A DNA stretch of 56,602 bases, taken from the IMG/VR virus record IMGVR_UViG_3300033064_001798, positions 1-56,602 of that record; one strand, written 5' to 3'. The notes under the pieces are model-generated. The model was given only the letters and a program-made list of their open reading frames with translations, was not told where the DNA came from and made no database searches. A program made the position numbers and the translations under genes. Origin of the DNA: a virus. Shown here in pieces: positions 1 to 56,602 of this stretch. Each line of letters starts with the position of its first letter. The first letter of the stretch is position 1.

Positions 1-68
1 AAAGTGAATTGCACCCACATCTTTCGTCTGAGGGACGAATATCCTTATTCTATTTAGACGACCAAAAT
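1..68 (-). tRNA. possible partial tRNA (Glu-like, CTC anticodon), cut by window edge
   Basis: Read leftwards from about 68, the sequence resembles a Glu-type tRNA: TC at positions 8-9, a GTC/GAT D-stem, a TTCGT/ACGAA anticodon stem with 7-base loop CCCTCAG (anticodon CTC), then a T-loop TGCAATT. Against it: base 33 is C instead of T, the D-loop has no GG, the T-stem pairs poorly, and the 3' acceptor half lies outside the window. A promoter just upstream on the same strand supports a transcript here. It may be a decayed or divergent tRNA, or only a hairpin RNA. Confidence 0.3.
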
Positions 69-90
69 GTATATTTTATAACTAAACACA

Positions 91-118
91 CTCTAACACA
101 CATAAAACCACTTGTCAA
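91..118 (-). promoter_or_regulatory. sigma-70-like promoter, leftward
   Basis: On the minus strand TTGACA (118-113), a 16-bp spacer ending in GTG, then TTAGAG (96-91). The layout matches the promoter before the tRNA cluster near 44,680, which also has TTGACA, 16 bp ending in GTG, and TTAGGT. It would drive the tRNA-like sequence at the left edge. Confidence 0.55.
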
Positions 119-127
119 CCATTATTT

Positions 128-316
128 TTAATAATCATACAATTCGAACATTATTACGTCTGTATACATAACCTCACCCTCAAGTAGCATATCAACTTTA
201 AAACCCTTTCCTTCAAAATCAGCATAACTATCAATATCCACTCTTAAATTATCCTTTATATATTTTCTTACAATATCTTTAATATCTTCTGTATCGATAA
301 CATTTTCTCCATCCAT
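128..316 (-). CDS. small acidic protein, unknown function
   Basis: A 62-residue acidic protein with no recognisable family. It begins 3' of its own leftward promoter and has a GGAG ribosome site about 8 bases before ATG. It lacks the conserved ends of the small SH3/KOW-like family found just upstream on this strand. No signal peptide, membrane segment or metal-binding motif is visible. Function unknown. Confidence 0.7.
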   Translation of the reverse strand: MDGENVIDTEDIKDIVRKYIKDNLRVDIDSYADFEGKGFKVDMLLEGEVMYTDVIMFELYDY

Positions 317-341
317 TTGCTTTCTCCTTATTTATAAACAC

Positions 342-370
342 ACATTACCATATTTTAAACCACTTGTCAA
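342..370 (-). promoter_or_regulatory. sigma-70-like promoter, leftward
   Basis: TTGACA (370-365), a 17-bp spacer and TAATGT (347-342), preceded by TGG (extended -10 type). It sits just after the stop of the SH3/KOW-like gene at 384-590 and before the gene at 128-316. Confidence 0.7.
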
Positions 371-383
371 CCATTATTTTAAT

Positions 384-590
384 TTATATACAGATACTTT
401 CCCATTTGTTATATAAAACTAAACCATTTAAATAATTATAACTAAGCCATACACCATTACGGCCCACAGAGGCATATTCACCAAGTGAGCTACTATAAAA
501 TTCAATTATATAAAGCTCACCACTTCTATTATATAAATTAGATGCTTGTTTAATCTTAACTCTATCACCTATTTTAAATTTATTTTTCAT
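384..590 (-). CDS. small SH3/KOW-like family protein (array member)
   Basis: 68 residues, starting MKNKFKIGDRV and ending NKWESICI, the two conserved ends of the repeated family. The ATG (590-588) overlaps the TGA of the upstream gene in an ATGA junction, and the upstream gene's last codons supply GGAG as ribosome site; a longer in-frame start upstream is therefore unlikely. The core (GELYIIEF...) groups with the members at 587-796 and 806-1003. The FK[VI]GD start is typical of SH3/KOW-like barrels; molecular function unknown. Confidence 0.85.
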   Translation of the reverse strand: MKNKFKIGDRVKIKQASNLYNRSGELYIIEFYSSSLGEYASVGRNGVWLSYNYLNGLVLYNKWESICI

Positions 591-796
591 ATACAAATAT
601 TCCTCCATTTATTTACTAATTCTAAATGGTTTAAAAATTTATACCTAATCCGGTTATCCTTTGCGCTTTCAATTTCTGCATATCTTTTTTCGGTATACAG
701 CGCGTAAATACCAGTTATGGTAAACTCACCATCCAGATAATATTTGAAGTCTGTATGGACTCTTGCCTTGTCTCCAACTTTAAAATCATAATCCAT
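587..796 (-). CDS. small SH3/KOW-like family protein (array member)
   Basis: 69 residues: MDYDFKVGDKARV at the start and NKWRNICI at the end. The core contains GEFTITGIYAL and groups with its two neighbours on this strand. The end codons TGG-AGG-AAT provide the GGAGG ribosome site for the next gene, whose ATG overlaps this TGA. Upstream GGAG lies a few bases before ATG. SH3/KOW-like by motif only; function unknown. Confidence 0.85.
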   Translation of the reverse strand: MDYDFKVGDKARVHTDFKYYLDGEFTITGIYALYTEKRYAEIESAKDNRIRYKFLNHLELVNKWRNICI

Positions 797-805
797 TTTA
801 TCTCC

Positions 806-1003
806 TTAAATACAGATCTTTTTCCATTTGTTAGCATGCTCTAAATCTTTTAAATAGTAAGCGTGTCTATCTCTTTTGCCATCTATTAGCGAAGCATATT
901 TATCGAACCCATTGATCTTTAACTCAGTTATAGTAAATTCGCGTTTACTATATCTACTAACACCAGCCTTAGTTTTAACTCTATCTCCAACTTTAAAATC
1001 CAT
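806..1003 (-). CDS. small SH3/KOW-like family protein (array member)
   Basis: 65 residues, MDFKVGDRVKTK at the start and ANKWKKICI at the end. I chose the ATG at 1003 because it has AAAGGAAA upstream and begins the conserved motif; an in-frame extension to 1132 would run through the preceding gene. The gene ends with TAA, so it is not coupled to the next one by ATGA overlap, yet keeps the C-terminal motif. Function unknown. Confidence 0.85.
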   Translation of the reverse strand: MDFKVGDRVKTKAGVSRYSKREFTITELKINGFDKYASLIDGKRDRHAYYLKDLEHANKWKKICI

Positions 1004-1013
1004 TTTATTTCCT

Positions 1014-1367
1014 TTAATATGGTTCATATACAAGATCGTTATCATCAAATATAATTTTAGCAGAATGCAAAGACTCAAAATACCCCGTCCAAAAAGAACT
1101 ATATAAATATGGTTTACCATCATCATCAACAAGTTCCAACATTATCATTCTGTATTCATCGTCCCATGCTACGCCTTTTGGAGTGTCTTCATCTGGTTTT
1201 CTATATAGGCTTGAATTTTTTCCATAATATTCATAATGGTTTTTAATTCTTGACAAGGATTCCTTTGCCATATCGATGTTATTCCATTCTATTTCTAAAT
1301 TCTCAACACAATAATTAGTATTGAAACTATCTCCTGTTCTATAATCAATTACTATTTTATATTTCAT
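1014..1367 (-). CDS. hypothetical protein, 117 aa
   Basis: An acidic, aromatic-rich soluble-looking protein that I do not recognise. It starts at ATG 1367 with AGGAG upstream. It ends ten bases before the next leftward gene, within the same apparent operon. It does not carry the NKWxxIxI C-terminus. No membrane segment or metal-binding cluster is visible. Confidence 0.75.
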   Translation of the reverse strand: MKYKIVIDYRTGDSFNTNYCVENLEIEWNNIDMAKESLSRIKNHYEYYGKNSSLYRKPDEDTPKGVAWDDEYRMIMLELVDDDGKPYLYSSFWTGYFESLHSAKIIFDDNDLVYEPY

Positions 1368-1380
1368 ATTATTTCTCCTT

Positions 1381-1557
1381 TTAAATTATTATTTTTTCCC
1401 AACCGTTTTTATTACATATGACAAACATCTTTAATTCATCTTTAGATACAAAATATTCACAGTCCATACAGCTCCAAGCTCCAACATTTTTATATACATC
1501 ATCACGAAATATTTCTGTTTTACATGGAGTACCACCATGTAAATATGGTATTTTCAT
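1381..1557 (-). CDS. small Cys-containing protein with family-type C-terminus
   Basis: 58 residues with scattered cysteines (SCMDCEYF pair) and a C-terminus NGWEKIII like the SH3/KOW-like family, but without the MKNKFKxGD start. I start it at 1557: it follows the stop of the upstream gene in TAATATG, with AAAAAGG as ribosome site. The CxxC pair could bind metal. It is one of several unrelated proteins bearing the family's C-terminal motif. Confidence 0.65.
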   Translation of the reverse strand: MKIPYLHGGTPCKTEIFRDDVYKNVGAWSCMDCEYFVSKDELKMFVICNKNGWEKIII

Positions 1558-1558
1558 A

Positions 1559-1732
1559 TTAAACCTTTTTCTTAAAAATACGATTGTGACTTTCCCATAA
1601 TGCTTCTGCAAGCTTTAAAGTAGGTCTATGAGAAGTATGTACCCCGCACACACATGATATAGTCCACATTTTGTCCTCAAATAATGCTTCTGGTTCCTTG
1701 TAGCAAAAGGGGCATTCAGCATATTTAGTCAT
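1559..1732 (-). CDS. zinc-ribbon-like protein (Lar-like), 57 aa
   Basis: 57 residues with CPFC near the start and CVCG around residue 31, the pattern of a short zinc ribbon; the length and CPFC start recall restriction-alleviation (Lar) type proteins, but similarity beyond the cysteines is not visible. ATG at 1732 has AAAGGAG upstream. Next gene starts two bases after its stop. Role in anti-restriction is only a guess from the fold class. Confidence 0.65.
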   Translation of the reverse strand: MTKYAECPFCYKEPEALFEDKMWTISCVCGVHTSHRPTLKLAEALWESHNRIFKKKV

Positions 1733-1747
1733 ATTAATCTCCTTTAT

Positions 1748-1981
1748 TTATATTGTTATTTTATTCCAACCATTAACAAGATCAAACCAATTTTGGTCAT
1801 AACCAAAATTGGTAGGGCATATTTCTATTTCTATTATACCATCGTAGATACTCGAAACTTTTGTGTCAACACCTATGCACTGCTTCATTCCATATAAAAA
1901 ATAAAGCCTATCCGCATGCCGGTAATCGTCTTTAATATTTTTAAGCCTAACCATGTCACCAACTTTAAATTTATTTTTCAT
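1748..1981 (-). CDS. small SH3/KOW-like family protein (array member)
   Basis: 77 residues, MKNKFKVGDMVRLK at the start and NGWNKITI at the end. The ATG (1981) overlaps the stop of the upstream member (ATGA), which supplies GGGAGG as ribosome site. The core is more divergent than in other members. It ends in TAA, then a new ribosome site starts the zinc-ribbon gene. Function unknown. Confidence 0.85.
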   Translation of the reverse strand: MKNKFKVGDMVRLKNIKDDYRHADRLYFLYGMKQCIGVDTKVSSIYDGIIEIEICPTNFGYDQNWFDLVNGWNKITI

Positions 1982-2241
1982 ATACAAATATCCTCCCATT
2001 TGTTAGCAATCCCTAACCAATCTTTATACCAATTCCATTCTTTATTGTCTACATCTAATTTAAAATAATCACTTGGATTATTAACTCTCCATAGTGCTGT
2101 ATGCGATACAATTACGGCCTCCATACCAACATATTCCTCCATGCTTTGAGTAATACCTATTTCATCTTGTGTAAATGGTGTAGTTCCGTATCTTACAAGT
2201 TTAACTTTTACTTTATCACCTATTTTAAATTTATTTTTCAT
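1978..2241 (-). CDS. small SH3/KOW-like family protein (array member)
   Basis: 87 residues: MKNKFKIGDKVKVK at the start, ANKWEDICI at the end. The core (FKLDVDNKEW...KDWL) belongs to the subgroup with an acidic strand and W-rich loop also seen at 8725-8967, 11698-11910, 13947-14171 and 20030-20260. Its start overlaps the stop of the 136-aa gene upstream and its last codons carry GGGAGG for the next gene. Confidence 0.88.
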   Translation of the reverse strand: MKNKFKIGDKVKVKLVRYGTTPFTQDEIGITQSMEEYVGMEAVIVSHTALWRVNNPSDYFKLDVDNKEWNWYKDWLGIANKWEDICI

Positions 2242-2648
2242 ATTGTTATATCCAAGTTATCAATTAATAGGTTTTCAGCTTTTTCATAAGCATCTTTTAT
2301 TGCATTTTCTTCAATATACTCATCATTTTCACTTAGTAGGCAATCAATAACACTCCCTGGCAATGGGACTTTTATTTCTTCGCCATTTATTGTTACTATT
2401 GCCTCAAGTGAAGTAATTTCAACCTCATCATTGCTGTTGTCATCTTTATAGGCAGTATATCCAACTTCGACACCCATGTCTAATATTATTTGAAACTTAC
2501 CTTCAAATCCGTTCATTTTTGACTCCTTTTCAGCTTTAAGTATCGTTCTTTCTTTCCTTCGTTTATTTCTTTTATCTTTTAGCAAAAGTTTTTCTTTTAA
2601 CATTTTTAAAGCAACATCTAATATTCTATTCATTTGGTATCTATTCAT
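2238..2648 (-). CDS. hypothetical protein with basic N-terminus, 136 aa
   Basis: The first ~40 residues are very basic (KDKRNKRRKERT region); the rest is acidic and probably a small beta-rich domain. Two starts are possible in the same frame: 2648 (AAAAGGAAA upstream, directly behind the promoter) and 2516 (GGAG at good distance), which would give a 92-aa protein; both may be used. It ends in LDITI with a TGA overlapping the next ATG, so the coupling junction resembles the SH3/KOW-like cassettes although the body is unrelated. Confidence 0.75.
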   Translation of the reverse strand: MNRYQMNRILDVALKMLKEKLLLKDKRNKRRKERTILKAEKESKMNGFEGKFQIILDMGVEVGYTAYKDDNSNDEVEITSLEAIVTINGEEIKVPLPGSVIDCLLSENDEYIEENAIKDAYEKAENLLIDNLDITI

Positions 2649-2667
2649 TTCGTTTCCTTTTAAAATA

Positions 2668-2696
2668 AATATAGTTTAAATGTTTTAGTTTGTCAA
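2668..2696 (-). promoter_or_regulatory. sigma-70-like promoter, leftward
   Basis: TTGACA (2696-2691), 17-bp spacer, TATATT (2673-2668). It lies right after the TAA of the broken gene at 2705-2928. The flanking AATAAAGC directly before TTGACA recurs at the promoters near 3,044, 3,556, 18,168 and 44,673. Confidence 0.75.
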
Positions 2697-2704
2697 GCTT
2701 TATT

Positions 2705-2928
2705 TTAAATTATTATCTTCTCCCAATTGGTTATTTTATCAAACCATTCGATGCTATGCCAATATACACTCCCTTCCACTTTAATGTGGTCAGTACGACA
2801 AAACTCTCTTATATATGTGCTGTCTCCTATAATTTTGTTCATACCTTTTAAAAAGTTAGTCCATCACTTGAACGGATTCCAACTTCTATATTTCTCAACC
2901 TAACCTTATCGCCAACTTTAAATTTCAT
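2705..2928 (-). pseudogene. frameshifted SH3/KOW-like family gene
   Basis: Starts MKFKVGDKVRLR and stops after 26 codons at TAA; the rest of the family protein, ending TNWEKIII, continues in the -1 frame from a T5 run just before that stop (around 2,850). One extra T would restore a 74-residue family member. Alternatives are ribosomal -1 slippage on the T run, translation of only the 45-aa distal part (ATG at 2842), or an assembly indel. It is the first gene of the leftward unit. Confidence 0.75.
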
Positions 2929-2952
2929 GTTTTCTCCTTTATTTTTAAAAAC

Positions 2953-2980
2953 ATAATAACAGATATAGCAATAATGTCAA
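2953..2980 (-). promoter_or_regulatory. sigma-70-like promoter, leftward
   Basis: TTGACA (2980-2975), 16-bp spacer, TATTAT (2958-2953); AAAGGAG and ATG of the broken family gene follow. With the rightward promoter at 3044-3072 it forms the divergent control region of the window. Confidence 0.75.
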
Positions 2981-3043
2981 GGATTATTTTAATTATTTTT
3001 ATACCTTTATATAACATGGCTGAAATATATTTTAAAATAAAGC

Positions 3044-3072
3044 TTGACATTGGTAATCAATAACATTATAGT
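3044..3072 (+). promoter_or_regulatory. sigma-70-like promoter, rightward
   Basis: TTGACA (3044-3049), 17-bp spacer and TATAGT (3067-3072), preceded by AATAAAGC. First rightward promoter of the window, 24 bases before the ATG of the gene at 3096. Confidence 0.8.
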
Positions 3073-3095
3073 GTTTTTAAAATAAAGGAGACAGC

Positions 3096-3305
3096 ATGAA
3101 ACATAAATTTAAAGTTGGCGATAAGGTAATATTTGCAAGCATTGAAGGTTCGCAGAGCCTTCAATGGCTTGGTAAAACAGGCACAATAATTGAAACACCC
3201 GATACTAATTATATGGGGTTTTACGTCTTAAAAGAATACCCACAACAGAGATGGGGTGGTCATTGGTTTAAATTATACAACAAATGGGAGGATATTTGTA
3301 TATGA
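3096..3305 (+). CDS. small SH3/KOW-like family protein (array member)
   Basis: 69 residues, MKHKFKVGDKVIF at the start, YNKWEDICI at the end. The core (WLGKTGTIIE, then YVLKEYP and WGGHWF) defines a subgroup shared with 11492-11701, 12086-12295 and 12292-12504. AAAGGAG precedes the ATG. Its last codons contain GGGAGG and its TGA overlaps the next ATG. Probably a small SH3/KOW-like barrel; function unknown. Confidence 0.88.
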   Translation: MKHKFKVGDKVIFASIEGSQSLQWLGKTGTIIETPDTNYMGFYVLKEYPQQRWGGHWFKLYNKWEDICI

Positions 3306-3547
3306 AATTTAAAGGTGGTGACAGAGTTATATTAATTGGTGATAAAACTATAACTGGATCTGATATATTAATATCGTCAGTATTAGACCCATTTTGGAAC
3401 GAGTATAAAATAAAGGGAACAGTAATCGAGGAATATTCTGGTTTATATAATTACAAAGTTACGTGGGATAATGAAAAACATTCTCATAGACTATATTTTG
3501 CATCTGAATTAAGACTATATAATAGGTGGCAAAAAATAATAATTTAA
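3302..3547 (+). CDS. small SH3/KOW-like family protein (array member)
   Basis: 81 residues, MKFKGGDRVILIGD at the start, YNRWQKIII at the end. The core (DPFWNEYKIKGTVIEE, then YKVTWDN) closely resembles the member at 25638-25871, 22 kb away, so the two share an ancestor. Start at 3302 is set by the ATGA overlap. It ends in TAA and a promoter follows at once. Confidence 0.88.
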   Translation: MKFKGGDRVILIGDKTITGSDILISSVLDPFWNEYKIKGTVIEEYSGLYNYKVTWDNEKHSHRLYFASELRLYNRWQKIII

Positions 3548-3555
3548 AATAAAGC

Positions 3556-3584
3556 TTGACAAACAAAAAATATAAGTATAATGT
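3556..3584 (+). promoter_or_regulatory. sigma-70-like promoter, rightward
   Basis: TTGACA (3556-3561), 17-bp spacer, TAATGT (3579-3584), preceded by AATAAAGC. It drives the two zinc-finger-array genes at 3624 and 5152. Confidence 0.8.
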
Positions 3585-3623
3585 AGTTTCAACATTAATA
3601 AAAAATTAAAAAAGGAGAGCAAT

Positions 3624-5150
3624 ATGGGCAACTTATTAACACATGATGTAGGTTACAGACTTTTTGGAAAGGAATCTAATGAAGAAAATTTGGTAGCATT
3701 TGAAAAGATTTTACCTAATTTCTTTCTCAATGATGAAACAAATGCAAGAGTTATTGCAAATTTCAAAAAAGAAACCAGAAGCACAAAAGAACAATATGTA
3801 GATGATCTATTTAAAATGGATGAGAATAGGCGCACATTTATTGAAGTCCCAAAAACACAGGACACAGACGAAGGATTTAAAAAGTATTACGAAATGATTA
3901 ATCGTGTAAGCTGTAAGTCCGGTAAATGGAGAGCTGTCATTGAGGAGTTTAGTCTTCAAACCTATAAAGTATATAAAAAAGGTAAAGTTACGGTTAAAAA
4001 GCAGGAATGCAAACTTTTTAAATTTCTACTACAGAAAAAGATATTCACAAAAGAAGAAATTGAACAAATAACGACAATCAGACAGAGTTCAAAGAAATTA
4101 TATATAATTATTTCGCGTAACCCTATTGACTTTTTGTTTTGTGCTACTAATCAAAACTTTGGTAGCTGTTTAAGCCTTTCAAGCGATCATGGCGAAGCGT
4201 TTTATATGGGACTTGCTGGAGCGACAGTAGACCCAAATAGGGTAATTATGATGCTCAGTAACGGTAAATATAAAAGGTTCACTGTAAAAGGTGAAGAATT
4301 TAAACATTTTAAAATCATATCAAGAAGTTGGGGCGTGGTTGGAACTGCACCTGATGTTGATAAGGACATATTACATATAACAAAGTACTACCCAAATTCA
4401 CAGGCAGTTATTAAATTTTGCAAACCAATATCCGATATATTTGGTATTGAAATAAACGATAAAAGAGAACCATTTTACGGACTTCATGGTAAATACCCGT
4501 TTGAATTTCCAAAATTTAAAAATGACTTTGGTGTTTCATTTATGTATTTGGATAATTTTGGAGTAGTCAAATACAAAAGTGGTAGATATGGGTATGACTT
4601 TGCAAACGGAGGGACAGGTTGTAAGATGAAAAGTTGGAGGTGGAGTAGAGGTTTTGAAAGAATGAAAACCATAAACAATCTTGATGGTTCAATTTCATGT
4701 GTCGACTGTGGGAATGGCATGCGTGAAGATGATGCTTATTACAATGAAAATGATGATGGAAACGGTGATGCATTCTGTTGGGATTGCTTTAATGCAAAGT
4801 ATTTTCATTGCAAAAATTGTGACAAATTTGAGACAAAAGAAAACGGTCACGAATATGATAATTCCACATATTGCCTTGATTGCTTTGATAAACTGTTTAC
4901 AACATGTACGCATTGTGATGATCCACTACGTATAGATGATGGTAAAGATGGTGATGGGAGTCTTTATTGCACTAAGTGCTTTGATGAAATATATACCGCT
5001 TGTGTATGGTGCAAAGATGTGCATAGAAGGGACTCAGGTGAATTTACTGAGGTAGATAGTGACTTGTATTGTAAAACGTGTCACTTTGCTGTATATGGCG
5101 ATGGCGGGAACGAGAAATTTATTGAATTTGATATGCTGGAGGCATGCTAA
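3624..5150 (+). CDS. large protein with C-terminal LIM-like zinc-finger array
   Basis: 508 residues. About 350 residues of a mixed alpha/beta domain that I do not recognise (contains SRNPIDFLFCATNQNFGSC around 165-185) are followed from Cys359 to about 486 by four units of paired CxxC knuckles separated by acidic, Asp/Gly-rich stretches. Spacing resembles LIM or treble-clef zinc modules, suggesting protein-protein contacts. GGAG precedes the ATG and a dedicated promoter lies upstream. The metallopeptidase gene follows one base after its stop. Function unknown; coordinated synthesis with the peptidase suggests a joint role. Confidence 0.85.
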   Translation: MGNLLTHDVGYRLFGKESNEENLVAFEKILPNFFLNDETNARVIANFKKETRSTKEQYVDDLFKMDENRRTFIEVPKTQDTDEGFKKYYEMINRVSCKSGKWRAVIEEFSLQTYKVYKKGKVTVKKQECKLFKFLLQKKIFTKEEIEQITTIRQSSKKLYIIISRNPIDFLFCATNQNFGSCLSLSSDHGEAFYMGLAGATVDPNRVIMMLSNGKYKRFTVKGEEFKHFKIISRSWGVVGTAPDVDKDILHITKYYPNSQAVIKFCKPISDIFGIEINDKREPFYGLHGKYPFEFPKFKNDFGVSFMYLDNFGVVKYKSGRYGYDFANGGTGCKMKSWRWSRGFERMKTINNLDGSISCVDCGNGMREDDAYYNENDDGNGDAFCWDCFNAKYFHCKNCDKFETKENGHEYDNSTYCLDCFDKLFTTCTHCDDPLRIDDGKDGDGSLYCTKCFDEIYTACVWCKDVHRRDSGEFTEVDSDLYCKTCHFAVYGDGGNEKFIEFDMLEAC

Positions 5151-5151
5151 T

Positions 5152-6828
5152 ATGACAAAATTAAAAGATAATATGGTAAAACTAAAAGTGTTGAAGGAGA
5201 TGTACGGGGTCCATAGCCCCTCCAAATTCGAAGAGGGAATGAATAAAATAGTGATCAGAGAATTAGATAAAATGGGCATACCGTATTTTACATTCGGCAA
5301 CACGATCTTTAATTTTATTCCAGACACACCTATGGTTTCTGCACATTTGGATCAAGTTGGGACTGTACCAACTTCTGTTATTTTAACAGATAAGAAAAAA
5401 GGTACGATAACAGGCGATTACAATATAGGCGCAGATGATAAAAATGGTTGTTGGATTGTTTTAAACCTATTAAAAAAGTTCCCAAACATATCATTCATAT
5501 TCTCTGAAATGGAGGAGTGTGGTGGTGGCATTAAAGAACTATTAAAAACCTATAAAGATGAGTTAGAAAAAATAAAATATGGGTTGATTTTTGATAGAAG
5601 GGGCAACAGCGACATAATTTGTCACCACAATGACTATGGTGTTAAAAAGTTAGATGATGACTTGTGTACGGTTGGCGCAGATTTTGGTTATAAGTCTTCG
5701 TGGGGCGTATGGTCAGACGCAGATGAAATTAGCAGATATATGTCATGTGCTAATTTGTCATGTGGATATTATAGAGCGCATACCAATAATGAGTTTACAG
5801 TTATAAAAGAACTTTATAACTCATATAATTTTGGTATAGCTATATTAGGAAATTTAAAAGACAATTATGATAAACCAGAATTAAAAACTTACGATTGGCG
5901 CTGGAGGAAGTCATCTTTCACGAATCATGATTATTACAATAATGTGAACAATAATAGGGAAGATATGTATAGTGATTATTATAGTTCATATAATGCTAAA
6001 GATGATTTTTGTAAAGTTAAATACTGTAAAAATTGCCTTAAAAGGCTTAACAATCAAGAGATATGGGGTGGTGTTTGTATAACATGCGATACGAACGTAA
6101 CCAGACATTTTATGTTTCATTGTAATGTATGTACTGAGGAATTTATAGATGACGAAGTTGATCTTGATATGCTTGCGTGTCCGATATGTGGTATGCAATT
6201 AGAGCAATTTGATGATCAGGTTTATAATGATCCAGATGACGATGATAGTATTATATTGGTCTGTGAAGAATGTGGTGAGCCATTGAGGGAGGAGGATATG
6301 TTTAATGATGGTGGCGATAACCTTGAGTACCATTGTTATTTTTGTTATTCACTTGTGTTAGTTGAAGATGAAAATGGGGAACATTATAATACAGATGGTA
6401 AGAAAATAGGTGATTATAAACAAAATGCAATCCACAAGAAAAATGTAAAAAAGGATTACAATAGCAAAAAGAGAACAGTTGACATATGTAATGGCGAGTG
6501 TCCTATGTGCAAAAACGAAATAACCTACAAGGACATATATATAATAGCTACAACAAACTACATAATTGACTGTTGTAACCACTGTGATGCTACCTTGCAC
6601 TCTAAACCATCATTGTCACATTCAGAAATTGATACAAGTAGTATAATAGAGATCCATGATGGAAAATGTCCAGATTGTAGCTATGATTTGTTGCAAGGTG
6701 GCGTTTTTACATATACCCAAAAAGATGCGACTGATTATCTTTGCGGAAATTGTTACGAACTACTTGGTACAAAGCATACGTCAATTGATAGTTTTATTGA
6801 TGATGAAAAAGAATTGAAAAAAGGTTAA
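5152..6828 (+). CDS. M20/M28/M42-like zinc metallopeptidase with zinc-finger tail
   Basis: 558 residues. The first ~240 look like a co-catalytic zinc aminopeptidase: H65xD67 (SAHLDQVG), D95/D96 (GADDKNG), E121-E122 (MEECGG), D148/D154 (DRRGNSD) and H210 (YYRAHTNNEF) sit in the order expected for metal ligands and catalytic Glu. The remaining ~300 residues hold at least five CxxC zinc knuckle pairs with acidic linkers, like the tail of the upstream protein. GGAGG about 10 bases before ATG 5152 sets the start; an in-frame extension overlaps the upstream gene. Substrate unknown; fusion of this fold to a zinc-ribbon array is unusual. Confidence 0.85.
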   Translation: MTKLKDNMVKLKVLKEMYGVHSPSKFEEGMNKIVIRELDKMGIPYFTFGNTIFNFIPDTPMVSAHLDQVGTVPTSVILTDKKKGTITGDYNIGADDKNGCWIVLNLLKKFPNISFIFSEMEECGGGIKELLKTYKDELEKIKYGLIFDRRGNSDIICHHNDYGVKKLDDDLCTVGADFGYKSSWGVWSDADEISRYMSCANLSCGYYRAHTNNEFTVIKELYNSYNFGIAILGNLKDNYDKPELKTYDWRWRKSSFTNHDYYNNVNNNREDMYSDYYSSYNAKDDFCKVKYCKNCLKRLNNQEIWGGVCITCDTNVTRHFMFHCNVCTEEFIDDEVDLDMLACPICGMQLEQFDDQVYNDPDDDDSIILVCEECGEPLREEDMFNDGGDNLEYHCYFCYSLVLVEDENGEHYNTDGKKIGDYKQNAIHKKNVKKDYNSKKRTVDICNGECPMCKNEITYKDIYIIATTNYIIDCCNHCDATLHSKPSLSHSEIDTSSIIEIHDGKCPDCSYDLLQGGVFTYTQKDATDYLCGNCYELLGTKHTSIDSFIDDEKELKKG

Positions 6829-6835
6829 AAAGTAC

Positions 6836-6863
6836 TTGACATATAGATTTTATAGTGTATACT
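6836..6863 (+). promoter_or_regulatory. sigma-70-like promoter, rightward
   Basis: TTGACA (6836-6841), 16-bp spacer ending GTG, TATACT (6858-6863). Nearly the same -10 region and downstream sequence (GTATACTGTATTTAAGTTAA) recurs at 24333-24360, indicating a duplicated promoter. Confidence 0.82.
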
Positions 6864-6896
6864 GTATTTAAGTTAATTAAAAAAGGAGAAAATATT

Positions 6897-7259
6897 ATGA
6901 ATAAAGCAGAAGCACAAAAACTGATTGACAGAACAAAGGCTTTAAAGAAAGAAATAAATGCCAAAGATAAGACTTACAAGGCAAATGTTGTAATACTTAA
7001 AAAGTATTATCTTGACCGTAAGATTGGTGAGTTAAGTGGGTCAAAGTATTCACTTAGTTTTTCAGAGAAGAAAAATGAGACTATTGATGTTGACACCCTT
7101 CTCAGAAAGGTAGGTGATATTAAAACATTTTTAACACTTGTAAGCCCAAAAAAGACAAATGTTGAAAAGTGGTTGCAGGATTCATCTATTCCAAGGAATG
7201 AGGTGATAACCACGAATGATCCAATTAAGTTTCACAAAGCGAACTTTAAAGTTTTATAA
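6897..7259 (+). CDS. hypothetical basic protein, 120 aa
   Basis: Lys-rich, probably helical at the N-terminus (residues 1-45), with no recognised domain. AAAAGGAG precedes ATG 6897. First gene of the transcript from the promoter at 6836. It could be a small nucleic-acid-associated protein judging from charge, but nothing specific is seen. Confidence 0.75.
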   Translation: MNKAEAQKLIDRTKALKKEINAKDKTYKANVVILKKYYLDRKIGELSGSKYSLSFSEKKNETIDVDTLLRKVGDIKTFLTLVSPKKTNVEKWLQDSSIPRNEVITTNDPIKFHKANFKVL

Positions 7260-7292
7260 TAACAATAAAAAATAAATAAGGAGATTAAAATT

Positions 7293-7433
7293 ATGGCTAT
7301 TAAAATTTGTACGTGTAAACATGATTATCAGGACAAGAAGTATGGAAAAAGAAGGAGAGTATTTAACGCATTGGCAAAAAAGGGTAGCGTCCAGCAATAC
7401 AGATGCACCATTTGTGGTACTGTAAAAGACTAA
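7293..7433 (+). CDS. small zinc-ribbon protein, 46 aa
   Basis: 46 residues with CTCKHDYQDKKYGKRRRVF near the start and YRCTICG near the end, a four-cysteine zinc ribbon. Proteins of this layout (CxCxH, YGK, RxCTxCG) are common in phage early regions and have no assigned function. AAGGAG lies seven bases before ATG 7293. Confidence 0.75.
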   Translation: MAIKICTCKHDYQDKKYGKRRRVFNALAKKGSVQQYRCTICGTVKD

Positions 7434-7468
7434 ATTTAAAACTTAAAATTATTAAAGGGAGAACAATT

Positions 7469-7783
7469 ATGACTACAGAAAAACCAAAAGCACAAAGAAT
7501 GACCAAAAAAAGAATTGAAAAAGTGTTCCTGATTATAGGCGATATGATTAAAAAAGAAGATGTCGCAATTTATAGTTCTGAAATTAAAGGCGAACTACTC
7601 ATTACAGGTGTTAATGGCGAGAAGGATCGTGCCTTTGATACCAAAGAAGTGGAGACAGGTGAAACGTATCGGATTTCTTTTGATAAACTTGTTCCCTTCT
7701 TAAAGAAAAAGGATTTTGAAATAAGAAAATATAAACTAGGTAGTATGAATATCAAAATCAATTCCAATAAAGACAAAACATAA
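7469..7783 (+). CDS. hypothetical protein, 104 aa
   Basis: A charged, soluble protein without recognised motifs. ATG 7469 is chosen because AAAGGGAG precedes it; an in-frame extension overlaps the zinc-ribbon gene. Predicted mixed alpha/beta. Co-transcribed with the flanking small genes. Confidence 0.75.
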   Translation: MTTEKPKAQRMTKKRIEKVFLIIGDMIKKEDVAIYSSEIKGELLITGVNGEKDRAFDTKEVETGETYRISFDKLVPFLKKKDFEIRKYKLGSMNIKINSNKDKT

Positions 7784-7799
7784 CTGAATTGGAGGTATA

Positions 7800-7958
7800 A
7801 TGAATAGAAAAGAGTTTTTCGATAATGAAGATGACAAAATTATTGATGTTGATATTGATGACTTTATATTCAACACTGATTTTGATGAAGATGACTTAGT
7901 TGGTGTTGAATATGATATTGAAGCGTTTTTGGATGTGTCTAGAAGGCTTTACAGATGA
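7800..7958 (+). CDS. small very acidic protein, 52 aa
   Basis: 52 residues, about a third Asp/Glu (for example DNEDDKIIDVDIDDF), with a GGAGG site before ATG 7800. Such small acidic phage proteins can be DNA mimics or inhibitors, but nothing here proves it. Followed by the hairpin at 7974. Confidence 0.6.
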   Translation: MNRKEFFDNEDDKIIDVDIDDFIFNTDFDEDDLVGVEYDIEAFLDVSRRLYR

Positions 7959-7973
7959 TAAGAATAATAAATT

Positions 7974-8007
7974 AAAGCATTCAGTATAAAATTATACTGA
8001 ATGCTTT
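7974..8007 (+). promoter_or_regulatory. perfect 15-bp stem-loop between genes
   Basis: AAAGCATTCAGTATA and its exact complement, separated by a 4-base loop. The 3' arm ends in CTTT and runs straight into AAGGAG, the ribosome site of the gene at 8020. The short T run makes it a weak terminator; an mRNA-stabilising or processing hairpin is equally likely. Confidence 0.6.
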
Positions 8008-8019
8008 AAGGAGATAAAA

Positions 8020-8166
8020 ATGAAAAAGAAAATCAGGTATGAAAAAAAGAAAAAGTTAGGCAGAATACCTAATGCACCGCCAGAGGAGCAGTTTAAAGAT
8101 AAGAAAAGATATTCAAGGAAAGATAAGCACAAGAAAATAATAAACGAAGATTACTACGGGGAATAA
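8020..8166 (+). CDS. small basic protein, 48 aa
   Basis: 48 residues, extremely Lys/Arg-rich (KKKIRYEKKKKLGRI at the start), with AAGGAG just after a stem-loop. It may bind nucleic acid; no domain recognised. One base separates it from the next gene, so translation is probably coupled. Confidence 0.6.
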   Translation: MKKKIRYEKKKKLGRIPNAPPEEQFKDKKRYSRKDKHKKIINEDYYGE

Positions 8167-8167
8167 A

Positions 8168-8728
8168 ATGGATAAGCTTGATCAGGATGCTCTTGACAAA
8201 ATATACAATAGAAACAAGATATTAGATAAAGATGTAAAAAATAGAGGACAACAAATTGGACCTCTGCCTATGAATTATTGGGAAGATAAACCAGTTGGGA
8301 AGCAACCTAGGAAAACTACGCTATACAGAAAAGAAAGATCTATACCAGAAGAAGGTAGACCATACGTACCAATAAAAATTGCTAATTATTTAACTGGATA
8401 TAGTGTATCTTTTATAAAAGAGTTGTACCTTGACAACACATTGAGAGGTTTTAGATTTCCAAAATGTGTTACGATGATAAGCCTTTATGATGTATATGTT
8501 TATATAGATAATTTATCGTCGTTTGAAATAGATGGGATGGATGTAAGCCCAGGTTTATTAAGAAGGATAAAGAAAGCAAAAAGAATAAAAAGAGAGCGAA
8601 ATCTATTAACGGATAACGCTGAATATAAAGAAAAGTTTGAAGATGGTGATGCAAGTCAAAGGAGATTGATAAGAAGAAGAAAAGGCGTTAAAAGACAATT
8701 GAGGAGAAAGGATGGTACTTTAGTATGA
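8168..8728 (+). CDS. putative helix-turn-helix DNA-binding protein
   Basis: 186 residues. The middle part (about 70-115; IANYLTGYSVSFIKELYL... ISLYDVYVYI) looks like a MerR/excisionase-like helix-turn-helix, flanked by basic tails (RIKKAKRIKRER and RRLIRRRKGVKRQLRRK). This suggests DNA binding, possibly a regulator. Its TGA overlaps the next ATG. Assignment is by pattern only. Confidence 0.6.
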   Translation: MDKLDQDALDKIYNRNKILDKDVKNRGQQIGPLPMNYWEDKPVGKQPRKTTLYRKERSIPEEGRPYVPIKIANYLTGYSVSFIKELYLDNTLRGFRFPKCVTMISLYDVYVYIDNLSSFEIDGMDVSPGLLRRIKKAKRIKRERNLLTDNAEYKEKFEDGDASQRRLIRRRKGVKRQLRRKDGTLV

Positions 8729-8967
8729 AATTTGAAATAGGTGATAAAATAAGAATTAAAAAAGATATAGTAGTGATGGACACAATTGATGATGTTACTT
8801 TTGTTGATGATATGTTGCAATATATAGGTTTAACTGCAACTATTATTGGTTCAGATATGTGGGTCAGCACGTGTATTGAATATTACCTTGATATAGATGA
8901 TGATACGTACTCTTGGCACCAAGATTGGCTTGAAACTGCAAACCAATGGGAGAAGATAACTATATGA
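8725..8967 (+). CDS. small SH3/KOW-like family protein (array member)
   Basis: 80 residues, MKFEIGDKIRIKK at the start, ANQWEKITI at the end. Core YLDIDDDTYSWHQDWLE belongs to the W-rich subgroup also found at 1978-2241 and 20030-20260. Overlaps both neighbours by ATGA, with GGGAG in its terminal codons serving the next gene. Confidence 0.88.
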   Translation: MKFEIGDKIRIKKDIVVMDTIDDVTFVDDMLQYIGLTATIIGSDMWVSTCIEYYLDIDDDTYSWHQDWLETANQWEKITI

Positions 8968-9200
8968 AATTTGAAATAGGTGATAGGGTGACATTGAAAA
9001 AAGGGCTTTATTTAATTGAAAATTCTAACCCTTTAGATATAGAAGGTTACATATTTGAATTATATGAAAACGGCTCATATAATTATTCAGTTACGGGAAT
9101 AAAATATTCACTAATTGTAGAATGGGACAATGGGATGAGCAATTGTTACACTGTTGAATGCCTAAACCCAATAAACAAATGGAGCAAAATAACAATATGA
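8964..9200 (+). CDS. small SH3/KOW-like family protein (array member)
   Basis: 78 residues, MKFEIGDRVTLKK at the start, INKWSKITI at the end. The core contains IVEWDNGMSN, resembling the members at 3302 and 25638. It overlaps the helicase start at 9197 by ATGA, so the junction here feeds a large, unrelated gene. Confidence 0.88.
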   Translation: MKFEIGDRVTLKKGLYLIENSNPLDIEGYIFELYENGSYNYSVTGIKYSLIVEWDNGMSNCYTVECLNPINKWSKITI

Positions 9201-11200
9201 AATTTAAATTATCACCAGAAAAGAAACGTATATTTCTAAAAACAAATAATCCCCCAAAATTAGATGGCTTAGTTTTAAAAGATGGTATATATAAATGCCC
9301 AAATATAGAAGCTAATTTAAAAGTTTTAAAAGACGAAGGATTTACAATAGAGCAGAATCTATTAAAGGCTGATTTATTCCCATTTCAGGTCGATGGGGTT
9401 AGCTTTATAGAAAACCATGATGGTTGTTGCATACTGTCAGATGATATGGGGTGTATAGATGGCGATGCTATGATAACAGTAAATCGTGGTGGAAATAGCA
9501 GAAAATATAAACTGTCTGATGCATATAATGGGTTTAACGGATTAAGATCAAATAAATGTCATAATTGGGACAAGAATATTAAGACTAATATTAGGTGTTT
9601 GAAAGATGGAATATTTGGCCTTAATAGTGTCAAGGATATTAAATATTCAGGTAAAAAAGAATGTATCGAAATAGAAACAAAAAGTGGAAAAAGTTTAAAA
9701 CTTACACCAGATCATGAATTATTAAACTGCTATTATGAATGGATGGAGGCAAAGGACTTTAGAATTGGTGATGGCATCGTTGTTAATAGTTATAGAGCCA
9801 CAGGTATCAAAAATATAGATATGGTTGTAAAAATAACAAAATGCGACGAAATTAATACCTATGACATAGTAATGGAAGATCCATATAGGAATTTTGTTGC
9901 CAATGGAATCGTTGTTCATAATTGTGGCAAAACTATACAAACATTAGGATATTTAGCCCAAAATCCAGATTTAAGACCAGCAATCATAACATGCCCTGCT
10001 TCACTAAAGGGTAATTGGGAGGCTGAGATAAACAAGTTCATGTATAATTTTACAGTCACACAATTACATGGTAAAACACCTTATCCATTTATATATGACT
10101 TTGAACTTGGTATTTATATAATAAATTATGATATATTAGACTCTTGGAAAACTGAGTTAAGAGATTTACACGCAAAGGTTATTGTTGCAGATGAATTGCA
10201 TTATTTAAAAAATACTGGAACTAAAAAGAAACCAGTAAAAAGGACGAGAGCATTTCAATATTTAGCAAAAACAATACCGCATAGGATAGGGCTAACTGGC
10301 ACTTTGATGCAAAATAGACCAATAGAAATATATACGCCTGTTAATTTAATAAGCCCTAATTTCTTTGGTAAAAGAATGCACTATGCTAAAAAATATTGTA
10401 ATGCAAAATATAAACATTGGGGTTGGGATTTTACAGGTAGCTCAAATGAAGCAGAATTACATGCAAGATTGCAAGAAATAAGCATAAGACGTACAAAAAA
10501 TGAAGTTTTAAAAGATTTACCTCCTAAAATTAAAACTTTTCTACCTGTTGAAATAAGTAATAGAAAGGAATATTTAGAGGCAGAGACAGACTTTTTATTA
10601 TGGCTTAAAAGGAAATCAGGACCAAAAGCAGTCAAAAAAGCGTCTAACGCAATTGTTCTGACTAGAATGAATGCATTAAGACAAATTGCATCATATGGGA
10701 AAATAATACATCTTAAACGATGGATATCTGACTTCTTAGAAACAGATGCAAAACTAATTGTTTTTACATATCATAAAAATATGATTAATGAGTTATATGA
10801 ACCATTTAAAAGTGTATCGGTAAAAATAGATGGGAGTATACCGGCTACAGAAAGGCAATCTTTAGTTGACAAGTTTCAAAATAATAAAAAAACAAGAGTA
10901 TTCTTTGGAAATTTAAGTGCTTGTAGCGAAGGGTTAACGCTTACAGCGGCTAGCTATGTAATGTATGCTGAATACCCTTGGCAACCTGGGAAACTTGCTC
11001 AAAGCGGGGATAGGGCATACAGATATGGTCAACTAAACACAGTTAACATGTACTATATGGTAGCTAGTAATACTATAGAGGAACATATGGTAGCAATGCT
11101 TGACGCGAAGCAAGAGGTGTTAAGCAAGGTACTTGATGGTAAAGAGGCAGACAAAGGAGATATAATCTCTGAATTAAAGAAGAAATATTTAAGGGGTTAG
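9197..11200 (+). CDS. SNF2-type helicase with intein in the Walker A motif
   Basis: 667 residues. Extein 1-85 and 243-667 join to a superfamily II SNF2/SMARCAL1-like ATPase: Walker A DDMG-CGKT, DELH box, LTGT, and C-terminal motifs SEGLTLT and DRAYRYGQ. The intein (86-242; see separate entry) must splice out to form the P-loop. Likely a DNA translocase for fork remodelling or recombination. The start at 9197 is set by the ATGA overlap; its second to fourth residues (KFK) resemble the small-family N-terminus, suggesting the gene was captured into that junction. Confidence 0.92.
   Translation: MKFKLSPEKKRIFLKTNNPPKLDGLVLKDGIYKCPNIEANLKVLKDEGFTIEQNLLKADLFPFQVDGVSFIENHDGCCILSDDMGCIDGDAMITVNRGGNSRKYKLSDAYNGFNGLRSNKCHNWDKNIKTNIRCLKDGIFGLNSVKDIKYSGKKECIEIETKSGKSLKLTPDHELLNCYYEWMEAKDFRIGDGIVVNSYRATGIKNIDMVVKITKCDEINTYDIVMEDPYRNFVANGIVVHNCGKTIQTLGYLAQNPDLRPAIITCPASLKGNWEAEINKFMYNFTVTQLHGKTPYPFIYDFELGIYIINYDILDSWKTELRDLHAKVIVADELHYLKNTGTKKKPVKRTRAFQYLAKTIPHRIGLTGTLMQNRPIEIYTPVNLISPNFFGKRMHYAKKYCNAKYKHWGWDFTGSSNEAELHARLQEISIRRTKNEVLKDLPPKIKTFLPVEISNRKEYLEAETDFLLWLKRKSGPKAVKKASNAIVLTRMNALRQIASYGKIIHLKRWISDFLETDAKLIVFTYHKNMINELYEPFKSVSVKIDGSIPATERQSLVDKFQNNKKTRVFFGNLSACSEGLTLTAASYVMYAEYPWQPGKLAQSGDRAYRYGQLNTVNMYYMVASNTIEEHMVAMLDAKQEVLSKVLDGKEADKGDIISELKKKYLRG
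9452..9922 (+). other. mini-intein inside the SNF2 helicase
   Basis: 157 residues beginning Cys (CIDGDAMITV, block A), with TPDHELL (block B) and ending NFVANGIVVHN before Cys+1 (blocks F/G). No homing endonuclease domain is present, so this is a splicing-only mini-intein. The insertion point splits the Walker A loop between DDMG and CGKT. Confidence 0.92.
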
Positions 11201-11202
11201 GT

Positions 11203-11436
11203 ATGTATATAAATGATTTAACAAATAAGATTTTAGAATCAAGTTACTATAATAAGACCAATATAATTATTAACGATAAGATCTATATTATTACTCATTT
11301 TGTGCGTGGCTTTTATGATACTATATTTTATTTGGATGATTTTAATAGTGGGTGGAACTATATCCAGCTTGATATTGATGATGATTTATGTAGCACAAAT
11401 ATGATAAATATGAAATGGATGAAAATAGTTATTTAA
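11203..11436 (+). CDS. hypothetical protein with family-type C-terminus
   Basis: 77 residues, Asp- and aromatic-rich, ending MKWMKIVI, a variant of the small-family C-terminal motif, but lacking the MKNKFKxGD start. Ribosome site AAGGGGTTAGG overlaps the helicase end. A promoter follows right after its TAA. Function unknown. Confidence 0.7.
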   Translation: MYINDLTNKILESSYYNKTNIIINDKIYIITHFVRGFYDTIFYLDDFNSGWNYIQLDIDDDLCSTNMINMKWMKIVI

Positions 11437-11439
11437 TGC

Positions 11440-11468
11440 TTGACATATGATATTTTACGTGATATTGT
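11440..11468 (+). promoter_or_regulatory. sigma-70-like promoter, rightward
   Basis: TTGACA (11440-11445), 17-bp spacer, TATTGT (11463-11468). It stands before the five-gene cassette array 11492-12504. Confidence 0.65.
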
Positions 11469-11491
11469 TTTTATTAAATAAAGGGGTCGAT

Positions 11492-11701
11492 ATGAAAAAT
11501 AAATTTAAAGTTGGTGACAAAATAATAATAAAAAATGACAACGCCTATGATAGTGAACGTATATGGCATGGCCTTATTGGTACTGTAAAAACAGTACCAA
11601 TAAGAGGGACGAGTAGCCTTTATACTTTAAAGGAATATACAGGGTATTTTGGAGGCACATGGTTCGTTAAACTTAACCAATGGAGCGATATAACAATATG
11701 A
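11492..11701 (+). CDS. small SH3/KOW-like family protein (array member)
   Basis: 69 residues, MKNKFKVGDKIII at the start, LNQWSDITI at the end; core GLIGTVKTV, YTLKEYTG and GGTWF place it in the LKEYP subgroup. Start 11492 has AAAGGGG upstream; earlier in-frame ATG at 11447 lies over the promoter. First gene of a five-gene array with four consecutive ATGA overlaps. Confidence 0.88.
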   Translation: MKNKFKVGDKIIIKNDNAYDSERIWHGLIGTVKTVPIRGTSSLYTLKEYTGYFGGTWFVKLNQWSDITI

Positions 11702-11910
11702 AAAATAAATTTAAAGTTGGTGATAAAGTAAGGATAAAATATACTAATTTGCCTGATAAAGATGTTAGGAAGTGTATGGGTGAAATAGCAATCATAACAG
11801 AATACGTGCGTAATGGTCAATACCGTATAGATATAGGTGGGGAGAATTGGCGTTGGGATAGTGACCACTGGTTTGAATCGTATAACCAATGGGAGGCTAT
11901 TTGTATATGA
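11698..11910 (+). CDS. small SH3/KOW-like family protein (array member)
   Basis: 70 residues, MKNKFKVGDKVRIK at the start, YNQWEAICI at the end; core YRIDIGGENWRWDSDHW belongs to the W-rich subgroup. Both ends overlap neighbours (ATGA); GGGAGG in the final codons is the next gene's ribosome site. Confidence 0.88.
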   Translation: MKNKFKVGDKVRIKYTNLPDKDVRKCMGEIAIITEYVRNGQYRIDIGGENWRWDSDHWFESYNQWEAICI

Positions 11911-12089
11911 AAGTAGAATTTATATATAGTATGGGAAATTTATTAACGGTTTGCAAATATAAAAAGGGACCTTCTGTAAGAGTTGGGTCATATTTTTGTA
12001 CTGCGATGTGTGAGCATTCTGTGTCTATTAACAATCAGGCAAGATATGTGATATGCAATAGAAACAAATGGGAGTCAATAACTATATGA
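11907..12089 (+). CDS. unrelated small protein inserted in the cassette array
   Basis: 60 residues. It has the family C-terminus NRNKWESITI and both ATGA junctions, but its start (MKVEFIYSMGNLLTVC) and body, with four cysteines, are unlike the SH3/KOW-like members on either side. It shows that the junction can carry a different coding sequence. Function unknown. Confidence 0.8.
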   Translation: MKVEFIYSMGNLLTVCKYKKGPSVRVGSYFCTAMCEHSVSINNQARYVICNRNKWESITI

Positions 12090-12295
12090 AAAATAAATTT
12101 AAAGTAGGTGATAAAATAATATTTGGAAATGTAGAAGGTGGATATAACTGTAACTGTAACTATCAATGGCTTGGTAAAACAGGTACTATAATAAAAGTAC
12201 ATCATGGCTCATATATGTTAAAAGAATATCCAGACCTAAAATGGGCCGGAGATTGGTTTAAACCATACAACAAATGGGGAGCTATCGTTATATGA
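12086..12295 (+). CDS. small SH3/KOW-like family protein (array member)
   Basis: 69 residues, MKNKFKVGDKIIF at the start, YNKWGAIVI at the end. Core WLGKTGTIIK, YMLKEYP, WAGDWF is closest to the member at 3096-3305. Overlaps both neighbours; here the terminal codons read TGG-GGA-GCT, keeping GGGGAG as ribosome site. Confidence 0.88.
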   Translation: MKNKFKVGDKIIFGNVEGGYNCNCNYQWLGKTGTIIKVHHGSYMLKEYPDLKWAGDWFKPYNKWGAIVI

Positions 12296-12504
12296 AAAAT
12301 AAATTTAAAGTAGGTGATAAAATAATATTTAACCATTATAGTAACAGTAAGTGGATTGGTAGGAAAGGTATGATAGTAAGTGTGCCAACTAAAACTGTTG
12401 TTTGTGCTAGGAATGAGTATTACATTTTAAAAGAATATCCATCGGTATATTGGACAGGAATGTGGTTTGATAAATGCAATCCGTGGGAGGATATTTGTAT
12501 ATAA
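12292..12504 (+). CDS. small SH3/KOW-like family protein (last of array)
   Basis: 70 residues, MKNKFKVGDKIIF at the start, CNPWEDICI at the end; core YYILKEYPSVYWTGMWF fits the LKEYP subgroup. It ends ...ATT-TGT-ATA-TAA, so the TGA of the usual ATGA junction has become TAA and no gene follows: the array stops at the non-coding region. Confidence 0.86.
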   Translation: MKNKFKVGDKIIFNHYSNSKWIGRKGMIVSVPTKTVVCARNEYYILKEYPSVYWTGMWFDKCNPWEDICI

Positions 12505-12794
12505 ACATATGATATTATTAATATAAAACATAACATAACAAAAAACAGATGCCGTAAGTAATAGCATAAAAACCAATTGATTATGTAATTTTATTTAATA
12601 GTATTAACATTAAATGGCGTATTAATAAAATAGAAAACTAACCAGTTTTTGAGTGTTTTAAAAGTGCATAAAAGGTTTTTTCGGAATAATAGCGTGAGAA
12701 CTATTGTTACTCGTATTGAAGGAAACTAATACAACTTATAATGACAAGACGTTATTTTTATGCCATTTAATTAATAAAATATAAGGAAAAAAAC
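12505..12794 (+). ncRNA. non-coding region, candidate structured RNA or origin element
   Basis: About 290 bases with no plausible gene before the primase. ATTAAATGGC at 12609-12618 and its exact complement at 12762-12771 could close a ~160-nt structure. Inside are short hairpins: AAAACT/AGTTTT near 12,633-12,650, AATAG/CTATT (12688-12705) and GTATT/AATAC (12713-12732). ATGC/GCAT near 12,549-12,567 lies outside the closing stem. The position before the primase gene would suit a replication-origin transcript, a leader RNA or a small RNA. No family recognised. Confidence 0.4.
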
Positions 12795-13658
12795 ATGTTC
12801 GACGCTATACAATTCTGCAACGATTTTAATATAGATTATTCTAAAAGAGGTAAATATTTTAGAAAGGGTTGGACTAATGTACATTGTCCCTTCTGCAAGG
12901 GTTCAAAACACACATTAGGCATTTGTCACAGAAATGGAATGACAACGTGTTACAAGTGTGGTGGTAAATATATAAATAATGTTATCTGGGAGCTAACCCG
13001 TAAAAAACCTATAGAAATATTAAAAAAGTATAATAATGGCGATCTTGTTGAGCAAGAAATACAAATGTCAACTACGTGTAACATGCCTGATTGTACTTCT
13101 CTAACACCAAATCATTCTAAATATTTAAAAAGCAGAAATTATGATCCATATGAATTAATATATGATTATGGAATTTTATCTGCTAAAAAACATACAGATT
13201 ATTCTGGAAGGGTTATTATACCTATATTTTATAAAGGTCGCATTGTTAGTTTTCAAGGTCGTGATACAACAGGTACGAGTGAACTTCGCTACAAGGCTTG
13301 TAAAGAGAAAGATGAAGTTTTAAAACATAAAAGAACTCTGTATAATATTGATAAATGTGGCGATAGGATCTTAGTTGTGGAGGGAGTTTTTGACGTTTGG
13401 CGCATTGGCGCAAATTGTGTTTCTACGTTTGGTATATCTTATACACCTTATCAAGTTGACCTTTTATCTAATTTTAAACAAGTATTTATATTGTTTGACA
13501 ATGAAATTCAGGCACAGGATCAGGCAGATAAATTATACTACGACTTAAAATTTCTTGGTGTTGACTCAGAAGTTATTGAATTAGATGGAGATTTTGATGA
13601 TCCTGGTGAAATGAAAAGTGAGGATGTAAAATATTTGAAGAAATATCTTGACATCTGA
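12795..13658 (+). CDS. DnaG-like primase (CHC2-type zinc finger plus TOPRIM)
   Basis: 287 residues. The N-terminus carries a zinc-binding CPFC ... C ... CYKCGG motif (residues 31-58), the middle part a TOPRIM fold with VVEGVFDVWRI, ILFDNE and DDPGEM around 195-275. This is a short form of bacterial DnaG, lacking a helicase-interaction domain. It would prime synthesis for the phage polymerase and probably work with the DnaB-like helicase at 32362. AAGGAAAAAAAC precedes the ATG. Confidence 0.88.
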   Translation: MFDAIQFCNDFNIDYSKRGKYFRKGWTNVHCPFCKGSKHTLGICHRNGMTTCYKCGGKYINNVIWELTRKKPIEILKKYNNGDLVEQEIQMSTTCNMPDCTSLTPNHSKYLKSRNYDPYELIYDYGILSAKKHTDYSGRVIIPIFYKGRIVSFQGRDTTGTSELRYKACKEKDEVLKHKRTLYNIDKCGDRILVVEGVFDVWRIGANCVSTFGISYTPYQVDLLSNFKQVFILFDNEIQAQDQADKLYYDLKFLGVDSEVIELDGDFDDPGEMKSEDVKYLKKYLDI

Positions 13659-13675
13659 TTTTATTAGTGTATTGT
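13648..13675 (+). promoter_or_regulatory. sigma-70-like promoter, rightward
   Basis: TTGACA (13648-13653) overlaps the last codons of the primase gene; 16-bp spacer ending GTG; TATTGT (13670-13675). Drives the genes from 13702. Confidence 0.75.
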
Positions 13676-13701
13676 GGTTTTAACTTAAAAGGAGATTAAA
13701 T

Positions 13702-13944
13702 ATGGTCACACTTAAACAAGCTGAACAAATAGCAACAAAATTTAAAAAAATGACAGATGAACAAAGATGGCAATGGGTCATCGAAAATAAAGATATCGGA
13801 TTAACTATCATACTCGACAATGGCGATACAATGATTGTATTTGATGGCGAAACAGAAGAAACGGATTACCCACTTTTAAGGTTTGGTGATTATAATATCT
13901 ATTCACTTTTAGACACATTGGGTATTAAGAATAGGGACTGTTAG
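13702..13944 (+). CDS. conserved phage-type hypothetical protein, 80 aa
   Basis: Starts with a helical part (LKQAEQIATKFKKMTDEQRWQW) followed by beta strands around LTIILDNGDTMIVFDGE. Similar small proteins with an RWxW helix and a DNxDTxIxFD segment occur in many phages, with no known function. AAAGGAG before ATG. Confidence 0.75.
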   Translation: MVTLKQAEQIATKFKKMTDEQRWQWVIENKDIGLTIILDNGDTMIVFDGETEETDYPLLRFGDYNIYSLLDTLGIKNRDC

Positions 13945-13946
13945 CT

Positions 13947-14171
13947 ATGGAAAAATATAAATTTAAAATAGGTGACAAAGTAAGAATGCTTATGGGTGAA
14001 AGTACACGCAATGTGGGTTATTGCATGTCACATCTTATAGGTGAAACAGGTACGATAACAAGGCGATATATGTATTGTGGCGAAGCTACATATTCCGTGA
14101 ACAGTAACACTTGGTCATGGTGTGACGATTGGATGGAGAAAGTTAACCGATGGGAGAAGATAACTATTTAA
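13947..14171 (+). CDS. small SH3/KOW-like family protein
   Basis: 74 residues, MEKYKFKIGDKVRM at the start, VNRWEKITI at the end; core IGETGTITRRY and NTWSWCDDWME fit the W-rich subgroup. A solitary member, not overlapping another cassette, and ending with TAA, but the C-terminal motif is kept. Confidence 0.86.
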   Translation: MEKYKFKIGDKVRMLMGESTRNVGYCMSHLIGETGTITRRYMYCGEATYSVNSNTWSWCDDWMEKVNRWEKITI

Positions 14172-14193
14172 AACTATAAAAGGAGGAAATAAA

Positions 14194-14577
14194 ATGGGAA
14201 TAAGATTATTTGGAAGTAGCAGTAGTTATGATAAATGTGATTGTGCTAAAATTGCAAAAGATGATTCGGCATATATTAAAGGTAATCCTGTTGCAAGTAA
14301 TTTTAAAATAGTTGGACACCATCAATGTCTTAATAATTTAGTTGTTAAAATTAATTATCCAGATTGTACAAATTATGAAGGCAATAAAATACTTTTATAT
14401 TTAGACGCAACTATAGATGATATAAATAAACAAAAATACATAGATCCTCATTTTTCTTGGAACAAAAAGTTTTTATGCCCATTTGCAAGATTTGAGCCAA
14501 CTAAAAAAGGATGGTATTCTGCTATTAAATTGGGTTATATTGAAGGTGATGAGAAAAGAGGCAAATATAAAATATAA
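14194..14577 (+). CDS. hypothetical protein, 127 aa
   Basis: Contains five cysteines (CDCAK near the start) and a lysine-rich C-terminus; not recognised. AGGAGG precedes ATG. Directly after its stop is the 3' tail of a lost HNH gene. Confidence 0.7.
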   Translation: MGIRLFGSSSSYDKCDCAKIAKDDSAYIKGNPVASNFKIVGHHQCLNNLVVKINYPDCTNYEGNKILLYLDATIDDINKQKYIDPHFSWNKKFLCPFARFEPTKKGWYSAIKLGYIEGDEKRGKYKI

Positions 14578-14598
14578 ATTTCACGAAAATCATGGGAG
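14574..14598 (+). other. 3' relic of an HNH endonuclease gene
   Basis: AAATATAAATTTCACGAAAA plus TCATGGG is the same sequence that ends the HNH pseudogene at 17359 (coding YKFHENHG). Only this tail remains, and it now supplies GGGAGG, the ribosome site for rtcB. It indicates that an HNH gene once stood here and was deleted. Confidence 0.65.
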
Positions 14599-14606
14599 GA
14601 AATAAA

Positions 14607-16781
14607 ATGGATTATACAAAATTAAAATCACTATTGCCAATTTCTGAAATAGACGAAGGTGCCTTGGAGCAAATTCACAAAGCTTTAGAACAACCTTTTC
14701 TAGAAAAGTTAGTTGTGCTACCGGACGTTCACAAAGGATATTCGTTACCAATTGGTGCTGTTGCACAATTAAATGGAGTTATCTCACCTGATTATGTTGG
14801 GTACGATATTGGTTGTTTCTCAGGAGACACAAAAATACCGCTACTAGATGGTAACAATTATACGCTCAAGGAGTTATATGACACTGAAATGGAAAATTTT
14901 CCTGTATATTCTATTGATAAAAATGGGGATCATAAGATAGGAATAGCAGATAAAATTAAATTGACAAAAAGAAATTCAGAATTAATTAAGGTGACTATTG
15001 ATAGTGGCGAAGAAATAATATGTACACCAGATCACAAGTTTTTAAATTTGGATCTAACATACACAGAAGCAAAAGACCTAAAAAATAGGCAATCGCTATT
15101 CCCATTTCACAGAAGACTCGATAGAGATGGGTACGAAATGCTCGGCGTAAGAGGTACGTCTTATACAATTCCAACACACAAAGTTGTAGCTAAATCTGGA
15201 CTAATTGGTGATCGTATTGAATTCGAAAATGGTACGGACATACACCATAAGGATAAGAACAAACTTAATAACTTTCCTGATAACCTAAAATTTATAGATA
15301 GAAAGGAACACCAAAGCCTACACGCCGTTGATAGAAATTATTTTTCAACTGAAGATTTTAAGGAGAAAAAGAAAAAAACAATATTAGAACGTGGGTACTA
15401 TTATGACCCTAAATTCTTAGAGCAAAAATCGAAAATCGCAAAAGATAATATTCTAAAGTACATGAAAGATAATAAAGAAGATTTTGCAAAAGTTGTAAAG
15501 AAAAATGCAGAGAGGGGCGGAAAGTTCTTTTCTAATAAGAATTCTGACCCAGATATGACATTAAGGCAAAAAATTGCAAGGATAAAAAAGGTAATAAAGC
15601 TGTGCGTTGACGAATATGGAGAGGTTAACGATGTGAATTATGAAAACTGTAGGGTCAAGTTCTATAACTATCCAAAATACGAAAAAGCAAAATTAATAAT
15701 TGAAAGTGCTGGTATCACTAACTTTTTAGATGTTTTAAAAGATGAAAGATTTAGCAACAACCATAAAGTAGTGAGTATTGAAAAATTAGATTATAAAGAA
15801 GATGTCTATTGTATGACTGTTGAAAAATATCATAACTTCGCACTATCATCTGGTGTATTTGTTCATAACTGTGGGGTGTGTAATGTTATCACGGACTTAC
15901 GTGCTGACGATGTTTTGACAGACATAAAAATCAAACAAAAAATATTTGACAAGATATATGAGGTTATTCCTGTTGGCTTCAACTCTCATGAAAACTGTAT
16001 ACCTATAAATATTGAAACTGCGTCTGGTGATAAGGATTTAGATAAAAAGGTAACTGAAAAATGGGTTAAACAGTTGGGAACATTGGGTGGAGGAAATCAC
16101 TTCGTAGAAATCGGTGGAAATCAAAATGGTTTCCTATCTGTTACTATCCATAGTGGGTCCAGAGGTTGCGGTCACGCAATAGCTGATTTTTATATGAAAA
16201 AGTCGAAGGTAGTTGATATGGACTTACCTGATGGTTTCTTTCATTTAAATTCTGAATATGGTGTTAAATATTTAAAAGATATGAATATGATGTTGGATTA
16301 TGCTCTTGCCAATAGGAAGGTCATGATGAAAAGAATATTAGAAATATTTGGAATTAACGGTGAGAGAAAAGAAACACTTCTATTCAATATGATTAATGAA
16401 ACACATAATCATGCCATCGTTAATGGTAATACTGTAACCTGTAGGAAGGGTGCCACAGAGTCTCATGCGGGTCAAATGGGAATAATCCCATCTGACATGA
16501 AAAATGGTGTCTATATTGTTAAGGGCTTAGGGAATGAGGAGTATTTATGTAGTTCGTCACATGGGTGCGGAAGGTTGGGAAGCCGCCGTTGGGCGAGGGA
16601 ACAACTCACATTAGACGAATTTAAAGATATGATGCGTGGGATTGTTGCGAAGGTAGATAAAAGTACATTGGACGAAGCACCGTTAGCATATAAAAATGCT
16701 GATTATGTTATAGGTGCCCAAAAAGGTATCGTAATCGATGTGATGGATTTTATTTCTCCATTAATTAATATCAAAGGATGA
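14607..16781 (+). CDS. rtcB: RtcB-type RNA ligase with HNH-bearing intein
   Basis: 724 residues, of which 1-69 and 422-724 form a 372-aa RtcB: DVHKGYSLPIGA, VGYDIG-CGVC, GGGNHFVEIG, HSGSRGCGH and SHGCGR...SRR are all present. RtcB joins 2',3'-cyclic phosphate or 3'-phosphate to 5'-OH RNA ends using Mn2+ and GTP, and is suited to repair tRNAs cut by anticodon nucleases. The intein (70-421) is described separately. Start 14607 is set by GGGAGG upstream. An HNH pseudogene lies just downstream. Confidence 0.95.
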   Translation: MDYTKLKSLLPISEIDEGALEQIHKALEQPFLEKLVVLPDVHKGYSLPIGAVAQLNGVISPDYVGYDIGCFSGDTKIPLLDGNNYTLKELYDTEMENFPVYSIDKNGDHKIGIADKIKLTKRNSELIKVTIDSGEEIICTPDHKFLNLDLTYTEAKDLKNRQSLFPFHRRLDRDGYEMLGVRGTSYTIPTHKVVAKSGLIGDRIEFENGTDIHHKDKNKLNNFPDNLKFIDRKEHQSLHAVDRNYFSTEDFKEKKKKTILERGYYYDPKFLEQKSKIAKDNILKYMKDNKEDFAKVVKKNAERGGKFFSNKNSDPDMTLRQKIARIKKVIKLCVDEYGEVNDVNYENCRVKFYNYPKYEKAKLIIESAGITNFLDVLKDERFSNNHKVVSIEKLDYKEDVYCMTVEKYHNFALSSGVFVHNCGVCNVITDLRADDVLTDIKIKQKIFDKIYEVIPVGFNSHENCIPINIETASGDKDLDKKVTEKWVKQLGTLGGGNHFVEIGGNQNGFLSVTIHSGSRGCGHAIADFYMKKSKVVDMDLPDGFFHLNSEYGVKYLKDMNMMLDYALANRKVMMKRILEIFGINGERKETLLFNMINETHNHAIVNGNTVTCRKGATESHAGQMGIIPSDMKNGVYIVKGLGNEEYLCSSSHGCGRLGSRRWAREQLTLDEFKDMMRGIVAKVDKSTLDEAPLAYKNADYVIGAQKGIVIDVMDFISPLINIKG
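14814..15869 (+). other. intein with HNH homing endonuclease inside RtcB
   Basis: 352 residues starting CFSGDTKIPL (block A), TPDHKFL (block B), and ending NFALSSGVFVHN before Cys+1. An HNH-type endonuclease core (IHHKDKNKLNNFPDNLKF, about residues 211-228 of the fused protein) lies between the splicing blocks. The insertion site is DIG/C, so the Cys+1 nucleophile becomes the conserved metal-binding cysteine of RtcB after splicing. Confidence 0.93.
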
Positions 16782-16788
16782 GGTTTAT

Positions 16789-17359
16789 ATGAAAGTGAAT
16801 AAAGAAGACTTATTAACACAGAGAAAATTGAAAGAGTTGTTGCATTATGACCCCGATACAGGATTGCTCACTTGGCGGTCTAGGATTGGGATTGTCGCCA
16901 TGTCAAACAATTTAATACGCAATATGCTGGTAAAACAGCAGGTTATAAATATCATCCAGATGATGCACATGTTGATTATCGTGTTATATCTGTTGGGGTG
17001 GTTTTGGGTAAAAAGAAATATAGCTTCTTGGCACATCGTTTAGTATGGCTTTATATGACGGGAAAGTGGCCTGAAAACCAGATAGATCATGATAATGGAG
17101 ATGCTACTGATAATAGATGGGTCAACTTGGATGATGTGACCCGTTCTAAAAATGGCATGAACCAAAAAAGAGTAGTACAAATACATCTGGCTCCACTGGT
17201 GTTTGTTGGCATAAACGAGATAAAAAATGGGTTGCTCAAATAAAGTTTAATGGCAAACATGTGCATCTCGGTTATTCCACAGACAACCAACAAGCCATAG
17301 ACGCACGTAAAGCCGCGAACATTAAATATAAATTTCACGAAAATCATGGGGAGAGGTAA
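16789..17359 (+). pseudogene. broken HNH/AP2 homing endonuclease gene
   Basis: Begins with the family start (NKEDLLTQRKLKELLHYDPDTG), then is frameshifted near 16,885 and again near 17,170. The HNH part (LAHRLVWLYMTGKWPENQIDH, IDH...DNRWVNL) and the AP2-like DNA-binding part with KYKFHENHGER survive in other frames. Inserted right after rtcB. The terminal codons supply the ribosome site of the next gene. Confidence 0.9.
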
Positions 17360-17363
17360 AATT

Positions 17364-17582
17364 ATGGAAGATGACAATAGACCATTTCCGATACAAGGTG
17401 AATGGGATCGTAGAAAAAAAGCAAAACCATGTACAATTCCTTGGTGGTTGGCAGAGGAAGTTTACAAGGTTTATAGTAGTAAATTTGGTACATCACAATC
17501 ATTAGAGGGGTTAGCAAAACGTGGTGGTTTTGGGCGAGGTGAAGTACTTTGGCTATTAAGTTTAAGTGGCTATAAATTATAA
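17364..17582 (+). CDS. hypothetical protein, 72 aa
   Basis: A Trp-rich protein containing a possible helix-turn-helix segment (SLEGLAKRGGFGRGEVLWLLSL). Start 17364 follows GGGGAGAGG, which is the end of the broken HNH gene. Function not recognised. Confidence 0.65.
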   Translation: MEDDNRPFPIQGEWDRRKKAKPCTIPWWLAEEVYKVYSSKFGTSQSLEGLAKRGGFGRGEVLWLLSLSGYKL

Positions 17583-17591
17583 AGGGATATT

Positions 17592-17795
17592 ATGACTAAT
17601 AATTATTGTGAATTTATTGGTAACGAAAAATATTATTTTGATGAGATACCGAAATCAAAGCGGATATGCAAATGGGCTGGGTTTAACCATTGCACTTATT
17701 ATGATAAACCTTTAAAAGAAGATGGTAACGGCTGGAGAAAGTGCTGTAATGAATGCGCGACACCTCATTATTTAAAGGGTTTTAAATGGGTTTAA
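17592..17795 (+). CDS. cysteine-rich small protein, 67 aa
   Basis: Six cysteines, including CKWAGFNHC and CCNECATPHYL, suggest a small zinc-binding protein. AAGGG precedes the ATG by a few bases. No function recognised. Confidence 0.65.
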   Translation: MTNNYCEFIGNEKYYFDEIPKSKRICKWAGFNHCTYYDKPLKEDGNGWRKCCNECATPHYLKGFKWV

Positions 17796-17821
17796 GGGCT
17801 ACTTATAAAGGTTTAAAAGGC

Positions 17822-17867
17822 ATTCAACAGGGTTTACAGGGACGAATTTTTCTTACCCTGTACTCAG
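17822..17867 (+). promoter_or_regulatory. small intergenic hairpin
   Basis: In the 100-base gap after 17795, ACAGGG pairs with CCCTGT across about 25 bases; no clear T run follows. It might be a leader or processing hairpin for the gene at 17896. Weak evidence. Confidence 0.3.
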
Positions 17868-17895
17868 CTATGTATAAACAAAAAGGAGGCAAATT

Positions 17896-18159
17896 ATGGA
17901 CAAAATTAAACTAAATGAAATAACAGAAACCGTATGTAAACTTTATAATAAAAGTGGTGAATATGTTTGTACAATAGAATCACATTTAGAGCTAAATGAT
18001 ATTAGAATCCAAATCATGAAAGCTAAAGTAGACGGATATTATATTATTTGGGAGCGTTTCTTATTATACATAGATAAATCTGGCAAACTTGATGAGTGGC
18101 CTAAAGGTTTCTATGATACGTTTGATAACCAATTAGATATCTTAATCGGTTTAAAATAA
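17896..18159 (+). CDS. hypothetical protein, 87 aa
   Basis: A mixed beta/alpha protein of unknown function. AAAGGAGG is located just before the ATG. It is the last gene before the terminator at 18235, and a promoter follows its stop. Confidence 0.7.
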   Translation: MDKIKLNEITETVCKLYNKSGEYVCTIESHLELNDIRIQIMKAKVDGYYIIWERFLLYIDKSGKLDEWPKGFYDTFDNQLDILIGLK

Positions 18160-18167
18160 AATAAAGC

Positions 18168-18196
18168 TTGACAAAACTAAAAATATGTGATAAGTA
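18168..18196 (+). promoter_or_regulatory. sigma-70-like promoter, rightward
   Basis: TTGACA (18168-18173), preceded by AATAAAGC as at 3044, 3556 and 44673; the -10 is weak (TAAGTA at 17 bp, or ATAAGT at 16 bp after GTG). Transcription from here would meet the terminator at 18235 within about 70 bases. Confidence 0.6.
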
Positions 18197-18202
18197 TATA
18201 GT

Positions 18203-18270
18203 TATTGTTTTCATTTATGTGTTTTTCCTTTCTTAAAAACCTACATTATTAATTTAATGTAGGTTTTTTT
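18203..18270 (+). ncRNA. candidate ~65-nt small RNA
   Basis: Bounded by the promoter at 18168 and the strong terminator at 18235-18270 with no start codon plus ribosome site between. A short transcript should be made. No family recognised. It could equally be a promoter whose transcripts partly read through. Confidence 0.35.
18235..18270 (+). terminator. Rho-independent terminator (bidirectional)
   Basis: 14-bp perfect stem: AAAAACCTACATTA pairs with TAATGTAGGTTTTT across a 6-base loop, followed by further T residues. It ends the transcript of 17896-18159 and isolates the regulator gene at 18352. Confidence 0.9.
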
Positions 18271-18290
18271 GGGTTAAATGAAAATAATAC

Positions 18291-18319
18291 TTGACTTTCT
18301 ATATAATTTGTGATATATA
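18291..18319 (+). promoter_or_regulatory. sigma-70-like promoter, rightward
   Basis: TTGACT (18291-18296), 17-bp spacer, TATATA (18314-18319). It lies just after the terminator and 33 bases before the GTG of the ribbon-helix-helix gene. Confidence 0.7.
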
Positions 18320-18351
18320 TTATATAAGTTTAATAAAGGAGGTGATTAGCA

Positions 18352-18498
18352 GTGCGTAAAAAAATTAATTTTTTTATATCATGGCAACAAAACAAAAAAT
18401 TGGAGGATGCTATAAACAGAACAGGTATGACTATATCTGAGTTATTTAGAAGGGCGTTAGATTATTATTTAAAAAGTGAGGAGTTCGATGATAAATAA
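18352..18498 (+). CDS. ribbon-helix-helix (CopG/Arc-like) regulator, GTG start
   Basis: 48 residues: a basic beta strand (KKINFFISW) followed by two helices (NKKLEDAINRTG and ISELFRRALDYYLKS), the pattern of CopG/MetJ/Arc repressors, which bind operators as dimers. AAAGGAGGTGA six bases before GTG fixes the start. Its own promoter and the upstream terminator isolate it. It overlaps the HNH gene start. Possible targets, including its own promoter, are not identified. Confidence 0.8.
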   Translation: MRKKINFFISWQQNKKLEDAINRTGMTISELFRRALDYYLKSEEFDDK

Positions 18499-19057
18499 AG
18501 ATAAAGAAGATTTATTAACACAAGAAAAATTGAAAGAGTTGTTAGATTATGACCCTGATACTGGTTTATTTACTTGGAAGGAAAGGGTTGGGAGTGGTCG
18601 GGATAAGTGGTTTAATGTGATGTTTGCAGGTAAGATGGCAGGATCAAAAAAGACAGATATTAAACTGAAGCACTACAAAACGATAAATGTAAAAATAAAT
18701 TTAAATAAAAAGAGGTATGCTTTCTTAGCTCACCGTTTAGCATGGCTATATATGACTGGTAAATGGCCTGATAAACAAATAGACCATATAAACGGCGATT
18801 CCACTGATAATAGGTGGTTTAATTTAAGAAATATTACAGGTTCAGAGAATTGCAGAAATAAAAAAATAAACAACAATAATAAGTCCGGTTTCACTGGTGT
18901 CTATTGGCGAAAAGACGCTAATAAGTGGAGGGCCGCGATAAAGACGCATGGGAAGAAAATAAGTCTTGGTTGCTTCACAGACAAACAAGATGCCATAGAT
19001 GCAAGAAAAGAAGCTAATATCAAATACGGGTTCCATGAGAATCATGGACATAAATAA
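18488..19057 (+). CDS. free-standing HNH homing endonuclease with AP2-like domain (intact)
   Basis: 189 residues. N-terminal motif NKDKEDLLTQEKLKELLDYDP, HNH core (AHRLAWLYMTGKWP, QIDHINGDSTDNRW) near 80-115, and a C-terminal AP2-like DNA-binding part (SGFTGVYWRKDANKW ... DAIDARKEANIKYGF) ending ENHGHK. One of two complete copies among six in this window. Starts within the end of the regulator gene; GAGGAG supplies the ribosome site. Confidence 0.93.
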   Translation: MINKDKEDLLTQEKLKELLDYDPDTGLFTWKERVGSGRDKWFNVMFAGKMAGSKKTDIKLKHYKTINVKINLNKKRYAFLAHRLAWLYMTGKWPDKQIDHINGDSTDNRWFNLRNITGSENCRNKKINNNNKSGFTGVYWRKDANKWRAAIKTHGKKISLGCFTDKQDAIDARKEANIKYGFHENHGHK

Positions 19058-19076
19058 ATAAATTAAGGAGGCTACA

Positions 19077-19328
19077 ATGGTTTACGAATATCAATGTCAA
19101 AATGCAAGGTGTAAAACAATTATTGAAGTGTTTGAAAAAGCAAATGATAAAAAATATCACGAAGATCTGTGCCCAGATTGCAAAAGTGCCATGAAAAGAA
19201 TTATTTCAAAGAACACCTTTCACTTAAAAGGGGGAGGATGGGAAAGTAAATCACCAATTGGCAACGATTTTAATCCTGAAGATGACCGCCTTATTGATCA
19301 GGTCGTGTCTAGAAAGAAGGTCACATAA
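19077..19328 (+). CDS. FmdB-type zinc-ribbon protein
   Basis: 83 residues: YEYQCQNARC at the start, CPDC around residue 33, and TFHLKGGGW, the pattern of the FmdB-like zinc ribbon family found in bacteria and many phages, function unclear. AAGGAGG precedes ATG. Its last base overlaps the start of the NMN adenylyltransferase gene, implying coupled translation. Confidence 0.8.
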   Translation: MVYEYQCQNARCKTIIEVFEKANDKKYHEDLCPDCKSAMKRIISKNTFHLKGGGWESKSPIGNDFNPEDDRLIDQVVSRKKVT

Positions 19329-19831
19329 TGGCAGACGTAGGAGTTATAGTGGGTAGGTTCCAAATAGATAAATTGCATGAAGGCCACATTGGGTTGTTTG
19401 AAAAAGCATATGAGGAATCCAAAAGGTTCATTGTTTTTATAGGTATAGACCCACATAAAAAAGATCCTATAAGAAACCCATTGGGGTATGAGGCTGTCAA
19501 GAATACAGTCAGAAGGGCTTTGTTTAAAATGACAATTAATTCAACAATATTACCCATATTGGATTGCCACAATGATGATGAAAGTTGGTCTGAGAATTTG
19601 GATTTGCAGATTAAAGCGATAACAAACGATAATGAAACAGTTTCATTATACGGTGGGCGAGACTCATTTATAAATTCATATTCTGGTATATACAATAAAA
19701 GACTATACACTAAAGAGCATGGTGTTAGTGCGACTAATAGAAGAAACGACATAGCAAAGTCTTCATTGTGGAGTAATGCAGACTTTATTAGGGGCGTAAT
19801 TTGGGGAACTTTAAATAATCAAAAGAGATAA
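19328..19831 (+). CDS. nicotinamide-nucleotide adenylyltransferase (NMNAT)
   Basis: 167 residues: GRFQIDKLHEGH at the start contains the HxGH nucleotidyltransferase motif, and SATNRRNDI near residue 136-144 stands where the ISxTxxR motif occurs. NadM/NadR-like. It converts NMN plus ATP to NAD+. Together with the NAMPT gene at 21907 it completes nicotinamide to NAD+ salvage, a pathway known in phages as a counter to NAD+-depleting defences. A short intact form without Nudix or kinase domains. Confidence 0.87.
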   Translation: MADVGVIVGRFQIDKLHEGHIGLFEKAYEESKRFIVFIGIDPHKKDPIRNPLGYEAVKNTVRRALFKMTINSTILPILDCHNDDESWSENLDLQIKAITNDNETVSLYGGRDSFINSYSGIYNKRLYTKEHGVSATNRRNDIAKSSLWSNADFIRGVIWGTLNNQKR

Positions 19832-19833
19832 CT

Positions 19834-20018
19834 ATGAACAAATTTAAAATAGGAGACAAAGTTGTATGGCTTGATAGGTTTGATGGTTGGCGTAAAATAG
19901 TACGATAACATTAATTACTTTTGCAGAAAGGCCAGAAGACAATATATATGATATTGAATGGGATGATGATAATGTTGGATGGGGTAAACGTTGGGAATGG
20001 AGTAAAATAACTATTTAA
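19834..20018 (+). pseudogene. frameshifted SH3/KOW-like family gene
   Basis: Starts MNKFKIGDKVVW and stops after 24 codons. The second half continues in another frame (TITLITF... DIEWDDDN...) to WEWSKITI, the family C-terminus, with a single-base shift near 19,905. Located two bases after the NMNAT stop. Either decayed or an assembly indel. Confidence 0.78.
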
Positions 20019-20029
20019 AGGTGTAAACT

Positions 20030-20260
20030 ATGAAATATAAATTTAAAATAGGAGACAAGGTTACAATATTAGATGGTAACGATGTTTTTCATCTTCGTTA
20101 TAATAGAAATTGCATGCCACCATATATAGGTAAGCATGCAACGATAGTAAGTAGGCGCTACAACATTTCTGGCACTGAGACATACAGAATTGATATAAAT
20201 ACGCATACATGGTGTGTCGATTGGTTGCAAGGTTGTGGATGGGGTAAAATAATTATTTAA
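20030..20260 (+). CDS. small SH3/KOW-like family protein
   Basis: 76 residues, MKYKFKIGDKVTIL at the start, GCGWGKIII at the end. Core YRIDINTHTWCVDWLQ puts it in the W-rich subgroup. Intact member next to the frameshifted copy; ends with TAA and is not coupled by ATGA overlap. Confidence 0.86.
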   Translation: MKYKFKIGDKVTILDGNDVFHLRYNRNCMPPYIGKHATIVSRRYNISGTETYRIDINTHTWCVDWLQGCGWGKIII

Positions 20261-20276
20261 ATATAAAGGAGAAAAT

Positions 20277-21251
20277 ATGAAAACTATAAAAACGCCAACA
20301 GGCAAAATAGTAATTATGGACTGTGAAAAAGGGCCATTAGAATTTGTATCTCTTGGCGACTATGGCAAACAGGCGAATATTAAAGCCGACTTTTTAGGCT
20401 TGACAGACGAGATAAACGGAGTTGAAAATTCAGGCATAATGCCATTAACCGAGAAATGGGTTATAACAATTTCAACTCAATACGGTTGTTCTATGAATTG
20501 CACCTTTTGCGATGTACCAAAAGTTGGGCCAGGAATTAACGCAACATATCATGATATGCTTGACCAGATAAAAATGGCATTATCTTTGGAACCAGAAATT
20601 GATTGCACAAAAAGATTAAATATTCATTTTGCAAGGATGGGTGAGCCAACATTTAATGGAAATGTATTGGATCTTGCTCTATGTTTGAAAAGAAACATTT
20701 ATGATTTTTATGGCAACTCTGGTACTGTTCATCCTGTTATTTCTACAATGATGCCTAAAAATAATAGAAATCTACTTAAATTTTTAAATATATGGACAGG
20801 TGACATAAAAAATAATTATTATAATGGTGAAGCAGGATTGCAATTTTCCATAAACAGCACATCTGATGCGCAAAGAAACCAAATGTTTTCAGGTAATTCA
20901 CTTGATTTGGATGATATTTCAAATATTGGTATTATGTTGCCAGATCCGGTTGGTAGAAAATATACTTTAAACTTTGCTTTACATGATGATTTTGAAGTAG
21001 ATGCTAAATTATTATGTTATTATTTTGATCCAAATAAGTTTTTAGTTAAACTTACACCAATTCATAATACGGCTACATCTATTGATAATAAAATTGTTAC
21101 AACAGGTGGATATGATAATTATTATCCATATAAAAAGGTAGAAACAGATTTAAAAAATGTTGGATTTGATGTTATTGTTTTTATACCTTCAAAAGATGAG
21201 GAAGAAAGCAGGATAACATGTGGTAATGCAATTTTAGCAGATAGCAAGTAA
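20277..21251 (+). CDS. RlmN-like radical SAM protein
   Basis: 324 residues. Radical SAM CxxxCxxC motif CSMNCTFCD around residue 72-80, a GEPTFNG segment (GMGEP-like) around 125, and a C-terminal TCGNA near the end, matching the position of the methyl-carrying Cys355 of E. coli RlmN. The residue matching Cys118 (7 before the first cluster Cys) is Thr instead. RlmN/Cfr enzymes methylate adenine in 23S rRNA and tRNA position 37. The N-terminal helical domain is shortened. Located between the NAD+ genes. Substrate unknown. Confidence 0.8.
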   Translation: MKTIKTPTGKIVIMDCEKGPLEFVSLGDYGKQANIKADFLGLTDEINGVENSGIMPLTEKWVITISTQYGCSMNCTFCDVPKVGPGINATYHDMLDQIKMALSLEPEIDCTKRLNIHFARMGEPTFNGNVLDLALCLKRNIYDFYGNSGTVHPVISTMMPKNNRNLLKFLNIWTGDIKNNYYNGEAGLQFSINSTSDAQRNQMFSGNSLDLDDISNIGIMLPDPVGRKYTLNFALHDDFEVDAKLLCYYFDPNKFLVKLTPIHNTATSIDNKIVTTGGYDNYYPYKKVETDLKNVGFDVIVFIPSKDEEESRITCGNAILADSK

Positions 21252-21274
21252 TAATTTAAAAGGGTAATTTTAAA

Positions 21275-21848
21275 ATGAGAATAAATAAAGAAGATTTGTT
21301 AGATGCGGTTAAATTAAAAGAATTATTAGATTACGACTATCACCGGCATTTTCACTTGGCGTGAACGTGTCGGTGATAGTCGTAGTATTAAGATATTCAA
21401 CACCAAGTTTGCTGGTAAGATTGCAGGGTCTATATATCACCAAAAGGATAGGCATGATGGTTTTTGTTATATAAGAGTAGGGATATCATTTAATAAAAAA
21501 TCATATCAATATTACATGCACCGTTTAGCATGGCTATATATGACAGGCGAGTGGCCTGAAAACCAGATAGACCATATTAACCATATTGGCACTGATAATA
21601 GGTGGGTTAATTTGAGGGATACTGATGAAAATCCTATGAATAGAGGAATGCAGGGTAATAACACATCTGGGTTTACTGGTGTCAGTTGGCACAAGTATGG
21701 TAAAAAATGGCAAGCTGAAATGCAGGTGGGTGGAGAGCATATTCACATAGGTTATTTCACAAACAAACAACAAGCCATAGACGCACGTAAAAGTGCGAAC
21801 ATAGAGTACGGGTTTCATGAAAATCATGGAAATAAAAATAATGCTTGA
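21275..21848 (+). pseudogene. frameshifted HNH/AP2 homing endonuclease gene
   Basis: Begins MRINKEDLLD...LKELLDYDY and is frameshifted around 21,342; from there the complete remainder (FTWRERVGDS..., MHRLAWLYMTGEWP, IDHIN, SGFTGVSWHKYG, GFHENHGN) is in one frame. A single indel explains the break. Its stop TGA is part of the TTGACA of the promoter that follows. Confidence 0.88.
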
Positions 21849-21872
21849 CATTTAAAATTAATAATATATAAT
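21845..21872 (+). promoter_or_regulatory. strong sigma-70-like promoter, rightward
   Basis: TTGACA (21845-21850), 16-bp spacer, perfect TATAAT (21867-21872). Best consensus match in the window; it drives the NAMPT gene, implying abundant early expression. Confidence 0.88.
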
Positions 21873-21906
21873 GCATTTAAACAATTAACGAAAAGGAGAT
21901 AAAAAC

Positions 21907-23280
21907 ATGGCGAATAATATCATTACATTAACAGATTCCTACAAGTTAGCTCACTACAACATGTATCCAGATGGGATAGAGCGTGTGCTTTCATATTTCG
22001 AATCCAGAAATGGGGCGAAATTCAACAATACAGTATTCTTTGGGTTACAATATTTAATTAAGGAATACCTCGAAGGTAAAGTTGTCACACTTGAAAAGAT
22101 TGAAAAAGCAAAAGCAATAGTAGACGTACATATGGGAGCTGATGTGTTCAATTATGAAGGTTGGAAATATATACTTGATACATATAACGGATATTTACCA
22201 ATTGAGATAAAAGCTGTTGAAGAAGGATCAGTTGTCCCAACAAACAATGTTTTAATGACAGTTGTAAACACAGATGATAAGTGCTTTTGGCTTACAAATT
22301 ATCTTGAAACTTTATTGTCTCATGTGTGGGCATCTATCACAGTTGCAACTTTATCCAGAGCAACAAAGCTTATTTTTAAAGATTATTTGTTAAACACAAC
22401 AGGTTCACTTGATGGAATTGACTTTATGTTACATGATTTTGGATTTCGTGGTGTCAGTTCGATTGAATCTGCTGGAATTTGTGGCGCAGGACACCTTATC
22501 AATTTTCAAGGTACAGACACTTTGGTTGCCATTGAAACAGCTATGGATTATTATTATTCTGGTGTATGCGCATATTCTGTACATGCTACAGAACATAGTA
22601 TTATGACAGCAAAAGGCGAAGAAGGTGAATTTGAGGTATTTGAGTCTCTATTAGATAAATATCCAAATGGTATATTATCAATAGTCATAGATTCTTATAA
22701 CTATAAAAGATTTATTTCTGAGTACGCAGAAAAGCTAAAGGGCAAAATTTTAAACAGAAATGGTAAAACTGTTTTTAGACCTGACAGTGGTGCGCCTGTT
22801 CCAACAACAATTGATGTACTAAAAAGGCTTGAAGATGTTTTTGGCTCGACTGTAAATGAAAAAGGCTTTACAGTTTTAAATGAAAAAGTTGGTGCTTTAT
22901 GGGGCGATGGAATTGATTATGAAGGTATTGAAAATATTTTATACAATATGAAACTAGAAAAATGGAGTGCATCAAATATCGTATTCGGTATGGGTGGTGG
23001 CTTGTTGCAGAAGGTAAACAGAGATCAACAGAGGTTTGCATTTAAATCTTCTGCACAGCGCAGAAACGGCGTATGGCATGACATTTACAAAGATCCATTA
23101 GACAAAAGTAAAACATCAAAACGTGGTAAACAATATTTATATCAAGATGAAAATGGTAAATATGAAACCACTAATGTTAAAGATGATACAAGAGAAAATC
23201 AACTAAAAACTGTATTCAAAAATGGTAAAATCATCAAAGAATATACGTTTGAAAGAATTAGAAAAAATGCGAGAATATAG
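21907..23280 (+). CDS. nadV: nicotinamide phosphoribosyltransferase (NAMPT)
   Basis: 457 residues, near the usual length for NAMPT. Landmarks: TDSYKLAHYNMYP at the start, HDFGFRG, SVHATEHS with the catalytic histidine, DSYNY, FRPDSGAP, GDGIDY and VFGMGGGLLQ. It makes NMN from nicotinamide and PRPP. With the phage NMNAT it rebuilds NAD+ from nicotinamide, the product of NADase-type defences. Driven by the strongest promoter in the window. Confidence 0.95.
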   Translation: MANNIITLTDSYKLAHYNMYPDGIERVLSYFESRNGAKFNNTVFFGLQYLIKEYLEGKVVTLEKIEKAKAIVDVHMGADVFNYEGWKYILDTYNGYLPIEIKAVEEGSVVPTNNVLMTVVNTDDKCFWLTNYLETLLSHVWASITVATLSRATKLIFKDYLLNTTGSLDGIDFMLHDFGFRGVSSIESAGICGAGHLINFQGTDTLVAIETAMDYYYSGVCAYSVHATEHSIMTAKGEEGEFEVFESLLDKYPNGILSIVIDSYNYKRFISEYAEKLKGKILNRNGKTVFRPDSGAPVPTTIDVLKRLEDVFGSTVNEKGFTVLNEKVGALWGDGIDYEGIENILYNMKLEKWSASNIVFGMGGGLLQKVNRDQQRFAFKSSAQRRNGVWHDIYKDPLDKSKTSKRGKQYLYQDENGKYETTNVKDDTRENQLKTVFKNGKIIKEYTFERIRKNARI

Positions 23281-23428
23281 TAAAAAACGGCCAAATATTG
23301 AGTTTATACAGAAAGAAATCGGTAAGTCTTTTGTGCCAATATCTTACATAGTGGTACAAAGACTTATTGATTACATAAAATATTTGGAGGAAGAAAATAA
23401 AAAATTAAATAAAAAGGAGGATAGCTAA
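23267..23428 (+). CDS. small basic, coiled-coil-like protein, 53 aa
   Basis: Starts at ATG 23267 inside the 3' end of the NAMPT gene in another frame and ends on the A of the ligase ATG. Lys/Glu-rich, with a likely C-terminal helix (IDYIKYLEEENKKLNKK). Ribosome site weak (AAAGAA). A real gene is likely because it fills the gap exactly between two conserved genes. Confidence 0.55.
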   Translation: MREYSKKRPNIEFIQKEIGKSFVPISYIVVQRLIDYIKYLEEENKKLNKKEDS

Positions 23429-24324
23429 TGGATTTTTTAAAATACATGCATATTGAAAGATTTGGTAACGCAGAAGTAGACAGCGTAGAAATGGGAGAGT
23501 GCTACGTATTTCCAAAAATAGATGGCACAAATGCGTCAATTTGGAACTCTGATTCACTGCAAGCAGGTGGCAGAAGAAGACACTTAAGCATTGAAAGCGA
23601 CAATGCTGGATTTTATAATTGGGTTTTAAATGGTGATAAAAATCCAAATCTCGTTCTTTTCTTTGCTGAAAATCCTAATTTAAGGTTATACGGAGAATGG
23701 TTAGTACCCCATTCATTAAAAACATATAGGGAAGACACATGGAGACAGTTTTATGTGTTTGATGTGTTTAACGATATAAATGAAGATTTTTTAAGTTATA
23801 AAGAATATAAAGTACTGCTTGATAAATTTGATATAGAATATCTTGCACCACTTGCCGTTATTAGAAACGCCACATATGAAAATTTATTGAATGAGGTTGA
23901 GAGTAATACATATCTAATTAAAGATGGTGAAGGTGTTGGTGAAGGTGTTGTTATAAAAAATTATGATTACAGAAATAAATATGGTAGAGTTTGTTGGGCA
24001 AAAATTATAACAAATACATTTAAAGAAAAACATAAAAAAGAACAGCCACAAGTAAAAGAAATGAAACAAATGGTTGAGCAAGATTTCGTTGATAAATATC
24101 TTGATAAAAGCTTAGTTGATAAAACATATGCTAAAATAGTGACAGACATGGATGGTTGGTCAAGTAAATATATTATGAGGTTATTAAGTACGGTTTATCA
24201 TGACTTTGTAACTGAGGAGATTTGGAATTTCATTAAGAAAAAGAAAAATCCAACAATTAATTTTAAAACCCTACACTTCATAGCGATGGCTAAAATAAAG
24301 GAATTATTACCAGAAGTATTTTAA
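23428..24324 (+). CDS. Rnl2-type RNA ligase
   Basis: 298 residues. Nucleotidyltransferase motif I KIDGTN with the lysine for adenylation around residue 30, motif IIIa LYGEW, motif IV EGVVIKN and motif V WAKI around 190-195, as in T4 RNA ligase 2. It seals nicked RNA held in duplex and, with RtcB and the RlaP-like protein, indicates active RNA repair. The C-terminal helical part matches the Rnl2 nick-sensing region in position. AAGGAGG upstream of ATG. Confidence 0.9.
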   Translation: MDFLKYMHIERFGNAEVDSVEMGECYVFPKIDGTNASIWNSDSLQAGGRRRHLSIESDNAGFYNWVLNGDKNPNLVLFFAENPNLRLYGEWLVPHSLKTYREDTWRQFYVFDVFNDINEDFLSYKEYKVLLDKFDIEYLAPLAVIRNATYENLLNEVESNTYLIKDGEGVGEGVVIKNYDYRNKYGRVCWAKIITNTFKEKHKKEQPQVKEMKQMVEQDFVDKYLDKSLVDKTYAKIVTDMDGWSSKYIMRLLSTVYHDFVTEEIWNFIKKKKNPTINFKTLHFIAMAKIKELLPEVF

Positions 24325-24332
24325 AATACTTC

Positions 24333-24360
24333 TTGACAAGCAATAATATTGGCGTATACT
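24333..24360 (+). promoter_or_regulatory. sigma-70-like promoter, rightward
   Basis: TTGACA (24333-24338), 16-bp spacer, TATACT (24355-24360). The -10 and following GTATTTAAGTTAA equal those of the promoter at 6836, so the two promoter regions share an origin. Confidence 0.82.
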
Positions 24361-24392
24361 GTATTTAAGTTAATTTAAAAGGGAGATTAAAT

Positions 24393-24701
24393 ATGGATGT
24401 AGATAAATGGCTTGTGATCACAATTATTATTTTTGCTTTATTTTTCACATATGCAATTATTTTAGACAAAGAATCGCATGTTGAAAAAAATTATAAAGAT
24501 GCTCCAAAAATAACCAAGGTTTACAATTGGGACAAGGTTAGAGAACTTGAAGCATGCTATAAGCAATGGAATACACGATTTACACCAAATAGACTTGCTG
24601 TCAAGTTTGTAGTTAAAAATAGACTTTATGATCTTGATGAGGCTAAACTAGGATCAGATAAACTTAGGAACTTTTTAATAAAAATAAGAGAGGATGGTTA
24701 A
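24393..24701 (+). CDS. membrane-anchored hypothetical protein, 102 aa
   Basis: A hydrophobic segment (VITIIIFALFFTYAIIL, residues 8-24) precedes a basic soluble domain of ~75 residues. Probably a single-pass inner-membrane protein with the C-terminus in the cytoplasm. No family recognised. AAGGGAG before ATG. Confidence 0.7.
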   Translation: MDVDKWLVITIIIFALFFTYAIILDKESHVEKNYKDAPKITKVYNWDKVRELEACYKQWNTRFTPNRLAVKFVVKNRLYDLDEAKLGSDKLRNFLIKIREDG

Positions 24702-24703
24702 TT

Positions 24704-24958
24704 ATGAAAGAAAAAAGTTGTATAAATTGTGATAATTCCTTAATTATCAACGACAGAGATCCATATGATTGGTTTTGTGATGACAACTTAGCCATTGTTT
24801 GTAAGCTTGTTAAAAATGATAAGCAGAACTTAGATTCTAGGCATCCATCAGACCATAGCCCATACAAGGCCATAGCGGTGTCCATAAGGCCGTATTGCGT
24901 AGAAAGGGAGGCCATAGTACCAGAATGGTGCCCGAAGCTCAATATGGGGGCCGTATGA
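24704..24958 (+). CDS. cysteine-rich phage protein, 84 aa
   Basis: Cysteines at CINCDNS, WFC, IVC, PYC and EWC, spread as in a recurrent class of small phage zinc proteins (ending RPYxxExxxPxWCP). Probably binds zinc; function unknown. Its TGA overlaps the next ATG. Confidence 0.7.
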   Translation: MKEKSCINCDNSLIINDRDPYDWFCDDNLAIVCKLVKNDKQNLDSRHPSDHSPYKAIAVSIRPYCVEREAIVPEWCPKLNMGAV

Positions 24959-25197
24959 TCCCAGAACCGATATTTATAATCCTAATTATGTTTATGTCAC
25001 TATACTATCTGTATAGAATTATAGAAATATGTATAGAAATAATAAGCCCAAACAAATTCGATGGAACATGGAAATGTTGCCCTGAGTGTAAATGTAAAGG
25101 TACGATAAAGGACATGGATGACTTTATTGAAGATGGGTATCGTGTTTGTGAAAAATGTGAACAAGAATGGTATACGAGCGTGGATTATTCAAAATAA
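24955..25197 (+). CDS. membrane protein with zinc-ribbon domain, 80 aa
   Basis: An N-terminal hydrophobic helix (IFIILIMFMSLYYLYRII) followed by CCPECKCKG and CEKCEQEW, a four-cysteine zinc ribbon. Start 24955 fits an ATGA overlap with the previous stop; a longer start at 24895 would overlap deeply. Function unknown. Confidence 0.65.
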   Translation: MIPEPIFIILIMFMSLYYLYRIIEICIEIISPNKFDGTWKCCPECKCKGTIKDMDDFIEDGYRVCEKCEQEWYTSVDYSK

Positions 25198-25208
25198 AGG
25201 ATATTGGT

Positions 25209-25409
25209 ATGGAAACATTTAAAATTGGTGATAAAGTTGTAATAGATTCGGAATGCACATGTCCTACTTGTACAAAATTAGAAGGATCTATTTGCATTAT
25301 AACAGATATCTTAGGCAGTGGAGAAATATTTTTAGACATAGGCGAAGGGGATGTTTGGGATTGTGGGCATCTTAAACATGCAAATAAATGGAGAGATATA
25401 TTGATATGA
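25209..25409 (+). CDS. small SH3/KOW-like family protein (array member)
   Basis: 66 residues, METFKIGDKVVIDS at the start, ANKWRDILI at the end. It carries CTCPTC in the core, like the member at 25435, forming a Cys-bearing subgroup. Its terminal codons give GGAGAG, and the TGA overlaps the ATG of the ten-codon cassette. Confidence 0.86.
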   Translation: METFKIGDKVVIDSECTCPTCTKLEGSICIITDILGSGEIFLDIGEGDVWDCGHLKHANKWRDILI

Positions 25410-25438
25410 AAAATAAATGGCGGGATATAACTATATGA
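25406..25438 (+). CDS. ten-codon cassette remnant (MKNKWRDITI)
   Basis: A complete reading frame of ten codons that joins the family start (MKNK) straight to the family end (KWRDITI). ATGA overlaps join it to both neighbours. The whole variable core is missing, as expected from recombination between AATAAATTT near the start and AATAAATGG near the end of a normal gene. It still passes the ribosome on to the next gene. Confidence 0.8.
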   Translation: MKNKWRDITI

Positions 25439-25641
25439 AAAATAAATTTAAAATAGGTGATAGAGTTATAGTGACTCCAATATGCACTTGTGATGTATGC
25501 CTTGAAATAAAAGGACAAATTGCTAAAATAATAAAAATTACAGATTCTGACAAAAATTTCAAATTAGATATAGGTGGCGGTCTTCCTTGGGATGAAAGTT
25601 TTGTAACAAAATATAACATATGGGAGGATATAACCATATGA
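25435..25641 (+). CDS. small SH3/KOW-like family protein (array member)
   Basis: 68 residues, MKNKFKIGDRVIVT at the start, YNIWEDITI at the end. Core with CTCDVC and FKLDIGGGLPW is related to 25209-25409. Ribosome site GGCGGG is in the ten-codon cassette upstream; ATGA overlap on both sides. Confidence 0.88.
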   Translation: MKNKFKIGDRVIVTPICTCDVCLEIKGQIAKIIKITDSDKNFKLDIGGGLPWDESFVTKYNIWEDITI

Positions 25642-25871
25642 AAAATAAATTTAAAATAGGTGATAAAGTTATATTAATCGGGCATAAAAATTTCAGTCTT
25701 GAAGTGTATGATCGTAACCCTTTATGGGAAAAGTATAAAATTTCTGGAATTGTAGCTGGTACACACCAATCAACATATGGTATACAAGTTAATTGGGATA
25801 ATGGGTGCCAAAACTATTATAACACATTAGAACTTAAGATATATGATAAATGGGAGAAAATAACCATATGA
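25638..25871 (+). CDS. small SH3/KOW-like family protein (array member)
   Basis: 77 residues, MKNKFKIGDKVILIG at the start, YDKWEKITI at the end. Core (NPLWEKYKISGIV, VNWDNG) is the close relative of 3302-3547. Overlaps both neighbours by ATGA. Confidence 0.88.
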   Translation: MKNKFKIGDKVILIGHKNFSLEVYDRNPLWEKYKISGIVAGTHQSTYGIQVNWDNGCQNYYNTLELKIYDKWEKITI

Positions 25872-26050
25872 AAAATAAATTTAAAATAGGTGATAAGGTT
25901 AGGCATAAAAATTTTAATCGTGTCGGCACTGTTACTGAAATATGGGGACACCTTGATATGGTGTCCATTTCAGATAAAAGAGATTATATAATGCATTGGA
26001 ATGTTATTAATTTAGAACTTGAAAATAAATGGGAGGCTATTTGTATATGA
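25868..26050 (+). CDS. small SH3/KOW-like family protein (array member)
   Basis: 60 residues, the shortest complete member: MKNKFKIGDKVRHK at the start, ENKWEAICI at the end, with only GTVTEIWG...SISDKRDY between. Overlaps both neighbours; its junction feeds a membrane protein gene. Confidence 0.87.
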   Translation: MKNKFKIGDKVRHKNFNRVGTVTEIWGHLDMVSISDKRDYIMHWNVINLELENKWEAICI

Positions 26051-26250
26051 TGATATTAATTGTGTTTTTGTGGGTCATAATTGGTTTAATTATTGGTGTG
26101 GCTGAGTCGTATATTTATAGTGGAGATTTTACTTTATCAGACATGTTTTTATATGGTTTTTTTGGGGTGGTTGGTTTCTTTGGCGTTATAGTACATTGTG
26201 TTGGTTATTTTATTGCTATGGTGCGAAAAATCATGTCACGCTCTTGTTAA
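26047..26250 (+). CDS. small membrane protein, 67 aa
   Basis: Two hydrophobic segments (residues 2-19 and 36-60) separated by a short polar loop; likely an inner-membrane hairpin protein. It uses the SH3/KOW-like cassette junction (ATGA with GGGAGG) but shares no sequence with the family. The 3' end reads into the relic at 26219, so it may be truncated or fused. Confidence 0.65.
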   Translation: MMILIVFLWVIIGLIIGVAESYIYSGDFTLSDMFLYGFFGVVGFFGVIVHCVGYFIAMVRKIMSRSC

Positions 26251-26338
26251 GCACCATTATCCGCTACAAAAACATGAAGGAGGAAAGGATATTGTTAGGA
26301 TATGTGGAAAGTGCCATAATGATTATCATAATTTATAA
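26219..26338 (+). pseudogene. 3' relic of a zinc-finger/HNH-like gene
   Basis: In a frame without a start codon the sequence reads WCEKSCHALVKHHYP and then RICGKCHNDYHNL-stop: two cysteine knuckles, an HH pair and a CHxxxH end, the layout of a treble-clef HNH protein. Upstream is only the membrane protein gene in another frame, so this looks like the surviving end of a gene whose front was deleted. Confidence 0.5.
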
Positions 26339-26350
26339 TAGGAAAGAAAC

Positions 26351-27241
26351 ATGACAATAATAAGAGCAATAAGAAATAGCGAAAATCCGTATGTAATTGT
26401 AAATAAAGTTGCCTTAAATGATAAAAGGTTAACATGGAAAGCAAAGGGTATATTTTGCTATCTACTTTCCATGAGTGACAATTGGGAATTTTATCTATCT
26501 GAGCTTGAAAAACATGCAAACAATGGTAGAGATTGCTTGTCGTCTGGGATTAATGAGTTAGAAAAATATGGATACATTATAAGAAAAAGAGACAGGGACA
26601 AAAATGGTTTATTTAAGGGCATAACATGGGAGGTAATAGAAAGCCCAAATCTGTCCCATCCAAAAACGGGTTATCCGGGATTGGATAAACCGGAATCGGA
26701 TAAACCGTTTACGGATAACCCGCAGCTAATAAGTAATAATAATATAATAAGTAATGATAGTAATATATATACAGAAAATTCTGGTTCTGAATTTGGATTT
26801 GTTGAAACCAATGAACTAAAGAAATTAAACACACCAAAAGAATTTAGAGCTATAGTTATAAAACATTACAGAAAACAACTCCAACTATATCCAAACCAGA
26901 TTACAAGAAAGGAAAGATTACAAGAAAGCAATATAGTACAATCCACTGAAGATCTATACAAAGTCTCCAAGAAATTCGGCTACGATGTTGAAACAATTGA
27001 GAATATGTTAGAGTTTTCTTTAACAAATGATTTCTGGCAGGATAAAACAACATCATTACTTTATAAAAATTTAACAGATAGATGGAAAAATGGCGAAATC
27101 AAAATTGATGCTTTAAATACACAATATAAAAATAGTTTAAAATTTAATAAAGATGCAAAGTATCATAAGCAAATAGACTCCAAGACAGAAACTGAAAGAA
27201 TTGAAAAATATGGAACCCAATATATGGTTAAAGATTTATAA
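26351..27241 (+). CDS. replication initiator-like protein (phage O-type)
   Basis: 296 residues. The first ~95 form a winged-helix-like domain of the type found in phage replication proteins (LTWKAKGIFCYLLSMSDNWEF, then LEKYGYIIRKRDRD). A Pro/Asp/Asn-rich linker (100-150) precedes a helical C-terminal domain. Its place just before a DnaC-like loader parallels lambda O/P and DnaD-type initiators, so it probably binds the origin and recruits the loader. AGGAAAG before ATG. Confidence 0.75.
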   Translation: MTIIRAIRNSENPYVIVNKVALNDKRLTWKAKGIFCYLLSMSDNWEFYLSELEKHANNGRDCLSSGINELEKYGYIIRKRDRDKNGLFKGITWEVIESPNLSHPKTGYPGLDKPESDKPFTDNPQLISNNNIISNDSNIYTENSGSEFGFVETNELKKLNTPKEFRAIVIKHYRKQLQLYPNQITRKERLQESNIVQSTEDLYKVSKKFGYDVETIENMLEFSLTNDFWQDKTTSLLYKNLTDRWKNGEIKIDALNTQYKNSLKFNKDAKYHKQIDSKTETERIEKYGTQYMVKDL

Positions 27242-27264
27242 AATAATTTTAAAAGGAGGCTGTT

Positions 27265-27525
27265 ATGGATGAAAGTAAATATCAAAAATTAAAAATAGAA
27301 GACGTTACAGAGATACCAAATGAATCAGGCCACTATGAAATATATAAAAACAATTATTGGATATGCAAAGATGGTTTTATATATTTGTACAAAGGGAGTC
27401 CAATGTGTAATTCTGACTACGGAGTTTCAAAGTTATTTGTTGATAATAAAAAATTCCCAGGCAACGAAATAATATTTTTAGAAATTGTATTTTTAGATCA
27501 CGATTGTCATAACTATGTATATTAA
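27265..27525 (+). CDS. hypothetical protein, 86 aa
   Basis: Aromatic-rich, beta-looking protein, with no recognised domain. AAAAGGAGG precedes ATG. It sits between initiator and helicase-loader genes, so a role in replication start is possible but unsupported by sequence. Confidence 0.65.
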   Translation: MDESKYQKLKIEDVTEIPNESGHYEIYKNNYWICKDGFIYLYKGSPMCNSDYGVSKLFVDNKKFPGNEIIFLEIVFLDHDCHNYVY

Positions 27526-27537
27526 TAAGGAATAAAA

Positions 27538-28095
27538 ATGGATACGAAACAAAAAACCAGAGATTATAAATTTAAACATGGATTAAGATCAGCAAAGCTT
27601 ATTAATATTCCAAAGAAATTAATGAAAGCTGATTTAAACGAGCATTTTAATAATAAAGAAAACTATTATTTAGATATAAAAAATGGTGGTGGTATGTTGC
27701 TATTTGGTGATACTGGAACAGGTAAATCCTTTTTAGCATCTGCAATAGCTAAACATCATTACATATGGGATGAAATAAAAATAAGGTTTATTGATATTCC
27801 AGATTTTATTTTTAAGATTAAGGATTTTAATAATGTTGATGATTTTTATGATGATTTGTTAGAGTCTGAATTGTTAATTTTAGATGATCTTGGTTCTGAG
27901 TTTTTTACAGATTGGACAGTGCAAAATGTCGGATACCTGATTAATAAAATTTATTCTAATGAGATCAGTTGTGTAATAACTACCAATTTAAGCCCTGATG
28001 AGATTAAAGCAAAATACGGTGATCGCATATGGAGTCGTATTGATGCTATGTGTGACAATAAACTACAACCAACGACAGTTAAGAGAGGTAAATAA
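27538..28095 (+). CDS. DnaC-like helicase loader ATPase
   Basis: 185 residues. AAA+ features: Walker A GDTGTGKS around residue 59, Walker B LLILDDLGSE around 117-126, sensor 1 TTNLS around 150 and the arginine-bearing IWSRID near the end. DnaC/DnaI-type loaders place the DnaB helicase on origin DNA. It is shorter than DnaC and lacks most of the N-terminal helicase-binding domain. The phage DnaB-like helicase is at 32362. Confidence 0.88.
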   Translation: MDTKQKTRDYKFKHGLRSAKLINIPKKLMKADLNEHFNNKENYYLDIKNGGGMLLFGDTGTGKSFLASAIAKHHYIWDEIKIRFIDIPDFIFKIKDFNNVDDFYDDLLESELLILDDLGSEFFTDWTVQNVGYLINKIYSNEISCVITTNLSPDEIKAKYGDRIWSRIDAMCDNKLQPTTVKRGK

Positions 28096-28096
28096 T

Positions 28097-28271
28097 ATGA
28101 ATATGCAAAGGGTACGCAATGTTTTAACATATGGGCAACATTATGAACGATTAATAAGCCGTCAAACGTATGAAGAATATGCAACTAATAATGGAAAAAT
28201 GGGAATCATTTTTAAAAAATTTAAAGTCTAAAACAAAACAACAAAAGATATGGCATCAAATAACCATTTAA
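28097..28271 (+). pseudogene. frameshifted small gene with family-type C-terminus
   Basis: As it stands, a 44-residue protein ends at 28231. In the +1 frame entered at an A5 run near 28,197, the sequence continues as KWESFLKNLKS... to KIWHQITI-stop at 28271, the C-terminal motif of the small family. Removing one A gives a 57-residue protein, the same length as the one at 29449 (ending VWHKITI), so the two may be paralogues. Could also be translated as the short form. AGAGAGG precedes ATG. Confidence 0.55.
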
Positions 28272-28289
28272 AACTTTAAAGGAGATAAT

Positions 28290-28541
28290 ATGTGTGAATA
28301 TTGTGAATCAGAAAAAATCATCTTTGAACATGATACTATATCACCAAGATCATGGGGATGGGGCGGTGATACCAAAATAACTGAATCTCAAGCTACGACA
28401 GATAAATATGGTGTTTTTATAGACACAAGAGGGGTTCTTAGACTTGCTGACCTTGATGATTGTAACTGCCTTGAACATGGAAAATATGTGAAAATAGCTT
28501 TCTGCCCATTTTGTGGCAAAGAAATTAAGCAAACATTTTAA
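28290..28541 (+). CDS. zinc-binding small protein, 83 aa
   Basis: CEYCESEK at the start and FCPFCGKEI at the end suggest a zinc ribbon split by a ~60-residue beta-rich segment. AAAGGAG before ATG. Function unknown; similar two-ended zinc proteins are common in phages. Confidence 0.7.
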   Translation: MCEYCESEKIIFEHDTISPRSWGWGGDTKITESQATTDKYGVFIDTRGVLRLADLDDCNCLEHGKYVKIAFCPFCGKEIKQTF

Positions 28542-28553
28542 GGAGATAAAACT

Positions 28554-28754
28554 ATGGAAGACAATTTCAGCTATGCAAAAAACGAACAGAAATTGTGGCT
28601 TAAGTGGAAAGATCAGCATGTATATTTTTTCTATTATGACGAAGATGCAGACAGGGTAACAGTCAGACTTGAAAACGGAGAACTATACGAATACAAAATA
28701 GACGGAAGAAACCCAGAGGGACGCAAGCAACTATATTGGGACAAGCCAACATAG
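28554..28754 (+). CDS. hypothetical protein, 66 aa
   Basis: Charged and aromatic, beta-rich (HVYFFYYDEDADRVTVRLENG). No family recognised. AAGGAG before ATG. It is the last gene before the hairpin region at 28782. Confidence 0.65.
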   Translation: MEDNFSYAKNEQKLWLKWKDQHVYFFYYDEDADRVTVRLENGELYEYKIDGRNPEGRKQLYWDKPT

Positions 28755-28781
28755 AACTAATACACGACTCAGGGGGTCAAA

Positions 28782-28857
28782 TAGCTTGCTGGTGACGTTC
28801 AAATTAATTATTGGTACATTGGTATCAAATAGTGTTTAGAACGTCACCAGCAAGCTA
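28782..28857 (+). repeat. perfect 19-bp inverted repeat with nested hairpin
   Basis: TAGCTTGCTGGTGACGTTC (28782-28800) pairs exactly with 28839-28857. The 38-base loop contains a second hairpin, TTGGTAC/GTATCAA (one G-T pair). No T run follows, so it is not a typical terminator. It could form a cruciform in DNA or a stable RNA hairpin, and is more GC-rich than its surroundings. Confidence 0.85.
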
Positions 28858-28872
28858 ATATTTAGAAGTAGA

Positions 28873-28897
28873 ATATAGATTTTTATTTAATCTATAT
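28873..28897 (+). repeat. 8-bp AT-rich hairpin
   Basis: ATATAGAT and ATCTATAT separated by a 9-base T/A loop, 16 bases after the large inverted repeat and before the 31-base direct repeat. Part of one ~190-base non-coding control region between 28755 and 28947. Confidence 0.6.
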
Positions 28898-28900
28898 AGA

Positions 28901-28931
28901 ATCAAAAAAATAACCAGCTTTTTAAAACTTT
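28901..28931 (+). repeat. 31-base direct repeat, copy 1
   Basis: Identical to 31279-31309. It begins ATCAAAAAAATAACCAGC and ends TTTTTAAAACTTT, right before a ribosome site. It resembles the end of small-family genes (CATCAAATAACCATTTAAAA at 28254-28273), so it may derive from such a tail. Confidence 0.7.
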
Positions 28932-28947
28932 AAAAGGAGAAAATATT

Positions 28948-29445
28948 ATGGACGAAAATGTAGAAATGGATTATGTGTATATTCCAAAAAGTATAGCAAA
29001 GCAACTTAAAGACTTAGACAATGCAGATGAGCAAGAAAAAATTGTTAAAAAGATTATTGATAAAAAGAAATTAGACATGGAGTATGAAAATGAGCTATTA
29101 GAAGATAGCCTTTTGCAGTTTAAACATGTGTGCCTTAAACACAAAATAGAGTTACAAAAAGTTTATGATGATCAAGAAAAGAAGCTATATGATATGTGGG
29201 AGAGTATGGGTGACGTTCGTAGCAAAATAAGCGCAAATGCTAAAGATCTTTGCAAAGAAATAAACATTATAAGTAGTGAAGTTAGCTCATTAAATAGGAG
29301 CGTCACCACTTTAAAATCCAATATTGGTAATTTAAATTTATATGCCGCTGATAAATTCGCAAGCGTTATTAGACTTGTCCATGATATGAATGATGGAACC
29401 AAAGCTATGTTAAAATCTTTCTTTGAAAACTTTAAAAAGGAATAA
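28948..29445 (+). CDS. coiled-coil hypothetical protein, 165 aa
   Basis: Highly helical, charged sequence with heptad-like spacing over residues 15-90 and 100-125, probably a dimeric coiled coil. No enzyme motif. AAAAGGAG upstream. First gene after the hairpin region, so its expression may depend on that region. Confidence 0.7.
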   Translation: MDENVEMDYVYIPKSIAKQLKDLDNADEQEKIVKKIIDKKKLDMEYENELLEDSLLQFKHVCLKHKIELQKVYDDQEKKLYDMWESMGDVRSKISANAKDLCKEINIISSEVSSLNRSVTTLKSNIGNLNLYAADKFASVIRLVHDMNDGTKAMLKSFFENFKKE

Positions 29446-29448
29446 ATT

Positions 29449-29622
29449 ATGCCAAGTATTGATATTGAACGTGAATTAGAAGAAAGACGTAGAAGATTGT
29501 ACAATTACAGAGATTTTGATAGAGTACTTTCATTATCGTACTATCATAATAATTTGGACAACCTTGTTTACAGGGCATTTGGGCCAGAAAAACAAAATGT
29601 ATGGCATAAAATAACTATTTAA
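29449..29622 (+). CDS. small protein with family-type C-terminus, 57 aa
   Basis: A basic-acidic helical start (IERELEERRRRLYNYRDF) and the C-terminal motif NVWHKITI, but no SH3/KOW-like start. Possibly related to the frameshifted gene at 28097. AAAAAGG precedes ATG; TAA stop. Confidence 0.65.
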   Translation: MPSIDIERELEERRRRLYNYRDFDRVLSLSYYHNNLDNLVYRAFGPEKQNVWHKITI

Positions 29623-29724
29623 AGTTTTAAGAGGAGAGTAAATTATGATATTGCAACAAATACCTATGTTTATAGAGAAAAGGTTGAGGAAACAAGGCGT
29701 ATTACAGCAAAGTTAATTGAGGTT

Positions 29725-29922
29725 ATGACGGAAGTGTGGGATGCTGGTGGGTATTTTACAGAGGGCACTCTTAAAAATATGTCTGCGCATAATTTAATTT
29801 GCACATGTCTAACGAATAAAATTGATATAGATTTTAAATTTTATAAAAATAAAGAAAGCGAAGATTTAAAACTTAAAACTTATATTAAAGCGATTATTGA
29901 AGTTTTAAAGGAGGAGAAATGA
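29725..29922 (+). CDS. hypothetical protein, possibly 5'-damaged
   Basis: 65 residues from ATG 29725, with TTGAGG as ribosome site. In the same frame coding-like sequence (ATNTYVYREKVEETRRITAK) extends upstream to about 29,647, where an ATG with GGAGAG lies one base out of frame at 29645. A one-base deletion there would explain the loss of the original start. Overlaps the next gene by four bases (ATGA). Function unknown. Confidence 0.6.
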   Translation: MTEVWDAGGYFTEGTLKNMSAHNLICTCLTNKIDIDFKFYKNKESEDLKLKTYIKAIIEVLKEEK

Positions 29923-30200
29923 GATTACCAGTGATATACAAGGATCTAACTCCAAGAATGAGATATATTGTTAGAAGTGAATATATCGAACAACAAAATG
30001 GTTTGTGCTTTCATTGTAAAGAGTCGCTAAATGGTAAACCATCTAAAAGTGTATTGAGGTTGCATATTAAAACTTCATTGTTTCCACCTAATTTTTTTAA
30101 ATACCCGATACACTTACATCACGATCACGATACAGGATTAACCATTGGGGTTGTTCATAATCGATGCAACGCTGTACTTTGGCAATATTATGGTAAGTAA
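29919..30200 (+). CDS. endonuclease VII-like HNH/treble-clef protein
   Basis: 93 residues: CFHCKESL near residue 31, HLHHDHDTGLTIGVVHNRCN around 66-85. The CxxC ... HHDHxTG ... HxxCN pattern is that of recombination endonuclease VII-like proteins. T4 gp49 resolves branched DNA; here only the core domain is present. The start overlaps the previous stop (ATGA), with GGAGG upstream. Confidence 0.82.
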   Translation: MRLPVIYKDLTPRMRYIVRSEYIEQQNGLCFHCKESLNGKPSKSVLRLHIKTSLFPPNFFKYPIHLHHDHDTGLTIGVVHNRCNAVLWQYYGK

Positions 30201-30211
30201 GGAGAAATAAA

Positions 30212-31264
30212 ATGGAAAACATAATAAATAACGTAAATGAATTATTACAAGAAAGACATCCAGGTGGAAAATTATTATACTTAATTAAATTTGGTTCACA
30301 CTTATACGGAACAGACACACCAAATTCAGATTTAGACATCAAAGGAATATTTGTTCCAAGTTTTAAAAGTATAGTTATGCAGGACAGGGTGAAAGGCACA
30401 TCATTTTCAACTGGTGACTCTGTTGGCAAAAATACAAATGAAGATATTGATATTGAACTTTGGTCTATACAAAATTGGCTCAATATGGTCGCGAAAGGCG
30501 ATACTGGAGCATTGGACCTTTTGTATTCTTTTACAAACCCTGATTCTATTATTTTTAAAGATGACATTATGGATTTATTATTTAAAGATCCATTGAAATT
30601 ATTCAATCCTAAAAATACGAAAGCTTATGTTGGATATTGCATAGGTCAAGCTAAAAAATATGGTGTTAAAGGATCAAGATTAGGAGTGATTAAAAGGGTT
30701 TATGAGTGGGTTGATAAATATATATCTGATAATGGTAACCTTGATAGAGGTTTAAGGTTATACAGTATTATGGATAACATTTTAGATAATTTTGGCGATT
30801 CATCATATTGTTTTTCAAAAATAATAAAAGCTAAAAAAGGCACCGAATTTTATTACAATGGTGACAGGCAGTTATTTTTAGTTTTATGCGGCAAGATGCA
30901 TCAAAGCAATATAACCATAAGTGAATTTTATATGAGACTCAAATCCCAATATGAAATATATGGTGAAAGGGCTAAATTGGCAGAACAAAACAAAGGTTTA
31001 GATTATAAAGCTTTGTCACATGCTTTAAGGTGTATAATTCAGTGTCAATATTTGTTGACTATGGGTGAAATTAGATTCCCTTTTAGTGGAATTGATTTGG
31101 ATAACATTATGATGGTTAAAACTGGCAGACTGTCATGGAAAGAAATTGAACCCTTGATAGTTAAAGGTTTAAAAGATGTTAATGAATTACAAAAGTCTTC
31201 AACTATTTCTGGAAAAAGAAATGAGAAATTTGTTTACAATGTAGTCGAGATGTGCTATAGGTAG
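30212..31264 (+). CDS. RlaP-like nucleotidyltransferase (RNA repair)
   Basis: 350 residues. DNA polymerase beta-type nucleotidyltransferase signature FGSHLYGTDTPNSDLDIKG (residues 27-45), with the second acidic strand at DIDIELW about 80-86, then a helical C-terminal domain. This fits the RlaP family, recurrent in RNA-repair gene neighbourhoods with RtcB or RNA ligases, both present here. Probable role: nucleotide addition at damaged RNA ends; the exact reaction is unproven. AAGGAG before ATG. Confidence 0.8.
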   Translation: MENIINNVNELLQERHPGGKLLYLIKFGSHLYGTDTPNSDLDIKGIFVPSFKSIVMQDRVKGTSFSTGDSVGKNTNEDIDIELWSIQNWLNMVAKGDTGALDLLYSFTNPDSIIFKDDIMDLLFKDPLKLFNPKNTKAYVGYCIGQAKKYGVKGSRLGVIKRVYEWVDKYISDNGNLDRGLRLYSIMDNILDNFGDSSYCFSKIIKAKKGTEFYYNGDRQLFLVLCGKMHQSNITISEFYMRLKSQYEIYGERAKLAEQNKGLDYKALSHALRCIIQCQYLLTMGEIRFPFSGIDLDNIMMVKTGRLSWKEIEPLIVKGLKDVNELQKSSTISGKRNEKFVYNVVEMCYR

Positions 31265-31278
31265 TTTTACTATTATAT

Positions 31279-31309
31279 ATCAAAAAAATAACCAGCTTTT
31301 TAAAACTTT
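31279..31309 (+). repeat. 31-base direct repeat, copy 2
   Basis: Exact copy of 28901-28931, again in an intergenic position just before a gene start. See copy 1. Confidence 0.7.
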
Positions 31310-31333
31310 GAAATGGAAAAAGGAGGACGTGAC

Positions 31334-31984
31334 ATGAAAAAGAAAACAATTAGCACAATAGGCTACAATCAAATTGAAATAATACAAAACATCATCGAGC
31401 TGCATGTGCCTCAAGGCTTTATCGATTTAGACCCTACTTATTCAAGGGGTGTTTTTTATAAAAAAGGCTTACTAAAAGATCCAGAATATAAATTTGATCT
31501 AATCCCACAAACAAGCGACACAACACAATCATGCGTAACAGATTTACCAATGGATGATAATTCTGTAAACTGCATAATGTTTGACCCACCTTTTATTATG
31601 GGAGGAAAGATTAAAGATAATTGTAAAGATGGAAGTTGCATAATAGGAAAAAGATTCTCGTATTTCAAAAACCCAACAGAACTCCTATCTTTTTATAGAG
31701 CTTCGTTGTTAGAACTTTATAGAATTTTGGATAGTGATGGTGTTTTGATATTTAAATGCCAAGATTGTGTTGTGTCAGCAAAAAATTGCATGAGCCATGC
31801 CGTTGTCATGAAGCAAGCTTACGATATTGGGTTTTACCCAAAAGATCTGTTTATTCTTCTTGCTAAAAGTAGACTTATATCAGGCAAAGTAAAAAAACAA
31901 CAGCATGCCCGTAAATTTCATAGTTATTTTTGGGTTTTCGAGAAAAGAAATAGCAAATTAGATTACAATGATCTTATAGGATAA
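31334..31984 (+). CDS. DNA methyltransferase-like protein
   Basis: 216 residues. MFDPPFIMGG (around residue 83) is a DPPF/Y amino-methyltransferase motif IV, and LDSDGVLIFKCQD is the following strand; IDLDPTYSRGVFY near the N-terminus may be part of the SAM site. Suggests N4- or N6-methylation of DNA, perhaps for restriction evasion. Start 31334 follows AGGAGG. SAM motif I is not clear, so RNA or other substrates are possible. Confidence 0.65.
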   Translation: MKKKTISTIGYNQIEIIQNIIELHVPQGFIDLDPTYSRGVFYKKGLLKDPEYKFDLIPQTSDTTQSCVTDLPMDDNSVNCIMFDPPFIMGGKIKDNCKDGSCIIGKRFSYFKNPTELLSFYRASLLELYRILDSDGVLIFKCQDCVVSAKNCMSHAVVMKQAYDIGFYPKDLFILLAKSRLISGKVKKQQHARKFHSYFWVFEKRNSKLDYNDLIG

Positions 31985-31986
31985 AT

Positions 31987-32334
31987 ATGAAAATATATAA
32001 CAATGAAATAGATAAAAGAAAATGTGCAAAAAGAACAATTATCGCAGTAATTGTAAATAACGGAAAGTATTGGGTTGGTTCTAATTGGTGCAACAAACCA
32101 CAAGATATCTGTCCAAGGCAAGACATGAAAACTGGTGAAGGGTATGGATTATGTGGTAGCATATGTGAGCAAAATTCACATGCCGAAGTAGATGCATGTC
32201 GCAAAGCTGGTGCAGAAGCACGAAATGGCGCTTTGTTGTTGTTTAACCATTATTATTGTTGTGATAATTGTAAAGAAGTTATAGATGGGCATGGTATAAA
32301 ATCTGTAATTGTGGTTGATGATGGGAAAATTTAA
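31987..32334 (+). CDS. cytidine/deoxycytidylate deaminase-like protein
   Basis: 115 residues. Zinc-site motif SHAEVDACRKAG (His plus catalytic Glu) around residue 64 and the second motif YCCDNC around 90-95. Deaminase family; in phages usually dCMP deaminase making dUMP for thymidylate synthase. The thymidylate synthase-like gene is at 36550. Substrate is inferred from context; the protein is shorter than T4 dCMP deaminase. Confidence 0.78.
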   Translation: MKIYNNEIDKRKCAKRTIIAVIVNNGKYWVGSNWCNKPQDICPRQDMKTGEGYGLCGSICEQNSHAEVDACRKAGAEARNGALLLFNHYYCCDNCKEVIDGHGIKSVIVVDDGKI

Positions 32335-32361
32335 ATATTTTAAAACTAAATTGGGGTAAAC

Positions 32362-33936
32362 ATGAACATAAAAAAACGAAAGCCAAGCCTTGCAGAGGTT
32401 GACACAGAAAGACGCATATTAACTGGCATGATAGTTAATTCAGAGTTTCTTGAAAATATGTCTTCAATTTTTACAGCAAGTTTGTTCAAACAAGATTATA
32501 TGAACCAAATTGGCATTTTCTGTATAGATTTTCATAAGAAATATGGCAAGAGTCCAAATCGCCATATAGAATCTATATTTGACAAGATGAACATATCGGA
32601 AGATAAGACAAAACTTGTTGAGAAATTCCTATATACTTTATCTGATGAATACGAGTCTTCAAGTTTGGATTCTGCCGATTTTATGTATGAAGAAGCAATT
32701 AATTATTTCGAGCGATTTAAAGTTTTAAATGTCGCCAATAAAGCTGAGAAATTATTAGTAAGTGGTAATATTGAAGAAGCTCAGAAGGTGATTGGTGATT
32801 ATAAGCCTGTGGATGCGGTTAAAATAGATAATATTGGAGTATATGATCCTCGCATAGCTGTGTTTTCAGATGAGGTTAGAGATCGTAATTTCTTGTTTAG
32901 ACCGCCTGGAGACTTTGGTGATTTCATAGGTAATGTTAACAGAAAGGAATTAGTTGCAGCAGTAGCAGCATCTGGAATTGGTAAGTCGTGGGTTTTACAG
33001 TATTTATCTGAAATTGCAACGCTACACGGTGAAGATACCCTATTCATATCTATGGAGATGGGTTCCAATCAGATGCTTAGTAGGTATAGGTCTTCTATTA
33101 TGAGAAGGCCTATAGATTTAGTTGGAAACGACTTTTTAATGTCTGAATGGGATTGCTATCACAACCAGATTGGCACTTGTAACAATTTTAAAAAGATAAA
33201 TAAAATTAAACTTTATCGAGATGGTAAATTACCAAGTTTTGAAGGCTCACCAATTTCCTATAGAACGTGTACGTTGTGCAGGGGTAGCAATGAATTTGAA
33301 CCAGCTATATGGTATAAAAAGATTTATAAAAAAAGCATAACGGATGAAGATTTTGAGAAATTTATAAAGAAGTCGAAACCTATTATGGCAAGGCGTGGTA
33401 AAATCCATTTCGCTGAGTTTCCTATGGATACGTTAAGTATTGATAAATTTAGGTCATATTTAAATCTTTTAAAGTCGAAATATAACTTTAACCCAAGTTC
33501 AATATTTGTAGATTATGCTGATAAGATGGAAAAAAGTAACAACAACCAGTATAGACACCAGATAGGCCAAATTTGGGGTTTTTTAAAAGCGTTGGCTCAA
33601 GAATTAGATGTTGCATTGATAACAGCGAGTCAGTCCAATACATCAAGGAACCCATATAAAAATATTGACAGAGGGGCATTAGAGGAGAGTATTTTGAAAT
33701 TAAATTTATGTGATAAAATGTTTTCAATAAATCAGACACCAGATGAACGTGAATATGGCAAATATAGGTTTAGAATGATGAAACAGAGAAGTTCTGATTA
33801 TTCATTGATAAAAGAGTTGCATGTTATTAATAATTTAGCTCTTGGTAGAGCTTATGTTGATGGGGTTATAGCAAACATACCAAAAGAAGAGCTAAGTAAA
33901 TCGAAGAAGGAGCAAGAGAAATATGACAATAAATAA
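32362..33936 (+). CDS. DnaB-like replicative helicase
   Basis: 524 residues. N-terminal helical domain, RecA-like domain with Walker A AASGIGKS around residue 204, LFISMEMG after it, and Walker B SIFVDYADKM around 381. An insertion with four cysteines (WDCYHNQIGTC ... CTLC, about 260-310) could bind zinc, unusual for DnaB. It would unwind DNA at the fork with the loader at 27538 and primase at 12795. Its last codons overlap the start of an HNH gene. Confidence 0.88.
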   Translation: MNIKKRKPSLAEVDTERRILTGMIVNSEFLENMSSIFTASLFKQDYMNQIGIFCIDFHKKYGKSPNRHIESIFDKMNISEDKTKLVEKFLYTLSDEYESSSLDSADFMYEEAINYFERFKVLNVANKAEKLLVSGNIEEAQKVIGDYKPVDAVKIDNIGVYDPRIAVFSDEVRDRNFLFRPPGDFGDFIGNVNRKELVAAVAASGIGKSWVLQYLSEIATLHGEDTLFISMEMGSNQMLSRYRSSIMRRPIDLVGNDFLMSEWDCYHNQIGTCNNFKKINKIKLYRDGKLPSFEGSPISYRTCTLCRGSNEFEPAIWYKKIYKKSITDEDFEKFIKKSKPIMARRGKIHFAEFPMDTLSIDKFRSYLNLLKSKYNFNPSSIFVDYADKMEKSNNNQYRHQIGQIWGFLKALAQELDVALITASQSNTSRNPYKNIDRGALEESILKLNLCDKMFSINQTPDEREYGKYRFRMMKQRSSDYSLIKELHVINNLALGRAYVDGVIANIPKEELSKSKKEQEKYDNK

Positions 33937-34513
33937 AGAAGACCTATTGACACAGGAAAAATTGAAAGAATTGTTACACTATAACCCTGATACCGGATTA
34001 TTCACTTGGCGTGAACGTGTCGGTGATAGTCAAGGTGTTAAAATGTTTAATGGTAGATTTGCAGGTACGGTTGCAGGGCATGTGTGGCACACAATAGGAG
34101 GATTAAACATTATAGGCAAATAAATATTACAATTACAATAAACAAAAAACACTATACATTCTTAGCCCATAGGTTAGCATGGCTTTATATGACAGGTGAA
34201 TGGCCCGAAAAGCATATAGATCATATAAACGGAGAGGCAACTGATAATAGATTTGTTAATCTGAGAGATGTTGCCCATGAAGAAAATAGTAAAAATTTAA
34301 AAATTAGATATGGCAATACATCTGGGTTTACTGGTGTAAATTTGCATAAAATAAAATATAAAGATAAAATTTATGAGTATTGGTTAGCGCGAATAATGGT
34401 TGATTATAAAAATATTAAAATAGGGCTATTCAAAAACAAACAAGACGGCCATAGACGCACGAAAAAGTGCGAACATTAAATATGGGTTCCACGAAAATCA
34501 TGGGGAAAGATAA
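33923..34513 (+). pseudogene. broken HNH/AP2 homing endonuclease gene
   Basis: Starts TINKEDLLTQEKLKELLHYNP inside the helicase 3' end, is frameshifted near 34,090 and again near 34,440. HNH part (LAHRLAWLYMTGEWP, HIDHINGEATDNRF) and AP2-like part (SGFTGVNLHK; IDARKSANIKYGFHENHGER) remain. Two indels make it non-functional. Confidence 0.9.
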
Positions 34514-34521
34514 AATAATAC

Positions 34522-34549
34522 TTGACAAACTATAAAATACGTGTTAATT
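34522..34549 (+). promoter_or_regulatory. sigma-70-like promoter, rightward
   Basis: TTGACA (34522-34527), 16-bp spacer ending GTG, TTAATT (34544-34549). Directly after the broken HNH gene and before the DNA ligase gene. Confidence 0.7.
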
Positions 34550-34579
34550 ATATTTAAACTTAAAGAAAAGGAGAACTAA

Positions 34580-35692
34580 ATGATAGAAATTTTACCAACA
34601 CTTTATTCCAAAGCATCAAATGGGAAAATTAAACGATGGTTAGTATCTGCCATATTATTAGAAGATGGTACGGCGATATTGAGAAAAGAGCATGGGTACG
34701 CAGATGGGAGGCAAATAACGTCAGACAAGAAGATAAAAACTGGCAAAAATATCGGACGTTCAAACGAAACGACTCCATTTGAGCAAGCTTTATCAGAGGC
34801 AAAGTCTGCTTTTAAGAAGAAGACAGATATCGATTCAAGGGAGACAATTGAAGAAGCTCAAAATCTTAAAATATTGCTACCTATGTTGGCTCAAAATTAC
34901 AAAGATCACATGGATAAAGTTACATTCCCATGTTACGCACAGCCTAAACTTAATGGAGTTAGGTGTTTAGGAGATGTTAAAACTGATGTTGATTTTAAGA
35001 GCAGAAAAAACAAGAGTTATAATAGTACATTACAGCACTTGGTTAAGCCATTAAAAGATATGGGTAGCAATTGGGTAGCAGATGGTGAAATATTTCACCC
35101 AGATATGACATTTCAAGAGATTATTAGAAGGGTTAAAAAATATAGAAAGGGTCAATCTGAAAAATTGCAATTTTGGATTTATGACATAATTGATGAGAAT
35201 AAGCCATTTACTGAAAGGCTTGATGACCTTATGGGATTTTTTCTCAGCACTAATCATGAAACACGCGGTAATTTAGTTTTCGTTCCAACTTTACAAATAG
35301 ATAGTCATGAGGAATTAAAGCGCCTACATGATGAATATGTCGTAAATGGTTACGAGGGTTTAATAATTAGAAGTAAAGAAGGTATGTATAAACTTGGTAA
35401 AAGAAGTTTCGATTTACTTAAATATAAAGAGTTTTTCGATCAGGAGTTTGTAATTATCGGTGGTCAAGATGGTCACGGAACAGACGAGGGCTGTGTTACC
35501 TTTATTTGTCAAAATCCTAAAAATGGTGAGACATTTGATGTAAGGCCAAGAGGTACGGTTGAAATGAGGAGAGAATGGTTTAAAGATTTAGATAATATAG
35601 TTGGAAAAAGGTTGACTGTCAGATATCAGGAATTGTCTGAGGGATTGCAACCAATTTTTCCAGTCGGTTTGGCAATTAGAGACTATGAGTAA
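34580..35692 (+). CDS. ATP-dependent DNA ligase with WGR-like N-terminus
   Basis: 370 residues. Residues 1-80 look like a WGR-type domain (GKIKRWLVSAILL ... HGYADGRQ). The nucleotidyltransferase part has motif I KLNGVR (adenylated Lys around residue 123), motif III ADGEIF, motif IV YEGLIIR and motif V LLKYKEF, then an OB-fold. It seals nicks in replication and repair. AAAGGAG before ATG; own promoter. Confidence 0.9.
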   Translation: MIEILPTLYSKASNGKIKRWLVSAILLEDGTAILRKEHGYADGRQITSDKKIKTGKNIGRSNETTPFEQALSEAKSAFKKKTDIDSRETIEEAQNLKILLPMLAQNYKDHMDKVTFPCYAQPKLNGVRCLGDVKTDVDFKSRKNKSYNSTLQHLVKPLKDMGSNWVADGEIFHPDMTFQEIIRRVKKYRKGQSEKLQFWIYDIIDENKPFTERLDDLMGFFLSTNHETRGNLVFVPTLQIDSHEELKRLHDEYVVNGYEGLIIRSKEGMYKLGKRSFDLLKYKEFFDQEFVIIGGQDGHGTDEGCVTFICQNPKNGETFDVRPRGTVEMRREWFKDLDNIVGKRLTVRYQELSEGLQPIFPVGLAIRDYE

Positions 35693-35708
35693 TAACAGGA
35701 GATAAATA

Positions 35709-36536
35709 ATGCAAAGAAAAACAATACAGAAATCACTAAACAAAAAGTTTAACGATTGGCTAAAAAGTATCAATGATGAAGATCTAAGAAAAAACATCAA
35801 AGAAAACACCATTATTACTGGTGGATGTATTACATCTATGTTTTTAAAAGAAAGAATTAATGATTTTGATGTTTATTTTACAAACAAAGATACACTATTA
35901 AAAACGATGAACTATTATGTTAACATATTTTTAGAAAATAATAAAAACTGGTTAAGAGGCACAAAGGGCATTGACGTTCAAGAAAGCAGTGATGGTCAAG
36001 ATGTTAAGATTTTTATAAGATCGTCTGGATATGCAAAAGGCGTTGCGTCAGACAAGCCATACAATCCTGTATTTTTAACAGGAAACTCAATAACATTATC
36101 CAATAAAATGCAAATAGTTACAAGATTTTATGGTGATGCAGAGGAAATTCATTCAAATTATGATTTTGTACATTGTACTAATTATTGGACAAGTTCTGAT
36201 GGTAAACTTTATACAAATGTTGATGCTCTTGAAGCCATATTAGCTAAAACACTTTACTATCAAGGTTCCAAGTTCCCATTATGCTCAGTTATCAGAACAA
36301 GAAAGTTTATAAAAAGAGGATGGAAAATAAACGCAGGTGCTTATCTTAAAATGTGTTTTCAAATATCTAAAATGGACTTAACAGATGTTGATGTTCTTGA
36401 AGATCAATTAATGGGTGTTGATTCAGCATATTTCTCTTGGCTTATAAAAATAATGAAAAAAGACATGAAAGATGATCCAGATTTTAGTGTAGATAATGAA
36501 TATATTTGCAAACTTGTTGATAGAGTGTTTAATTAA
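35709..36536 (+). CDS. nucleotidyltransferase-like phage protein, 275 aa
   Basis: ITGGCITSMFLKERINDFDVYF (about 36-57) resembles the GG-S-xxx-DxD element of polymerase-beta-like nucleotidyltransferases, followed later by HSNYDFVHCTNYW. Similar unassigned proteins occur in large phages. The active-site pattern is incomplete as read here, so catalytic activity is uncertain. AGGAG before ATG. Confidence 0.55.
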   Translation: MQRKTIQKSLNKKFNDWLKSINDEDLRKNIKENTIITGGCITSMFLKERINDFDVYFTNKDTLLKTMNYYVNIFLENNKNWLRGTKGIDVQESSDGQDVKIFIRSSGYAKGVASDKPYNPVFLTGNSITLSNKMQIVTRFYGDAEEIHSNYDFVHCTNYWTSSDGKLYTNVDALEAILAKTLYYQGSKFPLCSVIRTRKFIKRGWKINAGAYLKMCFQISKMDLTDVDVLEDQLMGVDSAYFSWLIKIMKKDMKDDPDFSVDNEYICKLVDRVFN

Positions 36537-36549
36537 AAGGAGAAATAAA

Positions 36550-37266
36550 ATGGATTTTAAAATTACAACAATTAAAGCAGTAGACATACAGGACGCATGG
36601 TTTCAATGTATCAGTAAGATTGTAGATGATGGGTTCAGATATGAAATAGAACATGGTTCGTATGTTGGTCAGACTAGATTAGAATTTGATCAAATAACAA
36701 TTTACATTGATAAACCATATTCAGAACCGTATGATTCTATGTTACCACAAATACCATCACATTTAAACATCCCAAACCCTGTTGCAAATGGGTATATTGA
36801 ACAATATATGCCATACCTCATGACAGATACCATTGAAGACAGTGAGCAATATACTTATGGTAGCAGGATAAACGAATATTTATGTGGCTACCCACATAGG
36901 GGCGATGTAGAGTATTGTTGGTCTGGTGGTCAAGTTGACTATTGGATTAACCAGCTAAAGAATACAAAAAATACAAATCAAGCAATATTGCAAGTTGGAC
37001 AACCTAATGATTGCTTTCTTGATGATCCTCCATGTTTACGTCAAATTGATATGAGAGTCAAAGACAATAAACTAATCTTCTACCCATATTTTAGAAGCTG
37101 GGATTTGTACGGAGGTTTTCCTGCAAATTTAGCAGGAATTGCAGTTTTACAGAAATATATGGCAGACGAAATTGGTGTTGAATCTGGCCCTATATGCGCC
37201 AGTAGTAAGGGTTTGCATATTTATGGATATGTTGAAGACCTTGTTAAATTGAGAGTGGGCAAATAA
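36550..37266 (+). CDS. thymidylate synthase-like protein (ThyA fold)
   Basis: 238 residues, short as in archaeal-type enzymes. DDPPCLRQIDMR contains the catalytic Cys, then YFRSWDL matches the phosphate-binding RS, and FPANLAG includes the Asn that selects uracil nucleotides (dCMP hydroxymethylases have Asp). So dUMP is the likely substrate; product dTMP or a hydroxymethyl/other modified dUMP cannot be decided. Start 36550 follows AAGGAG. Confidence 0.8.
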   Translation: MDFKITTIKAVDIQDAWFQCISKIVDDGFRYEIEHGSYVGQTRLEFDQITIYIDKPYSEPYDSMLPQIPSHLNIPNPVANGYIEQYMPYLMTDTIEDSEQYTYGSRINEYLCGYPHRGDVEYCWSGGQVDYWINQLKNTKNTNQAILQVGQPNDCFLDDPPCLRQIDMRVKDNKLIFYPYFRSWDLYGGFPANLAGIAVLQKYMADEIGVESGPICASSKGLHIYGYVEDLVKLRVGK

Positions 37267-37533
37267 TGCTAACTAAATATAATATGGATAAAGAATATGT
37301 TAGTATGCATATCGAAGAAGGTAAAGAGTTCATGGGTGTGTCATGTGAAAATTGTCATGTCAAGGTAAATATGTTAAGGCCACAAAAATTGTGAATGTGG
37401 AGCATATAACATATTGATGGATGGGCACTTTACAAAACCGTTCTTTGCGCCTGATTTTGGCCCTCCTGCAAGTATTATAGAATTTGAGGGGAAATTTAAT
37501 AAAATATTTGATGATTCACTTTATATGTCGTAA
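37266..37533 (+). pseudogene. frameshifted zinc-ribbon gene
   Basis: First frame: 42 residues with SCENCHV, stopping at 37394. The partner knuckle NCECGAYN and the rest of the protein, to DDSLYMS-stop at 37533, are in another frame from an A5 run near 37,383. Together they form one zinc ribbon of ~89 residues. A one-base change would repair it. Starts in TAATG overlap with the thymidylate synthase-like gene. Confidence 0.7.
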
Positions 37534-37545
37534 AAGGAGGTTGAT

Positions 37546-37782
37546 ATGATAAAATTATTAAGACAAATGCTTGGTATTGGTGAGAACTTTTGTGTAGACT
37601 GTAGATACTTCAGGGCGGAAACAATTTGTGGTCATAGATGCACACACGACTACAGAAAGTTAAAGTTTGTAGACCAAGTGACAGGAGAGAGGCGCAGTTA
37701 TGATAACGATTGTACCTCTGTAAAACAACGGTATTGCAGATTACATGAACCAATGAAAACAAAAATAGATATTATAATTTAA
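37546..37782 (+). CDS. cysteine-rich small protein, 78 aa
   Basis: CVDCRYF, CGHRCTH, DC and YCRLH suggest one or two zinc sites. Residues RSYDNDCTSVKQ resemble small zinc proteins of phages. AAAGGAGG before ATG. The end TKIDIII recalls the small-family C-terminus loosely. Confidence 0.65.
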   Translation: MIKLLRQMLGIGENFCVDCRYFRAETICGHRCTHDYRKLKFVDQVTGERRSYDNDCTSVKQRYCRLHEPMKTKIDIII

Positions 37783-37794
37783 CGGAGGTTAACT

Positions 37795-38190
37795 ATGAAA
37801 AAAAGATTATTGATAGATTTACCATTTGGCAATTTAAATAGAAATCGTGTTTTAACAAAAACAGGGTGTTCCTTCTATATTGATAATGGCGCAACTATAT
37901 ATAAAGATGGTGGAATGTCGAGCAATGCTAGGAGCGTGTTTACAGATAAGGAATCAGAAATACTTGAAGCGATTTGGGAAAATGAAAAATGGTTTGTTGA
38001 AGCTACTTTTAATCATTTAGAGATTGAAGCATCAATTGATAATATTAAAATAAATTTTGACTCTTTAGACTTAGAAGACGTTCAAACGTTAGCAAGAGGA
38101 ATAAAGCACTGTTTAATTATGCATTATGGTCAAGACTCTGAGAGTTATGTGTGGGACAAATTTAAAGATTTTACAATTAGTATTAAATAA
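37795..38190 (+). CDS. hypothetical protein, 131 aa
   Basis: Mixed alpha/beta protein without recognised motifs. ACGGAGG before ATG. A promoter lies directly after its stop, so it ends a transcription unit. Confidence 0.65.
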   Translation: MKKRLLIDLPFGNLNRNRVLTKTGCSFYIDNGATIYKDGGMSSNARSVFTDKESEILEAIWENEKWFVEATFNHLEIEASIDNIKINFDSLDLEDVQTLARGIKHCLIMHYGQDSESYVWDKFKDFTISIK

Positions 38191-38193
38191 CTA

Positions 38194-38221
38194 TTGACAA
38201 ATGGTATTATATGTGCTAAAC
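38194..38221 (+). promoter_or_regulatory. sigma-70-like promoter, rightward
   Basis: TTGACA (38194-38199) and a weak -10 (TAAACA at 17 bp, ending one base past this range, or CTAAAC at 16 bp). It stands 31 bases before the clamp-like gene. Confidence 0.6.
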
Positions 38222-38252
38222 ATATATTAAACAATAAACAAAGGAGGAAAAA

Positions 38253-39620
38253 ATGGAACTAAGTAAAGACAATATCGACTTAACATGTAACGAATTAATA
38301 GGATTATTTGATGGTGGGGATGATTATGACCCAAATACCGATGATGAGAAAACTGTAAAAGATTTAATCATTGACATGTGCGGTGATCTATACGATACAG
38401 ATATATTGACCGCTGAGTCAGCATGGGTTATTAATAAAATTGGTGTACCAATCCCAAGTGCTACATTAATAGACCTTGGGATTACAAGTATAGATGATTA
38501 TAATTTTGATATTAAATCAGATATCAAAGAAGAGATTAAAAAAACTGAGATTATTGAAGAAGACATTTCAGCAATTGAAAATGATGAGACGTATACCGAA
38601 AATACAGATATGGTTGCTATATCTCAAATTAAGTTTAAAGAGATTTTAAAGCTATTAAAGCCAGGAATCGGTACTAAAAACTCAATGGTTAATAATGCGA
38701 CACATGTAATATTCGATCATGACACAGTAATGAGTTTTAACGGGGAAACGACAGTCTTCCATCCATTTATTACAAGAGTTAATGGGTCAGTACCTTATAA
38801 CTATTTGGTGGCTATTGTGGGCAAATTTGGGCCTAATGACATTATTGAAATAAGCTCATCTGCTGATATTTTAAAGCTTTCATCTGGTAAAAGTGAGTTT
38901 ACATTAATATTGGATTGTACATCGCCACCTGATTTTGATATTCAGGCATTAGATTGGATGGAATTACCAACTGATTTTTTAACTGGTTTAGAAGTATGCC
39001 ATGATTCAGCGCATGATAGTGAAGATTTTGGTATTATTTCATGTATTAAATTTAGAATGGATAGTCTTGTTGCTTTTGACAATATCAGTGCTGTAAAATA
39101 TATCATGGAAGACTCAATTCCAGATACAGTTTTTATTCCAAAGAAGATAGCAAAGTTATGTTACACCAAATTTGAGCCAAATATGGTAGCTGTTAATGAG
39201 TCATGGATTTTATTTAAAAACAATGAAGGTGTTGCAGTTGGTGGACAAACAATGTTTGGGGATTACCCAACTACAAAAAGCTTCTTCAAAAAACCAACAG
39301 CCGAAGTATTTAAATTTAATCAGAAACATTTTGCAAGTTTACTTGAAAGAGCTTCAATAGTTGCTGATGAAGATGATAATAACAACAAGAAAATTGAAAT
39401 TGAATTATTCCCGTTGAAATTGACTTGTAGAGCTGGAAATGGTGTTGGTATGTTTCAAGAAGATTTGGATATTAATTATACTGGTGAACAAATGGTCTTT
39501 AGTGTTATACCAAAGACACTTATTAATATAATTAAAAATACTGACGAGCTATTTTTAACAGAAAATACAATCGGATATGAAACTGAAAATGTTCTTGGCA
39601 CAGTAAATATAATTAAATAG
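38253..39620 (+). CDS. sliding clamp-like protein with acidic N-terminal extension
   Basis: 455 residues. From about 120 onwards the alternating strand pattern (FKEILKLLKPGI, VMSFNGETTVFHPF, FKFNQKHFASLLERA, VFSVIPKTLINII) resembles the DNA polymerase III beta clamp of three repeated domains. The first ~115 residues are acidic and not part of a clamp. The phage also encodes polymerase (41269) and clamp loader (46278), so a clamp is expected. AAAGGAGG before ATG. Fold assignment is by pattern. Confidence 0.65.
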   Translation: MELSKDNIDLTCNELIGLFDGGDDYDPNTDDEKTVKDLIIDMCGDLYDTDILTAESAWVINKIGVPIPSATLIDLGITSIDDYNFDIKSDIKEEIKKTEIIEEDISAIENDETYTENTDMVAISQIKFKEILKLLKPGIGTKNSMVNNATHVIFDHDTVMSFNGETTVFHPFITRVNGSVPYNYLVAIVGKFGPNDIIEISSSADILKLSSGKSEFTLILDCTSPPDFDIQALDWMELPTDFLTGLEVCHDSAHDSEDFGIISCIKFRMDSLVAFDNISAVKYIMEDSIPDTVFIPKKIAKLCYTKFEPNMVAVNESWILFKNNEGVAVGGQTMFGDYPTTKSFFKKPTAEVFKFNQKHFASLLERASIVADEDDNNNKKIEIELFPLKLTCRAGNGVGMFQEDLDINYTGEQMVFSVIPKTLINIIKNTDELFLTENTIGYETENVLGTVNIIK

Positions 39621-39628
39621 AGGCTATC

Positions 39629-39808
39629 ATGAAAAAAATAAAATATATAGTAGAGGAAGGAAAATGCAAAACAAAATGTAAGATATGCGATGGTAAGTTT
39701 GTCGGCGGTGGTGCGTCATGTTATACATGCCCAAATTTTATAAGCAGAGATATGAATAGAAAAACTGTGGCCTGTAAGAAATATTCATGGTGGACAATTA
39801 TTGTATGA
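39629..39808 (+). CDS. zinc-finger small protein with cassette junction, 59 aa
   Basis: Cysteines CKTKCKICDG, SCYTC, AC give a likely zinc site. It ends KYSWWTIIV with an ATGA overlap to the next gene, a degenerate form of the small-family junction; here no GGAG is left in the terminal codons. A rather weak AGAGG precedes ATG. Confidence 0.65.
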   Translation: MKKIKYIVEEGKCKTKCKICDGKFVGGGASCYTCPNFISRDMNRKTVACKKYSWWTIIV

Positions 39809-39987
39809 GGGATAAAAGATTTAATAAAAATACAAGGATAGTTGGTCGTGGGACATTATGTGATGCTGATAATTTTTATAGAGTTGGTCAAGTATGTCTT
39901 ATATGCGGTTATCGCGTTGGTATAAATCACCACAATGTATTTTGCAACTATGTAAAGCCAAATAAATGGTCAGAGATAACAATATAG
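39805..39987 (+). CDS. small protein with family-type C-terminus, 60 aa
   Basis: 60 residues ending KPNKWSEITI, with CDA, CLICG and FC cysteines; no MKNKFKxGD start. Starts by ATGA overlap at 39805; stops with TAG. Same length and Cys-bearing style as 11907-12089 (both contain VRVG/YRVG-like and CNR/CNY), so the two may be related. Confidence 0.68.
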   Translation: MRDKRFNKNTRIVGRGTLCDADNFYRVGQVCLICGYRVGINHHNVFCNYVKPNKWSEITI

Positions 39988-40002
39988 AAAGGTAAAAAAG
40001 TA

Positions 40003-40260
40003 ATGGCGAATTTAAAAAGAAAAAACAATAAAAGAAAAATTGATAGACAAATTAAGGAGATTATTAAAATAACAGAGTGTGAAAATTGTCAGAAATTGAA
40101 TAGTAAGTACAATAGAATATTATCTCATTATTCTGATATTGTTCATCATGTTTTAGGTACTTATAAAGAGGATGATGTTTTAATAGGTATTTTAGATGAT
40201 ATAGTAAGTGATTTTACGAAAGTTAGAAAAAACCCAAACTATAAGGTAGATAAAAAATGA
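40003..40260 (+). CDS. hypothetical protein with CxxC, 85 aa
   Basis: Basic N-terminus (NLKRKNNKRKIDRQ), one CENC pair, then helical. Overlaps the nucleotidase start by four bases (ATGA). AAAGG upstream of ATG. Function unknown. Confidence 0.65.
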   Translation: MANLKRKNNKRKIDRQIKEIIKITECENCQKLNSKYNRILSHYSDIVHHVLGTYKEDDVLIGILDDIVSDFTKVRKNPNYKVDKK

Positions 40261-40829
40261 AAACTAACATAATGTTCGATATTGATGGAACCTTAGTTGA
40301 CTTTTTAACAGTTTTAGAGACTATTATAAAGTCTATGTATGGGGCAACATTGTCGGACAAATCAAAATTTAAAATCACAGGGTTGCTACCTAATGGCAAT
40401 CAGTTAAGCTTAAAGAAAATAAGTAAAGCGATTGATGAGACTATGCGTTGTATTAGTTTGATGAAACCTATGGATGGTGCTGTTGAGTTCGTTCAGGAGT
40501 TGCATAAGGCCACTGGTGAACCGATTCTACTTGTAACAGCCAGAGATAAAAGACATGCTAATTACACGAACGAATTGATTAGCAGATATTTTGATGTTCC
40601 ATATTTTTTAGCTATGGTTGATAGTTATAAAGACAAACTTAGTTATATTGCTGGTGTTGATTACTATATTGAGGACAGGCGCGCTTGTATTAATTATTTA
40701 TCAGGAAACGGTAAAAAAGTGCTTGCTCCCATCAGGCAGTATAATGTGATTGATAACCCTAATGGCAATATTGAGTTCTTTGATAGCTTTGTGGATCTTA
40801 TGCCAAGAATAAATGAATTTGTGAGGTAA
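40257..40829 (+). CDS. HAD-family 5'(3')-deoxyribonucleotidase-like protein
   Basis: 190 residues. HAD motif I MFDIDGTLVDF at the start, motif II VTARD around residue 96-100 and motif IV-like YYIEDRRA around 138-145. Resembles the NT5C deoxyribonucleotidase type found in phages, which adjusts nucleotide pools. Translationally coupled to the preceding gene. Confidence 0.78.
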   Translation: MKTNIMFDIDGTLVDFLTVLETIIKSMYGATLSDKSKFKITGLLPNGNQLSLKKISKAIDETMRCISLMKPMDGAVEFVQELHKATGEPILLVTARDKRHANYTNELISRYFDVPYFLAMVDSYKDKLSYIAGVDYYIEDRRACINYLSGNGKKVLAPIRQYNVIDNPNGNIEFFDSFVDLMPRINEFVR

Positions 40830-40830
40830 T

Positions 40831-41061
40831 ATGAGAAAATATATAAGGCTTGAAGTAAAAAATTATATTTGTAACAAATTGCAGTTTCCTAATAATGGTG
40901 ATGGTGTATATGCAAACAGGATCATTGTTAAAATGGATAAAAAAGGCCCAAGATATGAAATTATAGCAGACGAGTATAGCAAGTGGACCATTGACCGATA
41001 TACAACGTGTTTAAAAATTATGGAATCATTAAAGAACAAATGGAGGGAAATATGCACATAA
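40831..41061 (+). CDS. small protein with family-type C-terminus, 76 aa
   Basis: Basic, beta-looking protein ending LKNKWREICT. The C-terminal codons AAATGGAGGGAAATATGCACA contain GGAGGG, the ribosome site of the gene at 41052, whose ATG lies inside this end. So the junction works as in the SH3/KOW-like arrays although the N-terminal motif is absent. Confidence 0.7.
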   Translation: MRKYIRLEVKNYICNKLQFPNNGDGVYANRIIVKMDKKGPRYEIIADEYSKWTIDRYTTCLKIMESLKNKWREICT

Positions 41062-41276
41062 AAATTGATTTTACAGTCGATGAGCTTGGTTCTGAAATTT
41101 CTTTAGTGACAGATCACGGTGCCTTTAGAATACCGTATTGCTCTGCGAAAATAAATATTGAGAACAATGAAATAGCAACTTGTATGCTTGAGGTAGAGAT
41201 TAAAGAGTTGGTTGCAAATATCCCAATTGATGAATGTAACTATACAATTGTTAAAAGGGATGAGAATAATGCATAA
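41052..41276 (+). CDS. hypothetical protein, 74 aa
   Basis: Short alpha/beta protein (HIKIDFTVDELGSEIS...). ATG 41052 is set by GGAGGG nine bases before it; it overlaps the end of the upstream gene by 10 bases and the polymerase start by 8. Function unknown. Confidence 0.65.
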   Translation: MHIKIDFTVDELGSEISLVTDHGAFRIPYCSAKINIENNEIATCMLEVEIKELVANIPIDECNYTIVKRDENNA

Positions 41277-43911
41277 TAACCAATTTTGTCAACTACACAA
41301 TCATAGTTATTTCAGCACATTAGATGGGCTACCGTCACCTGAAACCTATGCAAAGCGGGCATCTGAAATGGGTTATCAGCATCTTGGGTTGTCGGATCAT
41401 GGCTCAGTGTCAGGACTAATAGAGCATCAAAAAGCGTGCGAAAAATATAATATTCATCCCGTGTTAGGTTGCGAAGGCTATCTAACCCAACATATGCATA
41501 TAAAGCAAAAGGGTGTAAAAAATTCCCACATAAACTTTTTCGTGAAAAATGCAAAAGGTTGGGGTACCCTAATGCGTTTAATGACTATATCGAATAATAT
41601 TGGATTTTACTATAGAGCCAGATTGGATTTTGATTTGTTGCTAAATACAGATCTAGATGGTTTAATAATAACAACTGCATGCGCTGGAAGTTTCATAAAC
41701 TTAGAAGGTGGCATTGATTTCTTCTGGAAACTTCATAACAAAATTGGTGATAATTTATATATAGAAATAATGCCACATAGAATAGATATGCAAAAAGATA
41801 TACACAGCGCGATTACTAAACTTGTTGAAAAAGATCTCTCATTAGAAAAACAGATAATTGGGACAAATGATAGTCATTATGCATTGAAGGATGATGACAT
41901 AGCTCAAGAAGTTCTGTTAGCTGTAAACAGAAGGGCTAAATGGGATGACCCTAAGCGTTTTTCATTTGGTTTCAATGGCTTACATTTGCGTTCCGCTTCT
42001 GAGATGCAGATCGAATTCAGAAAGCAAAACCATTTTGACATGGATGTTATAAATAATTCTTTGACAAATACTATTAACTTAGCAGAAAGATGTGAATTTA
42101 TAATACCAAAAAAAGAAATATGTTTACCGGCAGTACAGTATAAAGAAGAAATATCAGAAGATGACAAAGTATATGGTATAGCGTTGGAAGGGTATAAAAG
42201 GATATTTGGTGGTGAATTAGTAGATGGAGAGTATAAAGAAAGACTTGATTTTGAATTTGCTCTATTGAAAAGTAAAGGGTTTCTAAGATACTTTCTATTA
42301 GTGTGGGATTTACTTGAATATTGTAAAAAAGATGGAATACCTGTAGGTCCAGGCAGGGGTAGTGTTTCAGGGAGTTTGCTTGCATATTTAATGGGAATAA
42401 CAAAAGTTGACCCAATGGAGCATGGTTTATTTTTTGAAAGGTTTATAGCGATCGGAAGGGCAGATTATCCAGATATAGATCTAGACTTCGGTGATGTTAA
42501 AAGACATAAAGTTAAAGAGTATTTAGAAAAAACATATGGCTCAAATAGGATTTGTAGCATACCAACTTTTATAACTATTAAAGATAGAGGTGCTATAAGA
42601 GATGTATGTAGAGTTTTTGATGTGCCAGAAAAAGAGGTTGATGAGTTTGCAAAGTCTATATGGAGAGATGACACAATAAAATCTGCATGTATCAAGACAC
42701 CTGTTGGTAGGGAATTTTATAAAAGCCATAGAAAAGAAGTTGACTTGGCTATGAAGTTAGATGGAACGATTAAGTCTATGGGCAGACATGCCGCCGCTTT
42801 AGTGGTATCTGGAGAAGATTTAACGCAGACTGATAAGACTTGCTTGAAAACAGTAAGCGGTATGGCAACTTCATGTTGGAGTATGAGCGATGCTGAGTAT
42901 TGTGGGCTTATGAAGCTCGATGTGTTATCTTTAAATACGTTAACTGTCATAGATGAATGCGAGAGGCTTATAGGCGGTGGGTTTTCAGTAGATGATATAC
43001 CGATGGGTGATAAAGATGTATTTGGTATGTTGGATTCTTGTAAACTAGCTGGAGTATTTCAAATGTCATCTCACACTTTTATTGATTATGTATCGGGAAT
43101 GGGTGTTAGTAGCTTTAATGATATTGTTGCATCGTTAGCCCTTGTTAGACCTGGACCTATGGATAGTGGGATGTCAGATGATTATGTGAATAGAAAGCAT
43201 GGGCATGATTGGGTCAAATCACATCCAATTTATGAAGAAATAACAAAAGATACATTTGGAATTTGTGTGTATCAGGAACAGATGTTACAAGTTATAAGTA
43301 GGTTGGCAGGATTGCCATTTGCTACTGCTGATAAGATTAGAAAAGTTATTGGTAAAAAGCGTGATGCTAAAGAGTTTGAGCCTTTTAAAATTCTGTTTAT
43401 TGAAGGGTGTGCAAAAGAAAAAACATTCACCAAATCAGAAGCTGAGAGTTTTTGGGGAGGATTGTTAAAATGGAGTGAGTATGGATTTTCAAAAGCACAC
43501 TCGGTTGCATATGGTATGATTGCATATTGGACAGCGTGGCTAAAGTATCACCATACAACAGAGTTTGTATGTGCACATTTAACTTATGCAAATGAGAAAG
43601 ATGGTATTGTTAAGGAATCAAAGGGATTAGGTTATAAGTTTATTCCACCTAAAATTGGAATAAGTGGCCCTATCAAATGGGTCGCAGATGGTGACAAAAT
43701 CTTTGCGCCTTTTGTGGCTATAATGGGAGTTGGTGAGAAGGTTGCAGATGCTATTGGTAAGCCAGTTAAGAGTCATAATTTCGGATTCTTTAAAAGAGGG
43801 ACACCAAGAGCAAAAGGTAAGACAGAGGCTTTACTAAGGGATATTGGCGCATATGATAAGAATGATGTGCCTTGGCAAATAAATGATTATATGGAAATGA
43901 AAATCTTTTAA
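41269..43911 (+). CDS. dnaE: DNA polymerase III alpha subunit (DnaE-type)
   Basis: 880 residues, shorter than bacterial DnaE (about 1,160). N-terminal PHP domain with LHNHSYFSTLDG, LSDHG and NDSHY metal-ligand motifs intact, so a proofreading nuclease is possible. Family C core: VGPGRGSVSGS, YPDIDLDFGD (two catalytic Asp), KLDVLSLNTL (third Asp), ICVYQEQM and FSKAHSVAYG. The C-terminal OB/tau-binding part is reduced. Start at 41269 precedes the PHP motif directly; the overlap suggests coupling with the gene before. Confidence 0.94.
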   Translation: MHNNQFCQLHNHSYFSTLDGLPSPETYAKRASEMGYQHLGLSDHGSVSGLIEHQKACEKYNIHPVLGCEGYLTQHMHIKQKGVKNSHINFFVKNAKGWGTLMRLMTISNNIGFYYRARLDFDLLLNTDLDGLIITTACAGSFINLEGGIDFFWKLHNKIGDNLYIEIMPHRIDMQKDIHSAITKLVEKDLSLEKQIIGTNDSHYALKDDDIAQEVLLAVNRRAKWDDPKRFSFGFNGLHLRSASEMQIEFRKQNHFDMDVINNSLTNTINLAERCEFIIPKKEICLPAVQYKEEISEDDKVYGIALEGYKRIFGGELVDGEYKERLDFEFALLKSKGFLRYFLLVWDLLEYCKKDGIPVGPGRGSVSGSLLAYLMGITKVDPMEHGLFFERFIAIGRADYPDIDLDFGDVKRHKVKEYLEKTYGSNRICSIPTFITIKDRGAIRDVCRVFDVPEKEVDEFAKSIWRDDTIKSACIKTPVGREFYKSHRKEVDLAMKLDGTIKSMGRHAAALVVSGEDLTQTDKTCLKTVSGMATSCWSMSDAEYCGLMKLDVLSLNTLTVIDECERLIGGGFSVDDIPMGDKDVFGMLDSCKLAGVFQMSSHTFIDYVSGMGVSSFNDIVASLALVRPGPMDSGMSDDYVNRKHGHDWVKSHPIYEEITKDTFGICVYQEQMLQVISRLAGLPFATADKIRKVIGKKRDAKEFEPFKILFIEGCAKEKTFTKSEAESFWGGLLKWSEYGFSKAHSVAYGMIAYWTAWLKYHHTTEFVCAHLTYANEKDGIVKESKGLGYKFIPPKIGISGPIKWVADGDKIFAPFVAIMGVGEKVADAIGKPVKSHNFGFFKRGTPRAKGKTEALLRDIGAYDKNDVPWQINDYMEMKIF

Positions 43912-43924
43912 AAAGGAGAATAAA

Positions 43925-44452
43925 ATGAAATATCGTTATGAGTGTAAAAAATGTGGCTTTGTAGGAGTTAATAGTTATCACACAATTTGTTGTGGAAAAT
44001 GTGGTTCGACAAGCTTACTGTTGAGTAGATTTAGGGATGAGGATGGTGGTGTAATTAAAGATATAAAAGTTCAAGTGGGTGGAAAGGACATATCAAAAAA
44101 TGTAAAAATTGAATTATCAGGCAAAAAAGTAATTAAAATATTAAAACAAAAATTTATAGACATGCAAGCTGAAAATGAAAAATTAAAAAGTAAACTTGCA
44201 GAATCGGAAAGAATGAAAGCGTTTTATAGATCTTTTTCTGATGACTATGTGAAAAAACTAAAAACTATGGACCGTTTAGTAGGCGACGCGGTAAAAAGGG
44301 CAGATAAAAAAGTCCCAGATTTAGAGGACTATATAGCCAATCTGGTCCCAGAGTGTTCAAATTGCCACTGGAGAGACAACTATAATCAAGATTGGGGTAC
44401 AAATATGTGCGATGGTTGTAAAATTTTAGATTTAAGTTGGAAACATAAATAA
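43925..44452 (+). CDS. zinc-ribbon plus coiled-coil protein, 175 aa
   Basis: N-terminal rubredoxin-like ribbon (YECKKCG, CCGKCGS), a helical Lys/Glu-rich middle (80-130) and a C-terminal CSNCHW ... CDGCKILDLSWKH module. That last module is repeated in the next gene. AAAAGGAG before ATG. No function recognised. Confidence 0.7.
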   Translation: MKYRYECKKCGFVGVNSYHTICCGKCGSTSLLLSRFRDEDGGVIKDIKVQVGGKDISKNVKIELSGKKVIKILKQKFIDMQAENEKLKSKLAESERMKAFYRSFSDDYVKKLKTMDRLVGDAVKRADKKVPDLEDYIANLVPECSNCHWRDNYNQDWGTNMCDGCKILDLSWKHK

Positions 44453-44463
44453 AGGAGGTTAAA

Positions 44464-44664
44464 ATGGATGCTCATGGGGATATGTATGAAGAAATTGAAT
44501 ACCTAAAAGACCAACTTTTAAAAGCTAAGAAATATATTTTAAACCTTCAACCATATTGCAACAATTGTGAAAGTGATATGGTTGATGAGGACCAGTGCGA
44601 AGGTTGTAACAGAAAGGCTTTTAATTGGTCGCATCGAGAATTTGATTTAGATGAAGATTTTTAA
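44464..44664 (+). CDS. small zinc protein related to the preceding gene's C-terminus
   Basis: 66 residues. A short helix (EEIEYLKDQLLKAKKYIL) then CNNCESD ... CEGCNRKAFNWSH, matching the C-terminal module of 43925-44452 (CSNC ... CDGC ... LSWKH). It looks like a partial tandem duplication. AAAGGAGG before ATG. Confidence 0.72.
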   Translation: MDAHGDMYEEIEYLKDQLLKAKKYILNLQPYCNNCESDMVDEDQCEGCNRKAFNWSHREFDLDEDF

Positions 44665-44672
44665 AATAAAGC

Positions 44673-44700
44673 TTGACAAAAGGTATTTTATGTGTTAGGT
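44673..44700 (+). promoter_or_regulatory. sigma-70-like promoter for tRNA cluster
   Basis: TTGACA (44673-44678), 16-bp spacer ending GTG, TTAGGT (44695-44700); preceded by AATAAAGC. First tRNA begins 31 bases downstream. Confidence 0.72.
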
Positions 44701-44730
44701 TATATTTATGATTAACGAGAAACAAAATAT

Positions 44731-44804
44731 CGGGAAGACAGCGGAGAGCGGACTGTGATTTGGATTCATGGCAACGGCTGGTGCAACTTCAGCCTTCCCG
44801 ACCA
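44731..44804 (+). tRNA. tRNA-Pro (TGG anticodon), divergent
   Basis: CGGGAAG acceptor pairs fully with CTTCCCG, followed by A73 and encoded CCA; C1 and A73 are typical of bacterial tRNA-Pro. Anticodon loop TTTGGAT (TGG). The D-arm is short and pairs poorly, and the T-loop reads TGCAACT instead of TTCRANY, so the elbow is unusual. Still likely functional given the intact acceptor and CCA. Confidence 0.75.
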
Positions 44805-44813
44805 TAAATTGTG

Positions 44814-44902
44814 GTGGCTATGTTGGAATTGGTAGACATGGGAGGTTGTGGTCCTCCTGTCCTTAACTGGATGTGTGAGTTCGAGCCTCACTAGTCACAC
44901 CA
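44814..44902 (+). tRNA. class II, leucine-type tRNA with GTG (His) anticodon
   Basis: 89 nt. Acceptor GTGGCTA/TAGTCAC (one G-T), A73, encoded CCA. D-arm segment GGAATTGGTAGAC and a long variable arm (TGTCCTTAACTGGATGT) match bacterial tRNA-Leu. Anticodon stem GGAGG/CCTCC is perfect with loop TTGTGGT, so the anticodon is GTG. T-arm GTGAG TTCGAGC CTCAC is perfect. A true tRNA-His would have a short variable loop and C73 with G-1. Leucyl-tRNA synthetase does not read the anticodon in E. coli, so leucine charging with CAY decoding is possible. Confidence 0.85.
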
Positions 44903-44924
44903 TAATTTACTAAAAAGGATTTGC

Positions 44925-45491
44925 ATGAATAAAGAAGATTTATTAACACCAGAAAAATTGAAAGAATTATTAAATTATGACTCTGATACCGGATTGTTCA
45001 CTTGGCTGGAAAGGGTTGGTGATGACCGTTTTATTAAGATGTTTAACACAAGATATGTAGGTAAGGTCGCTGGATCTATATGACAAGATCGTAGTAGGGG
45101 AAATGTTGTTCGTAATATAAAAATTAATATAAGATTATATAATAAACTATATAGTTTTCAAGCCCATCGTTTAGCATGGTTGTACATGACAGGTAAGTTG
45201 CCTGAAGACCAGATAGACCATATAAACGGTGATCCCACCGACAATAGGTGGGAAAATTTAAGAGATGTTACTAATAAAGAAAATCAAATGAATAGAAAAT
45301 TAGGGAGCAATAATACTTCTGGTTTTGTTGGTGTATATTGGGACAATTCACACGACAGGTGGAGATCTCAAATATGGCATAATAGTAAAAAAGTAAATAT
45401 TGGATCATTTAAAAACAAACAAGATGCCATAGAAGCAAGAAAACAAGCTAATATCAAATACGGATACCATGAAAATCATGGTAAAAGGTAA
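44925..45491 (+). pseudogene. HNH/AP2 homing endonuclease gene with in-frame stop
   Basis: Opens NKEDLLTPEKLKELLNYDSDTG and stays in one frame to YGYHENHGKR, except for a TGA at 45081-45083 (codon 53) where relatives have Trp or similar. HNH part (AHRLAWLYMTGKLP, QIDHINGDPTDNRW) and AP2-like part are intact. A distal 103-residue piece could start at 45180. Inserted right after the tRNA pair. Confidence 0.88.
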
Positions 45492-45514
45492 ATTTATAAT
45501 AAAAGGAGAACAAA

Positions 45515-46165
45515 ATGAAAGAAAATTACACTGAGATTATTTTACTGTTAGACAAAAGCGGTTCAATGGGATCTGTTTTAGATGATACAATTGGTGGATA
45601 TAACCAGTTTATCAAAGACCAAAAGGACGCTGATGGCGAAGCTAAGTTCACTCTTGTACTATTTAATAATTTTTATAGGACCATCTATGATGCTATTGAT
45701 ATCCAAGAGGTGCCAGAGTTAACCACAGACACATATAAAGTAGGTAGCACAACAGCTTTATATGACACAATTGGATACTCTATAAGCAACTTAGGCAATA
45801 GACTTGCTAAAATGGAGGAGGCAGATCGGCCAGAGAATATTGTATTTGTTATTTTAACAGATGGGGCAGAAAACGCAAGTAGGGAAATGGATAGTGACTC
45901 AATTTTTAAAATGATTACGCACCAAACAGAAAAGTATAATTGGGACTTTGTGTTCCTTGGTGCTAATCAGGACGCTTTTAAAGAATCAGGAAAACTTGGT
46001 TTTTCAAAAGGGTCTACTATGACATACTCTGCTGGTGAAACAGTAAGCGCATTTGGTTCCATGTCAAGAGGTTTAAGTGAAACAAGAATGGGCAAGAGAT
46101 CATCCGGTACGGATTATTTTAATGATGCTGATAGAAAAGTACAGGATGATGCGTTAAAGAAATAG
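45515..46165 (+). CDS. von Willebrand factor A domain protein
   Basis: 216 residues. MIDAS metal site DKSGSMG (residues 13-19), a TTALYD threonine segment near 85 and LTDGAEN near 118 are in VWA order. These domains bind metal and protein partners; in phages they are found without assigned role. AAAGGAG before ATG. Followed five bases later by the tRNA-Ser gene. Confidence 0.85.
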   Translation: MKENYTEIILLLDKSGSMGSVLDDTIGGYNQFIKDQKDADGEAKFTLVLFNNFYRTIYDAIDIQEVPELTTDTYKVGSTTALYDTIGYSISNLGNRLAKMEEADRPENIVFVILTDGAENASREMDSDSIFKMITHQTEKYNWDFVFLGANQDAFKESGKLGFSKGSTMTYSAGETVSAFGSMSRGLSETRMGKRSSGTDYFNDADRKVQDDALKK

Positions 46166-46170
46166 TAAAT

Positions 46171-46254
46171 GGTGGGCACGTCAATGATGACAAATAGTCT
46201 TGAAAACTATGGCTGGTAAAACCGTAGAGGGTTTGATTCCTTCGCCCACCGCCA
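46171..46254 (+). tRNA. tRNA-Ser (TGA anticodon)
   Basis: 84 nt class II tRNA: acceptor GGTGGGC/GCCCACC, G73, encoded CCA; anticodon stem ATAGT/ACTAT with loop CTTGAAA; long variable arm; T-stem GAGGG/CCTTC (one G-T). G73 is normal for serine. The D-loop (AATGAT) has no GG and the T-loop is TTTGATT (T at 56), so the usual D-loop/T-loop contacts are altered. Confidence 0.85.
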
Positions 46255-46277
46255 TCAACAAAAAAAGGAAGAAAACA

Positions 46278-47210
46278 ATGTATCATAAAACACACAGACC
46301 AAAACACTTTAAAGAAATTATAGGAAAGGCAAATAAAATTGTTGCCAATACTATAGAGACTTTTATTGATAACGGTACTCTCAGTCATACTTTGCTTTTT
46401 AGTGGAATAAGAGGGGTCGGCAAGACAACAATTGGTAAATTAATTGCTGAGAAATTGGGTTGCACAACTGAAAATGTTAATGTATTTGAGCTAAACACAA
46501 GTAGCGATAGAGGTATAAATAAAGCAAGAGACATTATAAAAAATGCAGTATATAAACCTCATATCGGTGACAAAAAAGTATACATATTGGATGAGGTCCA
46601 CCAAGTTACACCAGAATTCTCAGAGGCTATGCTACAGATAACTCAGGACACTCCAGATCATGTGTATTTTATTCTATGTACCAGTAAACCAGAAGAATTA
46701 GATGACGCATTACTTAGTAGGTGTGAAAAATATGTGATGAACCCTTGTAATAGCAGGGAGATTGCAAACTTGTTAAATAGAATTTGTAAAGAAGAAAAGT
46801 TAGAGGTTTCTAAAAAAGTCATAAATTATATATCTGCAAATTCTGATGGTGTACCAAGAGAGGCGCTTGTATCTTTACATCAGGTATCCAATCTTAATGA
46901 GGATGCGGCACTTACGCTATTACAAGAGGATGTTATTGATGAGAATGTTTTTATAAATTTAGTAAATGCGTTATGGAAAAAGAAACCTTGGAAAGCAACA
47001 AGAAACCTCGTTAAAAAATGTTCAAAAAAGCCAGAAGTTACAAGACATGGGGTCTTATCTTATGTGTCAACTTGTTTAATTAATTCAGATAAGGTTGATC
47101 CTCAATTGATGTTGATTTTTGATACATTCTCTCAAAGTTTTAAAAAAAGTGGTAGAGAAGGGTACAATGGATTGATTTTCGCTTGTGCAGTTTGTTTGGA
47201 AGGTGTTTAA
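46278..47210 (+). CDS. clamp loader ATPase (DnaX gamma/tau-like)
   Basis: 310 residues. FKEIIG start region, Walker A SGIRGVGKTT around residue 43-50, Walker B VYILDEVHQV near 110, sensor 1 ILCTSKPEEL, and LLSRCEKY with the SRC arginine finger near 155. It lacks the Zn module in the usual place and the tau C-terminus. It loads the clamp for the phage polymerase. ATG 46278 has AAAGGAAG upstream; longer in-frame starts run through the tRNA. Confidence 0.9.
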   Translation: MYHKTHRPKHFKEIIGKANKIVANTIETFIDNGTLSHTLLFSGIRGVGKTTIGKLIAEKLGCTTENVNVFELNTSSDRGINKARDIIKNAVYKPHIGDKKVYILDEVHQVTPEFSEAMLQITQDTPDHVYFILCTSKPEELDDALLSRCEKYVMNPCNSREIANLLNRICKEEKLEVSKKVINYISANSDGVPREALVSLHQVSNLNEDAALTLLQEDVIDENVFINLVNALWKKKPWKATRNLVKKCSKKPEVTRHGVLSYVSTCLINSDKVDPQLMLIFDTFSQSFKKSGREGYNGLIFACAVCLEGV

Positions 47211-47215
47211 TTTGA

Positions 47216-47293
47216 TAGGGTATAGTTTAGTCTGGTCTAAAACATCGGGTTTTGAACCCGTAATCATAGGTTCGAATCCTATTACCCTTGCCA
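47216..47293 (+). tRNA. tRNA-Gln (TTG anticodon)
   Basis: 78 nt. Acceptor TAGGGTA/TACCCTT with a T-T mismatch at pair 1-72, G73 and encoded CCA; anticodon stem around loop TTTTGAA (TTG); D-arm GTTT/AAAC with GG in the loop; T-arm ATAGG TTCGAAT CCTAT perfect. A weak 1-72 pair and G73 are glutamine features in bacteria. Confidence 0.92.
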
Positions 47294-47312
47294 GCATTAT
47301 AAAGGAGAGTTT

Positions 47313-47558
47313 ATGTATTTTTCACCAGAAGAAATAAAAGAAATTAGATTAAAATACAAAGACTCATTTAAATGTATTAAATCAAATACAATAATTACAA
47401 AGACCCAATGCGGTCTTAGAAACGGACATTTTAAATGTAGAAGCGAGGGGTGTGGGTATGTTGAAGGTGATAATTTGGATATTGATAGCGATATTGATAG
47501 CACTGTTGGCAACACCATAACAGTAAAGAAACTAAAATTAAAAAGGAGGAAAAAATAG
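47313..47558 (+). CDS. small basic protein with cysteines, 81 aa
   Basis: Basic helix at the start (PEEIKEIRLKYKDSF) and three cysteines (TQCGL, FKC, EGCGY) with a lysine-rich tail. AAGGAG before ATG. Its stop codon overlaps the next GTG. Probably co-translated with the genes for recombination accessory and SSB. Function unknown. Confidence 0.68.
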   Translation: MYFSPEEIKEIRLKYKDSFKCIKSNTIITKTQCGLRNGHFKCRSEGCGYVEGDNLDIDSDIDSTVGNTITVKKLKLKRRKK

Positions 47559-48067
47559 TGTTAATAACAGAAGATGAGTTTATGGCAGATGTGGCGATTG
47601 ACCCAGATCAGTTGGACGAACTCTGGATGATACAACCGCAAGTATTTGAAAAGTATTCACAGAATTATGCAGAAGTAATGATGAAAAGGGATAATTTCAA
47701 AATAGAGGTTGATGCGCTAAAATCAAAAAAGATGAAAGAAATTATGGATGATCCAACTAAATTTGGTGTTAAAAAGACAACAGGCGAAATCATGTCAGCT
47801 CTTCTTATGGAGCAAGATGATTATGTTGCAAAATTAAAAGAATACAACCAAATAAACCATGATTACAATGTCGCAAAGGATAGAAAAGAAGCAGTAAGAC
47901 AGAAAAAAGATTCTCTTGAAAATATGGTTAAGCTATTTGGGCAGACATATTTTAGTGGACCGTTAGTTCCAAAGAAATTAGAATCTGGAGAAAGATACAT
48001 ATCAAAAAAAAGTAGTGAAGATAGTGTAAAAACAAGACGAGAATATAACTTAAAAAGGAGAAAGTAA
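47558..48067 (+). CDS. hypothetical replication/recombination accessory protein (GTG start)
   Basis: 169 residues, helical and charged, beginning at GTG 47558 with AAGGAGG upstream; the first in-frame ATG (47582) has no ribosome site. Placed directly before the SSB gene; size, charge and position recall recombination mediators of the UvsY kind, but no sequence motif shows it. Confidence 0.6.
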   Translation: MLITEDEFMADVAIDPDQLDELWMIQPQVFEKYSQNYAEVMMKRDNFKIEVDALKSKKMKEIMDDPTKFGVKKTTGEIMSALLMEQDDYVAKLKEYNQINHDYNVAKDRKEAVRQKKDSLENMVKLFGQTYFSGPLVPKKLESGERYISKKSSEDSVKTRREYNLKRRK

Positions 48068-49174
48068 ATGGCAAACGCAAAAAGCAGGTACGCAAAACTT
48101 AAAGACAGAGCAAGACGTTCAGCAAACAATGTTGAGGACCGAAAAGGCGGGACAAAGAAGAAATATTTCTTCTTAAACACAGATCCATCAGTAGTTGGCG
48201 AGAAAGAAATTGAGTTTTTTAAACCAAAGTACACAACTGGTAGAAATAAGAATATCATTGATATTCTGCCGTACCCAATTACCCAAGGTTGGTATAAAGA
48301 TCTTTTGGCATATAATAAAGATACAGTCGGCCTTGAAGAAGGAGATCTTGATTATAAACTTGAGGTTCCTGTTCATACTATTGGTGAAAAAGGGAATAAG
48401 AAACAATTCCTATGTCTAAGAGAAGCGCTTGGAAGAGAATGTCCGATTTGTAAAGAGATGTTTGAGTTTTACGGAAAGGACAATAAGACAAAAGATGATC
48501 AGGCTTATGCAAATTCCCTACAACCAAGATGGAGAGTATTCTATAACGTATTCGATTACGCAGAACCAGATAAAGGCATTCAGATTATGGAAATGGCTTT
48601 TAGTAACTTTGAGAAATTTCTAATGATGAGTTCTGGTCTAAGTTCTGATGGTATTGACGATGAGACTGATAGTGATCCAATTTATTTCTTCGAGCTTGAG
48701 GATGGAATGTCTCTAAAATTCTCAGGAATAAAAGATACATTTGGTACTATTGAGTATGTTAAGGTTGCAAGTTTCGATTTTGCTGATAGAAATGATCAGT
48801 ATGACGATGAGGTTCTTGACCAAACATACCCACTTGATAAAATGTTACCTGTGCCAAGTTATAAAGAGGTAGCTGATGCGTTTTCTAATCAGTATGAAGA
48901 TGATACTGACGAAGCGCCAAAGGACGAAGCGACTAAAGATGCACCTAAAGACGAAGCACCGAAAGATGACTTTAATGACTCTCCTGCTCCTGCATGTCCA
49001 GAGGGAGGAGTATTTGGTGCTAACTGTAATGAGTTTAACGAGTGTACGACCTGCGACGAAGAACTTTTTGATATGTGTTCTAAAGAACAGGTTAATCTTA
49101 AAGGCGATGAGAAAGTTGCAGATAAAGGCACAGAGGAACCAGTTAGAAAGAGAAGCTTTGGTTCTAGAGTATAA
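48068..49174 (+). CDS. single-stranded DNA-binding protein (gp32-like)
   Basis: 368 residues. Basic N-terminus (KSRYAKLKDRARRS), an OB-fold-like core with CxxC zinc element RECPICKEM (about 123-130) and PRWRVFYNVFDY, followed by an acidic, repetitive tail with APKDE units (about 275-300). The end has CPEGGVFGANC and CTTC, as in several phage SSBs. It coats ssDNA and recruits replication proteins by the acidic tail. Followed by a strong terminator. Confidence 0.8.
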   Translation: MANAKSRYAKLKDRARRSANNVEDRKGGTKKKYFFLNTDPSVVGEKEIEFFKPKYTTGRNKNIIDILPYPITQGWYKDLLAYNKDTVGLEEGDLDYKLEVPVHTIGEKGNKKQFLCLREALGRECPICKEMFEFYGKDNKTKDDQAYANSLQPRWRVFYNVFDYAEPDKGIQIMEMAFSNFEKFLMMSSGLSSDGIDDETDSDPIYFFELEDGMSLKFSGIKDTFGTIEYVKVASFDFADRNDQYDDEVLDQTYPLDKMLPVPSYKEVADAFSNQYEDDTDEAPKDEATKDAPKDEAPKDDFNDSPAPACPEGGVFGANCNEFNECTTCDEELFDMCSKEQVNLKGDEKVADKGTEEPVRKRSFGSRV

Positions 49175-49219
49175 TTAGTTAATTAATTAAAACGTTATGT
49201 GGATTTCGTTTTAAGACAG

Positions 49220-49254
49220 AAAAGGGTGTGGCGTTATGAGCGCCACACCCTTTT
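49220..49254 (+). terminator. Rho-independent terminator
   Basis: 14-bp perfect stem AAAAGGGTGTGGCG with its complement, 7-base loop, ending in TTTT. It separates the SSB gene from the RecA-like gene. An in-frame ATG at 49236 inside the loop is not a credible start. A weaker hairpin (AAAACG/CGTTTT) stands just before it. Confidence 0.9.
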
Positions 49255-49274
49255 CGCATTTATGGAGGTTTTAT

Positions 49275-50369
49275 ATGAGTAAAGAAGTAAAAGAAAGTAA
49301 AGATGATTTATTTTTGTCAACAGGTAGTACTTTAGTAAATTGTGCATGTAGTGATAGACATGATGGAGGTTTTAAATCTGGAACAATTTCAACTGTTTGT
49401 GGAGGTTCGAGTTCTGGGAAAACAATTCTTATGCTAACAGCTATGGCTGAAGCTGCACATGATAAAAAGTTTGATGATTATAGGTTAATATACGATGATG
49501 GTGAGTCTGCTCTAAATTTTGACATAGAGAGGTTATTTGGCAAGAAAACAAAAGAGAGATTGGAATCACCGTTAGTTGGTGACGATGGCGTTCCAATTAA
49601 TTCAAATACTGTTGATGATTTCAAAGCTATGTTGGTTAACTTGTGCAATAGTGGAGAGAAATTTGTATATGTGTTGGATTCGTTGGACTCTTTGACATCT
49701 AGTGAAGAAGTTGACAGAGAATTTAAAAATTCAATTAAGATAGCGAAAGCTATGGGTAACAGAGATGAAATTAAAGATATAAAAACTGGATACCAACTTG
49801 AAAAAAGTAAGAAAATTGGTCAGGCTCTTAGAAATATAAATAGCAAGATTAAAGAAACTGATTCCTTTCTAATTATTTTACAGCAGTTGCGTGTAAATAT
49901 AAATCCTAATTATGGGGAACCAACTGAGATTACCTCTGGCGGAAAAAGCCCATTCTATTACTCGTCGCATCAAATCAGAATGAAAGCTTCATCAAAGATA
50001 AAAGTTTCGTCCACGGATGAAACACAAATAGGCCATAATACAAGGATTAATATTGTAAAAAATAAGATCACAGGCAAGAAAAGAGAGGCGGTTGTTTCAA
50101 TTTATGAGTCATATGGCATGGATGATATTTCGTCTTGCTTAGACTTCTTAATAAGCAAGGGTTTTGTTAAAAACCTAGTTGATAAAAAAGGTGCCGTTAA
50201 AAAACAAAGTTTTAATATACCAGAATTTAAAATTAGTGGTACTAAAAAAAATATTATTAAGCAAATAGAGGACGATGGTTTGCATTGTAAGTTAAGTGAG
50301 TTAACTGGAAAATGTTGGAATAAGTATGAAGACAGCATAGAAATAAAGAGGGTTAAAAGATATGAATAA
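49275..50369 (+). CDS. RecA/UvsX-like recombinase
   Basis: 364 residues. Walker A GGSSSGKT around residue 43-50, LIYDDGESALNFD, Walker B-like FVYVLDSLDSL near 130 and LIILQQLRVNINP near 205 match RecA/UvsX core strands. It would catalyse strand exchange for recombination-dependent replication. ATG 49275 has GGAGG upstream. No promoter is seen between the terminator and this gene, so some read-through is presumably needed. Confidence 0.87.
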   Translation: MSKEVKESKDDLFLSTGSTLVNCACSDRHDGGFKSGTISTVCGGSSSGKTILMLTAMAEAAHDKKFDDYRLIYDDGESALNFDIERLFGKKTKERLESPLVGDDGVPINSNTVDDFKAMLVNLCNSGEKFVYVLDSLDSLTSSEEVDREFKNSIKIAKAMGNRDEIKDIKTGYQLEKSKKIGQALRNINSKIKETDSFLIILQQLRVNINPNYGEPTEITSGGKSPFYYSSHQIRMKASSKIKVSSTDETQIGHNTRINIVKNKITGKKREAVVSIYESYGMDDISSCLDFLISKGFVKNLVDKKGAVKKQSFNIPEFKISGTKKNIIKQIEDDGLHCKLSELTGKCWNKYEDSIEIKRVKRYE

Positions 50370-50916
50370 ATATAATTTGTTAACATATGAAAAACTTAAG
50401 TCCTTACTGCATTACAACCCTGATACCGGATTATTCACTTGGCGTGAAAGGGGCGGTGATACTGTTTATACTCGCATATTTAATAATGTATATGCCAACA
50501 AAGAGACAGGACATTTATGGGAACGTGATGGATATAAAAGAGTTTATTTAATGCTCACATTGAATGGTGACCCATATCATTTTTTTGCGCACAGGTTAGC
50601 ATGGTTTTATGTAACCAGTGAATGGCCTGAAGATCAAGTTGACCATATTAACGGAGATTCTACTGATAATAGATTTGTCAATCTGAGGGAGGTTGACAAC
50701 CAAGAAAATTGCAAAAATACAAAGTTATGTAAAAATAATTCATCTGGATTTAATGGTGTTAGTTGGCACAAAAGCAATAAAAATTGGTCTGCGTATATAA
50801 TGGTTGACCGCAAGAAAATTCATCTTGGTGGTTTCAAAGATAAACAAGACGCTATAAGTGCAAGAAAGCAAGCTAATATTAAATATGGCTACCACGAAAA
50901 TCACGGGAGGCAATAA
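50362..50916 (+). CDS. free-standing HNH homing endonuclease with AP2-like domain (intact)
   Basis: 184 residues. NKYNLLTYEKLKSLLHYNPDTG at the start, HNH core (AHRLAWFYVTSEWP, QVDHINGDSTDNRF), AP2-like part (SGFNGVSWHKSNKNW ... AISARKQANIKYGYHENHGRQ). It overlaps the RecA-like gene by 8 bases and the flap nuclease ATG by one (TAATG). Its final codons contain GGGAGG, the ribosome site of the next gene. Confidence 0.93.
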   Translation: MNKYNLLTYEKLKSLLHYNPDTGLFTWRERGGDTVYTRIFNNVYANKETGHLWERDGYKRVYLMLTLNGDPYHFFAHRLAWFYVTSEWPEDQVDHINGDSTDNRFVNLREVDNQENCKNTKLCKNNSSGFNGVSWHKSNKNWSAYIMVDRKKIHLGGFKDKQDAISARKQANIKYGYHENHGRQ

Positions 50917-51788
50917 TGGCGTTAACAATGCTAATTGACGGCAAAAATCTCAGCATGGCCACGTTCCATTCAACAGGCACAGAAATTAATGAAAAACCAA
51001 CTGGAATAATTTATGGGTTCCTTGAGAAGCTGCTAAAATATCAAAAAATAATAAATGCTGATAAATTTGTTTTTTGTTGGGACTCTAAGCATTATTTTAG
51101 GAAAGGTATATATCCCAAGTATAAAGTGAGGGATAATAGCAAACTCACTGAAGATGAGGTTAAAGACCACATCGAAGCATTAAGACAGATGGAAATATTA
51201 AAGTTTGAGATATTACCAAGATTAGGGTTCTCCAATGTATATGAACAATATGGATTCGAAGCCGATGATCTTATAGCTCAATATACTAAAACTGCACCAA
51301 AAGATGAGGAAATTGTCATATTAAGTGCAGACAAAGACCTACATCAATTAATGGAAAAAGATTCAAACAGAATCAGATGCTACAGTATAGCTACAAAAAG
51401 ATTTTATACAGATAAAAATGTTTTTGATGAATTTGGTGTAAATGCAAATCAGTGGGGCGTAGTGAAAGCAATGGCTGGTTGTAGTAGTGACAAGGTTGAT
51501 GGGATTAAAGGTGTTGGTGATAAAAGAGCTTCATCTTTTTTAAATAAAAGCTTGACAAAAGGTAAATTTTATGATAGTGTTATATCTAAAGAAGGGCAAG
51601 AATTAATTGAATTTAATAAGAGGTTAGTGATCTTGCCATTTGCAGAAAAAAGAATAATAAATTTAAACTGTGAACGTAACGATTTAGATAGAAGAAGTTT
51701 TATAGAATTTTTTGTTGACTATAAATACTTTTGGTGGCTAAAAAAGAAAAAGATATCACAGTGGATCGAGGTTTTTAATTTAAAATAA
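50916..51788 (+). CDS. 5'-3' exonuclease/flap endonuclease
   Basis: 290 residues. LIDGKNLSMATF at the start, FCWDSKHYFRKGIYPKYK, EADDLIA and ILSADKDLHQL are acidic metal-site motifs of the FEN/RNase H (T4 rnh) family, and DGIKGVGDKRA is the helix-hairpin-helix. It removes RNA primers and flaps. Ribosome site comes from the HNH gene end. Confidence 0.9.
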   Translation: MALTMLIDGKNLSMATFHSTGTEINEKPTGIIYGFLEKLLKYQKIINADKFVFCWDSKHYFRKGIYPKYKVRDNSKLTEDEVKDHIEALRQMEILKFEILPRLGFSNVYEQYGFEADDLIAQYTKTAPKDEEIVILSADKDLHQLMEKDSNRIRCYSIATKRFYTDKNVFDEFGVNANQWGVVKAMAGCSSDKVDGIKGVGDKRASSFLNKSLTKGKFYDSVISKEGQELIEFNKRLVILPFAEKRIINLNCERNDLDRRSFIEFFVDYKYFWWLKKKKISQWIEVFNLK

Positions 51789-51803
51789 AGGGAGGTTGTT
51801 AGA

Positions 51804-52178
51804 ATGGATGATGTTCAGGCAAAAACAGATGATATTATGGAAGAGGTTAAGGAATTTATTGACAGCATTAAGGCACAATTGAAAGGGCCAGATGACATTG
51901 TTAAACGCATTGAAAGTGGTGATCTTAATGACGTAGGAGATGACGGACAGAAGGTTGTGTTAAAACATTTCTTAACTTTGTTTTGGGAACTATTTTTGGC
52001 ATCGCAAGAATTAGCGTTGTTGGGTGACGTTAGCGCTTTCGTTGTTTATATTATGTTGTCAACCTTTTGTGAGGTAAGCAATGGCAAGACTTCAAATAAA
52101 GAAATTATTGATTACGCTAATAAGCTTGTTGCATTATTCAATGAGACTATAGAGGGTGAAGGTGATATTGATGGCTAA
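51804..52178 (+). CDS. hypothetical acidic protein, 124 aa
   Basis: Acidic and helical, with a hydrophobic stretch (FLTLFWELFLASQELALLG, about 57-75) that may be amphipathic. GGGAGG before ATG. It overlaps the nuclease gene by 8 bases. Function unknown. Confidence 0.68.
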   Translation: MDDVQAKTDDIMEEVKEFIDSIKAQLKGPDDIVKRIESGDLNDVGDDGQKVVLKHFLTLFWELFLASQELALLGDVSAFVVYIMLSTFCEVSNGKTSNKEIIDYANKLVALFNETIEGEGDIDG

Positions 52179-52965
52179 AGGCAGCAACTTTGAAAGAGAG
52201 GTATCAAAGGAACTTTCGCTATGGACGACAAATGGCGTAAGGGACGATATCTATTGGCGCAGTAGTCAATCAGGTGGCAGGGCTACCATAAGAGCCAGAC
52301 AGGGTAAGAAAACCGCTAATTCAGCAGGTGACATATGCTTTATAGATCCAATTGGTAAACCTTTATTAGATATATTTGTATTAGAGTTGAAAAATGGTTA
52401 TGGTGGCAAGAAAAGTCTAAATAGACAGAAAATAAAAGATTATGTTTCAGATTTAGTTCACTACAATACTTCTGACAAAAGGCAAAAGAAAAGAATCCAT
52501 GAGATAGCTCTTAAAACTTTAACTGATAAACAAAAAGCTGCGTGGTTTAAAAAGAAAGGAGGTTTTGATTATACGGAGTTTATTAACATTATGATTTTTA
52601 AAGAAATTGAAAAGTCAAAAAATGATGGCAAGATTTCTGTATTAGATATCTTGGATTCCAATTTAAAAAATAAAATATTAATAGATTGGGCTATAAAACT
52701 AAGCGGAGAGACAAGGGAACATGGTAGAGTGTCATGGATGCTTATCTTCAAAAGAGATAATAGAAAGAAATGCGTCATGATAGAGAGCAAAATGTTTCAT
52801 ATTTTGTGTGAAGACCAGAATGATAACTCAATACTTATTAAAAAATATATAAAAATGAATACATGTATTGATGATGTAAATGAAGTTTATATATTTGACT
52901 ATGTTGATTTCTTTAACTGGCTGAAATTTGGAACGCTTGAAAAAACTTTAGGGAGGATAAAATAA
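52171..52965 (+). CDS. PD-(D/E)XK nuclease-like protein
   Basis: 264 residues. GSNFEREVSKEL at the N-terminus, then AGDICFIDP and FVLELKNG give the D-(x)n-ExK arrangement of PD-(D/E)XK nucleases (about residues 54-78), with RSSQSGGRA before it. Could be a resolvase- or repair-type nuclease. ATG 52171 fits GGTGAAGGTGAT upstream and coupling with the previous gene. Substrate not clear. Confidence 0.65.
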   Translation: MAKGSNFEREVSKELSLWTTNGVRDDIYWRSSQSGGRATIRARQGKKTANSAGDICFIDPIGKPLLDIFVLELKNGYGGKKSLNRQKIKDYVSDLVHYNTSDKRQKKRIHEIALKTLTDKQKAAWFKKKGGFDYTEFINIMIFKEIEKSKNDGKISVLDILDSNLKNKILIDWAIKLSGETREHGRVSWMLIFKRDNRKKCVMIESKMFHILCEDQNDNSILIKKYIKMNTCIDDVNEVYIFDYVDFFNWLKFGTLEKTLGRIK

Positions 52966-53489
52966 TGAAAAGAGTTATAGTCGTAAATGGAGTTGCAAGG
53001 TCTGGTAAAGACACATTTGTTAATTTTTTAGAAAAGTCTTTAGATTCTCATTTGTTTAGAGTGTCTTCAATTAGTTCTGTTAAGACCTTTGCTGAAAAAA
53101 TACTTGATGTTAACCCAAATAAAAATGATAAGTACAGGAAGTTTCTATCTGATATTAAAGACTCTTGGACAGCATATAACAATGGACCATTTAACAGTAT
53201 GACAAATTTAATTGATGGACATTTGAAATCATTTAGCAATTCAGTCACTACTGTAATGGTTAGAGAGCCAGACGAGATAAGTAAGCTACTGGATTATTAC
53301 GATGGCAACTGTATGGCGGTTTTAATAACCAGAAGCGGCCTACCTATTCCTGACAATCATGCAGATATGAATGTACAAGATTATGATGGGTACTCTAATT
53401 ATATTGATAATAATGGAACCCTTGATGAATTTAGAGAAAAGGTAAGAATATTTTCAAGGAAAGTTGTCAATAGAGGAGGTATTATTTAA
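52965..53489 (+). CDS. deoxynucleoside monophosphate kinase-like P-loop protein
   Basis: 174 residues. Walker A GVARSGKDTF near the start and a layout like T4 gene 1/phage dNMP kinases (VMVREPDEI, AVLITRSG around 95-115). It would phosphorylate dNMPs for synthesis of phage DNA. Overlaps the previous and next genes by one base each (TAATG). Confidence 0.78.
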   Translation: MKRVIVVNGVARSGKDTFVNFLEKSLDSHLFRVSSISSVKTFAEKILDVNPNKNDKYRKFLSDIKDSWTAYNNGPFNSMTNLIDGHLKSFSNSVTTVMVREPDEISKLLDYYDGNCMAVLITRSGLPIPDNHADMNVQDYDGYSNYIDNNGTLDEFREKVRIFSRKVVNRGGII

Positions 53490-54088
53490 TGATGACAGAA
53501 AATTACGACAGTATAGAAGATACATTTGATAATCTGGATATTCTACTATTTACAGCAAAAGGTCCAATAAGTAATGTTATAAAATTGTTTACGTGGTCTA
53601 AATGGAGTCATGTTGGGGCGATCATTAAAATTAAAGGTGAATTATATTGTTGGGAAAGCACAACGCTTAATAGAAGCGAAAATTTAAGCGGCATTGTTAA
53701 AAAAGGGGTTCAGTTAACACCTTTGAAAGAAAGGATATCAGAGCATAAAGGTCAAGTAGCTGTTAAAAGATTAAATGTAGCAATAAGGGATATTTATTTC
53801 TTAGAGAAGTTGAATAGATTCAAAAAGAAAATGGATGGGGTTGAATATGAAGAAAACTATTGGGAGTTATTCAAGTCAACTTTTGATGTAGGCAAACTTG
53901 GTAAGAATAGAGAGGATCTTGAAAATGTATTTTGTTCAGAATTGATAGCAGAGGCTTTGCATAGAACAGATATCATACACCTATATCCACCATCAAATGA
54001 ATATACACCAGCAGATTTTGATAAGCAGCTACCATTTACAGCAGGGAATAGTTTTTTAGATATCAAACCAATTTTACTTAAGGTATAA
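53489..54088 (+). CDS. permuted papain-like (YiiX/NlpC-P60-type) hydrolase
   Basis: 199 residues. DILLFTAKGP, then WSHVGAIIK with the catalytic-type His, YCWES, and FCSELIAEAL with the Cys near residue 150: the His-before-Cys order of permuted NlpC/P60 (YiiX-like) hydrolases. These act on peptidoglycan or lipid/protein amide bonds. No signal peptide, so cytoplasmic action is likely before lysis. Two ATGs in tandem (53489, 53492). Confidence 0.75.
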   Translation: MMTENYDSIEDTFDNLDILLFTAKGPISNVIKLFTWSKWSHVGAIIKIKGELYCWESTTLNRSENLSGIVKKGVQLTPLKERISEHKGQVAVKRLNVAIRDIYFLEKLNRFKKKMDGVEYEENYWELFKSTFDVGKLGKNREDLENVFCSELIAEALHRTDIIHLYPPSNEYTPADFDKQLPFTAGNSFLDIKPILLKV

Positions 54089-54093
54089 CAGTT

Positions 54094-55185
54094 ATGATTA
54101 TTAATAGTATTAGTTTAAGAAATTTTAAATCACATCTTGATACAAAGATATGTCTGTCAAGTGGTATAACAGCTATATTGGGAGATCCACAGAATGGGAA
54201 ATCCAATATACTAAAAGCACTTGATTTTATATCAAATCATAAACCAACAAGATTTGATAAGGTTTCGAGTAATTTAAATGGTGATAATATTGTTAATGTT
54301 ACTTTGGACGTTCAAACTAACAATAGCAATATGCCAATATCTTTAACTAAAACGGACACCTCTACAGAATACCAAATCGCAAGTGCCGACCCTTACTCAA
54401 CGGTTGGTACGAGTGTGCCTGAACCTGTAAGAAATATATTAAATTTATCTGATCTATATATGCAAGGTCAAATTGATGAGCCTTTCCTGATTACTTCATC
54501 TGCTGGAGAGGTGTCCCGTACTATTAACAAAATCATACATTTAGACGAAATAAATAAATGGATTAAAAATATAACCAGCAAATTTAATTCTAAAAATAAT
54601 GAATTAAAAGTTGTAGAAAAAGATTGTTTAGGTTTAGATGATAAAATTAAGTCATATGATTTCATAGACAGTGTTGATGAGAAGGTGTTACAAGCAGAAG
54701 ACCTACATCTAATGAGAAATGATTTAATTATCAGATATGAAAGGCTATATCATGTAAGCAAAAGCTACCAGAAAATAGATGACGATATAACAGACGAAAG
54801 TATAAAAATGGGTGCCATAAAAGATGGTTTAAAAGAAATTAAAGCTTTAAAGAGTGGATATTCTAATCATAAAGATATTTTTGATACTATCGATTCTTAC
54901 TTGTCTAACAAAAAGGAATTGGCGCAGGAAAGAAAAAATAATAAATTTACGTCAGATAAACTATTAAAAATAAATTCACTTGTTGATAAGATACACCATT
55001 TAGCAGATATAGAAAGTGGCATATATAATGCACTTGAGAGCATGGACTCCAAAACTAAAGAGGTTAGAAAAATAACCAGGATAAAAAAAGATTACAATGA
55101 AATATTAATTGATATGAAAGTTTGTCCAACGTGTAAAACAAAAATAACAGGTAGAAGAATAGAAATCATAATGGAGAAATTATAA
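54094..55185 (+). CDS. half-length Rad50/SbcC-like ATPase ending at the zinc hook
   Basis: 363 residues. N-terminal ABC-type domain with LRNFKSHLDT and Walker A GDPQNGKSN around residue 31-39, Q-loop-like MQGQIDEPF near 128, then coiled coil (150-340) and CPTC zinc hook near 344-347, followed by only ~17 residues. The second coiled coil and the C-terminal lobe with signature and Walker B are missing. It may pair with a separate C-terminal half outside the window or be a minimal form. Its last base overlaps the SbcD start. Confidence 0.8.
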   Translation: MIINSISLRNFKSHLDTKICLSSGITAILGDPQNGKSNILKALDFISNHKPTRFDKVSSNLNGDNIVNVTLDVQTNNSNMPISLTKTDTSTEYQIASADPYSTVGTSVPEPVRNILNLSDLYMQGQIDEPFLITSSAGEVSRTINKIIHLDEINKWIKNITSKFNSKNNELKVVEKDCLGLDDKIKSYDFIDSVDEKVLQAEDLHLMRNDLIIRYERLYHVSKSYQKIDDDITDESIKMGAIKDGLKEIKALKSGYSNHKDIFDTIDSYLSNKKELAQERKNNKFTSDKLLKINSLVDKIHHLADIESGIYNALESMDSKTKEVRKITRIKKDYNEILIDMKVCPTCKTKITGRRIEIIMEKL

Positions 55186-56120
55186 TGAAATTAGTATTGC
55201 TGTCAGATTTTCATTTAATGTCAAGAACACCAGTTTCAAGAACAGACGATGCGTTTGTTACAGGTTTTAAAAAATTGGATTATATTATTGATTATGCTAA
55301 AACAAATAATGCAAGCGTTCTACAAGCTGGTGATTTAACGCATTCATCAAGGGATTTTAACGTTTTAAATGCATTGATAAACTCTTTAAGTGATTTTCTC
55401 TATGGTGACGGACCTAAATTCTATACTATATGGGGTCAGCATAACGAATATTATAGAACCAGAAGCAATGATGCGACAACGCTTGGTGTATTAGAAAATA
55501 TAGGATTAGCAAAAATATTAAACAGTGAAAGAACAATTATATATGATGCATATGCGCCGACCTTTAATGTTTATGGATGCTCATGGGGAGAAGATGTACC
55601 GCCACCAAAAGAGGCAAGTGAGTTTAATATTTTAGTTATTCATGAGAGTATTGGTGTCAGAAGGTTATATCCTGAAGATGACCCAATAGACGCAGAGGCT
55701 TTTTTAAAAGAAGCTAAAGAATACGATATTATATTATGTGGTGACATACATCGTAAATTCCATATAGAACATGAAGGTCGGCACATACTAAACACAGGAT
55801 GTATATTAAGGCATGCTGGTGGTGAGTATGAGTTAGATTACAAACCTGGGTTTTATGTTCTTGATTATCGTTCACAAGAAGATTTCAGCATAAAATGGGA
55901 AGAGATACCACATAGTAGCTCTGAGGAAATGATGTCTATTAAACATCTTGAGTCTAAAAAGTATTTAAATGATTCAGTAGCTGAATTTATAGGTCTTGTG
56001 GACACTTATAAAAATAAGATGACAGATCCAAAGTCTGATATTAAAAGATATTTAGTTGAAAATAATGTACCAAATTCTATTAAAGAAATAATATTAAAGG
56101 AGATGGAAGATGGAAAATAA
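55185..56120 (+). CDS. SbcD/Mre11-like (gp47-like) nuclease
   Basis: 311 residues. Metallophosphatase motifs: LSDFHLM, LQAGDLTH, GQHNEYY (GNHD/E-like), VIHES and GDIHRKFH in order, giving the two-metal site. Partner of the SbcC-like ATPase upstream, with overlapping stop and start. Together they process DNA ends for recombination or degrade host DNA. Confidence 0.88.
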   Translation: MKLVLLSDFHLMSRTPVSRTDDAFVTGFKKLDYIIDYAKTNNASVLQAGDLTHSSRDFNVLNALINSLSDFLYGDGPKFYTIWGQHNEYYRTRSNDATTLGVLENIGLAKILNSERTIIYDAYAPTFNVYGCSWGEDVPPPKEASEFNILVIHESIGVRRLYPEDDPIDAEAFLKEAKEYDIILCGDIHRKFHIEHEGRHILNTGCILRHAGGEYELDYKPGFYVLDYRSQEDFSIKWEEIPHSSSEEMMSIKHLESKKYLNDSVAEFIGLVDTYKNKMTDPKSDIKRYLVENNVPNSIKEIILKEMEDGK

Positions 56121-56340
56121 AATAAAAGATTTAGAAAGACAATTATCAATTTGCAGTAATAAGATTGCTGTACTTGAAGCAGATGAAGCAAAATATTTAA
56201 AAAAGTTGAAAGAATTTGGTATAGAATTAACTGAAGAAGCGATTAGGGCAGAGTTTGCAAAAGTTACAAGAGAAATAAGCTCGTATGAAGACCGAATAAA
56301 TGAAATTATAAATTCAGTCAATGAAGAAATGGAGGCATAA
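56110..56340 (+). CDS. coiled-coil protein, 76 aa
   Basis: Nearly all helix with heptad pattern (IKDLERQLSICSNKIAVLEADEAKYLKKLKEF). AAGGAG overlaps the end of the SbcD gene. It might complement the shortened coiled coil of the SbcC-like protein, but this is only an idea from position. Confidence 0.7.
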   Translation: MENKIKDLERQLSICSNKIAVLEADEAKYLKKLKEFGIELTEEAIRAEFAKVTREISSYEDRINEIINSVNEEMEA

Positions 56341-56602
56341 TGTCAGACTATTATCAGCATGAGAGATTCATAAAAGCGTATTTTTCCAAAGGGAATATCA
56401 GGCACGAAGGCGAAAGTGTCAAAGTTACAAACTACACACCAAATTTCAAAGACAAATATTCTGTTTTTAACTTGTCTAATGGTGTGACTGTATCTATGAA
56501 ATCTAATTTATCACCTCACGAAGATATAGGTAATGATTGGGAAGAGTCTAAATTTAGTGGAGCAAAAAAGGATATTGGCAAAACAGATAATAGACTTGAG
56601 AG
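56340..56602 (+). CDS. hypothetical protein, cut by the window end
   Basis: At least 87 residues from ATG 56340 (TAATG overlap, GGAGG in the preceding codons). The visible part is charged and shows no known motif. Whether it provides the missing SbcC C-terminal half cannot be judged from this part. Confidence 0.65.
   Translation, partial: MSDYYQHERFIKAYFSKGNIRHEGESVKVTNYTPNFKDKYSVFNLSNGVTVSMKSNLSPHEDIGNDWEESKFSGAKKDIGKTDNRLE

Follow-up and report, generated by a model that had tools for sequence, protein, structure and literature searches.

Small SH3-like phage genes share a C-terminal tail whose codons in arrays hold the ribosome site of the next gene

The viral DNA analysed here, a stretch of 56,602 nt (the window), carries 19 intact and two frameshifted genes of one family, with FK[IV]GD starts and N-x-W-x-x-I-x-I ends. 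The original prediction of about 20 small genes with a common start and end is confirmed at its coordinates, and in arrays the end codons contain a GGAG site and an overlapping ATGA, as it described. The observation itself is confirmed, and its interpretation is partly supported: the conserved tail and the ribosome site are two separable layers, and the tail is also found on proteins outside the family.

Gene family and feature map

The intact members lie at 384, 587, 806, 1748 and 1978 on the − strand, and at 3096, 3302, 8725, 8964, 11492, 11698, 12086, 12292, 13947, 20030, 25209, 25435, 25638 and 25868 on the + strand. When aligned, they are invariant at M, F, G, D, W, I and I, and the resulting profile recovers all 19 with E-values of 2e-25 to 3e-15 (it was built from those same sequences). 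A fused upstream start present in ORF lists, at an ATG about 18 nt before MKNKFK, was rejected because this reading passes through the tail of the preceding gene in another frame. The family evidence comes from a single genome. Members and other tail-bearing or coupled genes are as follows.

384–590, −: SH3-like member, uncoupled end NKWESICI-TAA, tail without Shine-Dalgarno (SD) core
587–796, −: SH3-like member, coupled end NKWRNICI (GGAGG, ATGA) to the 384–590 gene
806–1003, −: SH3-like member, uncoupled end NKWKKICI-TAA; SD of next gene located after the stop
1381–1557, −: Zn-knuckle-like protein, same tail type NGWEKIII-TAA, without SD core
1748–1981, −: SH3-like member, uncoupled end NGWNKITI-TAA
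1978–2241, −: SH3-like member, coupled end NKWEDICI (GGGAGG, ATGA)
2238–2648, −: unrelated upstream gene, end DNLDITI, ATGA coupling; tail degenerate, without Trp
2705–2928, −: frameshifted SH3-like member, start in one frame, NWEKIII end in the −1 frame
3096–3305, +: SH3-like member, coupled end NKWEDICI
3302–3547, +: SH3-like member, uncoupled end NRWQKIII-TAA, then AATAAAGCTTGACAA promoter-like block
8725–8967, +: SH3-like member, coupled end NQWEKITI
8964–9200, +: SH3-like member, coupled end NKWSKITI; ATGA overlaps helicase-like gene start at 9197
11203–11436, +: protein without detected relatives, KWMKIVI tail, uncoupled
11492–11701, +: SH3-like member, coupled end NQWSDITI
11698–11910, +: SH3-like member, coupled end NQWEAICI; first structure model
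11907–12089, +: Zn-knuckle-like protein within array, coupled tail NKWESITI
12086–12295, +: SH3-like member, coupled end NKWGAIVI (SD from GGGGAG)
12292–12504, +: SH3-like member, uncoupled end NPWEDICI-TAA, SD core nonetheless retained
13947–14171, +: SH3-like member, solitary, end NRWEKITI-TAA
19834–20018, +: frameshifted SH3-like member, MNKFKIGDKVVW..., then WEWSKITI in the −1 frame
20030–20260, +: SH3-like member, solitary, end CGWGKIII-TAA, without SD core
25209–25409, +: SH3-like member, coupled end NKWRDILI
25406–25438, +: mini-ORF of 10 codons, MKNKWRDITI*, family start fused straight to family tail
25435–25641, +: SH3-like member, coupled end NIWEDITI
25638–25871, +: SH3-like member, coupled end DKWEKITI; second structure model
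25868–26050, +: SH3-like member, end NKWEAICI coupled to hydrophobic protein starting at 26047
29449–29622, +: charged, helix-like 57-aa protein, tail NVWHKITI-TAA, without SD core
39629–39808, +: Zn-knuckle-like protein, tail SWWTIIV, ATGA-coupled to the 39805 gene
39805–39987, +: Zn-knuckle-like protein, tail NKWSEITI-TAG, uncoupled, without SD core
40831–41061, +: unrelated protein, tail NKWREICT; GGAGGG in tail serves start 41052 inside ATA-TGC codons

Two structure models, made from divergent cores (pLDDT 84 and 72), both predict a five-stranded small barrel with the same strand order. Their fold neighbours include the Mind bomb repeat (TM 0.73) and YorP (TM 0.67), at Foldseek E-values of only 0.02–0.2. 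Together these support the predicted SH3/KOW-like barrel, although no member reaches the cut-off of a curated KOW or SH3 Pfam family. Weak Pfam matches to methyltransferase, Cpn10 and ADH_N all fall below cut-off, and a match to Streptomyces phage Karimac gp135 covers the N-terminal half only, without the tail. In both models the barrel is well predicted and the tail has lower pLDDT (61 and 53), which may reflect a shallow alignment. Distant homologues from other phages and one clostridial genome have the barrel and lack the tail.

The C-terminal tail

The window contains 22 matches to the tail with its stop codon (N-x-W-x-x-I-x-[IV]-stop), all of them closing an open frame, whereas simulations gave 0.15 on average and 2 at most. 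Beyond the barrel family it is carried by four Zn-knuckle-like proteins, a second family, and by three more proteins without detected homology (11203, 29449 and 40831), the Zn-knuckle and helix-like assignments being sequence patterns only. A search of the literature for a phage C-terminal tail common to unrelated proteins found none.

An SD core is present in 14 of 16 coupled ends and in 4 of 13 uncoupled ends (p = 0.003). The nine uncoupled tails that do not have it all retain W, I and I (27/27), whereas eight different residues are found after W and synonymous codons are used for Ile. Since W, I and I are kept in these ends and the SD occurs mostly in coupled ones, the tail appears to be maintained at the protein level, with the SD overprinted where a gene follows. 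The original prediction equated the protein motif with the next ribosome site; the two do overlap, but are not identical, given the nine uncoupled tails without SD and the unrelated bodies that are tailed. An exclusively RNA-level role can be rejected as the sole explanation because those nine tails keep W, I and I. The uncoupled tails may have arisen recently from coupled ones.

Junctions between coupled genes

In coupled ends W is followed by E (GAG), R, S or G, and the codons build GGAG in 14 of 16 cases. SD spacing is 9–11 in 12 of the 13 junctions listed, compared with a mode of 4–7 in other genes (p = 3e-7), and the 4-nt ATGA overlap and intragenic SD occur together in 12 of these 13. 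The genes that follow are SH3-like, Zn-knuckle-like, helicase and hydrophobic. ATGA-type overlaps were found to couple translation for 13 of the 14 pairs tested, and SD removal lowered reinitiation in four of five E. coli pairs (PMC6728339); the arrangement seen here points to termination–reinitiation in the arrays.

The junction consensus is AATGGgaggatAT...TATATGAAA. About 50 bases around each junction had been described as nearly identical, which overstates the case: members of the 62-nt junction family share 63–89% identity with the reference copy, with a well-conserved stretch of about AATGG..AT..TATATGAAAAATAAATTTAAA. Conservation at synonymous positions relative to the core, on which the earlier prediction was to stand or fall, is raised at the start (0.776 versus 0.539 expected, 0 of 2000 simulations), mildly raised at the end (0.585 versus 0.499, 24 of 2000), and not raised in the 8 residues preceding the tail. 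Integron-like gene cassettes have an integrase and a recombination site folded from inverted repeats; no such inverted-repeat site was found at the junctions among the pairs listed, the record being a fragment.

Variable cores

Three of the core pairings proposed earlier are borne out by their z-scores (3302/25638, 11.6; 3096/12086, 22.4; 1978/8725, 14.7), and 20030 joins the 1978/8725 subgroup (z 7.9 to 9.4). The core of 11698, assigned to the same subgroup, is linked weakly (z 4.2 with 8725), its best partner being 25209 (z 9.2). Homogenisation of starts within arrays is unsupported in general, because the overall permutation test is not significant (p = 0.053) and starts of array neighbours with different cores are hardly more alike (18.7 versus 18.5 of 24 identical). 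Ends are weakly linked to cores, with similarity of 0.70 within and 0.68 between core clusters. Judged by its sequence, the mini-ORF at 25406–25438 is a core-deleted scar. The proposed modular, recombination-driven system is thus upheld in its modular ends and variable cores, and the evidence on recombination is indirect (the scar, weak end–core linkage and repeated blocks), making recombination of cassettes plausible.

Related sequences

Junction patterns gave nothing, or chance matches only, in viral and genome collections, and family alignments gave no confirmed relative there. Some 790 genomes, drawn from one class and one phylum, likewise yielded no relative, in a search without a positive control in that set. 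No relative bearing the array was found in the collections searched. A DnaE search returned one near-identical fragment, and relatives found through NAMPT are without the barrel family. The only overlapping relative (L005) is 99.9% identical and, of the array and tail loci, spans just the 40831 gene. MT836517 was discarded as a relative, being a bacterial fragment. The proteins scanned did not match defence families.

Interpretation

The favoured explanation, held with moderate confidence, is that these are accessory phage proteins which share a C-terminal tail for docking or targeting and are produced by termination–reinitiation. They would represent a lineage-specific expansion of small proteins, presumed to act in host interaction or anti-defence, whose bodies are mostly SH3-like (KOW/Mib-repeat/YorP-like) barrels of diversified core, some being Zn-knuckle-like or another domain. 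The N-x-W-x-x-I-x-I-COOH tail after each body would be dispensable for the barrel fold; selection would act on it as a signal in the protein, most likely one for docking to one common partner or targeting to one place. In arrays, the free tail positions, mainly the residue after Trp, would carry codons giving a GGAG roughly 10 nt upstream of the overlapping ATGA, so that a ribosome ending one gene is proposed to restart on the next. Recombination is the presumed driver, the repeated start and end blocks providing homology for the loss, gain or reshuffling of cores.

It is fairly unlikely that the tail is instead a by-product of junction DNA, with a conserved restart and recombination block happening to encode W-x-x-I-x-I and the uncoupled copies being recent relics. 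Junction DNA is indeed repeated, the SD is concentrated in coupled ends, and its core persists in four uncoupled ones. However, the nine uncoupled SD-less tails have diversified at every free position but still show W, I and I, their Ile codons differing synonymously; solitary genes such as 29449 and 20030 retain the tail, and restart needs neither the Trp nor the two Ile. The pattern that speaks against such a by-product, SD-less tails keeping their amino acids, is already suggested in the present genome.

Two further explanations accept the tail as a protein feature. It might be an interaction strand joining paralogues into hetero-oligomers, coupling serving stoichiometric co-assembly; the alternating hydrophobic I-x-I suits strand addition, and genes coupled through ATGA are reported to specify, in many cases, parts of heteromeric complexes (PMC10666635). 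That solitary genes and bodies of other kinds, the Zn-knuckle-like ones included, also carry the tail makes this quite improbable. Very improbable is a role in setting protein lifetime, with the tail marking proteins at their C-terminus for degradation by a host protease: it is short, hydrophobic, C-terminal and borne by several unrelated bodies, but known bacterial C-terminal degrons (ssrA-like) close with small residues such as Ala-Ala.

If the docking or targeting explanation is right, one short DNA stretch serves as conserved tail, restart site of the next gene and homology for module exchange, a simple means for a phage to keep swappable, co-expressed and equally tagged small proteins. 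The shared tail offers a handle on functionally related phage proteins of unassigned role that sequence families miss. More speculatively, and rather doubtfully, the tail may be a new kind of tag by which a phage sorts proteins, perhaps into the virion or to a single phage or host machine, carried by rapidly diversifying effectors, its coding DNA being at once tag, ribosome site of the next effector and homology arm for core swaps without a dedicated recombinase.

Comparison with known systems

The internal proteins of T-even phages (PMC3012670, PMC12373910) are likewise small, non-homologous accessory proteins with one terminal signal on diverse bodies. Their capsid targeting sequence is N-terminal and directs packaging and injection, whereas the motif found here across unrelated bodies is C-terminal and has DNA that doubles as a ribosome site; no shared N-terminal capsid targeting sequence was found. 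Cluster K mycobacteriophages carry an SD-containing repeat, the start-associated sequence (SAS), ahead of numerous small non-structural genes that belong to different families, and the upstream stop codon can fall inside it (PMC3203893). The 13 junctions listed are comparable in placing an SD-containing repeat ahead of numerous small genes from different families, but SAS is a 13-bp repeat, GGGATAGGAGCCC, which was not found upstream of the starts and differs from the junction consensus; in the present genome the repeated unit is the last coding stretch of the gene before, which encodes a conserved peptide and has a fixed ATGA overlap. By profile or fold matches, YorP of SPbeta, the Mind bomb repeat, phrog_7488 and phrog_11307 have the same fold and an FKxGDxV start, but the distant homologues examined are without the tail and without tandem coupled arrays. 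The termination–reinitiation pairs of PMC6728339 have the same SD inside the upstream C-terminus and 4-nt overlap; unlike them, the present family repeats one C-terminal solution and independently conserves its peptide.

A family of small genes with a common start and end

Nineteen small ORFs in the window could be aligned from an FK[IV]GD start to a W-x-x-I-x-I end; seven residues (M, F, G, D, W, I, I) are the same in every one. A profile built from them recovers all 19, together with three partial matches that represent two frameshifted members:

2705-2928, minus strand: MKFKVGDKVRLRN... halts, ...FDKITNWEKIII resumes in the -1 frame
19834-20018: MNKFKIGDKVVW... halts, ...KRWEWSKITI resumes in the -1 frame

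The terminal motif N-x-W-x-x-I-x-[IV]-stop (the tail) is found 22 times and ends an open frame in every case; simulated sequences contain it 0.15 times on average and never more than 2 times. Given these counts, the alignment and the profile, the pattern is genuine and far above chance, and the family originally predicted from its shared start and end is borne out. The predicted SH3/KOW-like fold is also supported: two AlphaFold models, made from members whose cores diverge, agree on one small barrel (mean pLDDT 84 and 72), and their Foldseek neighbours are SH3-like (Mind bomb repeat, TM 0.73; KIN17 KOW; YorP of SPbeta, 0.67; PetP), at E-values of only 0.02-0.2. Sequence profiles agree with this fold through weak matches to YorP, PsaE and nitrile hydratase beta, and the PHROG matches (phrog_7488, 4e-12; phrog_11307, 8e-9) are to families of unknown function.

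The surrounding 56.6-kb record is from a virus and carries phage replication genes, for a DnaE-like polymerase, a DnaB-like helicase, a primase, a clamp-like processivity factor and a thymidylate synthase-like protein. Six related HNH-type endonuclease genes (16789-17365, 18476-19057, 21281-21848, 33929-34520, 44925-45491 and 50362-50916) are present, and several of them look disrupted, either frameshifted or truncated. Judging from translations only, intein-like insertions appear to interrupt the helicase-like (9158-11200) and RtcB-like (14592-16781) genes. A radical SAM protein (20277-21251) shares 60% identity with a protein of Bacteroides phage Versailles; despite this match, the phage's own genes have strong Shine-Dalgarno (SD) sites, which are rare in Bacteroidetes.

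The tail is an added element

In both models confidence is low over the last eight residues (61 and 53 as block means), which lie beyond the final strand. Three distant homologues have the barrel as far as the D/W..ML[DE] stretch and continue with unrelated sequence, without the tail: one in Bacillus phage vB_BcoS-136 (tblastn with an averaged query, E 9e-3), one in Enterococcus phage Revolver (E 0.6) and one in a clostridial genome (7e-8, matching phrog_7488). The tail also terminates non-barrel proteins, namely single proteins at 11203, 29449 and 40831, and a second family of four with two C-x(2-3)-C-like pairs and a V-x-C-N end:

1381-1557, second-family member
11907-12089, second-family member
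39629-39808, second-family member
39805-39987, second-family member

Outside the window this second family has its best match, a weak one (E 0.8), in Bacteroides phage DAC16_93, where ISKLVV stands at the end in place of the tail. The tail is thus an element added to a body.

Tail and ribosome site

The original prediction equated, for the arrays, the tail DNA with the ribosome site of the next gene. An SD core lies within the three codons that begin with the Trp in 14 of 16 coupled ends, where the next start overlaps, versus 4 of 13 uncoupled ends (Fisher p=0.003; 14/15 versus 4/13 without 39629). In the 14 core-bearing coupled ends, Trp is followed by R, S, G or E (the last encoded by GAG throughout), with codons that form GGAG with TGG. 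Nine uncoupled tails are kept without an SD: W, I and I are retained at 27/27 positions, eight different residues follow the Trp, and synonymous variation is seen in the Ile codons. The tail and the ribosome site are therefore separable, and the simplest reading is that the peptide is under selection and that its free positions accommodate the SD where a gene follows.

The SD-to-start distance is 9-11 nt at 12 of 13 junctions, compared with mostly 4-7 in 70 other genes, because the reading frame of the tail forces it. For freely initiating genes of this phage such spacing would be atypical, but restart (termination-reinitiation), which we infer at the ATGA junctions, could tolerate it. In experiments on bacterial and archaeal gene pairs that overlap in this way, 13/14 were strictly coupled, and SD removal lowered reinitiation in 4/5 E. 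coli pairs (PMC6728339). At a variant junction, 41052, the start ATG falls not at ATGA but inside the I-C codons (ATATGC) of tail NKWREICT, with GGAGGG at 5-nt spacing. A helicase-like gene start (9197, MKFKL...) lies within the junction of cassette 8964-9200, which would make a replication gene dependent on a variable cassette being translated.

Proposed recombination between cassettes

The cores form four clusters (genes named by start coordinate), which span the head-to-tail arrays instead of following them:

3096/12086/12292/11492
1978/8725/20030/13947
25209/25435/11698
3302/25638/8964

The predicted sharing of cores between distant arrays is recovered for 3302/25638, 3096/12086 and 1978/8725/20030, while 11698 moves to the cluster of 25209/25435. 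Linkage of ends to cores is weak (end similarity 0.68 between and 0.70 within clusters). Synonymous identity is raised in FKxGD (0.776 versus an expected 0.539 +/- 0.045; 0/2000 simulations) and in the tail (0.585 versus 0.499; 24/2000), and is at expectation in the eight residues preceding the tail, so that the predicted conservation of ends above core applies to start and tail and stops short of these eight. A 10-codon ORF, consistent with recombination, joins the family start straight to the family tail at the common AATAAAT, as expected from core deletion:

between 25209 and 25435: MKNKWRDITI*, ATGAAAAATAAATGGCGGGATATAACTATATGA

The conservation of the starts could instead reflect strong nucleotide constraint near starts, rather than recombination. 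Homogenisation of starts within arrays, also proposed, was not upheld (p=0.053), the effect being gone between neighbours with different cores; p-values here are guides only, since the core-cluster and end-linkage signals were computed from few, related sequences. Recombination-driven cassettes are thus plausible: the synonymous identity, the weak end-core linkage, the core-deleted ORF and a repeated block (described below) speak for them, start homogenisation does not. The analysis covers one genome, itself a fragment, and the sole overlapping record is near-identical and spans only 40668-50536; a search for relatives of the array found none, although empty searches do not equal absence.

This block, TAATTTAAAATAAAGCTTGACAA, combines a stop with a promoter-like -35 and is repeated after 2705(-) and 3547. 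A 60-nt promoter-like block with TTGACAAGTGG is repeated at 76-135 and 328-387. Another record (IMGVR_UViG_3300020180_000037, L008, 1928-4428) holds an array of its own in which the ends are constant and the cores vary: tandem ORFs 4 nt apart share the start M[SR]SPLSR.. and the end YPYN[LV]IIKN; their cores are low-complexity Gly/Tyr/Asp, and the opposite strand is open too (HIHIH).

Likely role and known systems

Being small, variable and clustered among replication genes, the proteins look like phage accessory proteins, and the tail is best read as a putative common docking or targeting tail. One short terminal signal common to diverse small bodies is the same kind of arrangement as the capsid targeting sequence of the internal proteins of T-even phages, proteins which carry diverse anti-restriction proteins into the host (PMC3012670, PMC12373910); unlike that sequence the tail is C-terminal, and the system is therefore not a member of that class. 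The start-associated sequences of cluster K phages (PMC3203893) are likewise repeated, SD-bearing elements ahead of small genes from different families, but have a different sequence, and their description does not present them as a common coding tail.
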